Assembly (NCBI GenBank): GCA_018398765.1
Contig: JAHBMJ010000001.1
Location: 174,629-238,628 of the forward strand
Direction: 5' to 3'
DNA: 64,000 bases
Origin: Chromera velia
Taxonomy: Eukaryota; Sar; Chromeraceae
In this document: piece after piece, positions 1-64,000 of the stretch
How the letters are laid out: every line of letters starts with the position of its first letter
How positions within the stretch are numbered: the stretch's first letter is position 1
The notes under the pieces: generated by a model
Databases searched by the model: none
What the model saw: the letters and a program-made list of their open reading frames with translations, nothing else
Told to the model about the DNA's origin: nothing
Made by a program: the position numbers and the translations under genes

Positions 1-248
1 TGCACGCACACACAGGGAGGGACCCAGAGACCGTACACGTGAAGGCTTGATGTGAGCGTCTGCTTTCTCTATTGCCCTGAAACTTGGAAAATTCGGTGAA
101 GAATTTGCAAATTCAAATGAAAACATCAACTCATTTCGTTTGCCTTCTTTCTGGGATGACGGCCCAAACAGTGTTTCATTTTGCAACGTGTATGGCTTTT
201 TCTCGTTCAGTCTTCCGATGTTTTGAATTCCAAGCGACAAAGACTCAC

Positions 249-3200
249 TTTGACATTCTGTGCCTGTCGCCTTCGAGCCGTCGCTGGTGGTGTTGCTCCA
301 CCCATTCTTGCACGCGCACGAGAAAGAGCCGGCAGAGTTTGTGCAAAGCGCGTGATCGGAGTCGCAATCGTGTGCACCGTTGCACTCGTTGACATCTGCA
401 GACCACACAAACAGAGACAAAGTGAGTGTTGCTTAGACTTTCGGAGTTTGATGACCCGGATGAAGACGCAAAAGCAGTAGAGACTTGCAACATGCAAACT
501 GCTTGAGAAAGGAAGGAAGAGGGAAAACACATATGAGTGAAGAGGCACTTCATTGCTTCTGACCAGTGCAAGTGTGGCCGTCCCCACTCCAGCCCTCATT
601 GCACGCGCACTCGTAGCGTCCTCCCGACGGTGACAGATTTGTGCAGGTGGCCTTTGTAGAGCACGTGTGCTTCGGGTCGTTTTCGTCGCATTCGTTCAGG
701 TCTGCAGCCAGCAATTGAGACACAGCGACAAACAGATGAAAACAACGAGAACGGCTGTAAGCGTAAGCCCATTGAAGTATGCGTGGCAGAAAAGAATTTG
801 CTGCGTTCAAGAATGGAGCAGAGAACTAGAGGCTGCCAGGCAATTAACGAAGACACATCACCGCTCGCTTTGGAATGTCCTTCTTGACTCACCCGTGCAC
901 ACAGAAAGCTCCCCCGTACAGGTCCACCCCTCTTCTATTTGACCATTGTGGCACCCGTCTCCGGCATCTGTGTCTCCGTCGTCGCAGTTTTCATCTCCGA
1001 CGATCTTGCCGTCTCCGTGAATTTCTGCACGATTTCAATTAATTGAGCTCAACCACGGCTTCACTATTTGCATGGACGACATTTATCAATCCTTTGGCTT
1101 CCGGAGGTCCGGCCTCGGGTACTGACGAAGTGTTTTGGGAGACGCACGCAAGAGTGCCTGCCGAAGCGACTAAGTGAAAAATATCTTGCATGATGTGGAA
1201 CGAGAGTAGGATCCGAAAGGGGAGAAAAGCAGGTGAGCATAGGTGAAAAACGAAAATTGTATGCAGCCTAAAAGAATGGAGGGCTGCCGTACCGCTCGGT
1301 CCCTTTCCTCACTTGCACATGAGCTGCATGCTGACGTACCGTTGCAATCCTCGCAGACGACTGGACATTCCCACCCGTCTTCAATCAGTCCGTCTTGAGA
1401 GCAGCCGTCTCTGTTCACTCTGTTCCTGTCGGCACACTCCTCCCCTCCCACCAACAGACAGTCGTCCAGGTTGGCTGATGGACAGACAGAAGGACCGACA
1501 GACGGACAGTGAGATTGCATGAAAAATGGTGAACAGACATCAAAAGGGGATGCGGGGATGGGGAAGAGGGGAATCATTTCATTTACTTCTCAACTCGATC
1601 CAAAAGGCTGAGTGGTGGAAAATTAATCTGAAACGAAAGACCTGAAAAAAAAGCAAGCAAGAAAGAAAGAGAGACAGACAGACAGACAGAAAGAGAGAGA
1701 GAGAGAACGAAAGAAAGGCCGGATTAGAATGTCCGGTAAAAAAGCACACTCAAAAACGAAGGAAGCAAGCAAGCACGGAGGGAAGGAAAACTCACGAGTG
1801 CATTTGCCTCCCGCTGGAGGGCAAATCCATGCTGTGTCGTGTTCCTTCTGGCACACAGCGTCGCACCCGTCGTTAGGCTCTGTCCCTCCGTCGTCGCATG
1901 TTTCGTCGCCTCTAATCAGGAGATCGCCACAAACGGCTGCATACACGACAGTGGGAGTGGCAAAAAAATTTCCATGGGATAGAAATTTCAGTCTCTCGTT
2001 TGCTTGTCAAGGTCAGCACGACATGCCCCCGTCTGAAGATGCAACGGATAGCTGTGGACGGGATCCATTCTTCGCATGCTTACACCGTCAATCCATGCAC
2101 ATAGGGAAGAAGAGAAAGCTGTGACCAGCACGGAAAGTTTCCCGGGTGTCAAGAAATCGACTTCACACGAACATGCGAAAAACAGGTTTCTGCTTCTATA
2201 ATCATTGCATACATCATGCAGTGACTAACGTGTACAGTCACTCCCTGGAGTCGGACAGTCCCATCCTGTTTCCGTTTTCCCCTCAGAGCTGCACCCGTCT
2301 CCGTTTTGTGCGTTCCCGTCGTCGCATTCCTCGTCTCCCCGAACCAAACCATCACCGATGATCTCTGCGCACAGATGGAAAAAGACGAAGACAGAGACCG
2401 ATCAAAAAAGAAAAAGACAGAGACAGATCAAAAAAGACAAAGACAGAGACAGATCAAAAGAGCTAGACAGGGACAGAGCCAGATCGAGACAGCATGCATG
2501 TACGGAGAGCTGGTATGTTCATCGAAGGGATTCATCTCTTCAAGCATGTGGAACTGCCTAGCTGCCTTGAGCGAAGAGTCCGCATGTCCTCGTCAACTCA
2601 TGCATGCATGCCGTGACTGACCTTCACACTCTGTCCCTGGATCTGTGGGTGAGTGGAAGCCCTCGGGGCATTCGCAGAGGAACGCCGCGTCCGTGTTGGT
2701 GCACGTCGCCAGTCCGACACATCCGTGGGTTCCCTCTGTGCACTCGTTGATGTCTGCAGGGAATTAAGCAGGCGGACACATTAATGCAAGCGCGTGCAGT
2801 GCTAGGGTCTCTCTTTCCTTGTCCTTTCTGCCTAGACAGAATAAACAGCAATGTCGACACTCTTCTGAAGAAAGAACTCGGGATGACCCTGGAGAGAAGC
2901 TGCTTACTTGAAGTCAGAGCTAAGTGAGAGATGGATAGAGCGATTCAGGACCGACCATTGCAATCCCCAGGTCCACTCGGACAGGTGTACCCGTCCTCCA
3001 CCTTCCCGTCCGAACTGCAGCCATCACCATTCTCTGTGTTGCTGTCGTCGCATTCCTCGTCTCCCACAACTTTGCCGTCTCCGATGATCTCTGCATGATA
3101 GGCAAAAAAAGGGCCAATTTAAGAAGGAAGAAAACGTCGCTTCAGGCAACAACGACACTTGCCTTCAGAAGAGCCATGGTGTCAGCCAAAGCAATGTCGA

Positions 3201-6200
3201 AACGTGAACCGGAATTAACGCATTTGACATCCTCAACTACCCAACAAGTAAGTCGGTTGACTGACCTTCACAAGGCTCGCAGACAGTCGGGCACTCCCAC
3301 CCATCCTCGATCTGGTTCGTCGAGCTGCACCCGTCCCCGTCCTGTCTGTTCTCGTCTTCGCATTTTTCCTCTCCGACAAGGAGACAGTCATCCCACACAG
3401 CTGAAATGATCATCGATAAGCAGAGACATGCATGCGAGGGGAGAGAATTAGTTTTGAGCCATACACAAACAAGACAATGGGTTTGGGGTTCCAATCGACC
3501 AAAAAGTAAAATGGGCCCAGAAAATGGGAAGGAATAGGTACCTTGAAAGAGCAACAGACACAGACAGAAGATCAAGCTCACGTTCGCACTGGCCCCCTCC
3601 TTGAGGGCAGGTCCATCCCGTCTCTTTCTGACAGGAGCTGGAGCACCCGTCGCCACTCTCCAAGTCTCCGTCATCGCATCCCTCTGCTCCCAGCTGCACT
3701 CCGTCTCCGCAGATTTCTGCAGTCAGTCGGTGGTTTCGAAAACGAAAAAAAAGTATATGGAGGCGTGCATGCACGGTGACCCATGACACAATGGTTTTTA
3801 GAAGGTAATCCGTTCTCACTTGGACTGAGGAATTGGGAAGACAAAGCAGCACACAATTAAGAGAACACACAAAAGAACACACATACAGAAAGACGGACCC
3901 GAACAGGGGGTGTTTGCCTGGTTGCATTCCCACCCGTCTTCGATGTTTCCCTCAGAGTCGCACCCATCGCCGCTCTGAGAGTTCCCATCGTCGCACTCTT
4001 CGTCTCCGACGATCTCACCGTCCCCGTGGATTTCTGCACAACAAGTAACGGGTGGGGGCGCGGGAGTGGAGTTCGAGTACATAAGTCACCATCTGGCAGT
4101 GCCGAAAACGCAGCAAAAGTCAGCGGGAGAAAAATAAATGCAACGCCCTCCAAGAAAAGAAAAAGCCGTAAGAATCCATTGAGACAAGTCAAACCGACCA
4201 GTGCAAGGGGAGCAAATAGTCGGGCACTCCCATCCGTCCTCGATGGTGTTCAGAGCGCTGCACCCGTCTCCGTCGTCGCTGTTCCTGTCGGCGCACCTCT
4301 CTGTACCCACCAGCAGGCAGTCGTCCCAGGTGGCTGCATGACAGAAAGAAATGCATACAGTGAAAAGAACACAATGAATGATTCCTCACAGGATTCGATT
4401 CGATGAATAGTGTAGGTGCGGGCGCATGGAAAGACAGCTTCATGTCCGCAGTTGCTGTGTGCCTCTCTGTTTCTGCGACTCGCACGCTTCCCTTTTTCCA
4501 ACTCGGCCTTCAAGGCTTCGGTAGAAGAAATTGAAAAGTGGGTTCCACATGCAACAGACAGAAGAAAGGTACTCACGTGAGCACCCTCCTCCGTCCTGAG
4601 GACACGTCCATCCTGTCTCTGTCTGACAGGTACTGGAGCACCCGTCTCCGCTTTCTGTGTCCCCGTCGTCGCACGTTTCTGTTCTAAGACGATCCCCGTC
4701 ACCACAGACCGCTGCAGAGATATTTCAAGCATCAGATCCTTGAAACTCAGCACGCAATCACAAAACAAGGACAATAACACTAAGTGGGAAAGAAAGAGAG
4801 AACAAGTGCGGAGTCGTAGATGGTCTCCCTCAAGACCTTCTTCAAAGACATCAGATGATTCTCACGCACGCACCTGTGCAGACAGACACTCCGGCACTTG
4901 GAGAGAAGGTGCACTCCCATCCGTCCTCCACCTTTCCGTTCGAATCGCACCCGTCTCCACTCTCACTGTCCCCGTCATCGCACTCTTCGTCTCCAACCAC
5001 CGCGCCGTCTCCGATAATCTCTGCATGCATTCAGCACTCAGGCAAGACAATTAAAGAAATTTGGAACCGAAAACCTCAAAATGACGGCCCACAACCTACA
5101 GCTCGAAAACCACATAACATTAGAAAAGAAACAAACAATCACGCCTTAAAAGCAGACAAGTCATCCGACGAACTAACCTTGACAGTCCTCGCACACGGTC
5201 GGGCACTCCCACCCAGATTCGATTTGGTGTGTGGAGCTGCACCCGTCTCCGTTGGCGCTGTTTCCGTCGGTGCATCTCTCAGAGCCCACCAGGAGACAAT
5301 CGTTCATCAAAGCTGCAAATTAGCACAAAGACGCGCAGCTCTCTCAATTGAATGGCAATACTTATGACATAAAACACCTCGTCTACACTCTTGTTTTGTA
5401 CCCGTATGAAGCTCTTTTGGAGAGGGCCGGAGAGAGGGAGAGGGAGGGGGGAGAAAGAAAATTTTACAAAAGAAAAGGAGACGTCATCCAGCGTGATTGC
5501 CTCAGACCCACATCTCCCCTCTTATCAGACAGAAGGTAGACAGAGACAGCAGCCGAGAAAAGAAAACAGCAGAGGCGACTCACGTTGGCACGGAAGTCCT
5601 TCTTGAGGGCACGTCCATCCCGTCTCCGTCTGACAGGAACTGGAGCACCCGTCTCCGCTTTCTGTGTCCCCGTCGTCGCAGGTTTCAAGGCCCAGCTTCT
5701 TCCCATCGCCACACACGGCTGCAAACAAAGCACAGAGGATTCAAGCAGGTCGCAGAACCGCGCGTACATCTAGAGAAACGTTCTTGGAGGGAGAAAGAGG
5801 GCGGCAGAGACGTGGATAAATGCATGAATGAACCAAGCAGAAGAAACAAAAGACACCTCCAGAAATGGTCTCAGGGGCCCCGAGAGGGAAAGGGTCAACG
5901 CAAATTGTATAACGAGGAGCCTTTACGCACTTACCTGTACAGGGGGTGTTTGCCTGGTTGCACTCCCAGCCGTCCTCGATGTTTCCCTCAGAGTCGCACC
6001 CGTCGCCGCTCTGAGAGTTCCCGTCGTCGCACTCTTCGTCTCCGGCAATCTTTCCGTCTCCGTGGATTTCTGCGAAACAAAGAAATGGAAAGCCACACGA
6101 AGGAAAAAATGCAAAGACCGAATGCCTCAATGATTTGCAAAAAAAGTGATGCATGGATCAATTAAAAGAACCGGCAGAAGGAAGCCATGCATGCGAAGGA

Positions 6201-6897
6201 TTTACATTCTTAAAGTTTCAAGTCACTCAACCCTTCTTACAGACGATCGTCAGGCATCACTGGAAGAGCTCGTGAACAACAACCACATACGGGCGTACCT
6301 TCACACAGTTGACAGTGGGTTGAGCAGCTCCATCCCGTCTCGACTCTGTTTGTTGTACTGCACCCGTCTCCGTTCTCTCTGTTCCCGTCTGTGCACTCCT
6401 CTTCTCCCACCACCAGGCAGTCATCCCAAACGGCTGCATGCGTTGGTGAATGGAATGGAGAGAGCCGACATGCATCATTGAGATCGCTAGAGAATGAAAA
6501 ACAGCTTCGGCCAGGACACAAAAAGATGCAGCTAGGGCACTTTCATCGCTTTTTTACAGGAGACAAAGATGAAAGAGGTCGAGCAAAAGGGGAGGCCAGA
6601 AGAGAACAGAAACAGCTGACGTTCGCATACGCCCCCTTGAGGCATGGGAAACAAACCCTAGTTTCGGATGTTTGATGGCATTGCTGCCTGGCGATTATGA
6701 TTATTTGCATGCATGGGCACGGATTGACCCATACACGTGGTGCAAGAGAAAAATCTACTCACGTGAGCACTCGCCGCCGTCCTGAGGACACGTCCATCCC
6801 GTCTCCGTCTGACAGGTACTGGAGCACCCGTCTCCACTTTCGGAGTCCCCGTCGTCGCAGGTTTCCGTTCCGTGTCGCTCCCCGTTTCCGCAAATGG
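249..6897 (-). other. Giant gene exons E91-E109: type I-II-III triplets, then the last modules seen
   Basis: Exons 5' to 3' are 6763-6897 (I), 6299-6433 (II), 5935-6069 (III), 5584-5718 (I), 5178-5312 (II), 4874-5020 (III, 147 bases), 4577-4711 (I), 4199-4333 (II), 3899-4033 (III), 3582-3716 (I), 3266-3400 (II), 2956-3090 (III), 2622-2753 ([15 protein letters not shown]), 2230-2364 (III), 1796-1936 (I, 141 bases), 1340-1474 (II), 893-1024 (III'132), 564-701 (EGF138) and 249-395 (EGF150-like, 147 bases). The first twelve form four perfect I-II-III triplets. Bases 1-248 hold no module I can see and are read as intron. Confidence 0.82.
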
Positions 6898-9800
6898 CTG
6901 CAGTCAAAGACAGAAATGGGGAGAGCTCAAGACACGAGAGTCGCGAACAATAGAACAAAACAACAAACTCCAAATGTTCGAATCCAATCCGCGAAGGTCG
7001 CCATTGCAGTGCACCACGACCAGCCCCCGAAATGACGCCCCCCATTCAATCCAGATCACTGCACTGTTCGTCTTGATCCTCACCTGAGCACGAGATGCCG
7101 TCTCCCTGCCACCCGTCATTGCAGGTGCAACTGAAGCCTCCGTCTGAGTTGGTGCATGTCGCTTGAGCGTTGCAGTTGTGAGTACTGTCCGAGCACTCGT
7201 CAATGTCTGCGCGAAAGGAGAGGAGCATATAGGCCGACAGTTGAGGTTCACCTATGCACTCCTTGCCTGTATCCATGCGTGTCTTGTCTCAACAGGAAAA
7301 ACATTCCATCCAGACAGGACTTCATCCCGGAGAGAAAGACCCACATCCAAGATCATGTGCGGAATGTGTATAGTCGGAATTTGTAAATCACCAATGTATC
7401 CTATCCTAAGAAGCCTCCAATGACAAAGGAACTTTTCGACTCCCCAAACACAAACTTACCACTGCATGCCCCCCCGCCGACAGGACAGGTGTAGCCGTCC
7501 TCCACCTGCCCATCAGAATCGCAGCCGTCTCCGCTCTGAGTGTTGCTGTCGTCGCACTCTTCGTCTCCGGCCACGTCGCCGTCACCGACAACGGCTGCAT
7601 TCTCACAAACAGAACTCAAGTTTGTGCATAATAAGGTCACAGGTTTGTTCAATCGGTCACAGGATTCTCGTACAGAGAAAGGGGGAACATTAGTGGTAAA
7701 AAGAAATCAACAAACAGGGATAGACACTCGTTATCAAAGGGAGACTGCTTCGATGCGTATTGGAACAAGCCACTGAAGTGACAGTTCCCCCGTGTACTGA
7801 CTTTGACATTCTGTGCCTGTCGCCTTCGAGCCGTCGGTGGTGGTGTCGCTCCACCCATTCTTGCACGCGCACGAGAACGACCCCATGGAGTTCGTGCACA
7901 CGGCATTCGGGACGTCGCAGTTGTGACCGCCCCCTTGGCATTCGTTGATGTCTGCACATGCAACCATGCAAATAGATACACCCACATACAAAGACGCACA
8001 CACGCCGACATGATAAGAAATCCAACGAGATGGAGAACATTCATCCTGGATCTGCAATCGGGGATCGCCGCAACATTTGATCGGCTAGCGAAACGGAAAT
8101 ACACACTAATGCGCTAATGCGCTTAAGAACGGGAGGCCCTCCTCACTGCACCCGACTACACTACCCACCAGTGCACGTGTAGCCATCCCCTGAGTACCCT
8201 CTATTGCAGTTGCAGTCGTAGCGTCCTCCTAACGGAGGGAGATTTGTGCAGGTGGCCTGGGCAGAGCACGTGTGCTTCGGGTCGTTTTCGTCGCACTCGT
8301 TCAGGTCTGCAGGCAGACAAGAAGGTAGGCATGAAGTGGACATCAAGATTCTTTTGCATCCACATACACGGGGGGGTGAAGAAGGGGACTCCAGGCAGAA
8401 AGGAGACGAGAAGACTCCAAGCCATAGACCAACAACGCTCTCGATTGCAATGAATCCACCACCCCAGCTACCTGTGCACACAGAAGGCTCCCCCGTGCAC
8501 GTCCACCCATCCTCCACTCGGCCACCAGAGCACCCGTCTCCAGCATCTGTGTCTCCGTCGTCGCACTCTTCGTCGCCTTGCAGATCGCCGTCTCCGTGCA
8601 CTACTGCAAAAGCAAAGGCAGGCAGATGAGTTTCTCATCTTTCATAGTGGAGTCTGCCTAGACTCAGACAGACACTCCATAAGAATGCAGTTTTCATACA
8701 ACAGGTGCACACTAAGATGCCAAGAACGCAGGAGGAGAACCCCCCAGGAAGGCAGGCAACGCAGCTGCTCCCATATGAACCTTTGCAGTCGTCTCCTGAC
8801 CTGAGCACGAGATGCCATCTCCCTGCCAGCCCTGGTTGCAGGCGCAACTGAAGCCTCCGTCTGAGTTGGTGCACGTCGCTTGAGCGTTGCAGTTGTGGGA
8901 ATTGTCGGCGCACTCGTCGACATCTGCAAGCATGCACAGCCGAAAATCTCACGAACGTGTAGACACACAACACCAAGGTGGCGTTGATCTCATATTAACC
9001 ACCGATAAAAAATAGGAAGATGAAGCTCAATAGCCGGCACACTTATGCACAGTCACCCCTCACCTGTGCAAGCCCCAGCGGTCACCGGGCACACCCATCC
9101 GTCTTCTTCCTTTCCGTCAGAATCGCATCCGTCTCCGCTCTGAGTGTTGCCGTCGTCGCACTCTTCGTCTCCGGCCACCACATCGTCTCCCACAACAGCT
9201 GCATTGTTGTAAAGAGGCAGGAAAAGAGGGCAAATGCTGTGTGGTTGGCAGGGAGACAGAAACTCGGAAAAAGAAGAGACGGGCTTTTTTCTTTTCTGTT
9301 GTTGTACCATGGACCCACTTTGACATTCTGTGCCCGTCGCCTTCGAGCCGTCGCTTGTGGTGTCGCTCCACCCGTTCTTGCATGCGCACGAGAACGACCC
9401 CATGGAGTTTGTGCACACGGCATTCCGGACGTCGCAGTTGTGACCGCCCCCTTGGCACTCGTTGACGTCTGCAGGGAAGCGAATGTGCCAAAAGAATTCA
9501 AAAGAGACGGTCGATGCACTTTTGAGAAGATGCCACAAGGACGCCTGCACGAGTTGATACTGTCTCTTTGCGCATGCATTGAACTGGAAGCAAGGAACGT
9601 GACACACAGAGGAAGAATGGAACGCCAACTCGGACAAGCAACCCTGCTACACAGCGTTCGTTTATCAGCCGCACTCACCTGTGCAGACATGGCCGTCTCC
9701 ACTCCAACCCTCATTGCACGCGCACTCGTAGCGTCCTCCCGACGGTGACAGATTTGTGCAGGTAGCCTGGGCAGAACACGTGTGCTTCGGGTCGTTTTCG

Positions 9801-12800
9801 TCGCACTCGTTCAGGTCTGCAGGCAGACAAGCACACAACAAAAGACAATCAAGATTCCTATGCATCCACATAAACTGACTGCAGCCGATAAAGGAGAAGT
9901 CAGTATGGCCCAAAACGGAGTCTTTGGGCGAGAAAGAAAAGACAGAGACAGAAAATGCAGGTTCAGGTCTCACGGAGAGATACGCTTGTACAAAGTGACA
10001 GAAGCAAGAGTCCAGCGGGCATGCAGGCGGGGGCAATCGACTCATGAGGAGAAAGATATTGCAGGAAAGAGCGCAGATTCACGAGAATGCACAAAAGAGA
10101 AAATCTTCACATGCTCACCCGTGCACACAGAAGGCTCCCCCGTGCACGTCCACCCCTCTTCTATTTGACCGTTGTTGCACCCGTCTCCGGCATCTGTGTC
10201 TCCGTCGTCGCAATTTTCGTCTCCGACGATATTTCCGTCTCCATTTACCTCTGCAAGTCCATACACAGAGAGGCAGATGTCACACACCTGTTACATACAT
10301 CCACACACAGACTGAGGGACGAATGCACAAACACACACACACGTATACACACATTTCTACAAATGCACTTACGTACAGACAGTCGACGTTGCCTAAACAA
10401 TCGAATCTTCAAACCGGCAGTCACAGGCCATTTACAAGCTTGAAACATCCATAAGTGATCTGAACGTGGTGTCCTCTCCTCTGACCATTGCAAGGAGAGC
10501 AAATCTGCGGACAGGCCCATCCAGTTTCGATCTGATTTGTCGCACTGCACCCGTCCGAGTTCTGTCTGTTCGCGTCTTCGCATTCCTCCGGGGGCACGAG
10601 CATGCAGTCGTCCAAAATCGCTGCACACACAGATCGAGGGGAGCAATGTGACAAGAGAAAAAATCAAATTCTACATGTGTCAGTGGATGTAATGCGGAAA
10701 TGTACTAATTTCAGAGGAACCAAGAAATGGAAGAGAGCCAGATCATTCTGAGTTCTGTGCTTCAGACTGACGGCTGCATTCGCCCCCACTTTGAGGGCAA
10801 GAGTATCCCGTCTCCGTCTGACAGGTACTGGAGCACCCGTCTCCGCTTTCTGCGTCCCCGTCGTCGCAGGTCTCTGTGCCGTGTCGCGCTCTGTCTCCAC
10901 ACACAGCTGCAAACAGAGACGCGAATCCAAAGTTGTGGAAGGGTCACCCACGTAGTACCTCTGCTCTGTAACAACAAGGAATCCGTCAGAATTCAATTCC
11001 TACCTAACTGTTTGTCTGCCTGTCGGTCTATCTGTCACTCTGTCTACGACAAAAGTTCGCCGCAAAAACCATAATTAAAAATGTCTGAGCGCCTGATTTT
11101 CTTCATGACTTCTCTGCATGGCCCGAAAAAAGAAAAACAGTTTCAGAGACACTGCGTGTGCTACAGCAAAGAGCGAAAGATGACCAGCATAGGAGTGATT
11201 GTTTTACGTGTGCAAAAGATGTGTGACATAAAAGAGGCAGGCTCTGCATTTAAAGCACGAACTCAGTAAATTGAAACGGAGAGTAATCAATCACATGCTG
11301 CATACGAACACAGAAAAGCATAGCAATCAATAATCAGGAAAAGGGTCGTCCTTTATCGAGCACCTTCAAGTGCCCAACACCACCCGAAGAAAGGGTGCGG
11401 AAGACTCACGTTCGCACGGGGCGCCTTCCTGAGCACACGACCACCCAGGCTCTGTCTGACAGGAACTTGAGCATCCGTCGCCACTCTCGGTGTCCCCGTC
11501 GTCGCAGGTCTCGAGACCCAAACGTTTCCCGTCACCACATATAGCTGCAATAGAGAAAGGGCGTCTGTCTCATTCAGCAACTCATCAAACTTGCATGCAT
11601 AGACAAGCAAAACCTGCATGGTGACGAGCAAAAAATCAGCAGAGAATAAATATTCTTACCAATCCAAATATCCTTTCCCCCCATTCTATCGAGGAACATC
11701 CATGCGAAGTCCAAAATTGAATTTTGTACGTGTCCTCTGACCTGTGCAAGAAGCCCCGACAACGTTGCACTCCCAGCCGTCCTCGATGTTTCCCTCAGAG
11801 TCGCACCCGTCGCCGCTCTGAGAGTTCCCATCGTCGCACTCTTCGTCTCCGACAATCTCACCGTCTCCGATGATTTCTGCAACAGACAACGAGGAGAAGG
11901 AGGGAGCGGAATACGAGCATGGGACTCACAACTCGGCAGAAGCGCAAATATAGCCAAAGCCAGAGGAAGTAACATAAGGGCAACGCCCATCCACCACCCC
12001 CCAATAAAACACCAGAGAAGCCCACAGATGAATTCATTATTTGTGGATTCTCACATCTATTCAGACAAATGTAACACACCGGTGCAAGGGGTCCCTCTGG
12101 TAACCCACCCATGGGCGAAAAACTCTGATTGACTTACCTTGACAGGGATCGCAAATAGTCGGGCACTCCCATCCGTCTTCGATGGTGTTCAGAGCGCTGC
12201 ACCCGTCTCCGTCGTCGCTGTTTCTGTCGGCGCACCTCTCTGTACCCACCAGCAGGCAATCGTCCCAGGTCGCTGCAAGAGGGTGCACAGAAAAGCGATG
12301 TAAATTCTACAATCTCCAGGGGGCTCTGCGACTGCGTCTCGCTAGTCGCTAAAGACAGCACCGGCGACTGGCGGAAAGATAGCGAGAGGGAGGGGGAGCG
12401 GTGAGGGAAGTGAAGTTCAAATGTGAGAGAAGCAAACTCACGTGAACACTCTCCACCGTCCTGAGGACACGTCCATCCCGTCTCCGTCTGACAGGAGGAT
12501 GAGCACCCGTCTCCGCCTTCTGTATCGCCGTCATCGCAGGTTTCTGTTCCGAGACGATCCCCGTCACCACAGACGGCTGCAGGGGGTTGATCAAAACAAC
12601 ACAATAGGAGAGGTCAAGTGCCTTCAAGACACACCTGGAAATGAATACATGAAGCGATACACAAGCGTGCATTGCGAATCCTGCATCACGGCATAGTCGT
12701 TCTCAGGGGATAATAGAAATCAGGGACACCTGTCAGATGCATAATTCTGAGTCTCGATTTCTTGGCCGAGTCACTCATCGAACGACGAGCTGGCCTCCAC

Positions 12801-15800
12801 AGAGTTTCTCCCTTTCGGCTGACCTGTACAGACTACTCCGTCTCCCTGCCAGCCCTGGAAGCAGAGACAGCCGAAGGTGCCGTCAGAATTCAAACAGACA
12901 GCCTTGCTGTCACAGTTGTGAGCGTCCGTCGCGCATTCATCGATATCTGCACTCACTCACCCACTCACATGAGGAGGGGTCAAGGGGTATCGATTCAATA
13001 TATCAAAGCCAACAAAGACATTCATGAATTTTGAAAAGAGAGGACTTGAAGAACCGAGATCTCATCGCTGACCCGAGCAGGCACCGCCATCCACAGGACA
13101 GTCCCAGCCATCTTCCACGTTGCCGTCGGAGTCGCAGCCATCTCCGCTCTGAGTGTTGCCGTCGTCGCACTCTTCGTCTCCGGCCACGTCTCCGTCACCA
13201 ACCACGGCTGCACTCAGACCACACAAGACAGAAGCGGAAAGATCATTCAAACCAGACAGAAGCGGAAAGATCATTCAAACCAGACAGAAGCGGAAAGATC
13301 ATTCAAACCAGACAGAAGCGGAAATGGAATGCTGCTTGGAGGCAAGAGTAAAACCAAAAAGTCAGTTGGGAATTTAGCTTCTTAGTCTGTCAGTTGTTTC
13401 ATGAAACGGCGTTTCCTTCTTGTTCTGCCCACATGCCGCTCGATAGCGAGACCCAGTGGCCGTTGACGCTCAAAACGTGTCTGCGTGGTGTCAAATCTTG
13501 CAGTCTCGATGGTGGACTGACTCACTTTGACATTCTGTGCCCGTCGCCTTCGAGCCGCCGCTTGTGGTGTCGCTCCACCCGTTCTTGCACGCGCACGAGA
13601 ACGACCCCATGGAGTTTGTGCACACGGCATTCGGGACGTCGCAGTTGTGACCGCCCCCTTGGCACTCGTTGACGTCTGCAGGAAAGCGAATGTGCCAAAA
13701 GAGTTAAAAAGAGACAGTGAAAGGCAAAGGGGCGCAGGATACATGAGTGAAACAAAAACAACGGGAGCCATTCTCTGCCTCTCCCTGAGAGCAGCTGTGC
13801 TTGCAACCATATTGTCCCCATCCCGCACTTACCTGTACAGACATGACCATCTCCACTCCAGCCCTCATTGCACGCGCACTCGTAGCGGCCTCCCGTCGGT
13901 GACAGATTTGTACAGGTGGCCTTCGTTGAGCACGTGTGCTTTGGGTCTTTTTCATCGCATTCGTTCAGGTCTGCAGGGAGAAACATTTTTAGATAGAGAA
14001 GAAGACAGTTGAAGCCTTGAAGGTGTGTCTTTTCATCAAGGATTCCTTCCACGACGCGTACTGTCAGATTGTCAGATTACCGTTTCTGTCCTTGCTTACC
14101 TCCCTTCTCCTCTGTCCTTGCTTACTTCATCTGTTTCTTGTCTCTTCGATCACTCCAATAACCTGTCCGGCACCTGCAGTCCACCCACTTGCTCGTGAAA
14201 TCAATGCCTTCTCCTTTCCTCCTCTCCTTCCCCATTCGCTCTCCCACTCACCTGTGCACACGGAGGCCGTCTCTCCAGGCGGCACTGTGCACGTCCACCC
14301 GTCCTCCACCTGACCCCCATAGCACCCGTCTCCCGGATTTGTGTTGCCGTCGTCGCACTCTTCGTCTCCCAACACGTGACCGTCATCGGGAGTCGCTGCA
14401 CTCGTTCATTCAACCAAGCAGCACACACAGACAGAAAGATGGATACATGGACAGACACGCAGGCAGACGAAGAGAGCTACTTGGAAACAATAGACTCTTA
14501 TTGAGTGCCGAAAGGCAAAAGGAGAGATGAGTCACCAGCCTCTCACAGAGACCCCACACACGAAGAGACCCCCACCCACTGACTCACGCGAGCAATCGCC
14601 GCCATTCTGAGGGCAGGTCCATCCAGGTTCAGTCCTGCAGCTGCTGGAGCACCCGTCTCCGTTGTCGGTGTTGCCATCGTCGCAGGTCTCTTCGCCCAGT
14701 CTCTCTTCGTCTCCACAGACAGCTGCAAACTCATACAGAGGCAGCAACAGCGCCATACCGATTTTTCCATCAGGAGCCATCAGAGCGAAGGAACGCGTGC
14801 AAACCTGACAGCAGACCTGAAGAACATCCAGACAATCCAAAAACCACATCAAGGCAAGAATAGCCCAGAGAAACATCAGAATCCAGCGGAAATCTGTCAG
14901 CCAAATTCCTCCCTCATGAATCTAGCTCAGCAGAAAGCACCCGTACCTGTGCAGGAGAGGCCGTCCCCCTGCCACCCCATAGAGCAGGCACAGGTGAAGC
15001 CTCCGTCGAAATTTGCACATACCGCGTGGGCATTGCAGTTGTGGCTGTCGCTTGTGCACTCATTCACATCTGCATTCATTCATTCATTCATTCATTCATT
15101 CATTCATTCCTTCATTCCTTGATTCATTCATTCATTCATTCGTTCACTCTCATGCATGGTGTGCTCGTGCACTCATTCACATCTGCATACGATCATTCAT
15201 TCATTCTCGTGGTGTATCGATCCACAGACATGCAGACATCCACAGACGGCCAGTCGCAATCAGTCACACATCCACAGACACGAATGCAGACGGCCAGTCG
15301 CAATCAATGGAATGTTTTCATCTTCCGCACGCATTGTGGGGTGTGTTTCCAGGAGTACAAATGATGGAATTGAATCTTCGTCTCATCCATTGACTTTATA
15401 GACCGACGGAAAAACCAAATACTTACAAAATAAAAAAAAAGAAAGAAGAATGAGATAAACTAACAGACAGAGAGACAGACAGGTGAGAGTCACAAAAGAC
15501 TAAATGCAACTGTGTCTAAATTGAGAAATTGGCATCCTGACACACAAGCATGCAGAGCTTGACCAGAATGGGAAAAGAATTTCCTACTCCGGAAGTAGCG
15601 CGGGGAACCTAACCGTACTACCTTATCCAAAACGGACCTGAGCAAGCACCGCCATCCACAGGACAGTCCCATCCGTCCTCCACCTGCCCGTCGGAGTCGC
15701 ACCCGTCTCCGCTTTGAGTGTTGCTGTCGTCGCACTCTTCGTCTCCGGCCACGTCCCCGTCACCGACAACGGCTGCACTCAGACCACCCCGTGATGAAAG

Positions 15801-18800
15801 CAAAACAAAGACAAAAGCTCATTGACACAAGAAAGAAGCGAAACTGCAAGAAAGTCTGAGGATGAAGTCCAACAGCACGGAAGGAGTTCCGCCTCCTGAA
15901 ATATCTGCTGTTCCAAGATGATCCCTCCACCCGCCATCTCCACATGCACTTTCTGGTCTCCCTTTCCGAATTTTTCTAGAAGGTTGACTGACTTTGACAC
16001 TTTGTGCCTGTCGCCTTCGAGCCGTCGGTGGTGGTGTCGCTCCACCCGTTCTTGCACGCGCACGAGAACGACCCCATGGAGTTTGTGCACACGGCATTCG
16101 NNNNNNNNNNNNNNNNNNNNNNNNNNNNNNNNNNNNNNNNNNNNNNNNNNNNNNNNNNNNNNNNNNNNNNNNNNNNNNNNNNNNNNNNNNNNNNNNNNNN
16201 NNNNNNNNNNNNNNNNNNNNNNNNNNNNNNNNNNNNNNNNNNNNNNNNNNNNNNNNNNNNNNNNNNNNNNNNNNNNNNNNNTGGTGGTGTCGCTCCACCC
16301 GTTCTTGCACGCGCACGAGAACGACCCCATGGAGTTTGTGCACACGGCATTCGAAACGTCGCAGTTGTGGCTGCCCCCTTGGCACTCGTTGACGTCTGCA
16401 GGCGAATATGCAACAGAAATTTGAGAAAGTCGAGACTTCGTTTTGAAAGAAAGAAAGGAAGGAAAGAAAGAAAGAGACAGGTTCACTCTTTGAATGCACT
16501 TCGGCTTGGAAATGGTGAAAGGCAATGCGGCGGGGGATACAAGAATGGAATACCGCGCTCTGCCTCTCCCTAGGTGCCTCCAGCCTGAACTCGTCTGAAA
16601 CGTGAAAGAGGAAGAATAAAACGGACAAGCAGCCCTGCTGCGAAACGTTCATCAGCCGCACTCACCTGTGCAGACATGGCCGTCTCCACTCCAGCCCTCA
16701 TTGCACGCGCACTCGTAGCGTCCTCCCGACGGTGACAGATTTGTGCAGGTGGCCTTTGTAGAGCATGTGTGCTTTGGGTCGTTTTCGTCGCACTCATTCA
16801 GGTCTGCAGGGAGACACATTTTTAGAAAGAGAGGAAGACAACTGAAGCCTTGAATGTGTTTTTTGTCATCAAGGATTCGCTCCACGACATTGTCAGACTA
16901 CATCCTTTTTCCTTGCTCATTCACCCGTTCGCTCCCTTCTTCTTTCCCCCGATGGCTCCCTACTCACCTGAGCACACCGACGCAGTCTCTCCAGGCGGCA
17001 CTGTGCACGTCCACCCGTCCTCCACCTGACCCCCATAGCACCCGTCTCCCGGATTTGTGTTGCCGTCGTCGCACTCTTCGTCTCCCAACACGTGACCGTC
17101 ATCGGGAGTAGCTGCACTCATTCATTCAACCCAGCAGCACACACAGAGAGAAAGATGGACAGATGGAGAGACACACAAGTGGACAGGCACAGATACGTGG
17201 AAGCAATACACTCTCTTTGAGTGCTGAAAGGCAAAAGATAGGACGACTCCCAGAGACCCCCCACACGAAGAGACCCCCACCCACTGACTCACGCGAGCAC
17301 TCGCCGCCATTCTGAGGGCAGGTCCATCCAGGTTCAGTCCTGCAGCTGCTGGAGCACCCGTCTCCGTTGTTGCTGTTGCCATCGTCGCAGGTCTCTTCGC
17401 CCAGTCTCTCTTCGTCTCCACAGACAGCTGCAAGCTCAAACATATGCGGCATCAGTGTCATACCGATAGTTCTATTAGAAGCCATCACAGCGAAGTAAAG
17501 CGTGCAAACCTGACAACAGACCTGAAGAACATCCTGCTACAGAGAATCTAACTACCAAATCGAAACTAAAAATAGCGCAGAGAACCATCGGAATCCCGGC
17601 AGAAGAAAATCTGTCATGCAGCCAAATTGCTGATGATCCTGAGCAGGAAGGAAGCCAAATTGAATGCGTACCTGTGCAAGAGAGGCCGTCTCCCTGCCAC
17701 CCCACAGAGCAGGCGCAGGTGAAACCTCCGTCGAAATTCGCACACACCGCGTTGGGATTGCAGTTGTGGCTGTTGCTCGTGCACTCGTTCACATCTGCAC
17801 TCTCATACACTCACGTACAGAAACACACAGATCCACACATGCAGACAGCCAGGTCTAGTCACAATCAATGGAATCTTTTCATCTTTTGGATGCATTCCGG
17901 GATCTCCATGAGTGCAAATAATGAAGATGAATCTTGTTCTCATCCGTTGACTTCATAGATTGACGCAAAAAGCAAAGATGTAGAAATGAAGAAGAAAATA
18001 AATGGAAGCAGGGATGAAATTATTTAACAGACAGAGAGAAAGACAGGTCAGACTCACATTGTCAAGCAAACCAAATGCAACGGTGTCTTAAGTCTGAGAC
18101 TCGCACCCTGACACACAAGCATGAATTGGAAAAGACTCCCCTAGCTCATCCTGAAGAAGAGCGGATAACCGCTCTGCATGCCTCGTCAGAAACAATGCAA
18201 AGCTTTACACGACTTTTGAAGAGGACTTGAAGGTGCGAGCCTTTATCGCTGACCCGAGCAGGCACCGCCATCCACAGGACAGTCCCAGCCATCTTCCACG
18301 TTGCCGTCGGAGTCGCAGCCATCTCCGCTCTGAGTGTTGCCGTCGTCGCACTCTTCGTCTCCGGCCACGTCTCCGTCACCAACCACGGCTGCACTCAGAC
18401 CGGGCCATGATAAACGCAATAGAAGCAAAAACTTCATTCACACCCCCAAAGAAGCAAAAACGCAATTTAGAAGGTGGAATCAAACAAGTAGGCATTCCGC
18501 CTCCTGATCTGTTGTTACAAGAGGTCTCCTCCACGTGCCATCTCCACATGAACTTTCTCATTTCCCTTTCCAAATGGACTCAGCGGGGTGACTCACTTTG
18601 ACACTCTGTGCCTGTCGCCTTGGAGCCGTCGCTGGTGGTGTCGCTCCACCCGTTCTTGCACGCGCACGAGAACGACCCCATGGAGTTTGTGCACACGGCA
18701 TTCGGGACGTCGCAGTTGTGGCTGCCCTCTTGGCACTCGTTGACGTCTGCAGGCGAACAGGTAGCTCGAAAAAACAAAGTAAAACAGAGGATAAAAGGAA

Positions 18801-21800
18801 GGAGAGAAGGTAGACTGAGGAAATCAGGAAAGAGCGGCTCGAGGTTGAATACAGACTCTCCTGACACAAAAAAAACACAGCGTTTAAAAAACAATAACAG
18901 TATTGAACATGCCAAGCAGCTCACCCGTGCAAGTATGGCCATCTCCAGAATAGCCGGTGTTGCACGCGCACTCGTAGCGTCCTCCCGATGGCGGCAGATT
19001 TGTGCAGGTGGCCTTTGTAGAGCACGTGTGCTTCGGGTCGTTGTCGTCACACTCATTCAGGTCTGCAGCAATTAATTGAAACACAGCGACAAACAGATGA
19101 AAACAATGAACACGGCTGTCAGCGTAAGCCCATTATGTATGTATGGCAGAAACAAACCATGGAAGGGGAGGTTTCGCTGCATTCAAGAATGGAGCAGAGA
19201 GCTACAGGCTGCCTGGTAATTGATGCAGACAAATCATCGCTCGCTCTTGAATGTCCTTCCGGACTCACCTGTGCACACAGAAGGCTCCCCCGTGCACGTC
19301 CACCCCTCTTCTATTTGACCGTTGTGGCACCCGTCTCCTGCATCTGTGTCTCCGTCGTCGCAGTTTTCGTCTCCGACAATCTTGCCATCGCCATGAGTTT
19401 CTGCAGACAGGGAACGGGTCGACAAGAAGCCTCGAAAATTCTTTTTGCAGAGAGAACGGGTGGTGTCCTGCCTCTGATTGATGTGTGATTGTTCAGTCTG
19501 AGCCAGGAGGGTGACGTGACAAATGTGTAGTTACCTGGGGGGTCGGCCTATCTTTTGTAATCAGGGTGCTTTCACAGATGAGCACACACAAGTCTCGAGG
19601 AGGCCAGTTGTGCCATATTGCTTCTTTTTCTACTGCCGTGACTCACAAACCAGGAGAATGCATTCTACGCTCTTCTTGCTCGACAGGAATTAAGAGATTC
19701 GCAACGTGGAGGTGTCTGCATGCCGTCTCAACGTTTCCTACTACTCACGGTTTTCCTAATTGTGACTCACCTTGACACGCCTCGCACACGGTCGGGCATT
19801 CCCACCCAGATTCAATTTGGTGTGTGAAGCTGCACCCGTCTCCGTTGTTGCTGTTGCCATCGGTGCATCTCTCGGAGCCCACCAAGAGACAATCGTTCAT
19901 CAAAGCTGCAAATTGGCACAAAGACGCGCACCTCTCTCAACTTAATTGCAATACTCAGAACATAAAGCACCCCTCGAAGATTCCCTCTTCTGTACCCTTA
20001 ACTGTTGTCGGAAACAAACCTAGAGCTTATCTTCTAGGGATGAAGCACTGAAAGCTCTTTGGTGGCTCAGAAAGGAGCCCACATGGAGCCCGTCAGTGAG
20101 TTTGGCTATACACACTCACACGCAATCAAGTGTGTCATGAATTCTGATATGTGTGGATGCGAACACGGTGCATGAGGCATCCGGTGGCATCAGGCCGCCT
20201 ACACGGAAAACAGACCCTAGTCATTCGATGACAATCGTTGTCTGCATAGGCACTGATGAACGTGGTCTAAGAGAAAAAGTCTACTCACGTGAGCAATTGC
20301 CGCCATTCTGAGGGCAGGTCCATCCAGGTTCAGTCCTGCAGCTGCTGGAGCACCCGTCTCCGTTGTTGCTGTTGCCATCGTCGCAGGTCTCCGAGCCCCG
20401 AACCGCGCTGTCTCCACAAATAGCTGCAAGAGGATGAAAGAGCGGATCAAAAGTCCAAAACATACGTACAATGTGAGTCACGTGAGGGCATGTACAAGCA
20501 TGTGCGCGTGCATGTCACGGACAGATCCTGAGAGTGACCTCATAGACAGCGAAAGGCAAAATAATTAGAAATCACCACGTTTCTTTTTGGATTGACTGTT
20601 AAGATGACAGTTCCTCATGTTCTTGTCGGACAGCTTGAGAGCTACTATGCATCCACACACCCACCGGTACAAGGGCCACCACCGGGCAGACAGGTGTAGC
20701 CGTCCTCCACTTGGCCGTCAGAGTCACACCCGTCTCCGCTCTGAGTGTTGCCGTCGTCACATTTTTCGTCTCCGACGACCTTTCCATCCCCGATGATTTC
20801 TGAGAGACGAGGGCACAAAAGTAATTGAACGAAAGGAAAAGGAAGGAAAGAAGTTTGCAAACGTTTGTGTTTCTCTCGGACGTCAGCAAAGCGAACATTT
20901 ATGTCAAAGTCAGGAGAATCAGATTCCAGACGTAAAAAAGCCGTGATGCGTTTCCAATCTGTCACTTCACTCAAAATCTGATGCACAAACCAGATCCCCA
21001 AAAGAGTCACGGAAAGAAACTCCAGTCGAGCGCAACTGACCGTCGCAAGGTTGACAGACGACAGGACAGTCCCATCCATCCTCGATGACATGCGTCCCTG
21101 TGCAACCGTCTCCGTTCAGTTTGTTCGTGTCCGTGCATTCTTCGTCTCCCACCAGGCGGCAGTCGTCCCGGTCGGCTGCAAAAATGCATCCATGGGTGTC
21201 AAGAATCAAAAAGGGATGCTTGAATCACGGAAACTTAAACGGATAATCAGGGGTGCGAGCTAAATTGAGCGAAAGGAACGTTCACTGAATTGAGAAAGGA
21301 AGACCGACAAATTCAAACATAGACAAAAATGGATACAATATTGAACTTCGATCTACTGACGGCTGCACTCCCCTCCGTCCTGAGGGCACGTCCATCCCGT
21401 CTCCGTCTGGCAGGTACTGGAGCACCCGTCTCCGCTTTCGGTGTCCCCGTCGTCGCAGGTTTCTGTTCCGTGTCGCTCCCCGTTTCCGCAAATGGCTGCG
21501 TCAGGGACACACACACAAGATCGCAAAACAAGGGAATCGCTCCAAAATCCACGGAGGCAACACATTCGAGATGCGACTGTAGGTGTTCACAAGCTGATGT
21601 AAATCAGGAACACAAAAGGATCGAGAATAATTTGAAAAGAAACCACGCGCACATATTTATACACCCCCAACACACTTTCCTGGGGCTTCCTGTCTTTCCT
21701 TTTGCGGGGCTCTGTCCCCTAGAGACTCCGCTGCACCCACATTACCCCCCTTCCTCCCTTTAGACACACAGACATCAAGCTCACCTGTACAGCCGAGGCC

Positions 21801-24800
21801 GTCTCCCTGCCAACCGTGGTTGCAAGCACACGAAAACCCCCCGTTGGCGTTTGTGCACGTGGCGTGTGCATCGCAATTGTGCGTGGCGTCGCTGCACTCG
21901 TCAATGTCTGCAGGGATACACAGTCACAGAAGGCTTATTTCAACACTTCACAAAATCCTCGGAGCAGTGCATCAAAACAGGCAAGCAGACAGGGTACATT
22001 TTCCCTTCCTCCCTCACCTGTGCAAGGCCCCGCAATCCCCGGACAGGTGTAACCGTCCTCCACCTGCCCATCAGAATCGCATCCGTCCCCGCTCTGAGAG
22101 TTCCCGTCGTCGCACTCTTCGTCTCCGGCCACCACACCATCGCCGACCACGGCTGCAGTGACACACAGAACAAACGAACCCACCGCAAGCACACATACAC
22201 ACCAACTCACTCACTCCCTCACTTACTCACTGACACATTCATGGAAGATTATCTTTGCAACCTCACAGAGTAACAAGCCCCGACATCGTTCACAGTCCAC
22301 ACCTGCTCCTCGCTTGACCCCTCTTCTCTTCTCAGTTCGCCGTCCAGTCCAACGTTTTGACTTCATCTTGATCGTGTTTTCGAATCTTCTAGACTCACGC
22401 GGATTCCCTCAGACACCTCGGCTCACTAACGTCACCCCATACAGACTCACTTTGACATTCTGTGCCTGTCGCCTTGGAGCCGTCGCTGGTGGTGTCGCTC
22501 CACCCGTTCTTGCACGCGCACAAGAATGACCCCATAGAGTTTGTGCACACGGCATTCGGGACGTCGCAGTTGTGGCTGCTCCCTTGGCACTCGTTGACGT
22601 CTGCAGGCGAATATGCAACAGAAATTTGAGAAAGTCGAGACTCCTTTTTGAAAGGAAGAAAGAGACAGGTTCACTCTTTGAATGCACGTCGGCCTGGAAA
22701 TGGTGAAAGGCAAAGGGGCGGGGGATACACAAAAAATGGGAACCGCGCCGTGGATCTCCCCAGGTGCAGCCATAATGTTCCCAGCCCGAACTCGCCTGTG
22801 CAGACATGGCCGTCTCCACTCCAGCCCAAATTGCATGCGCACTCGTAGCGTCCTCCCGACGGCGACAGATTTGTGCAGGTGGCCTTTGTAGAGCATGTGT
22901 GCTTCGGATTGTTTTCGTCGCACTCATTCAGGTCTGCAGGCAGATGCAGGTCCATTTTGAAAGAGAAGCAAGGATCGAAAGAAAGCATTGTTGATCCTTC
23001 CTTTGCGTCGGAAGGAAATTTGTTCCAAGACGCTGTCACAGAAAGGATCCTTCCAGCAAGTACCCATTCCTAACTACCGATGCGAAGCACTTTTCACTCG
23101 TTTTCATCTCTTCTCTCACTCACCTGAGCACACCGACGCAGTCTCTCCAGGCGGCACTGTGCACGTCCACCCGTCCTCCACCTGACCCCCATAGCACCCG
23201 TCTCCCGGATCTGTGTTGCCGTCGTCGCACTCTTCGTCTCCCAACACGTGACCGTCATCGGGAGTCGCTGCACTCGTTCATTCAACCAAGCAGCACACAC
23301 AGACAGAAAGGTGGATAGATGGAAAGACACGCAGGCAGACGAAGAGAGCTACTTGAAAACAATAGACTCTTATTGAGTGCTGAAAGGCAAAAGCAAAGAT
23401 GAGTCACTATCCTCTCACAGAGACGCCCCACACGAAAAGATTCTCGCCCACTGACTGACGCGAGCACTCGCCGCCATTCTGAGGGCAGGTCCATCCAGGT
23501 TCAGTCCTGCAGCTGCTGGAGCACCCGTCTCCGTCGTCGGTGTTGCCATCGTCGCAGGTCTCAGGGCCTTTTGTCTCTCGGTCTCCACAGACAGCTGTGG
23601 GAAAGGAAGAGGGAAAGATGGTGTAGGTAATCTAACAGACAGGATGCACAATAAATTGCAAGAAGCAGCAGAGGCATTGACAAACAAAAACTGTTCCGCA
23701 TCTGCTTTCTTCGACCAGCAATCATACGTTCCTTCCAACCCACCATTGCAAGAGAGGCCGTCCCCTTGCCACCCATGGTTGCACGCACAAGAGAACCCTC
23801 CATCGGAATTCGTGCAGGTGGCGTGCATGTTGCAGTTGTGGGAGTTGTCGGAGCACTCGTCAATATCTGCAGCTAGTATGCACGATCGAGCTTCCTTCCA
23901 TGCATGTTAGCTGAGTCGCCGAACATCTCCCAGTGCCACTTTTTCCTAAAGGATTGGAAATATGTGGAAAAACTCAGACATGGTGCGCATGAAGTCTTTG
24001 ATGTGCTGAAAATCCACGAAGACTACCTGTACAAACTTTTGCCCTGTAAAACAATAAGCCATAACCACAGTCTGCCCACCACAAGCCTTCTGCTGAGTTT
24101 CTCTTTGTATGACAAAATCCCCCCCTCATCAATCGGCTCTGTTTTTCAGGCATTCCTGCCGTCTGTCTCACGTCAGTGCCTGAATGTTTATCCATTCGCT
24201 TACCGTCGCGTCTCCATCCACAGACGCAAAGAATGCCTGTCTGATGAAAGGATTGCTGGCGACCCAACGCATTTTGTATATATATTGTGCAACGAGCACT
24301 CACCGACCTGAGCACGCTCCCCCGTCCACTGGGCATGTGTACCCAGGCTCCTCCTGTCCGTTGGAGTCACACCCGTCTCCACTCTGGGCGTTCCCGTCGT
24401 CGCACTCCTCGTCTCCGGCCACGTGCCCGTCTCCCACCACGGCTGCAGGTAGTTGCAGAGACAGACAGAGAGAAAGAGTATTCATAGCGAGTAAGGGTGA
24501 TCAGTGAAGGAACACTTTAATTTCTGTCGGGAAGGAGAGCATCAGATTGGTAGGGAGACGAGGCTTTTGTCTTACCGGGGCCTTCTTTCACTTGACCTCT
24601 GTACATGCACTTCTTTGTATTCCTCCCAAATAGACCCAGGAGGCTGACTCACTTTGACATTCTGTGCCTGTCGCCTTGGAGCCGTCGCTGGTGGTGTCGC
24701 TCCACCCGTTCTTGCACGCGCACGAGAACGACCCCATGGAGCTTGTGCACACGGAATTCGGGACGTCGCAGTTGTGGCTGCCCCCTTGGCACTCGTTGAT

Positions 24801-27800
24801 GTCTGCAAACAAGTAGCTCGAAAAAACAAAGTAAAACAGAGGATAAAAGGAAGGAGAGAAAGAGACTGGGGAAATCAGGAATGAGCGGCTCGAGGTTGAA
24901 GACAGACTGACCTCACACGAAAAAATCACAGCGTTTAAAAAACAACAACAGTATTGAACATGCCAAGCAGCTCACCCGTGCAAGTATGGCCATCTCCAGA
25001 ATAGCCGGTGTTGCACGCGCACTCGTAGCGTCCTCCCGATGGCGGCAGATTTGTGCAGGTGGCCTTTGTAGAGCACGTGTGCTTCGGGTCGTTGTCGTCA
25101 CACTCATTCAGGTCTGCACAGGGCGAGAAACAGAAAAAAACAATGAACACGGCTGCAAGCATTATCCGATGGTAGTACCAATATGTGTAGAAGAAAAAGA
25201 CATGCAAGGGAACAGATGTGTTCCCGATGTTCAAAAGTGGAGCAGAAAGTTGCAGCCTGCCTGTCTGCACACTCACCCGTGCACACAGAAGGCTCCCCCG
25301 TGCACGTCCACCCCTCTTCTATTTGACCGTTGTGGCAACCGTCTTCTGCATCTGTGTCTCCGTCGTCGCAGTTTTCGTCTCCAACAATCTTGCCGTCTCC
25401 GTGGATTTCTGCAAGCAGACAGCCACATCTCGAATGCATCTGAGCGCTCCACTACAATTGAACATCTGGAACCACTTTTCATTCATTCATGCAACGCTGA
25501 GTTTCGAGTCCTGTCTCTCAGTGGAAGGATGATTGAGGAAGTTGTTTCTGCTGTGCCGCTTCTTTGGTGCATGAGAGACAGAGCTGAGACTGGGCAAGAC
25601 TGCCGACTGACCAGTGCACGGTTCACAGACAGTAGGACAGGTCCACCCAGACTCGATCTTGTGGGCAGCGCTGCAGCCGTCTCCGTTTTGGCTGCTTCTG
25701 TCGGTGCACTTTTCGGGACCCACCAGCAGGCAGTCGTCGAGGATCGCTGCGAGAATGCATGAAGGAGGATCTCCGGGAGTTTTCCGAACAAGAACAGAGG
25801 AGATTCAGACAGAGACAGAAAGGTCGGAAGGAAGAAGCAAAGAGAGACATACACAAACAGACAAGCAGAATGAATTAAGCACAGTAAGAGGAAGAAAGCG
25901 GAAGACAGAAAGAATGAAGAAAAGGAAGAACAACCGCGAGAGGCAACGACCGGACAACGCAACAGAAGGAGTGAGACAGAGAGACAGGTACTAGGGGAAA
26001 CCAGACAGCAGCCATGCTAAGCCTGTATCTAAGAAAGGGCAAACTCACGATGACACTCCCCGCCGTTCTGAGGACACGTCCATCCCGTCTCCGTCTGACA
26101 GGTACTGGAGCACCCGTCTCCGCTTTCGGTGTCGCCATCGTCGCAGGTCTCGTCCCCGTGTAGCTCGCTGTCTCCGCATACCTCTGCAAGGAGATCCAAA
26201 AAAAGTATCCTTCCTGAGTTTACTCTCTTCTTTTTCTGTTCTTCACGTATACATGCGATTTGTGTGTCGGTACTCCTCTGACAATCAATGCCAAGAAGCC
26301 CACAATGAAATAAAATGCTGTTACATCCGAAAACACCGCATTAGCTGTGAAGACAGCTTGGCCCGAACGAACGAATATCGATGCTCTAGCTCTCACATAC
26401 GCACGCACCTGTACAGGGTGATCCCGCGTTCAGGCACTCCCACCCGTCTTCCGGCTGTCCCTCAGAATCACATCCGTCTCCACTCACAGCGTTACCGTCA
26501 TCGCACTTTTCGTCTCCGACAATCTCCCCGTCTCCGATGATCTCTGCAAGGAGTAGGCAATGAGGTCACGGCCGTATGAATTTCTTTCACAAATTCTGAA
26601 TGAGAAAGCTCTCAAACTCCTCACGACTTTACAGCAACACTAAATGAAATGGAAAGGCTGGAGAAGTTTCATGAAGCCTTTGAGGACCGTACGCCAACAG
26701 ATCTGCAGATAATCTCGTGACTCACATCCACGAAACGTCCACTCACTCACGTACCTTCACAAGGCCCGCACACAGTGGGGCAGTCCCACCCTGTCTCGAT
26801 AGAGTGCGTACTGCTGCACCCGTCTCCGTCCATCCGGTTACCGTCAGTGCATCTCTCTGAGCCCACAAGGAGACAATCGTCCCATTTGGCTGCAGAGAAG
26901 CACGTACAGCAAAGCAAAAAACAATTTGCTCACTTACAGACAGATCATCCGAGGACCCACATTCAAATGAACACCCCCAGCACAATACATGCATATATTT
27001 TCATACAGAATAAAATAAATAAATAGAATAAATAAATGAATGCATTCAAATCGACTCCCTGAGCACAAACAGGGAAATTGTGAGAAGACTTTGGGTTCAA
27101 TTTATGTGCACGGAAACATCTTTCCAATCCCTCTAGTTCGAGTTCAAGTCGCGCATGCATCAGATGCCCTCCCTGCATGCCTGCGGGTCCGTCTATGTGA
27201 CTCACGTGAGCACTCTCCTCCCCTCGGCAGGCAGGGAGAGCAGCGGTAGTCAACCACCCCGTACTTGTACGTGTACCGACAGGGATCCCCTCCGATCGTG
27301 TTGGCCATCGGCAGAATACACTGGTTCTTCCCATTGCAAGAAGACCGCGCGTACTCAGTCACATCCAGGTGGCAGGTGATGTCTGTGAGGTGTCCCCCCC
27401 GGTAGAAGGGGCACGTGACTCTGTCGTTGCGGCCGTACCACGCCTCTGTCACAGCGATCACCTGGCCAGGGGGACACGTGAGGGGGTTCCAGCAATCGCC
27501 AACTGCAGCCCCGCACTGATTCCGGTGGGCGGGGTGGGTCTCGCAGATGATCGTCTCCTTCTCCGTGACTGCAGGAATGCAAAGATCCACACAAACAGAC
27601 GCAGACAGTCCAAACGTACCCAAACGCTCAACCATAGAGATGCCTACAGAGAGATGAGTCAGAAAACTACACTGCTCGAAAAGATCCGACAGTCATCGAC
27701 TCACATGAACAGTCGCCAGCTGTCACGGGACAGTTCCATCCTTCCTCAAGCGCACACGTGTTTGAGCATCCGTCGCCACTCTGTGTGTCCCCGTCGTCGC

Positions 27801-30800
27801 ATGACTCGGATCCTGCCATCCACCCGTCTCCACAGGTTGCTGCGCTCAAATGAAATTGGGAAAGGAGGTGGAAGGATTCGAATGCCAAAAACTGCCTATC
27901 GGGGCACAAACTTCATGCGCACACCCCATTCTGACAATCTTCCATGAAGACCCTGCAGCGACTGGACCTTTTTTCAAGAAGATGATCGATTTCAGACTGA
28001 TAAGGAGATGCCTTCGCAGAGGGAAATCGGAAAGAAGCACGACCCTCGATCCTTTGACCGATACCAGCGCACGAATCAAAAGAGCCAGCGGACCTGCACA
28101 GGACAACCCGTTTCCCTGCCATCCCAGCTGGCAGGCACAGCTGAAACTTCCATCTGAGTTCGTGCACGTCGCCTGAGCGTCACAAGTGTGCGCATTGGAG
28201 GTACACTCGTCGATGTCTGCAGAGACGATTCGCGTCATGAACAAGTAGACGGACAAAACGCATTACCTGTACATTGCAAAAGATGTATTGACAGAGCTGA
28301 ATTGCTCCACGCAAGAATCTCCAAAGTGGCCCGAACACAATTCACTTCCATGCTTTCCTCGTCCTCTTTTCTCTCTACACCGAAATGTCCCCCTTATTTT
28401 CGTTTGTATGAGGAAGGTTTGTCAGACGAAGAATTCAATGGCTACTCCGAAGGAAAACCGAAGGCAAAAGGGTCACTCGGTTGAGCAATCGAATCATTCC
28501 ACAAACGAAACCATCTGAAACGAACGTAGAACCCCACCAGTGCAGGCACCCCCGCCGACAGGACAGGTGTAACCGTCCTCCACCTGCCCATCAGAGTCGC
28601 ATCCGTCTCCGCTCTGAGTGTTGCCGTCGTCGCACTCTTCGTCTCCGGCCACGTCTCCGTCACCAACCACGGCTGCATTCCCACAAAGAGAACACAAGTT
28701 AAGTTTGTGCATCATAATATCACAAGTTTGTTCAAGAGAGAAGACTACTCACTCATGATTATAGGAAGGGAACTACAACGGAGTCAGTTTTGGAAAAGCG
28801 CCCGCCCTTCTGTTTCTTCAATTTACTCACTTTGACATTCTGTGCCTGTCGCCTTGGAGCCGTCGCTGGTGGTGTCGCTCCACCCGTTCTTGCACGCGCA
28901 CGAGAACGACTCCATGGAGTTTGTGCACACGGAATTCGGGACGTCGCAGTTGTGGCTGCCCCCTTGGCACTCGTTGATGTCTGCAAACAGATAGCTCGAA
29001 AAAACAAAGTAAAACAGAGGATAAAAGGAAGGAGAGAAAGAGACTGAGGAAATCAGGAAAGAGCGGCTCGAGGTTGAAGACAGACTGACCTCACACGAAA
29101 AAATCACAGCGTTCAAAAAACAACAACAGTATTGAACATGCCAAGCAGCTTACCCGTGCATGTGTGTCCATCTCCAGAATAGCCGGTGTTGCACGCGCAC
29201 TCGTAGCGTCCTCCCGACGGCGGCAGATTTGTGCAGGTGGCCTTTGTAGAGCACGTGTGCTTCGGGTCGTTTTCGTCGCATTCGTTCAGGTCTGCAGGCA
29301 GGCAGATGAGCAGGCAAGCAGGAAGGGAGGTCCACAGAGACACAGAAAACAGACGGGGAAAGACAAAGACACGTGGAGACGGTGACGGTCATCCCATCAC
29401 GCTTCCCCCCCATTCGACCAGAAGCATCCGCTTCCCACCTTTCTACGAGTGAGTGTGTCTCCATCGTGAACTCCCTCCTTTCTTCCTCATTCGCTCTCCC
29501 ACTCACCTGTGCACACGGAGGCCGTCTCTCCGGGCGGCACTGTGCACGTCCACCCGTCCTCCACCTGACCCCCATAGCACCCGTCTCCCGGATCTGTGTT
29601 GCCGTCGTCGCACTCTTCGTCTCCCAACACGTGACCGTCATCGGGAGTCGCTGCACTCGTTCAAGGAACGTACAAAATGGAATAATGGAAAGATGGACAG
29701 ACAAGACGGCACAGATATTTGGAACGGCAAACTCTCATTGAGTGACTAAAGGAAACCCCCCACACGAAAAGATTCCCGCCCACTGACTGACGCGAGCACT
29801 CGCCGCCATTCTGAGGGCAGGTCCATCCAGGTTCAGTCCTGCAGCTGCTGGAGCACCCGTCTCCGTTGTCGGTGTTGCCATCGTCGCAGGTCTCAGGGCC
29901 TTTTGTCTCTCGGTCTCCGCACACGGCTGCAACAAGTACTTACACAAGCATGCGTACAGAGGAGAAATGTTAGATCAAAAGCGGAACAACGGAGCTTTCC
30001 GCCAAGACAGGCTGGAGGGCGTGAAACCAGTCGGGAAGCAGAAACAAATCCCTCAGGAGCGAAGCAGTGTGTTCTCCCACTCACCTGTACAAGAGACGCC
30101 ATCTCCTTGCCAGCCGTGGTTGCAGGTGCAAGTGAAGGCTCCGTTGGTGTTGTCACACTTTGCACTGTTGTGGCAGTTGTGAGAACTGTTGCTGCATTTG
30201 TCGATGTCTGCAAACACACATATCAGAAACAGGGGGGGGCAGTTCAAAGGCCGGTAGGTCAGCCGCTCTAACACTAACCGACGCGATCCGCATGAACCAA
30301 AAAACTGTGTGGACACTGGCAAATGGGAACGCTATCTAACTCTTCTACCGCCGCACCACCGACAGGATTCCGTGTCTCAAGTCAGAATACAATCCCACCA
30401 GAGCATGTGCCCCCTCCAGTCGGACAGGTGTAGCCGTCCTCCACGTTGCCGTCAGAATCGCAGCCGTCTCCGCTCTGAGAGTTCCAATCGTCGCACTCTT
30501 CGTCTCCGGCCACGTCCCCGTCACCAACCACGGCTGCATTGTGGCAGACAGGCAGGAAAGAAAGATGGACGTGCAGTGTGAGATCACTTTATGAAAGCAA
30601 GATCAAAGCTCGTTATTACAGGAAAGCAGCTTCAATGAATGCCTTCTTAGACCAGCAAGTGCCCTTCGCTTTCTTTCCTTCGTCTACTCACTTTGACATT
30701 CTGTGCCCGTCGCCTTCGAGCCGTCGGTGGTGGTGTCGCTCCACCCGTTCTTGCACGCGCACGAGAACGACCCCATGGAGTTTGTGCACACGGCATTCGG

Positions 30801-33800
30801 GACGTCGCAGTTGTGACCGCCCCCTTGGCACTCGTTGATGTCTGCAGGCAAATATGCAACACAGATTTGAGAAAGTCGACACTTCTTTTTGCAAGAAAGA
30901 AACGGGTTCACTCTAGGAATGCATTTCGGCTTGGAAATAGTGAAAGGCAAAGGGGCGGGGGATACATGGAACTATTCTCTTGCTCTCCCGAGCTGCGGAC
31001 AAATATGCTTGCAACCATAATGTCACCATCCGCACTCACCTGTGCAAACATGGCCGTCTCCACTCCAGCCCTCATTGCACGCGCACTCGTAGCGTCCTGC
31101 CGACGGCGACAGATTTGTGCAGGTGGCCTTTGTAGAACACGTGTGCTTTGGGTCGTTTTCGTCGCACTCGTTCAGGTCTGCAGACAGGAAAGTGGGCAGA
31201 GAATGATTTGCCGATACAAGCATGCCTTTCGAAAATACAGAGGCTCTCGATCGTATGCTGGGAGATGAATCATGAGGGAGGGAGAAGTCCTTCCAGCAGC
31301 TGATGATTCCTCCTACACATTTCTTCCTGCGTCTCTGAAGCACCCCTGTGTCTAGTCACTTTCTCGCTAGCTCAATGACTCCCTGCCTTCCTCCCACCCT
31401 CCCTGAGGGGGCCGCTCACTCACTCACCTGTGCACACGGAGGCCGTCTCTCCGGGCGGCACTGTGCACGTCCACCCGTCCTCCACCTGACCCCCATAGCA
31501 CCCGTCTCCCGGATTTGTGTTGCCGTCGTCGCACTCTTCGTCTCCCAACACGTGACCGTCATCGGGAGTCGCTGCACTCGTTCATTCAACCCAGCAGCAC
31601 ACACAGACAGAAAGGTGGATAGATGGAAAGACACGCAGGCAGACGAAGAGAGCTACTTGAAAACAATAGACTCTTATTGAGTGCTGAAAGGCAAAAGCAA
31701 AGATGAGTCACTATCCTCTCACAGAGACGCCCCACACGAAAAGATTCTCGCCCACTGACTGACGCGAGCACTCGCCGCCATTCTGAGGGCAGGTCCATCC
31801 ACGCGAGCCCTCGCCGCCATTCTGAGGGCAGGTCCATCCAGGTTCAGTCCTGCAGCTGCTGGAGCACCCGTCTCCGTTGTCGGTGTTGCCATCGTCGCAG
31901 GTCTCAGGGCCCTTTCTCTCTCGGTCTCCGCACACAGCTGCGACAAAGGAAGACAAAAGAATGGCGTGGGTACTCCAAGGAAGTGTCCCATGGAGGTTGG
32001 ATGAGACAAAGCAAAGACAAATCAAAGTGGAGGGAAGGTGAATATTTGCCCTCAAAAGCATCATCCTGCCTGTAAACAGACGGAAAGGGGCAGCCACAAG
32101 CTCCCTATTTATCCACATAATGTTCCTCTGCATGCCACCGCGAGTCCTCCCCAATGGTCAAACTCACCTGTACAAGAGACGCCGTCTCCTTGCCAGCCGT
32201 GGTTGCAGGTGCAGGTGAAGCCTCCATTTGTGTTTTGGCACGCGGCGCTGGCATGGCAGTTGTCAGAGCTGTCGCTGCACTCGTTGATGTCTGAAAACAC
32301 ATGAATGACACATGTTGTTGGGGGTGCTGTCATGAGAGGCCAGTCAATCTGAATGACATCAAGCAGCGAACCTCTAACAGATGCACGTTGAAGCAATACA
32401 GAGTGTACCAGTGCATGCCAAAGGAAGGTAGAGAAATGCGCTGCGAGGATGAAATCGAACGGCCTTTACACGCACGATCAATCGCGTGCATTTCATCAAT
32501 ACACACCTGAGCATGCGCCCCCTCCAGTCGGACAGGTATAGCCGTCCTCCACGTTGCCGTCAGAGTCGCAGCCGTCTCCGCTCTGAGTGTTGCCGTCGTC
32601 GCACTCTTCGTCTCCGGCCACAACGCCGTCACCGACAACGGCTGCATTCTCACGAACAGAACACACGTCCGTGCATTACAAGATTAATTTATTCATAATT
32701 GTGCATTACAAGGAAACACTACTCACAATTAGAGGGAGTGAGTTTCAACGAAAACATTTTTGGAACAGCTCGCGCCCTTCTGTTTCTTCAATTTACTGAC
32801 TTTGACACTCTGTGCCTGTCGCCTTGGAGCCGTCGGTGGTGGTGTCGCTCCACCCGTTCTTGCACGCGCACGAGAACGACCCCATGGAGTTTGTGCACAC
32901 GGCGTTCGGGACGTCGCAGTTGTGACCGCCCCCTTGGCATTCGTTGACATCTGCAGGCCCGTGAATACATACAGAGAGTCAGGGGAGGACCTCGTGTATG
33001 CGGAATAAAGAAAACAAAATAGAACGAAAGAAGGGGAGAGATAGAGAGAGAGCGAAAGAGGGAGACAGGAATAGTGAGGGGGCGGGGGAACAGAGAGAAA
33101 GAAATGCACCCATCACATCCAATATAACACTGCAACATCGAAATCCAACAACCGTGCGATCGTATAATGGAAACCCCCACCCGTGCATGTGTGTCCATCT
33201 CCAGAGTAGCCGGTGTTGCACGCGCACTCGTAGCGTCCTCCCGACGGCGACAGATTTGTGCAGGTGGCCTTTGTAGAGCACGTGTGCTTCGGGTCGTTGT
33301 CGTCGCACTCGTTCAGGTCTGCGGGCAGGAAGAGGGTCCATAGGGGCAGAGGAGTGAGAAGAAAGTGAGGGAAGCTGCTTGAATGTGGCGCCTCCCAGTA
33401 GCCCTCTTAGCTCGGGAAGAAATGCCTCAGAGTCTCACAACAAACAGAGTCTCACGGATCGACACCCAGATTGACTATCAAAGGAGCAGTGTTGATGGAA
33501 TGCTATCCTGTCTTTGGATAAGGCATTCCTGTTGTGTTTCCTGATTCATCCGTCTCCTCTCTCTCCGATCGCTCCACAAACCTTTTTGAATCCCTTCTCC
33601 TTTCCTCGGCTCCTTCCCCATTTACTCTCCCACTCACCTGTGCACACGGAGGCCGTCTCTCCAGGCGGCACTGTGCACGTCCACCCGTCCTCCACCTGAC
33701 CCCCATAGCACCCGTCTCCCGGATCTGTGTTGCCGTCGTCGCACTCTTCGTCTCCTAACACGTGACCGTCATCGGGAGTCGCTGCACGCACTCAAGAAAC

Positions 33801-36324
33801 ATTCACAAACAGACGGAATGACAGACGGACGGACACGCAGATAGACGGGTGCAGACACTCGGAGACGACAGACTCTCATTGAGTGCCTACAGAAAGCCCC
33901 ACACATCCTCACACACGAAGTAATCCCCACCGACTGACTGACGCGAGCACTCGCCGCCATTCTGAGGGCAGGTCCATCCAGGTTCAGTCCTGCAGCTGCT
34001 GGAGCACCCGTCTCCGTTGTCGGTGTTGCCATCGTCGCAGGTCTCAGGGCCTCTCATCTTCGAGTCCCCACACACGGCTGCAACAAGTATAAGTATGCGT
34101 ACGGAAGAAAGGAAGACGAAAGAATGGGGTAGGCTGCTGATGCGAACAGGAGAGAATGAAAGGAGCAGCTGCCATGATTGCAACTTGCGCTTGTCCCACA
34201 TTCACAGGATTCCAAGTGAAATAAAAAAGCCTCCTAGTAAGAGCAAGCTTCACATCGTAATATCAAGACAGAAAGCAGAGAGAAAACGTATCCCTTCCCT
34301 CAAGCGCCAAACCATCTCCCCGGTTTTTCCACTCACGTGTACACGAGACGCCGTCTCCCTGCCACCCGTTTTTGCAGGTGCAAGTGAAGCCCCCGTCTGT
34401 GTTCTCGCACCTCGCTTTTTTATGACAGTTGTCCGAGTTGTCGCTGCACTCGTCGATGTCTGCAAACAAACAAAGAAACAACGATGCATGTATGTCACCA
34501 CAACACAGGCAAGAAAAAGCAGTGAGAGACAAGCTAGCCTCCGTAAAATCAAGTGACGGAAGCCAAATGCACATTGAAACCGACGAGACAGTAGGCATCT
34601 GATCTGCCCATGCAATAGTGGAGTGTTGTGCAGCAAACAAACTGCATGTCGACGAAAGAAAAAAAAAAGAGCGAAAGTTTGACGTCGCAGCACAGACCCC
34701 CCACCTGAGCATGCGCCCCCGCCGACAGGGCAGGTGTAGCCGTCCTCCACCTGCCCATCAGAATCACAGCCGTCTCCGCTCTGAGTGTTGCCGTCGTCGC
34801 ACTCTTCGTCTCCGGCCACAACGCCGTCACCAACCACAGCTGCACACATGCAATCAATGCAAGTAAAAATCAATTGCCCTTATCTGCCTCGGTACACCAT
34901 CCTGGCCACGTCAATCAATCTGTAAAGTCTCTTTGAGTCGGGATGCCTTGTCCGAAACCCAGAGGTGACTCACTTTGACATTCTGTGCCTGTCGCCTTCG
35001 AGCCGTCGGTGGTGGTGTCGCTCCACCCGTTCTTGCACGCGCACGAGAACGACCCCATGGAGTTTGTGCACACGGCATTCGGGACGTCGCAGTTGTGACC
35101 GCCCCCTTGGCATTCGTTGATGTCTGCAGGCAACAAAACATGAAGCATGAAAGAAAGGGCGACAGCAAGAAGAAGAGAGGAAGACCCAGAAACATTGCAG
35201 GGGCAGTAGGCGGATCAGAAGTCAACAGCGGTTGCGAGTACAAGTCGAGGCCTGATCGTTGAGAACGGTTTCATGCCGTCATTGAGTAACCACTCTACCA
35301 AGATGAGCACAAGAATGTTAAGTACTCTTGCAGGTAAAAGACAACAACACACCCGTGCATGTGTGTCCATCTCCAGAATAGCCGGTGTTGCACGCGCACT
35401 CGTAGCGTCCTCCAGACGGCGACAGATTTGTGCAGGTGGCCTTCGTAGAGCACGTGTGCTTCGGGTCGTTTTCATCGCACTCATTCAGGTCTGCAGGTAG
35501 GCAGGCAGGAAATGATAAGGACGTGGGGGGAGCTGGCTGAATTGGCATCTCCCAGTAGCCTCGATCGAGAAGGCCCGATGAAGAAGGTAAGTCAGAAAGC
35601 AAAAAGAATGTCTGAACTAACAAAAAGGTTTCATGACTCACCAGTGCACACAGAAGGTTCCCCCGTACAGGTCCATCCGTCCTCAATTTCACCGTCATGA
35701 CAACCGTCTCCCGGATGTGAGTCCCCGTCGTCGCACTGTTCCTGCCCGACCATCTCCCCGTCTCCGTGGATCTCTGCAAACCAAACGAGAATTGAGGATT
35801 AAAAACGAAACTCAGGTGACTGGAGCATGGTAATGTGGCACAACAAAACAGGACAGTCACAGTACAGACCTTCGCAGGGCGTGCACACAGCCGGGCACCT
35901 CCACCCTGTCTCGATGAGGTTCTCCGCACTACACCCGTCTCCATCGTTTCTGTTTTGGTCCTCGCACTTCTCGGGTCCGACGAGGACGCAATCGTCCCAC
36001 GTGGCTGCATGCAGAGAGAGAGAGAGAGAGACAGATGAAGAAGTCATGAGAGAGAACAATCAGGCAGGCAGGCAGGCAGGCAGGCATGCAGGCAGGCAGG
36101 CAGGCAGAATAAGGACGGAAATTCACTCAAAGATTTATGATATGGTATCATGCCCTCGATCGTTTCTCCATATGGGTGCATACAGCACAGGCACTCGAGA
36201 TCTTCCTAACGCACTCAGTGCAGCTTTCACTCATTCATGGTGACTGTAAGGAGGGCAAGAGAGAGAGAACAAAACTCAATACAACCAGACGTCAAAAACG
36301 AAGCTACGCACGCGACCACACACA

Positions 36325-36361
<37 letters not shown>

Positions 36362-39300
36362 GAACTCACGATGGCATTCCCCGCCCACATGAGGACACGC
36401 CCATCCCGTCTCCGTCTCACAGGAGGATGAGCACCCGTCTCCGCTCTGGGTGTCACCATCATCACACTCCTCATCACCGACACGGTGTCCGTCACCGCAA
36501 ATCGCTGCAGACAAAGAAAGCAGTGGAGAGAAAGGGGAATGGAGCATCCGAATCAGTTGGAAAAAACAATGTAATCCCATAAGGGACGGTCAGTGCGCAC
36601 ACAGTCACGTTGCGCAGTCACGTCATCACCAAACCGACAACTTACATGAACAGGCGCCCCCTGCAACGGGACAGCTCCATCCCGTCTCCTGCTGGCACGT
36701 GCTTGAGCACCCGTCTCCGTCCTCTTTGTTGCCGTCGTCACACTGCTCAGAGCCCAGACGGACATCATCTCCACAAACGGCTGCAATTAGAGAAAGAAGA
36801 AAGGACAAGAGGAAGAATGCCTCGACAAGATAGCGGGGCAAGTCACTGAAAGGGCAACCATAGAATGGAGGGAAAAAGAACTAGGGGGACTAGGGGGGGC
36901 GAAAAGAGACTCATCACTGAATACGCAGGCATGCAACAAAGGGATCGATGCAGCATCGAAACTTTTCAAAAATTCGGGAGACCCACCTCTTTCCTTCCTT
37001 CGCCTTCCTTTCTTGCTTGTTTTCTTCCTTCATTCCCGACTTTCCATGCCTCTACACAGATGGCGACGGACCTTCGCATGGCGAGCAGACAGTCGGGCAT
37101 CTCCAGCCGGGCTCGATGGTGTGCGATGCAGTGCAGCCGTCTCCATCAATGCTGTTGCCGTCCGTGCACTTCTCCGGACCCACCAGGAGGCAGTCGTTCA
37201 TGTCGGCTGAAAGGAAAGCAAGCACACACCCGACAATCAATGCATACATACATACATACATGCAGATTCTAAAGTCGGAGGGTGGGATGACAAAGATAGT
37301 TAGCCTGATTTCAAAACAATGATGCTGTAGCTCCACTGTCCCCCCCCCATCCCCACTGACGTTGACAATCGCAGTCGAGGCACTTGTAGTCGACCACCCC
37401 GTACTTGTACGTGTACCGACAGGGATCTCCCGCAATCGTGTTGGCCATAGGGAGGACGCACTCGTTCTTGCCGTCACACGTCTCCACGGCATAGTCAGTC
37501 ACATCCAGGTGGCAGGTGATGTCTGTGAGGTGCCCCCCCCGGTAGAAAGGACACGTGACTCTGTCATTGCGGCCGTACCACGCCTCCGTCACAGCAATCA
37601 CCTGGCCAGGGGGACACGTGAGGGGGTTCCAGCACTCACCCGTCGTGGAGCCGCACTGGTTCTGGTGGGAGGGGTGGGTCTCGCAGATGGTCGTCTCCTT
37701 CTCCGTGACTGCAGGAGGTGGGAAGAGAAAAGGGGGTTGGCGGTGTCAGTCAGCTGGGTGAGATTGAAGTTCAGACAATCAGCAGGATGGTCAGAGAAGA
37801 CGTAACCACCGACCAGACCCAAACCGGCTGACTGACTGACATGCACAGTCGCTGTCCGAAAGAGGGCACTCCCACCCAGGTTCTCTTTTGCAGTTGCTCG
37901 AACACCCATCGCCGCTTTCGGTGTTGTGGTCGTCGCACTCTTCGGACCCCAAACGCTTTCCGTCTCCGCACCCGGCTGCAAACATGCAGATGCATTCAGT
38001 GAGTCAGTGCAGTAAAGAAAAATACTTTCATTGTCTGACTTCAACAAGAAACACCCAACCTGTGAAGAACCTGTGAAGGAGTTCACGTGTTTGTTGAGAA
38101 CAAGAGAAACGTCGTTCAACGATGCTTATTTCCCTCAGGCATACAATAGTCTTTTGCCTTATTCACTCCCTCACCCACCCCTTCACGTTGACCGACTCAC
38201 GTTCACAAGGTCCACAGAGAGTGGGGCAGGTCCATCCGGGTTCCAAGAGGTTCTTCTCAGAGCACCCGTCTCCTGCCTCGAGGTTCCCGTCAGAACATTC
38301 TTCGGACCCCACAAGCATGCAGTCGGTCCTTATCGCTGCATTCATTCATTCGTTCGTTCATTCATTTATTCATGCACGTTTGAGTCCAGACGGAATGTTC
38401 CGAATCCTCGCCGTCGCTGTTACGAAGAGAGATAACGCAAATCGTTTTGTATTTAAGGGCAAGTCGATCCTGCGGATCTCACGGTATATGATCAGAGAAA
38501 GGTGGGGATTTTTGTATATTCAAAGAGCACTTGTGGACAGACAGCACGTGCATGTATTTCAGCTCACGTTCGCACTCGCCTCCCCCCTCAGGGCAGGTCC
38601 ATCCCGTCTCCACCTCACACGAGCTGGAGCACCCGTCTCCGTCATGTCGATTCCCGTCGTCGCATCCCTCGTTGGAAGTTCGAACCTCGTCTCCACACAC
38701 GGCTGCAATTAAGCAACCGCACAAAACAAACACATGCATACATACAGGCGTGCACAGATATGCCAACAGAAAGGAACGGGCGGATGTGAAGGAGCGTAGC
38801 GTAAGAAGGCTTCGTTGTCTTTTTCGCAAAAGGGAAAATGTCAACAAGTACTACAGGCCAGAAGGGTAAAGAATCCGTATCTTCTTCTACGACTGACTGT
38901 GGCAGACGGAGCTGGAAAGCGGGTTGATGTTCCCGGAGGGACACACGCCAATGTCAAGAATGCCGAAGTTAGAGGAGGCCTCGAATTTTATTTTTCGAAT
39001 TCCTCTGAAGTCAGAATTCCCTGAGAAATCCAACAGATGAACTCCTTTTCCCTCAGGGTCTCTGTTCGCTTTCCACAGTCTCTGCTCTGCGACTTTTCTG
39101 CCATCTGCGCCGTATGCAATGATCTTTCTGCCCAGTGCGTTGAACACCCGAGCAGAGAGCAGGACAACGTCTCTGGAGAATTCGAGAGTGATCCCCCTCT
39201 GCCTCCTCTGGCTGAACAGATTCCGCAACCACTGGAGCAGCCAGAGGAAAAACAAACGACCGATCAGCAGTTTCCTCTTCTCTGCCAACTCTGTCCAGAG

Positions 39301-42300
39301 CAACCGCCTCGACCCCGAGTTGTCCTCTTCCAGGTGCTCCAGCGTGCTGGAAGGGACAGCCATTATCATGCACCCTCTATCGATGTTCACTCCCTCATAA
39401 TCCTTCCGGCACCCCCACCCTGTCCGGAAATCATTCAGAAGTTCAGGGGGGTTACCAGTGTCCACCAAAGCGACTGAGTCGGAATGTGCCTGAGCCTCGA
39501 GGACGACGTTCAATCCGTGGGAAGTGAGGGACCCGATCACGGCTGCGTTGGCACAAGTGTCGGGGAGGGAGAAGACCACTGGGCAGGAGACGGCAGTCTG
39601 GCCGTTGAGTGCGGGTGTGCAGACCCAGCCAGGCTCCACGACTCCATCAGCACAGCCGTCTCCGGAGACGTCGTTATGGTCTGTGCAGGTGCCGTCTCCC
39701 TCTGCATGCAGTCAAAGATGCATGGTGAATGGATCAGAAATGGATCAGCCAAGTATGGAAGCAGATGTGGATCAGAGTTCTGGTCGATTCCTACTTCCAC
39801 GACCGTTCGCTTGGACCACAGATTCATGAAAAAATTTTGAGACAGAAATACTGACCGGCCTCTCTAAAGGTTGACACACTGAATGTGGAGGCATTTCCTT
39901 TCTCCTCTTTCACTCTGTTCTTCCTCTTTCTCTGCCAACCCCAGCCACCCCGCCAATGACTAGCTGGACACCCACCCACCCGCCCCCGCGCACCCTATGC
40001 AGAGCAGAGAGAAAGAAGATTCAAAAGGTGAACGGACGTACGTGTGCAGGGTCCCCCAGAAGAGGGGCAGACCCATCCAGGCTCGACCTGCATGTCAACG
40101 GAGCACCCATCAAAGTTCCTAAGGTTACCGTCATCGCAATCCTCGCCCTCGTCCACACGCCCGTCGCCAGGCTCACCTGCAAGAAGGGCGCGCATCGTTG
40201 CATGGACTCAGTGAATGTAATTGATGGCCGATAAAGAGGAGTCACGAGAAAACAACTGAATATGCAGGGAAAGAACGAAAACGGCTGCCAGCTAGAGAGG
40301 GGAGACAGAGGCAAAGAGCTTTCGACGGAGAGCCTCGAGGAGAAAGGGTGTGCATTCAGAGACCAAGAATGGGAGTTGAGAACCGACCAGGGGGCCAGCC
40401 GTGTGCGCAGAAGGTAAGTGCCTCGATGGCAACCTCTCCTTTGATATACAGAGCCAGTTTCTCATTCAAGTAGACAGGGGACTCAGAAGCGAAGTGGACC
40501 TGCACTTCTTCCCGTCTCTCCCCCGCGTTGAGTGTGACGATCGGTTCGGTGTCTTTGTCGTCGATTCTCATGCTGACGCTCATCTCTCCTCTGTGCCCTG
40601 CAAGGAGCTTCATAGAGGACAGGTACACGGAGGTGGGGGGATCTTCTGCCTCACGAATAAGGTGAACACTCCCGCCCTCTGCTGCCGGCCCTCCCGCTGT
40701 ATCTGGCACATACGCAACTGCGCCTGCCGCACACGCTCCTTGGTTTGCCCCCCCTGCACACGAGCAGAAGCCCCCGCCCGTCTCTGCAGTATGCCACACC
40801 ACAGGAAGCGTCCCCTCAGGCTGCGTCGTGTTGTGCGCCCCCTCGACTTTGAAAGGCATGGAAAAGATATCAAATTCCGACCACTTGGCCCTGTGTGCAA
40901 GGTCAGACATCTTAATTGTCTTGCAGAGCGGTTGAGGACTGCAGAGGGAGAGCTCCTCCAGGCCCGAATGGTCCAGAGCAGACCGAGGAAAACAGATATC
41001 AAGGACGGTGTGGACCTCGAGAGCATCTGGAAACAGGGAAGTCGTGCGGTGAGTGCGCCCCTTTCCTGCGACTTTCGTATCCTCCTTCAGTCGTCCGTTC
41101 TCCTCGTATGTGCGCACCTCCACCTCCTCACTCAAATCCACCCCCCAAAAAACCATTCCCACAAGGAACACACTCGAGTCGTTCTCTCCGACCATCTGTC
41201 TCTCAATGCGCACACAGAGGCCATCTCCTGTTGGCCATGCTCCTGTTCCCTTCCCTGCGAACCGAATCATGCGTTTTGTTTCTGAAGATGACGACACAGG
41301 GTAGGCGTCTCTGGCCTCGAGGAAGAAAGCAGACCTCCAGGATCCCTCCCAGTCGTACACACGAAATCGGAAGCGTCTCCGGAGACCCTGATGGAAGCTG
41401 AGCCTCTCCTTCAGGTGGAATCGGGAGAAAGATAGACGCTCACAGGTCGAGTCAGGAGAGTCCTCACTGGCGTCACCCGAGGGGATGGACTCCTCTACTG
41501 TTTCCGATTCTGCAATTCAATTCAGTACACATGAAGTGGATCGATGGTTGTTTTCCTCTTTTTTCTCACGATGGCGACAACGACTCTCTCGCTCTTGTCT
41601 CGTTCTTGTTCTTTCTGCAGGCAACAAAAACGCCCTTACGGGCACCTCCATGTACGAAAATGCTTCTTCACGTTCACATCAAAGCCGGCCTCAACACTTC
41701 AAAACAACAGCAACATCGAACACAGAAAGAGAAACACCCTTAATTTAATTCCTAAAGAGACCCCACTCACCTGCAGAGTAGGTGCAGATAGCGAGGTCAT
41801 CCACCGCTCCCTCACCAGGAAAGCACAAATCGACAGGCCGCCAGGTTACCTTCGGCCCTCTCCACCACCGTTCCCATAAAAGAACATTTTTAGACACAGA
41901 CCCAAATGTACCCTCCCCGTCAAGAGAGGCAGTCAGAAGTCCCCACCCATTTCGCACCTCAGCCCGATGGTGCGGATCATGCACAGACACCAGGCTCACA
42001 GAATCGATGTAAGCCGAAACCCCCCCCGTGTTCCCCCCCCCCCCATGATGCTGAACACGCAAACACCCCCCTCCCGGATTATCCCCTTCCCCAGAGTTAG
42101 GAGAGGCGAGTATTGCCACTTGCCCCTGACCACAAACGGCCGGAGTTTCCGAACAAACTAAATGAGGGGCCGCGAGAGCATTGGCGCTCCCCCCCCCCGC
42201 GTCAGAGTCGAAAGCGCGGACAGCCGAAGGCGCCTGTCCACTTCCGTCTGCATTGAAAGGCAACGCGGACAATTGCCACTGCCTGTCCAACGCGTTTACG

Positions 42301-42980
42301 CTTGGCACCTCATCCCCGTCTGCTTTGTCTGAGAAGTCCACGACTTCGCATGTTGGTGTGAAGCTGCACAACTGAATTTCCTCCACACGCCCGCCCTCTT
42401 GAAAACAGATGTCGAAGGTCTTGCGTGCCGGAAGGCCCGGGCGTCCGATGAGCCGCGCCATAAGGAGATGCCGAAAGACACGCGCAAGGGGTCTTCGGAA
42501 GACCCCATCGCAGAGGATGCGTGCAAGTTTCTTCCAGAATACCTTCACAGTTGCTGAGCGAAGATACGCAATTCGAGGTCCCAGGGGCTGTCTGTGAATT
42601 GAAATTCGAAGACAGGAAGGCCCGCTCTCCTCTTCATTGTCATCATCATCCCAACACCCAATCTGATTATTCCCAATCACACGTACAGATCGCCTCCTGT
42701 TCTTTTCAACGTCCTCGTAAGGAAGCGCACTGAACGACACCTCGAAATTCGCTACTTGAATCCTTTGATTCGGATCGATAGAAGAAGAGGAGGGAAATTG
42801 GTCCAAAGGAATGGTCTCACAGACCAATCTTGTGTTTGCTTTTCTTCGTGCTCGAATCTTTGCACCAATTCTTTGCCAAAACCATTTCTTCCACCCTCCA
42901 GCAACTTCCGTTATTAGCAGCAAGGTCAGGCAAAGTCCCAACCAGCGGCAGGTCTTGAACTGCCAGCCGAAAGGCTTCAT
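249..42980 (-). CDS. Giant secreted modular protein (EGF / DUF4215 / SUEL lectin), 109 exons seen, 3' partial
   Basis: This is a spliced gene whose start codon is at 42980 and whose 3' end lies left of the window. I resolved 109 exons (E1 at 41771-42980 to E109 at 249-395) from acceptor AG, mostly TGCAG, and donor GT signals; they encode about 6,000 residues. E1 carries a signal peptide. All exons after E1 are multiples of three and start and end in phase 1. Modules are EGF-like (36 exons), DUF4215/Myxococcus-type cysteine-rich repeats (about 69) and two SUEL-type lectin domains. No transmembrane segment or kinase is seen, so a secreted matrix, wall or adhesive role is inferred from the families. 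Exon boundaries are seen in the sequence and the frame is continuous throughout; expression and exact splicing are unverified. An annotation pipeline may have split it into several models. Confidence 0.88.
2378..2494. repeat. Imperfect AGACAGAGACAGATCAAAA tandem repeat
   Basis: A purine-rich run of about five degenerate copies of a 20- to 24-base unit lies in the intron between exons 2230-2364 and 2622-2753. It has no coding support. Confidence 0.75.
7084..12576 (-). other. Giant gene exons E75-E90
   Basis: Exons 5' to 3' are 12442-12576 (I), 12138-12272 (II), 11742-11876 (III), 11410-11544 (I), 10772-10906 (I), 10486-10620 (II), 10119-10250 (III'132), 9679-9816 (EGF138), 9319-9468 (EGF150), 9064-9198 (III), 8801-8923 (EGF123), 8472-8603 (III'132), 8169-8306 (EGF138), 7802-7951 (EGF150), 7460-7594 (III) and 7084-7206 (EGF123). 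The four exons 11410-12576 closely match the four exons 3582-4711, including an almost identical type II exon ([19 protein letters not shown]). Confidence 0.82.
13226..13324. repeat. 28-base tandem repeat in an intron
   Basis: About three and a half direct copies of a 28-base unit (starting AGACAGAAGCGGAAAGATCA) lie in the intron between 13207 and 13526. The copies are almost identical, so the expansion is probably recent. Confidence 0.9.
15070..15190. repeat. ATTC microsatellite with a duplicated exon-end fragment
   Basis: A run of CATT/ATTC tetranucleotides directly follows the acceptor of the EGF123 exon 14947-15069. After it, at about 15165-15190, the last bases of that exon and its acceptor recur (CACTCATTCACATCTGCA on the plus strand), without the rest of the exon. 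This adds a decoy acceptor in the intron. Confidence 0.8.
16101..16281. other. Assembly gap (181 N)
   Basis: A run of 181 N interrupts an EGF150 exon. The 72 bases before the gap (16029-16100) are identical to the 72 bases after it (16282-16353). If that overlap is merged, the exon is 108 + 42 = 150 bases, the normal EGF150 length. Confidence 0.97.
20289..26889 (-). other. Giant gene exons E38-E56
   Basis: Exons 5' to 3' are 26755-26889 (II), 26409-26543 (III), 26049-26183 (I), 25612-25746 (II), 25277-25408 (III'132), 24976-25113 (EGF138), 24653-24802 (EGF150), 24308-24442 (III), 23744-23866 (EGF123), 23460-23594 (I), 23124-23267 (III'144), 22796-22933 (EGF138, with a GC donor), 22451-22600 (EGF150), 22018-22152 (III), 21785-21907 (EGF123), 21361-21495 (I), 21041-21175 (II), 20665-20799 (III) and 20289-20423 (I). 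The same exon grammar as upstream is visible, with triplets I-II-III flanking the six-exon units. Confidence 0.83.
27206..27568 (-). other. Giant gene exon E37: SUEL / rhamnose-binding lectin-type domain 2
   Basis: This 363-base exon encodes a near copy of the E8 lectin domain: [46 protein letters not shown] and [16 protein letters not shown]. Unlike E8 it ends LPRGGECSR, the same end as a type I DUF4215 exon, which suggests exon-end conversion or an older fusion. It sits between a type I exon (27705-27839, ending GDCSC) and a type II exon (26755-26889), the same context as E8. Confidence 0.85.
27705..35490 (-). other. Giant gene exons E14-E36: four tandem copies of the six-exon unit
   Basis: Exons from 5' to 3' are 35353-35490 (EGF138), 34974-35123 (EGF150), 34705-34839 (III), 34337-34459 (EGF123), 33943-34077 (I), 33638-33781 (III'144), 33181-33318, 32801-32950, 32507-32641, 32168-32290, 31764-31937 (I with a 39-base duplication), 31428-31571 (III'144), 31040-31177, 30692-30841, 30399-30533, 30085-30207, 29792-29926, 29507-29650, 29154-29291, 28831-28980, 28538-28672, 28094-28216 and 27705-27839 (I). 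EGF138 starts [17 protein letters not shown]150 starts D[IV][12 protein letters not shown], and EGF123 ends in the [14 protein letters not shown] form. The calcium-binding EGF start is seen in all three kinds. Confidence 0.85.
35642..37206 (-). other. Giant gene exons E9-E13: DUF4215 types II, I, I, II, III'
   Basis: Exons are 37072-37206 (II), 36646-36780 (I), 36370-36504 (I), 35870-36004 (II) and 35642-35773 (III', 132 bases). Type III' lacks the first Cys ([10 protein letters not shown]), has GDGCHDG and ends EPSVCTG. Introns here carry CAGGCAGG (about 36060-36107), CA and GA (about 36316-36361) microsatellites. Confidence 0.78.
37361..37708 (-). other. Giant gene exon E8: SUEL / rhamnose-binding lectin-type domain 1
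   Basis: A single 348-base exon encodes a domain with the SUEL-lectin hallmarks: a first Cys near [10 protein letters not shown], then [35 protein letters not shown], and the terminal [16 protein letters not shown]. The YGR motif, the DPC motif and the final KY...Y.C pattern are typical of this family, which binds galactose or rhamnose in animal proteins. The domain ends in a short DCQ tail. Sugar binding is inferred from the family only. Confidence 0.85.
37841..38702 (-). other. Giant gene exons E5-E7: DUF4215 types I, II, I
   Basis: Exons are 38568-38702 (type I, CGDE...CDDGN...GDGCSSSC...[11 protein letters not shown]), 38201-38335 (type [13 protein letters not shown]...GDGC...CPTLCGPC) and 37841-37975 (type I, ending DSDCAC). 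Each is 135 bases with phase-1 ends. Type I keeps the CGDG start of the family. Type II replaces it with DDC-LLVG-like residues and ends in CPxxCxPC. Confidence 0.8.
38898..40176 (-). other. Giant gene exons E3-E4: first DUF4215 repeats and a globular domain
   Basis: E3 (40042-40176) is a DUF4215 repeat with GEDCDDGN and VEPGWVCP. E4 (38898-39701, 268 codons) opens with a short DUF4215-like piece ([17 protein letters not shown]). It continues with a globular domain that has a hydrophobic, arginine-rich middle and a beta-rich end ([17 protein letters not shown], then [12 protein letters not shown]). Fusion of a repeat and a globular domain in one exon is unlike the rest of the gene, where each module has its own exon. 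The globular domain is not recognised. Confidence 0.72.
40388..41509 (-). other. Giant gene exon E2: unassigned beta-type segments
   Basis: This 1122-base phase 1-1 exon encodes 374 codons without cysteine-rich repeats. It holds the signature LDICFP...LEELSLCSP, matching the two signatures in E1, and a second segment ending [13 protein letters not shown]. The repeated pattern of a Cys-Phe pair followed by an acidic turn and a hydrophobic-Cys strand suggests tandem copies of one domain family, possibly lectin-like jelly rolls. The family was not recognised. Confidence 0.75.
41771..42980 (-). other. Giant gene exon E1: signal peptide and two unassigned beta-type segments
   Basis: The first exon encodes 403 codons plus one base. 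Residues 1 to about 28 form a signal peptide: MKPFGWQFK, then the hydrophobic [17 protein letters not shown] basic stretch follows. The rest holds two similar segments, each ending in a recognisable signature, FDICF...VEEIQLCSF and VDLCFP...[10 protein letters not shown]. Alternating hydrophobic residues and glycine-rich loops suggest beta-sandwich domains, but I cannot assign a family. The donor is GTGAGT after TCTGCAG. The start was chosen because the signal peptide follows this ATG directly and no upstream in-frame extension is needed. Confidence 0.8.
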
Positions 42981-43627
42981 CTTGGGACCTTCCCGACGTT
43001 TGTGAGATCTCTCGACCCCTTAATCTCTTGATCTATTCACTCAAAGTCTCTTTTCTCGAAGTCTGCTTCAACCGGGTGCATGGTCACATCATTGCCTCTC
43101 TTTACTTGGACGTCCTGCATGGCAGATATAGGCAGACGTTCAACGCTGCATGCATGCGTCCGACTTTCGATTAATTATATAATTAATATATATATATTTC
43201 GCTGCATCGCCTCGGGGGGCAGCTCAGCTCTGCTGAGATATCAGCGGAGAGGCCCTCGCATGCATGCATGTCCATGCAGAAATAGGGCCCCGCGCACGAA
43301 TGGGCCCCGGCGTTTTTGCTACACCGACGGACAGACAGGCGGCATCAGGCGGCTTGCCGACGCTTGCCAGGGCCCTCTACACTACGTAAGGCCCCGGCTG
43401 CTCGGTACGCTCGAGATCAGACACTCTGCATGTAACAATTAGTCTTTGCATAAGAACTTTGCAGCACGGGTTCAGAGAAAACCAAAGAACTGCAGGAGGG
43501 ACAGTTTGGTTTGGCTTCTGGCTTGGGCGATCTCAGTATTTGATGCTTCCGTGGCTCGAGACCTGCTGCATGACTTGACTCTCAGTTTTATTTTTGTGGC
43601 GTCTCCGAATTAATTCTTCTGCTGAAA
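42981..43627. promoter_or_regulatory. Divergent intergenic region between the giant gene and the GH5 gene
   Basis: These 647 bases separate two start codons that point away from each other. They contain two TGCATGCA palindromes (43147-43154 and 43261-43268), an AT-rich tract (ATTAATTATATAATTAATAT, about 43171-43198) and a perfect short hairpin, CTCAGC-TCT-GCTGAG (43223-43237). TGCATGCA is known as a target of an ApiAP2 domain in Plasmodium; use here is inferred. No core promoter can be fixed. Confidence 0.5.
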
Positions 43628-45548
43628 ATGTCGTTTGGTGGGTTTCTCTTATCCAGTGTCTTGGCGTCACTTTGCCTCACTCCTTTTGTGACCGGAAAAT
43701 GGATCCGTGTCGATGAAAAGTCGGGACAGTTCGTCGATGAAGACGGACAGGTCCGCATCTTCCACGGATTGAATGCCATCGAGAAGGTCCATCCTTTTGT
43801 TCCCCCTATTGTAGGAGAGTTCGATTTCACGGGGTCTCTCGTTGAAGAGGACGCCCTGAATTTGAAAAAGTGGGGTTTCAACGTGATGAGAATCGGTGTC
43901 ATGTGGCAGTCTGTCGAGCCACAGAGAGGACAGTACAATATGACATTCCTCGAAGAGGTCAAAAAAGTAGTCGATCATTTGGGCCGTCACGATATCTACA
44001 CCATCCTTGACGGACACCAGGACCTTCTGCACCGTGCCTACTGCGGTGAGGGGTTCCCCTCCTTTGCCGTAGAGGCCGTGCGGTCTCGATACAACCACAG
44101 TATGTTCGGTTTTCCCTCCCCTATCCCCGCGAAGCTTGAGAGAGACGAGAAGGGGATGCCGTCTCTTGATACATGCATGGACAGACCCTTCGCCCAGTTC
44201 TATGCTTCCTTCGAGGAGGCAGATGCCTGGAACGAGCTCTACAGGAGCACAGACCTACAGGCCGCCTTTGGTGCCTATTGGGGCACTGTGGCGTCCGTGT
44301 TCCAGGACTCTCCCTACGTCCTTGCTTACGAACTCCTGAACGAACCTTCCGTCTCCCTCCGCCGTCTCTTCAAGTCCGCAGACGAACTCCTCCTCCCTCT
44401 GTACAAGGAGGCACACGCACAGATCAGGAAACACGACACAAAACACCTGATCATGTACGAGACGTTCGTCGTCAATTCGTACATCCGTCGGGGCTCCGGG
44501 TTCGCAGAGCTTCCCGACGGCCCACAAGCCGTGTACGCCTATCACGTCTATTGCGCGGGGCAGAACGCCACAGGCGACATCCCCCCCGGGATTGCCGCTT
44601 CTTTCTGCAAGACGGCTCTCTCATGGTCGTTCGACACCGCCATGAAGGACCTGGATCGCCTCAAGTCAGGGGCGTTCATGTCGGAATTCGGCGCTTTGGG
44701 CCCGCACAAAGCCTCTGCCGACATGATCTCCTTCCTGCTCGACAAGGCCGACGCCAAGTCCCAGAGTTGGGCCTACTGGTCCTTCAAGCGCTTCCACGAT
44801 TTCACCACCCAGAACGCGAACACCGAGACTCTGTACAACGACGACGGTTCCCTCCAGACGGAGAAGGTGAAGGCCTTAGCTCGGCCCTTTCCCCAAAAGA
44901 CAGACGCCATCCCGTCCTCTGTCAAATTTGAATTCGTCCCATCGAAAGCGCTGTTCCGAATGTCCTTTTCCCCCAAGCCGCGCGCTGCTGCGAAGGGGAA
45001 GATGGAGGTTCGGACAGTTCTGGGGGGTCTGGGGGCTCTCCAATTCCCCGGGGGGCTGCAGGTTCACGTCAGCTGCCACCCTGCGTATGGGGCGACGGTG
45101 GGGGGGGACTTGAGACTCAGTCTGGTCTCAGAGTGCGGGTCTTTGTTTGAGGAGAAGCAGACGGGGTTTGTCGAGAACGTGTATGATCTAGATCCTGATG
45201 AGAAGAGCTTTCAGGCTAAGCTCTCTCTGAGTGCCCCGGAGGTTGCGGATGTGGGGTGTCCTTTGCGTGTTGTCGTGTCTTCCTCTTCTGGGTCGTTGGA
45301 AGGCCTGGAGGCAGGATCTGTGTCGATTCGCGTGCGTGCAGAGGGGGGGAGGAGAGTTGGGGTTGCGGCTGTTGAGGCCGAAAGAGAAAGTGGGGCGGTG
45401 GGGGGGAAGAGAGAGTCACTGAATCTGAGAGGCTCTCCCGTCTCCTCTGAGAGAGTGAGACCAGAAGCAGAAGAAGTGAGAAACATGACTGTTGATAGAA
45501 AAGTAGGGGGGAAGGAGGAGGAGGGGTCCCCTGATGTGTACTTGTTGC

Positions 45549-45585
<37 letters not shown>

Positions 45586-45667
45586 AAGGGAGAAAGAAAG
45601 CGAGAAGGTTTTGGCAGGGGAACAGGGGGAAGTTGTAGGCTCCCCTGTCAGTGTGTCAATAGTCTGA
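43628..45667 (+). CDS. GH5-family endoglycoceramidase-like glycosidase, secreted
   Basis: This 679-residue single-exon enzyme begins with a signal peptide (residues 1 to about 23). A TIM-barrel glycoside hydrolase family 5 domain covers about 25-425. Visible family features are FHGLNA (45-50), GFNVMRIGVMW (83-93), DGHQD (128-132), the acid/base Glu239 in LLNEP, YHVY (305-308), the nucleophile Glu353 in MSEFGALGP and WAYWSFKRF (381-389). The long GFNVMR...DGHQDL pattern and the C-terminal beta domain (about 430-545) fit endoglycoceramidases, which release the glycan from glycosphingolipids. A low-complexity tail with a polyalanine run follows. It is intronless among intron-rich neighbours. Another GH5 glucosidase specificity is possible. 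Confidence 0.85.
45552..45584 (+). repeat. Coding CTG/GCT trinucleotide repeat
   Basis: Eleven CTG units, read in frame as about ten GCT codons, encode a polyalanine run in the disordered tail of the GH5 protein. Such a tract is prone to length change in frame. Confidence 0.92.
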
Positions 45668-47335
45668 GGTAGAAGAGAAGGAAGACGCGCTCGTCGGAAT
45701 AGAGTGGGATGTGTCCTCCTTCCTTTCAGCACCAGAGAGGTCACTCTGAAAGGAAGGAAGGCAAGAAGAGGTCGACGGCGGACCCGGAGAGACAAACACA
45801 TGCAGAATTGGATCTAGAGAGGGTGAGAGAAGGAGGGAACGAATTAAAGAGCAGAGGAGGTATCAGTCCGGGACACGGACTTCGATTGATTTGGAATTTG
45901 TGCTTTCTTTGTTTGTTTGCTGTTCGGCATGTCGGCTTCTTGTTCTTTTCTCAAGAGTGGATGGAGGGGCCGGGATGGTGCTGGTCTGTTCGAGTTCTTA
46001 AGCGTGTGTTGGAGTTTTTGTGGAGAAAGAGAGTTGCAGACACACCGTATGTGTGGAGGAGAGGAGGGTGAGCAAAGTCTCCCACTGTGTGCATGCCTGA
46101 CTACCTTCGTGCCTGAGTGAATCTGTGTGCATGGTCCTCTTTTGTGTAGTAAATCGGTGCAGAATGGCTGCCTGCTGTATGTTTTCTCTCTCTTTGTAGA
46201 CTTTCTCAGCACTCAGAAGGACGAAAGATGCATCGATCACGCATGGCCCATTGAAGCGCCTGCCTGTCCTTCATCGCATAGCCCGTTGGACTTTTGTTTT
46301 AATTCTTCTCTTTCTCTCATGCTCTGCATGTGTGCCGATTTCTTCGTCGCCTCAACCCCCGCTGCGTGAGTCGTTACTCAGTCGTATCATCATTTGTATT
46401 CCTCTCGTTTGTAACAGTCCGCCATTAATTACAACTTGAAGTCTGATAGACTGACTACTCTTGACTGGCTACTTTGTTTGCTAGTTTGTTAAACTTTGTT
46501 TGTCGATCGAAGAGAGTGTTCATACGTTCAAAAGTCTCAAAATCACACTGATAAGGAGGGCCCTCATATGCCCATGGGCCGTAAAATTGTGCGTAAAGCA
46601 AGATCTTCATCATAAAAGATGTTCCTGTCCATTGTTAAACACACGATAAAAAAATATATGTAATTTATCTTGAACCTAGTAGTGTTACATACTTTGAAAA
46701 GTTTCAAAAAGCTAGCTAAGACGAATGGTGATGGTGCTAGGATTCACTGATTCAGCCTAGGACTAGGCCTAGGATCAATTACATAATATAAATTACTACA
46801 TGAAACCATGCTCAAATGATTTAAAATGATTATAAAGATTTCTCTAGAGATTTCCATAGGTTTTGCATATACATACACAATTATGAGAAAACTATAGAAA
46901 TTCGGTAGATTTCCCATAAAAATCGGAATCTGAGATAACTTTCCTATATGAGATTTCCCATCAATTTTCTATCGATTTCGCTAGAATTTCCCTCAGATTT
47001 CACGAGGATTTCCCTAAGATAATAAGATTTCCCATCAATTTCCCAACTAGTTTGTATTGTACTACCATGGGCCAGTCTGCGCTTTATACAATTTCAAAAG
47101 AGAATTTAAACTCACACAAAACAATTGTTTTGCTCAACCTCATGCTCAAAGCCATTCCTTCTCTGTGTTACAGACTGTGTAACGTCTGTGGCCCGGCCGC
47201 TAGCCCGGCCGCTACACAAATCCCCTTCACGTTCTTTTTTTCCTGTCTCATCTATACTTCGAGGACATTCACCCTGCCTCAGACCCTGCCAATGCTCGAC
47301 TGCCTGAATCTGCATGGGCCTGAGTCGGCCGCTTC
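45668..47335. other. Convergent intergenic region with AT-rich repeats
   Basis: This stretch lies between the 3' ends of the GH5 gene and the ATPase gene. I see no convincing coding exon. From about 46440 it becomes AT-rich. Bases 46840-47045 hold imperfect reiterations of AGATTTCCCATCAATTT- and ATTTCCCT-like words, and 46755-46775 holds AGCCTAGGACTAGGCCTAGG. At about 47190-47215 the word CCCGGCCGCTA occurs twice. This may be degenerate transposon sequence. Confidence 0.6.
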
Positions 47336-49722
47336 TCATCTGCGCAGACCCGCAAACGTGTCCTCGAGCATTTCAAACAGCTCGTCGGGACCTTGCACCT
47401 CTGCGCAGCTCTGCTCCATCTGTGCAGGAGTGATGTTGTGTCTGGAGGTCTGCAACAAAAAGAGATAGAATGAACTATTTGCAATCGATCGCTGCACCCA
47501 TCCACGAACCGGCCAACCATCCAACGAGAAGATAGACGAATCAGCGGGTCAGTCGGTACGAAATAAAATGCGTGTGAGTGAAACGAAAAAAACAGCTATC
47601 CTCTCTGCACTTGCTTCGCTATTGTTCAGTTGGGCGCTGTCCCTCTCCCTCTAGCCCAACGAAGAACTCTCACAAGATTTAATTTTATCACCTGCGCGGG
47701 CGAATGGATGGGGATCGGGGATAATGGGTGAGGGCCGATTTCTGGTGCAGAGGAATTAAAAGAGAACCGTCTTTGCTACTCTGTTGACGACAAGTCTGGT
47801 TCGCTGTATCTTGATGCTTCTGTCTATCTGACTGCCTCTCTACTTCGCCCTGCGCGCAGAAAGAAAGATGCCAGTTTGTGTCTCTCTTTACGTCTGTCAA
47901 AGCTTGATGCATGTGTGTTCATGTGTGGAAGCATTTGCAGACATCAACTGGCTGACTGACTGACAATCTCTGCACACTTGCGCTCGATCTCCTTAGTCAC
48001 CTCGACCTGCAGGTAGTGCCCCAGCATGGAAGCCATGGAGCTTCCGCACAGATATCCGAGGTGGAGCCTCTTGTTGATTCTGCCCGGCCGAATCAGGGCG
48101 GGGTCGAGCTTCTCTGGGTGGTTGCTCGTCATCACCAGAATCCGTCTGGGGCTGCGACGCACACGCCGCGCTCACAAAGAAGGATCGAAGGGCGCAGGAA
48201 ACAACAAATAAAAGGTAACAACAGGAAGGCAATTCCTCTGGATATCCCCAACGATATCCTCAGGAAGGTAACAAAAGGAAGGTCTCCCAACGATACCCAA
48301 AAGCTGCGATATGAAGCATTGAGAAATGAAATTATGGAATGCATGGATTTGCGAGCTGAGTTCTTTTCAACTGTGGGATGCCCAATGGGATGCACTGAGA
48401 AACGAACTAGGAAGGTATGCAGATGAACAGGTCAACCTGTTAGTTGCTTCCACCCCTCAATGCACCCTCGCTGCTGAAGGGCAAGGCAGTGTTTGACAGT
48501 CACGGTCAATCTTCTCGAGAGAAAGTCCGCAAAAATGTCTAACAAACAGCTCTGTCCCGTTGAGCTGTCTGAGATTCGATACAGTACGCTTTCTCCGTTT
48601 CTCTTTTTTTTCTTCCGCTGTGTTCCAGAGAGGAGTCATTGCGTTGCTGAAGGAAGGAAGGAAGGAGTGAGTGACTGACGCGTCAATGACTCCATCAAGA
48701 ACGTTGAGAAGTCCGGATAGATTCCACTTATCGGGTTGGGGCTCCTCCAGAAGAGCCAAGAGGGGCGTCTTTCCCTTCCCTTCAGCGCCCCCCGCTTCTC
48801 CCTGCTTTTCCTGCAGCTGCTGCAGCAATTGTTCTTTCAATTCCTCAGCCTCTTTCTGGGCCTGTTTGGCTGCTTCTTCTCTGAGCTCGACCTCCACGAA
48901 GCCCTCCTTGTCCTTCTCCTGCTCCTTAGAAGGAACTTTCACGTTCGCGTTCAAACCGAGCTCCGCCATTGCCTTGTTCATGTCTTCCGAGAGGCTCTTC
49001 TGAACACCCCCTGAGACCTGTCTGCAAGAACACTCACGACCGCAGGAGCGAGCACATTGCAGTCAACAGTTCTCACAGGAAGACAATCGTCTGAATCGAA
49101 GATCGACTGGTTCTGTAAACACAGTTGGGGGGCGGTCCTGTAAGAGATGATACACTGAAAGCCAAGCAAGTACGAAAGGAAACAAAACTGCTTCCGGTAA
49201 CTCTCTGAGTGCTCTTGTATCACTTTTCGTCAGCTGACGACAATGTGATAACGCTCTTTCATTTTCTTCTGTTCCTGCTGTGCCGTGACTCAGGGAAGCC
49301 CCCACCGGCTCACACAGACAGACTCCTGCAGTCTGATGCACGCACCGACCCGCTTTCCTTCTCAGTCAGAGAGATGTTCCTCATCACCCGGTTGCTGAGG
49401 ACCCTCTCCTCCAGTTTCTCCTCGGCCGCCTCGTCTGCCTGGGCCTCTGCAGCCCCCAGTCTGGAGGGCCGTCGGGGGGCGGCAGAGGCAGCCGCCTGTC
49501 CGTAGCGCTCCTTCGCACCTCTGCAGTGTTGGCATTACATGTGAAGAATTTAATGAGTTGCATCTTCAGAGAGTTAGTTTCCATCTTCGAATGTTCACGT
49601 TCGCACTCACGCACGGCATGATGAAGGACGAGTGTCGTCAGGCAGACGCAGCCACAGACCAAGCATTGAGGGAGAGGGACACAGCGAGAGAGAAGAGTCA
49701 GAAAGAGGTTGAGATAAAGAGG

Positions 49723-49780
<58 letters not shown>

Positions 49781-50145
49781 GAGAGACAGGCAGGTACACA
49801 GAGCGAAAAAGACTAAAGCGGGAGAGGCCCTTTTGCACCTCTGTCAAAAGGGAACAGGACCCCCGGGGGGGCCGGTCGAATAGGGTTCTTCTCTTCACAC
49901 TGTCATGATAAAATTCAATCCTTCCGATCTGCAAACGAATACATCAGCTTCTTCTTTTATGCAATATTCCTGCCAGGCAGGCAATTCAGGCTGACTGCCT
50001 GCCTACCTGACTGACTGACTAACTAATTGACTGACGCGCGTGCATAGACGACGTCGGAGGCGCAGTCGACGTCCTCCATGACGAAGATGATGTCCTTGAA
50101 GTTCATCTTGATCGGCTCTTCCTGCACACACACACACACACACAC

Positions 50146-50192
<47 letters not shown>

Positions 50193-51703
50193 CAGTCAGA
50201 CAGACAGACAGACAGACAGACAGACCGTCAGTCAGTCAGTCAGTCAGTCAGTCAGTCAGAAAGGCAGCCAGACAAGACAGGCAGACAGACAGGTGCAGGC
50301 AGGTGCAGCAGAGAAATTCAGGGAGGGAAACACAGTGGGGGATAGAAGCCATACGCCTGCTGCTGTCAAGCACCCGATCGTCCAGACATTTGCTGTGAGT
50401 CCTTGATTGACATAAAGGACGAACTGAAATTGGATACTTTCTGATAACTACGTGTAGATTTTCAAACAATAGAGAGAGAGAGTGGACTGAACGGATGGTA
50501 TGCAGCAACTGAGCGACTGACCAACCTCAGTGTCCACGGCGAAGACGAGGTCGAACATGATGTCCATAAGTTCCTGGTTGGTCTTGATCTTCTCAAGAGG
50601 AACTGTCACCACGTGTCGCTTGGTGTAGTGGGCGAGGCACTTGATTAACGAAGTTTTGCCGGTGCCTGTAGGGATGGAAAGACGATGGACAATGGACGGC
50701 AAGGGGACACGAAGAGACATTGTCAAGGGCACAAACAGCTGTCTGTGGTGTGAGCTCTGGGGGGGCTCTCTAGAGTGTTTGCACAGCGAATGCTTGCCAA
50801 TCCCTGAAAGAAATGAAGATGAAAGAGAAAAGAAAGGCATGCGCCCAACAGAAACCACAGATCGAAAGTCGAAAGCCCTGTATTTCTGACAGGTTGCGCC
50901 CACCCCCCCATCCCGCCTACACCCAACTAACCCACCAACCCACCGGGAGGCCCGTCAAGCAACAGACCCAACTTGTCAGGGAAGCCTGCAAGCAGGAGAA
51001 AGAAAGATCGGCAGAGGGATCGAAGTGAGGCGCGCTCACTTGCCTTCAATACACAATAGACAGAGTTGATCGGACACGCAGGAGGCAAAAGAAAAAAGAC
51101 GTCGGACAAGCAGCCGCGCGCCCTCCGACACGAGTCTTCGCGACAGCGTCTTGTCTGTCCTTCTTTCGAGGCTGGAAAAGCAGCAACGTGTCTTCCAAGA
51201 AATGCCTTACTCAGTGGAATCACAATAATTATGTTGTTTGGGATGCCCACAAATATTCTGCAGAGGACGGTAAGTGCGCATTGCTTCTCCAGGGGAGAGA
51301 GTCAGTCACAAGCAAAGTAAACTGTAGAAAGACAGACCTTCGATCGCAAACTTCCCCTTTTTCTGAGTGAAGTCATCGATGAGGTTGAGGAGCGCGGTCT
51401 TCTCTGGAAAGAAGAGGGACCCGAACGTCTTGGCATCAGACAACACGTACCTGCATGCATGCATAAACAAACAAATCAGATTCATGGAGCACAAAGGGGT
51501 CCTTGGGCGGTAACGTCGTGTGGTACGTTCGGACGTTCAGCGCTCAGCAAATGCGGGAGCTCAAGAGAGAGGGAGGCAGCAAAGCGGAGAGTTACTGGCC
51601 CATAGCGTGAAAAAGCCATAAGACACGTGGGAACAGACAGAGAGGCAGACAGACAGACAGACAGACAGAGAGACAGACAAACAGATAGACTGACAGACAG
51701 ACT

Positions 51704-51739
<36 letters not shown>

Positions 51740-53974
51740 CAGGCACGCAGACAGACAGGGTGAAACAGGGCGAGAAAGGACAGATGCTCACCTTTTGTAA
51801 GGCCGGGCTTGAATCTTTCCAGCCTCCTCATTGTCGTCTTCCTTGGTCGTCTTTTTTTTCTGGACCAGCATCTGGTAGAGGTATCTGCCGACAGTGACGC
51901 ACGCACGCACACGGGAGAATTTTTCGAGCGAGTTCAATCTGAACCTTTCAGCCATTGAGCTCCTTGCATGCGATTCAAGTGGCAGTAACCTCCCCCCTGC
52001 CCCCCTCAAAACACTCAGACCGACCTGCTGGTGTCGATTTCCGCGGCCTTCATCTCTTTGTACCACGAGAAGGCCCCCCCGATGAAGGCGTCCACGTTCG
52101 CCTTTGCGTTCCCTCCAGAAGCCTTCAACTGATAGACCTTCCTTTTCACCTGCAGTGGCAGTGCATGCATGCCGTCATCATAAGATGAGATAGACTCACG
52201 GAGAGAGCGAAAGAAAAATAGTGCACGTGGATGCAGAAACCGAGATGAAACAACAGACATGCACTTTTAGTGGTCCCCAGCACAACAGCGGGGTAAATGA
52301 AAGGGGAGGTGCAGACTGCGACGAAGAGTAAGAAAGAAGAAATGTGAAGAAAGACTTCGATCAGGGGAGACGGATGTGTGTGTTCATGTCTAAACGAAAC
52401 GCCGCAGACAGTCTACAGGGCACGGATCGGTGCACGACACTGCTTGACCACTCCGGGCCCACCCAGTGACGAAGTACGCGGCTATTTTTGTTTTGTCATT
52501 TCCCTAAAAGTGTACAAACAAGCTGAAGATTCTTTCACTTACTAAGCGCCCTCTCCGTATGAGTCTTTGAACACGCATGCGAGATTTTGTGTACATGTGA
52601 ACTGATCAGGCATAAATTGGATTGGCGTACCGTCTGCACGTTGTTGCCTCCTCCCTCTTCCTTCGATTCCATATACTGCTTGAACCAGATGCCTCTCTTC
52701 TTGTCAATCAAAACCCAGGCGTCCTCTGTGGGCAGACGGTTGATCACATACGCTGCGAGCTGCTTGGCCGAGCCGCTGAAAATGGAGCCTCCCCAATTGT
52801 TCGTCTCGTTCGCCATGGCCTTCATCTGCACGAGACTGCACTCCGCAGAGAAAAAACTCGGCTTCAAGGTCTCCTGAATGTACAGCCTGATGGACTTCTG
52901 TAAGATGTTGTTGCGGTCTGCACCCGTCTCATCGTCGTTGTTTCCTCCCCAGTACCATCTGCTCCCTCTGCAGGACTCAATCAAGCCACAAAGGCAGTCA
53001 TGCATACATGCATCAGAGAGAAAAAATGAATGAATATTTCTTTACGGCGTTCTCGACCAACACACATTTTTCTTCCACAAACAGGAGTCTCCAAATTGAA
53101 CGAGCAACCGCAAAAGTCCCCCTCCCTCTTCGCTGCTCGTTGGAACGAAAGCCTTCGCAGAAAAAGGAATTGCTTTCTTTGTAGAGAGAGGGAGAAGAAG
53201 CTTTTCGAAAGACTGCAGGCATTCATTCTGCGCACTGACCCGGTCTGATAGGAGATCGTTCGGACGTAGCTGCCCCCCCAAGGCTTGAAGTACTTCTTCA
53301 GAAACGTAAGAATCGCTTCAGAGTGGTTTCCTCGGAACACGACCTGCAGGTATGAGTACTCAAGTTGCAGAGGAATGAAACAAACACAAATTCATAAATT
53401 CCCACATCATGGCATTTCGTGAGGTATTTTGCAATTAAGTATGCGTATCTTTAGATTTTGGTGGGATGGACAAGCAGAAGGTTAGTTGCGAATGGGTCGA
53501 TCAATCTGGAGTGGGAGTGAGGATGGAAATTTGTGAGCCTACTCAGTCTTTCTGTGAGGCTTTGACCGGCTCGGAGCAACAAGCAGGGGAAGGGAGAATG
53601 AAGGGAAGAATAGAATAGAACTTCCAAGCTCATTCCCTCCCCCCGCCCCCCGAAACACGGACCTGGATGATCAGCCGGATCAGCATGCAGATCATCACCT
53701 GCACCCACCACACAAGAAGCAAGAAGGACCAGGGTGAAATAGAGAAAAAAAACCGTCTGTGCGTGGTCTTCACGAGGGAAGCGGACTGAGGGAGACTTGC
53801 TCGCAGACTCCTGGGACGTGCACGCATGCAGACTGATGCATTCTTCCCGACGTATAAACGCACATCAAAGATGAATCAGATGTTGCCGGTCCGAAACGCG
53901 TTGAGCATTCCCACGTTCAGGCTGTGGTCGATGTTGGACATCAGGTTCCCGTTGAAGATCGAGTTGCCGCTCAT
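47336..53974 (-). CDS. BCS1-like AAA ATPase, 15 exons
   Basis: Joined exons are 53915-53974, 53663-53698, 53240-53343, 52631-52967, 52025-52149, 51792-51884, 51338-51450, 50944-50985, 50526-50665, 50036-50121, 49346-49520, 49038-49112, 48680-49017, 47965-48151 and 47336-47449. All phases agree, giving about 674 residues. A hydrophobic VMICMLIRLII segment near the N-terminus may span a membrane, as in mitochondrial BCS1. The AAA module shows FGSLFFPEKT, Walker A GPPGTGKTS (split across two exons), Walker B IIFVMEDVD, the BCS1-typical LSGLLNVLDGV, and sensor-1/arginine region MTSNHPEKLDPALIRPGRI. About 180 residues, including an E/Q-rich coiled coil, are inserted between Walker B and LSGLLN. 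Known BCS1 moves folded Rieske protein across the inner membrane; that role is inferred. The first exon is the least certain. Confidence 0.82.
49722..49795. repeat. GA/GACA microsatellite in an ATPase intron
   Basis: A run of (GA)n followed by (GACA)n lies between exons 49346-49520 and 50036-50121. Confidence 0.9.
50125..50276. repeat. Compound CA/GA/GACA/GTCA microsatellite
   Basis: Four simple-sequence runs follow each other in the intron beside the Walker B exon, starting right at its acceptor side. Confidence 0.9.
51633..51760. repeat. GACA microsatellite in an ATPase intron
   Basis: An imperfect (GACA)n tract lies between exons 51338-51450 and 51792-51884. Confidence 0.88.
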
Positions 53975-54789
53975 GGTGACAATTAAAGGAGAGGCGACTG
54001 CTTGGGTCTTTGCCAAGGCGGAGTTTCTCTTTCAATGTGGAGTGAATGCGTACGTGTTTCAGCTGTCACTCAGCGCGGCAGTCACGCCTGCATGGGATCG
54101 GTAGCTCCAGTATATATATATACAATCGTCGATGTATCTTTTTCTTGCCGGTAGGTCTGACTGATAGAGAACCTCACGCAGTGAATACTAGGAAACCTGA
54201 CTCGCCACACATGCATTCACAGGTGAGACATGCATGGAGAGAGACTCAGGTCAGACTCTCTTTATATAGTGTCTCTCCGGTCCTCAGGTCAGGCAGTTCA
54301 AGCCGCAGTTGATGGGTGAATGCGCTTCATAGTGGGTTCGGTCAAACCACCTTCTTCGTCTAAACCCTGTATATATATATAGGCGGCATATAATAGGCCC
54401 ATGCAATGATGCAGGCTTCTCGGGCTACGCCATGGCTATACGCCACAAATGGTCGAGAATTAACAAATCCCGGCCCTACTTTAATCTGGTCAAATGATGA
54501 TCGCGAGGGCCGGGTTTTGCATGCATGCCATTGCATGCCGCGCGTATATATATATATATATATACCTCGATCCATGTAAATATTGTTGTTTCATCATGTG
54601 CCATCTGACACTGCATGTTGTTCCGTTATATTCCGTGTAGTTCCCCCATTTGAAACCCACGGTAATTAAATTAAGATCGGGTGCATTTGGTTGTGCGTTT
54701 CCTACGAGTGTCCTTGCTTCGGTGTTCAGGGGAGATGCTGTTTTCTTCTGTGGGGGGGGTTCCCCTGATCTCTCTCTGGTGTCTCGCAG
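53975..54789. promoter_or_regulatory. Divergent intergenic region between the ATPase and the RelA/SpoT-like gene
   Basis: This region lies between genes read in opposite directions. It contains TGCATGCA at 54518-54525, a short TA tract at 54370-54381, and a longer (TA)n run at 54545-54564. The combination of TA tract and TGCATGCA resembles the divergent region at 42981-43627. A first exon of the downstream gene may hide here. Confidence 0.4.
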
Positions 54790-55986
54790 TCACTGTGTTG
54801 GGTTACAATTAAGAGTTACCCTTCAGAGCGAGACGCCTATCTTTCAAATTTTGAAGGAACACGAACGGACACAAGCTTTGCACATTTTTTCATCCCGGAC
54901 CAGACCAACTCAGATGGGGTCCCTCTTGTGGACTTCGACTGGGCAGAAGAACGATACAAACTCGTGAAGGTCATTGGTACAGTAGTTCCGTCTCCGAGTC
55001 GGACCCCCGAGTCCAACGCTTGGACAAACACAGCCACATCTCCGAAACAACTTGCTTTAGATGCTCAAGCGCACAAAGCAAGCTTTCTGTCATTTGTTAA
55101 AAATATCATGGCAAGTGTGGAGGGAGCCTTCTTTACTGCAGGACCTGATGACCAGTTTGTTGCCAAGGGGTTGAGTTCGATTGAGAACAAGATACGGAGA
55201 ATGATCCGAGATGGTGTTCCTGCGGGTGAGGCTACCTCGTTAGTGAATGACCCTCTCCGTGGGTCAATTATCGTCCATGACACGTCGAAGCTTCATTCTG
55301 TGATTGCCGAAGTGAAGGAAGCATTCAAGAAAGCAAACGGAGAGATCGTCTTCATCAACAAATTCATGAGGGAGACGCCGACAGGGTATGTCGGTATTCA
55401 CGCCAAGTCTTACTTTGTCTCTGGTTCCGTCCGTTTGTTGAATGAACTGCAGTTTCATTTTGACAGTATTTTTGACGGAACTGATGAGTGTCCAAAGCAG
55501 GACTCTCACGAAATCTATGAGATGACCCGATCGACAAATACCACAGAACACACTCTAGAGATGGGCAACCCCGCACAGAAGGTTTTGTTCAGCTTTGGGA
55601 TGCATCGTGTGAATGGAATCGATGCCGCTAACGGCCTGACCACCCCAGCGTCTGGGCCAGAAAGTGATTCTGAAGGTTCAGATGCACTGATTGCTGCCAG
55701 TGGGGGGCGGGAATCGGATGGAGCAGAGCTGATACAGTCAAACCCCAGGAGTGCGATGAGAGGGAAGTCCCGGAAACAGGCAAAGATGCCATATCAATAT
55801 GAGTTCGTGACGGGTGCTATATACAGGCATACAGGTCATCGTGTGTGGCGGCTTCATCGGGGCACTAGCGAAGTCCAGTGGGATATTCTTAGAGGACATG
55901 AGGCTGCTGCAGCCTTCTACAGAATGGATAACGATGGAATCCCTATGAAGGAAGAGGAAGTGAGGAGGGCAATCGAGCAGATGTGA
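54790..55986 (+). CDS. RelA/SpoT-like nucleotidyltransferase, 5' end unresolved
   Basis: The clear coding part runs from about 54928 to the stop at 55986. The frame stays open upstream to 54769 without an ATG, and an AG acceptor at 54788-54789 suggests a spliced 5' exon not identified. The first in-frame ATG is at 55108. The core matches the Rel/Spo synthetase fold in order: KGLSSIENKIRRM (from about 55165), NDPLRGSIIV (about 55246), TGYVGIHAKSYF (about 55381) and NELQFHF (about 55441). The Asp before LRG and the Glu of ELQ correspond to the acidic residues needed for catalysis in that family. No HD hydrolase, TGS or ACT domain is visible. The last 120 residues are not recognised. A (p)ppGpp-type or other nucleotide product is inference. 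Confidence 0.6.
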   Translation, partial: SLCWVTIKSYPSERDAYLSNFEGTRTDTSFAHFFIPDQTNSDGVPLVDFDWAEERYKLVKVIGTVVPSPSRTPESNAWTNTATSPKQLALDAQAHKASFLSFVKNIMASVEGAFFTAGPDDQFVAKGLSSIENKIRRMIRDGVPAGEATSLVNDPLRGSIIVHDTSKLHSVIAEVKEAFKKANGEIVFINKFMRETPTGYVGIHAKSYFVSGSVRLLNELQFHFDSIFDGTDECPKQDSHEIYEMTRSTNTTEHTLEMGNPAQKVLFSFGMHRVNGIDAANGLTTPASGPESDSEGSDALIAASGGRESDGAELIQSNPRSAMRGKSRKQAKMPYQYEFVTGAIYRHTGHRVWRLHRGTSEVQWDILRGHEAAAAFYRMDNDGIPMKEEEVRRAIEQM

Positions 55987-56089
55987 AATGCTCCCTTTTC
56001 TGTGTTTCCTCTCATAGATTTCGATTTGTACTCTTAACAGAAGTCGCGTCGCTGATGTCACTCATTCTGACTTAAACTTACGACACCAG

Positions 56090-56640
56090 TCCCCTTACCC
56101 TTCTTTTCTCCCTCCCTTCTTTCCCCCGTCCCTTCTTTCTTTCCTTGCTTCTTTCCTCCTTTCCTTGCTGTCTTCTTTCCTTCCGTCCTGCGTCCGTCCG
56201 TTCCGCTTCCTTCCTTCCCTTCCTTCCTTCATTCAATCACTCATTCATTCATTCATTCGTTCACTCATTCCTTCATTCTGTTTCTTCCTTCTCTTTCTTC
56301 CTTTCTTCCTTCTTTCCTCCTTTCTTTCTTCCTTCCCTTCCTTTCCTTCCTGTTTTCCTTCTTTCCTTCCTTCCTTTCTTTTCCTTCCTTCCTCCCTCTC
56401 TTCCCTCGTTCCCTTCTTTCCTTCCTTTCTTTTCCTTGAAGTTCCTTCCTCCAGCTCGTCGTTGGTTCCCTTCCTTCTCTCCTTAATTCCTGCATTCTTT
56501 CTTTCTTTTCCTCCCTGTATTATTCCTTCCACCATTGCTTCCTAGTTTTCTTTCTTCATCTCTTCCTCCCTCCCTTCTCTCGTTCCTGCCCTTCTGTTAC
56601 CTTCTATCCTTCTTTTGTTTCGTTTCTTTCTTTTCTTTGG
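56090..56640. repeat. Polypyrimidine CTTC/CTTTC tract
   Basis: About 550 bases on the plus strand consist mainly of CTTTC, CTTCC and CATT words, following the stop codon of the RelA/SpoT-like gene. Long open frames across it are low-complexity artefacts. Confidence 0.92.
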
Positions 56641-56860
56641 TACGTATAAAGCGCCTAATATACTGCGTGTACGTCTAAAACTCTACGTGTGCGTGTGGAT
56701 ATTTGTTTTAAGATGGTTTTACTTCTTTACTCAATCGAACTCACTCGTACTACTACACTCAGTCCCATCTCACACAGTCACATATAGTCATACATTTAGT
56801 TACACTGGTCTGTTGAATAGAAGATTAAATAGAAATAAATTTACTAGTAAATTTTTTACC

Positions 56861-58371
56861 GCCTACCCTATAAAACTTTTACTAAATATGACTAAATATG
56901 AATAAATATTATAATAATTTGAAAATATGACACAAATATGAGTAAAATATGAATAATTTTTTTTTATAAACTATAAAGCGTGCAGAGCTAAAAAGTGGTT
57001 TGTATGGTTCAGTTTTGATCAGAAAACACGTTTAGCTACCCAGATTGGTCGTATATAATATAAAAAAAATTTAGAGCATGATAAATTTTTTAGTGAATCA
57101 ACTCGTGAATGTTCATTCACTATTTTTTTCTTAAGTAATTTTTCATAACTAAATTATGACTAAATATGACTGAACTTAAAATATTTTTTTAAGCATATTT
57201 TTAGATAAAAGATGCCAAATGAGTCTGTTAACTACCATCTCTAACGAGAGAAGTATTTTATAATTTTTTTGAAAATGGCATACTCCTTATATGTGCAAAC
57301 ATATAAACATATAAAGAAATATATATGTATATGTTGGGCCTGCCCGTCGCGCGACCAGGACCGGGGTGCGCGCGTGAGCGCGGCGCTAGCTTCCCACGAA
57401 TGCGCGGGGCTGATCAGGGCCCGCTGCACGCAGTGTTCTATGTAGCGTATACAGTGAAAGACCCTGGCATACATGATCCAAGGCCACTCATGCAAACAAA
57501 GATATATGCAGACGTACAGATTCGTACAGATGAAAGAACTGTATCACAGGGTGTTGGTGCTTTTGTGTCAATCCACCAGGACAGGGCAAATGGACAGTAG
57601 GATCATCTTTTTATAGTGCTGTCTCTTCGTTTTGTGCCACCTAGTAGGAGCTTCAGAAGCGACTGCATCGACCAGGATATCAACATGTGCGAACTGAGAT
57701 TTGGAAAGGTCAGTGACAACTGAGGTGATGGATGGATGGAGTAAGTGAGGGATCGATGGATGCATGGATAGAATGATGAAGTGAAGAAGGATGGATGAGT
57801 AGATGGAGTGAGAGAGTGACTGAGGGATGGATGGATGGATGGATGGAGTGAGAGAGTGGCTGAGGGATGGATGCATGGATGATGGAGCTTCAAAATAAGA
57901 TAGAATTTCATAAAAATGATATTATTTACTCAATATTTTATTTTATATGCTCTAAGTTGGTGCGCTAGATGAATTAAAAGTTCCAGTCTTCATAAATTGC
58001 CCCAGAAACGTCCTAAAACATATAATTCTTTCATAAAAAAATGGTTTTTAAAATATGATAAAATATAACTAAATATGAGGGAAATTATTGACAAAATTCA
58101 CTAGAAAAAAAAATATGACTAAAATATGACTATTCACTAGTTTTTTTTCATCATTTTTTTTCTCGTAGAATATATTGATTGAATGAATGGGAGTCAGTTC
58201 ATTCAACTTATGAGTGTTTGTAGACTTATGTAGCATTTTTTGTTTGTCCGTGTACAATATATAGAAAAAAATATAAACTCATAAAAAAAAAGTAAAATAT
58301 GACTAAAATATGAATTTTTTGTAATATTTTATAATATTTAGTCATATTTACTAAAAGTTTTACAGGGTAGG
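56861..58371. mobile_element. Candidate non-autonomous TIR element, about 1.5 kb
   Basis: Bases from 56861 (CCTACCCTATAAAACTTTTA) match, in inverted orientation, bases ending at 58371 (CCTACCCTGTAAAACTTTTA when reverse complemented). The inverted match covers about 40 bases with three or so mismatches. The interior is AT-rich, with many TAAATATGAC-like words near both ends. A GC-rich core lies at about 57335-57450 and a GATG/GGAT simple repeat at about 57730-57890. No transposase is seen. I could not find a clear target-site duplication, so the outer limits are uncertain. Confidence 0.55.
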
Positions 58372-59077
58372 GCTAGGCTTAGGGATATTCCTGACACTAC
58401 ATGCCACTTAAATTTTATGATTAATTTTATGTTGCTCTCGCGAATGGTTTTTCTGCGCGCCACAGGCGCGTACTATAAGTCATTATATCTTACTATATCT
58501 TGAAACTCTGGTAAACGTTGTGTTGCAGGAATTGCCGTAGGCGCCGACAGTGTTTTGAAAGTGCAAGCCACATAAAGCTGCAGATGCGGATTAATTCTTA
58601 AAAGAAAAAGTCGCATTCATAAATGAACTTGAACGTTTTTCTTTCAAGTCGCTGGTAGTGTCAGGGAGGTAGTACTCCGAGGTACGCTTAGGCTGCAAGT
58701 TGTCAGGAAGTGATTGATGATTGAGGAAGTTGAAGAAAGTTAGGGATCTGAAGGAATGTGCTAAAAGTGCTCTGCGCCCTTTGGCTTCCCGCGCGCCCCC
58801 GCCCCCGCGGTCCTTTCGATCGCGGCTCCGGCCCGGGCCGCGCGCGCCGCTTTGCATGGGCAACTTTGCGACAGTCGGAATATACAGTCGGATGACAGTC
58901 GGTCGGGATCAGCTCCTGCCATGCTCCAGCCGCAAATAGCCACAAACTTTAGCGTGTGAGTGTTGTTCGTATGTTGTTCGTCTCCCGAACTCCCCAGTGA
59001 TGGCAATGAGTGTCCCCTGTGCAGAAGAGAAAGAGCCTGAAACTGTGTTAGACAAAATGTAAAAGAATCCCCGGAGA
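58372..59077. other. Intergenic region
   Basis: No gene is supported here. It holds an AT-rich start, then a GC-rich patch at about 58780-58860 (GCGCGCC and CCCCCGCCCCCGCGG words), which may be the upstream region of the gene starting near 59078. Confidence 0.5.
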
Positions 59078-62000
59078 ATGCGAAAATCCTCAAACACTCC
59101 CACGGGAGTGAAAAACTACCGCTATGTTTCTGTCCGTCTCAAGGCCGTCCTTGAAGGAGCGACCAAAAGAACGCAAAGAGAGACCATCTCACGCTTGCGA
59201 AGCTTCTACCCGACAGAACCAACTGGGCACACTCCCATACAGTCAAGGCCAAAGCCCAGAACCGGACCACCCCCGTTGGCCACATTGCGAATCGACCCCT
59301 CATCCCGACGCCCCCCCGTATCTTCAGACTCCAACAAGCACAACCAGAACGCCAACAGCAGAAGAGGAGCGGGCGCCCTGGGCGGAGGTGCCACCTCACC
59401 CCGCGACGCCCCCCCCACCACGTGGCGATCCTCTGCCTCTGCGCGCACCGCCACGGTTGCAGGGAGCGCCTCTCCTCGCTCTGCGGCCTGGCCCCTTGTC
59501 TCTCTACTCGAGGACCTTCTGCTGCTCCGGGTGGGCGTGTGCCTTTTTTTTCGGGGGGGGCTTCCTTTTGTCAACACAGCAATATGGAGCGCTCTGGGCG
59601 CTTGAAAGAGCGAGTTGCGCGCGTGTGTGTGTATATATGTGTGTGTGTGGGTGTGTGTGTGTGTGTGTGTGGTTGTGCGCGCGCACGTGAGAGAGAGAGT
59701 CAGAAAAAAATGGAAAAGTGACTGCACATTCCAATTTGCGTAAGCTTCTGCACGCAGGTGTGTATATGTGTACATAGGGGTATTGATCGGTATCGGGGTT
59801 GGTGCTTGCAGCTTAGTTTCTCGTTCCGACGTTTGCACGATCACGCTCAGAGGGCCGCGTTGGATGACTTGAGGGGGGTGTTCAACTTGAAGAGCGGAAA
59901 GGAAGGCGGAGGGACGCGTCTTGTACCCCTAGGCGAGACACGGCCTGTCACTGCACGCTCTGCTGTTCATTCTAATGGCGTCGGAAGGGGGATCGACGGA
60001 GACGGCGGCGGCGGCGGGCTCGGGCCCCTTTCTGCAGAGACTGGGAACGCGATTGTGGAGCGGCAGCTGCGACGAATGGTGGGGGCGCTGCGGCGTCCTT
60101 CGGCAGAGGCTGCTATGCGGGCATTGAAGGAGCATCAGAGCGCGGCAGGTTTGGCGGACATGATCTGGAAAGGAGGGGGGGAAGAGGGAGGGGAGGGGGG
60201 GTGGAAGGGATTTCAGTGGCAGAGGTTTCTGTGTGGAGAGGGCGGAGGGCTGGCTGGAGTTGCGGTGCGGATGATAGCACGCGCAGTCTCGCGGTGTGTG
60301 AGGCAGCAGAAGACTTCTGCTGTGGGGCAGTGGAGAGCGGCATGCGCTCAGGGCCTCAGGCTGGCGGTCCGTTTGTTTTTGTGACTGTGTGTGATTCTCT
60401 TTCTCGAGGATCTTTTCCTCGTCTATGTTTCTGCATGGTGGTCTGAGTACGCACGCGTCTGTGAGAGGGCCCTGTTACCATAAAGTGAGTGAGTGCGAAG
60501 GTCGATCCAGCCTCGCATGTCTGTGCTTGCGTACGCATCGCTGTCTGTAAAGTTCTGTTACGTGTTTCTTTCTCTCCGTCTTTCCTTCCCTCCTTCTGAC
60601 ATCTTTCCGCTTTGGCAACTTGGGTGATTTGATTGATTGTGTGATCTGATTTTTCTTTTGGCTTTTGGTTATCTCTCCCGAGATCACATAAATGATCACA
60701 CACACGCTTGCATGCCTGCAGGATCTCGAATTTGCAGCCGAACTTTTCGATCTGCAGAGAGAGAAGGTGCGTGCGTCAGTTCATATGAACTCGTTCGGGT
60801 GAATGTGTTGGTCCGATCTCCAAAGACAGAGACAGACAATGAGAAGCTAGTCAGTCACACTCCCTTCCAGTTGACCAGGCGTCGAAGCTCCTTCACGGTC
60901 TCTTCTGTGCTCATCTCTCTGTCCTCTCTTCTCCCTGGGGATCCATTTGGCGATCTTTCGGCAAGCTTCCATGCCTCTGTACCAATCTTTCAATCCATAC
61001 GCGTACTCATCAACGCCATAGATGTGTGTGTGAATCTGTGTGCGGGAATGAGTGCATGCGTGCAGATGGCCCTAGCACTGGGGGCTGCGTCGTCCTCGAG
61101 AAGGACTCTCCGGGTGTTTTCCCAATGGAAGGTTCTGACGATCAGGAGGTAGGTGTGTTTCTTCCTTCTCTCTTTTCTCGTCGTGGTGGTTCTATTTTTT
61201 CCATCCGGCTCTGCTTCTCTTTCTTTTTCTTCGATGCTTTGTCTGTCGCTCAGTATTTCCCTCCCGCCCTCGTCCCTCTTTTTTGAGAGTGTGCCTGGAC
61301 TCACCAAATTGAATGAGTACTGACTGCACGGCCCGAAGTTCCCCTCCTTCATTCCTCCCTCCCGGTGAGCAGGAAACATGGGACTGAGAGGATGACCTCG
61401 GTTCTTCACCGCGCTTCCAGAAGGAGGGCTGCCTTGGGTTGGCGTCTCCTCTGTGTGTACAGACAGACGTCCCCCCTCCCCGCGCATCTTCTCAGAGCCT
61501 TCGACGCCTGCCTCCAGGGGTCGGGTGCCGCGATGGTCTCCGCAGTGTCGGGGGAGAAGGCGAGGAGCAGAAGGGGAGGAGGTCTGCACGGAATACAGAC
61601 AGGCACCCACGGGCTGCTGGGGGGGACTCGGCAGGCTGAGACGGCGAGTGAGCCTCACACGGAAAGTGTGAGAGCAGGTTTGGCGGCGTCGCCTCGTCCC
61701 TCTGTGCAATCGCCTCAGAATGGGGCCGTGCCGGGGTCCTCTCCAGCGGGCCCCCTCCGAGCGGGTGGGTCCTCTCGTGCCCCGGCAGCGCAGGCCCCCC
61801 CTGCCGGCATGCCCCCTCTGGAGGCACCCACCGAAGTGCCAACAGCTGCCGAACGAGCCCATCAATTATTGAAGAAAAGAGGGTCTGTGGAAGAGCTCAT
61901 AGCTCTCACGCGGTCCCTCCACAGGGCGTTGGTGGCTTCTGACGCGGTGGTCTCAGATGGCAGCTCCGCCATCATTGCCGCCAGCACACTCTCCCCCAAA

Positions 62001-64000
62001 GACGGGGGGGGTCCCCTGTCCCTTTCGTTCGTACCGAAAGGTCCGGGGAAGGATCAGAAGGGAGGGGACCCAGGGGAGTGCGTGTTGAATGGTGTCAGGG
62101 GTGAGGGGGAGGCGCTCCGGGGTGCCGTGGATGTCCGCTCAGAAGTGTTTGAGCGTTTGCTTGGAGCAAGGGAGGAAATTGAGAGAAGCCGAAAAGAAAA
62201 GGAAGCATCAGGAGAGACACTGCCTGTGCCTCTGCCTGGCAGGATGGTTGCTGATGGTGCCCCCTCCGCCTCCTCTGGATCCTTCCTGGAAAACACATGG
62301 CGGTGGTGTCTGCTGCGGAGAATTGTGCAGAGAAAGATTGTGGCGGAGAGGAGACAGGCAGTCACGGCGTGGTGGGAAAGGGCAAAAGTCATCGCGGAGG
62401 CTCAGAAGCGGCAGCTTTCGGTGCGTGCGTCAGTTATGAGAGGCGGAAAGGAAACAACGTCACTTTCTGTCTCTCTCTCTTCGGTGTCTCAACGGAAGAA
62501 AGGAAAGAAAGAAGAAAGGAGGCGAGGGAGTACGCAAAGCCCCTTAAGGCAGGCGTTGGCCTTCAATGATTTGGCAGAGCCGTTCCGTTCGCGTCTCTTT
62601 CCCTTTTCTTCCGTGGCCTTTTTCTGTTCCTTTCGCTTCTTTTCTTCTTTCCCCTCTTCCTTGCATTCATCCTCTCTCAATCCTCTGGCTGCTCAGAGAG
62701 GAGGCGCACGGCTGCAGGTAATTGAGAGAAGCAGCTGCAACGTGTCCCTCCCTCCATGTGCATGGTTGGACTTTTTTGAATGTTTTTGCCTTTCCTGCTT
62801 ACTTTTCCGTGTTCGACTCTTTTTGCCTTTCCCAATCGCTCCGTCCTTCCTTCTTGTCCTTACTTGCCCTTTCTGTCCCTCCCTGTGTGTGCGTGCAGTC
62901 GTTCCCGATCCTCGAGAGTGCTGTCGCCCTCCGTCACCGGTTGGGGCTCCGAAGTGAACGTCTCGTTCTGATCCGCTCTTCCTTCGATGTCTGGAAGGGG
63001 GAAGTTGAGAGGGTCAAGGCAGAGAAAACGTACGTCAGCCGTCTCTCAAGTGTTCTGCGTGCCATCAAAATGATTCAAAGCTTTGTCTCTTTCTTTACCA
63101 GTGTACCCACACAGACTCTTGGGCTCTTTCTCTCCCTCTATTTCTACAGCCTGGAAATCGTCTCTTTCCTTTCCTCACTGAGGTTTACTCGCCACTTTGC
63201 GTTTCTTCCGGTTACTGCTTCGCACCTTTCTGCTCCATGTGTCGTTGATTTACATACAACCACCCCCACTACTGCCTTTCTCTTGCCTCTCTGCCGGTTG
63301 CTTGCCTGGGCTGCTGTCTCTCTGCTGCGTGCAGTCTGAGGGCTAGGGCAGCTCAGCTGATAATCGGACTGACCGGACGCCCCTCGGCCTTGCAGAAGTC
63401 TTTCGCTGTTGCGCGTCTTGGTTCGCACGCTGCAGCCCTCAAGGCAGCTTCGGCCTCTGGTGAGGGTGCCCCCCCCCCGGTTGCTGCTGAAAGTGGCAAA
63501 TCCCCATATGACCTTCAGTTGCGGTCGAAATCGCTTTTCGGGGCCCTTGTGGGGTCAGTGAAAGCATTGCAGGCTTGGGCTTTCCGGGGCCTTCTTCAGC
63601 ATGCGTGGGCCAGAAAAGCGAAAATAGAAGAATCCCAAGGGCCCCTCGGGGCTCTCATGCCGTTAGTTGGCGGTGCGGTCAAGCGAATCAAGCTGGTTTT
63701 GCAGGGTTCTGCATTTTCGCACTGGAAAGCGATGGCAGTGCTGCAAGCGGGACGAGACACACTCCCCTGGGGGCTGTCCCAAAGAGGTGGTGGCAGTGAG
63801 ATGGCCCCGGAAAGCGGCGGTCCTTTCCGTCGGTCCCGAGGAGACGGGGGGGAGTTGGAGGGACGTCTGGAGACGGCAGAGAGGGTCTTCTCGAGAAAGC
63901 TGGGGGGGTCTGTTGATCTGGGCCCTTTGTTGAGGGGAGAGGTGATGACGAAATGGAATTGGAAGGACGGGAAGAGAGTCGAAAGGATATTCAGGGTGGG
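59078..64000 (+). CDS. Unknown protein with tryptophan-anchored helical segments, 3' partial
   Basis: A phase-consistent model joins 59078-59530, 59812-60366, 60722-60766, 61066-61148, 61373-62420, 62697-62717 (tentative microexon), 62899-63029 and 63335 to the window end, about 1,000 residues. No catalytic domain is recognised. Basic helical segments recur around tryptophans: VGQWRAAC, LRVFSQWKVL, LGWRLLCVY, VTAWWERAKV, SFDVWKGEV, LQAWAFRGLLQHAW and FSHWKAM. The spacing of hydrophobics before FxxW recalls Sfi1-type centrin-binding repeats, but the match is only by eye. A proline/glycine/serine-rich disordered part lies in the 61373-62420 exon. The start ATG and the first two exons are the weakest parts. 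Confidence 0.55.
59625..59700. repeat. GT/GA microsatellite
   Basis: A (GT)n run followed by (GA)n lies in the putative first intron of the gene at the right edge. Confidence 0.88.

Follow-up and report, generated by a model that had tools for sequence, protein, structure and literature searches.

A giant gene of Chromera velia, a photosynthetic alveolate, was probably built by class 1-1 exon shuffling combined with in-frame duplication of exon cassettes. Its EGF, DUF4215 and SUEL lectin modules would each sit in an exon of their own between two phase-1 introns. Class 1-1 shuffling would first have brought the modules together, and later in-frame duplication of cassettes of several exons would have enlarged the gene, with unequal recombination between introns as the presumed agent. 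Since both borders of such an exon are in phase 1, recombination within introns can copy, insert or delete modules without a change of frame. EGF, DUF4215 and SUEL are unrelated module families combined in this one gene, and it is the sharing of one phase class by unrelated folds, which duplication within the gene does not explain, that supports shuffling.

We analysed a window of 64,000 nucleotides (the whole stretch of DNA studied, C1:174629-238628 of a C. velia assembly of 177.8 Mb in 4040 contigs). The gene lies on the minus strand and extends over 52.4 kb, from an ATG at window position 42980 (C1:217608) to a stop codon at C1:165204, beyond the low end of the window. The curated model contains 124 complete predicted exons, none with an internal stop codon, and one exon region split by an assembly gap (window 15993-16395, with 181 N), which holds one or two exons and is left out of the 124-exon count. 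Without the gap exon, the predicted protein has 7,917 residues and 690 cysteines. The complete exons comprise one in phase 0-1, 119 in phase 1-1, one in phase 1-0 and three in phase 0-0, the last of which ends in the stop. Within the window, 107 of the 108 complete exons are in phase 1-1 and divisible by three, the sole exception being exon 1 (phase 0-1, 1210 nt). A further 9.4 kb and 16 exons follow below the window, the final introns being in phase 0.

A preliminary description of this DNA had placed 109 exons between positions 249 and 42980, in a single gene whose internal exons were all 1-1 and divisible by three. Its count agrees with our 108 complete exons plus the gap-interrupted exon region, and both of its ends are recovered, one as the ATG of the signal-peptide-like start and the other as the 3' border of the last exon that lies wholly within the window. 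The uniform phase holds for the predicted exons of the window array, where exon ends are not mixed, but not for the 3' end outside the window. Likewise, the 249..42980 span most likely belongs to one giant gene, which continues below the window.

The exons are closely spaced. At most 893 nt separate two counted exons, in the interval that harbours the gap exon; elsewhere the maximum is 568 nt, and the gene finder gives a median intron of 213.5 nt between C1:214900 and C1:170300. The introns of the array are rich in GCATGC, with 40 occurrences observed against 7.9 expected. A decayed partial exon, a 30-nt partial copy, is seen at C1:172312-172283. Upstream, a GH5 enzyme gene in opposite orientation starts at window position 43628, 648 nt from the ATG of the giant gene. 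The signal-peptide-like start, the lone GPS motif and strong helix at the end, the short intervals, the GH5 neighbour and the existence of a paralog, C3172, favour a single gene, and we infer that the span is one giant gene read as a single transcript.

Exons were predicted with a semi-Markov gene finder whose score combines splice sites, coding periodicity and reading frame and favours no intron phase, and were then curated by hand. The gene finder was first trained on stretches that a motif search marked as module-like, then retrained on the exons it had predicted, and run over C1:140001-238628 on the minus strand; its splice model was trained on the giant gene itself, and its coding model partly on the same gene. 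In the uncurated minus-strand output, 119 of 121 predicted exons between C1:214900 and C1:170300 are 1-1, the other two lying at the N stretch. Run freely from the ATG at three settings, the gene finder returned 122 of 138, 120 of 135 and 123 of 148 exons as 1-1. It over-split the long N- and C-terminal exons, whose pieces were merged by hand; for exons 1, 2 and 4 and those of the C-terminus, we manually chose the longest open exon bounded by a suitable splice site. Curation also removed four predicted exons (one spurious, two at the N gap and one 30-nt partial copy) and reset one exon end. Short, low-scoring predicted exons above and below the gene were treated as noise.

Splice sites were tested by leave-one-out scoring with intron-only motifs in 115 of the 119 1-1 exons (those of 110-180 nt; four longer ones fell outside the test). 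The acceptor of the model outscored every other AG in reach in 110 of the 115 exons, and the donor every other GT in reach in 97. Because 16 of the 18 better-scoring alternative donors would shift the frame, the donors rest partly on the reading frame. The resulting map is given in Table 1.

Table 1. Predicted features of the giant gene in 5' to 3' order of the gene (window coordinates unless marked C1; single letters are exon classes).
Feature	Position	Strand	Details
Exon 1, ATG, signal-peptide-like start, no Pfam match	41771..42980	-	1210 nt, phase 0 to 1
Exon 2, no Pfam match, strands predicted at low confidence	40388..41509	-	1122 nt, 1-1
Exon 3, DUF4215-type module	40042..40176	-	1-1
Exon 4, DUF4215-like start and further domain without Pfam family	38898..39701	-	804 nt, 1-1
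Three DUF4215-type exons, classes c, d, c	37841..38702	-	all 1-1
SUEL (galactose/rhamnose-binding) lectin exon	37361..37708	-	348 nt, 1-1; PF02140 E=1.1e-16
Five DUF4215-type exons, d c c d g	35642..37206	-	all 1-1
Cassette L-Q-g-I-c-t (EGF, EGF, DUF4215, EGF, DUF4215, DUF4215)	33638..35490	-	six 1-1 exons
Cassette L-Q-g-I-c-t	31428..33318	-	exon 31764-31937 with internal 39-nt duplication, still 1-1
Cassette L-Q-g-I-c-t	29507..31177	-	
Cassette L-Q-g-I-c	27705..29291	-	
Second SUEL-lectin exon	27206..27568	-	363 nt, 1-1; C1:201868-202110, 61.7 bits
Five DUF4215-type exons, d g c d g	25277..26889	-	
Cassette L-Q-g-I-c-t	23124..25113	-	
Cassette L-Q-g-I-c	21361..22933	-	
Five DUF4215-type exons, d g c d g	19269..21175	-	
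Cassette L-Q-g-I-c-t	16968..19062	-	
Cassette L-(Q)-g-I-c-t	14252..16803	-	Q exon region 15993-16395 holds 181 N
Cassette L-Q-g-I-c	12442..13970	-	
Six DUF4215-type exons, d g c c d g	10119..12272	-	
Cassette L-Q-g-I-g	8460..9816	-	
Cassette L-Q-g-I-c	6763..8306	-	
Run of d-g-c type exons and one EGF exon (2622-2753)	893..6433	-	all 1-1; colinear with paralog C3172
Last two complete exons in window, L, Q (EGF)	249..701	-	1-1
Twelve further 1-1 exons below the window	first at C1:174484-174627	-	
Four C-terminal exons joined by phase-0 introns	below window, to stop C1:165204	-	GPS PF01825 E=1.7e-5, one strong hydrophobic helix

The predicted order of the protein is a signal peptide, N-terminal exons without a Pfam family, about 114 EGF- and DUF4215-type modules together with two SUEL exons, a GPS motif, a helix and a tail. 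Pfam was run on ten stretches, including five of the module exons, and returned EGF_CA, EGF_3, DUF4215, SUEL_Lectin and GPS above cut-off in the giant gene. The remaining module exons were assigned to classes from their cysteine and sequence patterns, which gives 74 of DUF4215 type and 40 of EGF type (35 of these within the window), an approximate count whose exact value is affected by the gap and the repeats. The single d-type exon tested scored 17.8 bits for DUF4215, below the 27-bit cut-off. Exons 1 and 2 gave no Pfam match, and exon 4 a weak match only, below cut-off; single-sequence structure prediction reached a mean pLDDT of 42.6 for exon 4 and 45.1 for exon 2.

The array exons are 120 nt and longer, with mixed lengths, and the borders of the predicted exons approximate those of the modules, at about one module per exon. 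The small exons had previously been read as one EGF or DUF4215 module each. This is correct for most of them, but two of the 1-1 exons are SUEL lectins. One module per exon describes the array of the giant gene but is not universal, since at another locus, C3575, 7 of 17 module exons contain two to five EGF modules.

The last exon contains a GPS motif (PF01825, 25.6 bits, cut-off 22.5) with CACSHLTDFS, followed in the hydropathy profile by one strong hydrophobic helix and a 601-aa tail. This GPS appears to be a weak member of its family, because it is missing among the 14 matches of a genome-wide GPS search (E up to 0.001), which counts against reading it as a GPS. Two candidate identities were rejected. 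For an adhesion GPCR the GPS motif is present, but one hydrophobic helix instead of seven follows it by hydropathy; for a polycystin-1-like protein, the last exon has neither a PLAT domain (Pfam returned GPS only) nor a multi-pass channel (one hydrophobic helix). Judging from the sequence, the product would be a single-pass surface protein with a long stalk of disulphide modules and lectin domains, for adhesion or recognition. Autoproteolysis may possibly occur at the GPS site (HLT), with the product held at the membrane by the one helix.

Along the gene, the class letters form repeats of L-Q-g-I-c-t and d-g-c. Comparison of the gene with itself gave 435 matches, the longest of which covers 874 nt at 85% identity and spans exons and introns; identities range from 75 to 98% among the 40 longest matches listed. 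The paralog C3172 has 56 exons (one 27-nt predicted exon was dropped, and the gene finder still divides two exons into two pieces each). Of these, 55 align in order with 118 exons of the giant gene, 52 of them with an exon of the same class, and the alignment scores 8592, whereas 100 shuffled orders average 6247 (sd 217, max 6967). Towards their 3' ends the two genes are nearly colinear, their C-terminal exons are 61% identical, and the surplus exons of the giant gene fall in the cassette region.

Aligned same-class pairs of the giant gene and C3172 have a median identity of 66%. The corresponding medians for the nearest intragenic copies are 96-100% for L, Q and t, 84-86% for c and g, 78% for I and 68% for d. 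Because the intragenic L, Q and t copies are closer to each other than the pairs shared with C3172, the extra exons most likely post-date the split, and at least the L-Q-t cassettes most likely multiplied after it. The comparison indicates that about 60 exons would have been added here as in-frame cassettes. Dozens of extra predicted exons without a break of frame amount to frame-neutral growth in practice.

The phase background was estimated from six dynein loci (L039-L044, parts), where introns were counted only with homology on both sides and were read with the array-derived splice model. The 17 introns divide into 8 in phase 1, 7 in phase 0 and 2 in phase 2, a small sample partly related by descent, and of the 10 exons flanked on both sides by these introns 1 is 1-1, against 119 of 124 in the giant gene. 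Introns in phase 1 are thus frequent in this genome, but exons are not generally symmetrical in that phase. At the dynein rate of 8/17, the chance of two phase-1 borders is about 0.22 per family, and for five or six families roughly 0.0005 to 0.0001, a rough figure that takes the families as independent and ignores the manner of choosing them. The number of 1-1 exons by itself overstates the evidence, because the dynein control comprises few introns, some of them inherited from a common ancestor, and because phase 1 is frequent in the background.

The same phase class is found elsewhere in the genome. Nine other EGF/DUF4215 stretches, spread over eight contigs, contain 193 module exons, 179 of them 1-1. 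One of them, C3795, is a DUF4215 array with partly longer exons and mixed phases, where 1 of 10 exons is 1-1; its mixed outcome argues that the prediction method does not force the 1-1 reading. Without C3795, 178 of 183 module exons (eight stretches, seven contigs) are 1-1 and 5 are not read as such. Among 321 predicted exons of at least 25 residues, 190 of 208 cysteine-rich exons are 1-1 against 39 of 113 cysteine-poor ones, many of which may be false.

Further module types occur in 1-1 exons of other stretches, in counts that include the seed exons. Eight of nine matches of Sushi-like exons are 1-1, the ninth lying within a 1896-nt exon read as 2-2, as are 2 of 2 exons each of TSP1, an ACPAG type and a discoidin-like type. 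The Sushi and TSP1 seeds were named by Pfam, one Sushi seed falling just below cut-off; the ACPAG-type and discoidin-like seeds had no Pfam match, and their labels are ours. The same module types appear in differing combinations across different genes. Eight of the contigs with the 14 GPS matches are also among the EGF_CA or DUF4215 matches listed (at least 150 for EGF_CA), which suggests that modules plus GPS look like a family plan in this genome. The preliminary description had taken the symmetrical exons as a hallmark of exon shuffling. Unrelated folds sharing the 1-1 class support this reading, and it is stronger than was stated, because EGF, Sushi, TSP1 and other modules also lie in 1-1 exons in other genes of this genome.

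The pattern could also come from tandem duplication only, in which one ancestral exon with phase-1 borders was copied and the uniform phase was inherited; such a history would be silent on shuffling between genes. Cassettes do recur within the gene, introns included, and the L, Q and t exons have nearly identical copies in the same gene. In addition, EGF exons of the 1-1 set find their best match on their own contig in 118 of 166 cases, compared with a mean of 34 after shuffling of labels. Duplication within a gene would be the main source of copies, which speaks less for movement between genes, and since the gene contains close copies of most of its module exons, their number is not independent evidence. 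However, EGF, DUF4215, SUEL, Sushi and TSP1 do not derive from a single exon by copying and yet all are 1-1, and module types differ in combination from gene to gene. Tandem duplication as the only process seems doubtful to us. A different proposal concerns use rather than origin, namely that the exons mainly generate isoforms by skipping, as a Dscam-like diversity system. Within the window, all 107 internal exons that are complete preserve the reading frame, which permits skipping without thereby demonstrating it, and alternative splicing does occur in brown algal ROCO genes, which have one LRR per exon, according to the part of that study considered (PMC11378527). But frame neutrality follows from the way the gene has grown and needs no splicing role, and we regard a mainly isoform-generating function as unlikely.

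The origin of the modules could lie outside the alga. EGF, Sushi and TSP1 are typical animal modules, and horizontal transfer from animals, with modular genes arriving together with their introns and no system evolved by the alga, would fit the animal-like set of EGF, Sushi, TSP1, SUEL and GPS. Chromera is also described, in a passage of PMC5864212, as coral-associated. The splice sites of the array point the other way: acceptors are TGCAG in 106 of 123 cases, and donors are GTG in 65, GTC (with C at +3) in 40 and GTA in 15 of 123. The dynein loci show similar sites, read with the same splice model and hence not independent, and at the light-harvesting locus L014 an acceptor read by eye is TGCAG, so that contamination with animal DNA is unlikely. 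Moreover, at least 150 EGF_CA matches over many contigs would require many transfers or a long local history. We consider transfer from animals distinctly improbable. The host itself is a photosynthetic alveolate, as 58 light-harvesting and 11 alveolin matches in the genome suggest (the alveolin model also matches one bacterial control), in line with the earlier impression of an alga; one of its light-harvesting proteins matches light-harvesting proteins of the PDB at up to 128 bits. Finally, several adjacent genes or pseudogenes could have been misread as one, or the assembly could have joined or collapsed repeats. The N gap in the array, the decayed partial exon and the highly similar cassettes are compatible with this. 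Against it stand the 124 stop-free exons with short introns, one signal-peptide-like start and one strong hydrophobic helix at opposite ends, and a colinear paralog on another contig, and we hold such an error to be very improbable. Class 1-1 shuffling followed by cassette duplication is the reading we prefer.

According to passages of Patthy's 2021 review, modular proteins made by exon shuffling are confined to animals, and evidence for them in other groups is practically absent; the same source asks why shuffling is limited to animals and why class 1-1 modules are preferred (PMC8001218). As in the metazoan class 1-1 proteins outlined there, domain borders here coincide with exon borders, phase 1 is found on both sides, and the products are extracellular or membrane mosaics; unlike those proteins, the giant gene belongs to a photosynthetic alveolate and has DUF4215 as its main module. 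The Tetrahymena LRR genes, as sketched in part of PMC6564038, share with it the alveolate host, long frame-neutral arrays of exons in uniform phase and growth by duplication. Those arrays consist of LRR exons of exactly 90 bp in phase 2 (PMC6564038, same part), whereas the gene described here has phase 1, exons of at least 120 nt, several unrelated folds and a secreted or membrane protein as product. Brown algal ROCO genes resemble it in their algal host, one repeat per exon, uniform phase and shuffling, but have 72-bp exons in phase 2 and encode an LRR-ROC-COR GTPase, with alternative splicing shown there and not here (PMC11378527, in part).

For Chromera itself, the main text of the genome paper mentions expansions of SUSHI, EGF, TSP1 and vWA without data (Woo 2015, PMC4501334). 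That main text has no match for "exon shuffling" or "DUF4215", and its passages on the expanded extracellular proteins do not discuss their intron phase. No report of class 1-1 exon shuffling in an alveolate was found among the top-ranked open-licence literature, judged by title and the start of the abstract.

A photosynthetic alveolate is more than a billion years removed from animals. Class 1-1 shuffling outside animals is, as we see it, a likely case of a known mechanism in an unexpected place, and it can test why this kind of exon shuffling is thought to be special to animals. Phase class 1-1 in five module families of an alveolate (EGF, DUF4215, SUEL, Sushi and TSP1) provides a second case, so that the questions raised by Patthy become testable: phase 1 may owe its preference to the sites of intron insertion, to secretion signals or to chance in a single ancestor. 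On the broader proposal, that the alveolate evolved its own genome-wide class 1-1 shuffling system (EGF, DUF4215, SUEL, Sushi, TSP1 and more), our judgement is evenly balanced. The finding also bears on the first assembly of apicomplexan-type surface proteins, of whose EGF, SUSHI and TSP1 modules chromerids have relatives, as noted in part of Woo 2015 (PMC4501334). If the alveolate system is truly its own, animal multicellularity would not be needed for a system of this kind, and the preference for phase 1 would have arisen twice.

In the giant gene, the exon with an internal tandem duplication of 13 residues retains a length divisible by three and its phase 1-1 character. The 30-nt copy of the start of the following exon has splice-like ends; it may be an exon that has decayed or the product of a recent, incomplete duplication. 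The flanks of the assembly gap in the region of Q-type EGF exons, a class belonging to the repeated cassettes of this gene, resemble two parts of similar exons, suggesting that exon copies may have been collapsed in the assembly at this point.

Features in and around the giant gene and at related loci (C1, contig JAHBMJ010000001.1; C3172 and C3795, other contigs of the same genome)
Feature	Location	Strand	Remarks
Assembly gap in Q-type EGF exon region	window 15993-16395		181 N
Exon with internal tandem duplication	window 31764-31937	-	13 residues
GH5 cellulase family ORF	window 43628-45667	+	679 aa; PF00150, E=1.2e-27
Partial copy of following exon's start	C1:172283-172312		30 nt; 2.3 kb below window
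Colinear paralog of giant gene	C3172:32003-62314		module loci L019-L021 and beyond
DUF4215 array	C3795:40247-45982		module loci L022, L023

The colinear paralog contains about half as many module exons as the giant gene, and a single 693-nt 1-1 exon in it holds two SUEL-lectin matches. In the DUF4215 array on C3795, phases are mixed and exons are in part longer; this module is thus present in the genome in symmetrical and in other exon forms.

The hexamer GCATGC occurs 40 times in the giant-gene introns (28.7 kb), compared with 7.9 expected under an order-1 Markov model, and seven times in the exons. The GH5 ORF has a signal-peptide-like start and shares its upstream region with the giant gene, from which it is predicted to be transcribed divergently.

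GPS (autoproteolysis-site) domain matches are also found on several contigs with EGF, Sushi or DUF4215 modules, including those of loci L030, L034 and L035. Comparison of the match lists places at least 8 of the 14 GPS contigs among those with EGF or DUF4215 matches, suggesting that the genome may encode mosaic surface proteins that form a GPS-anchored family.
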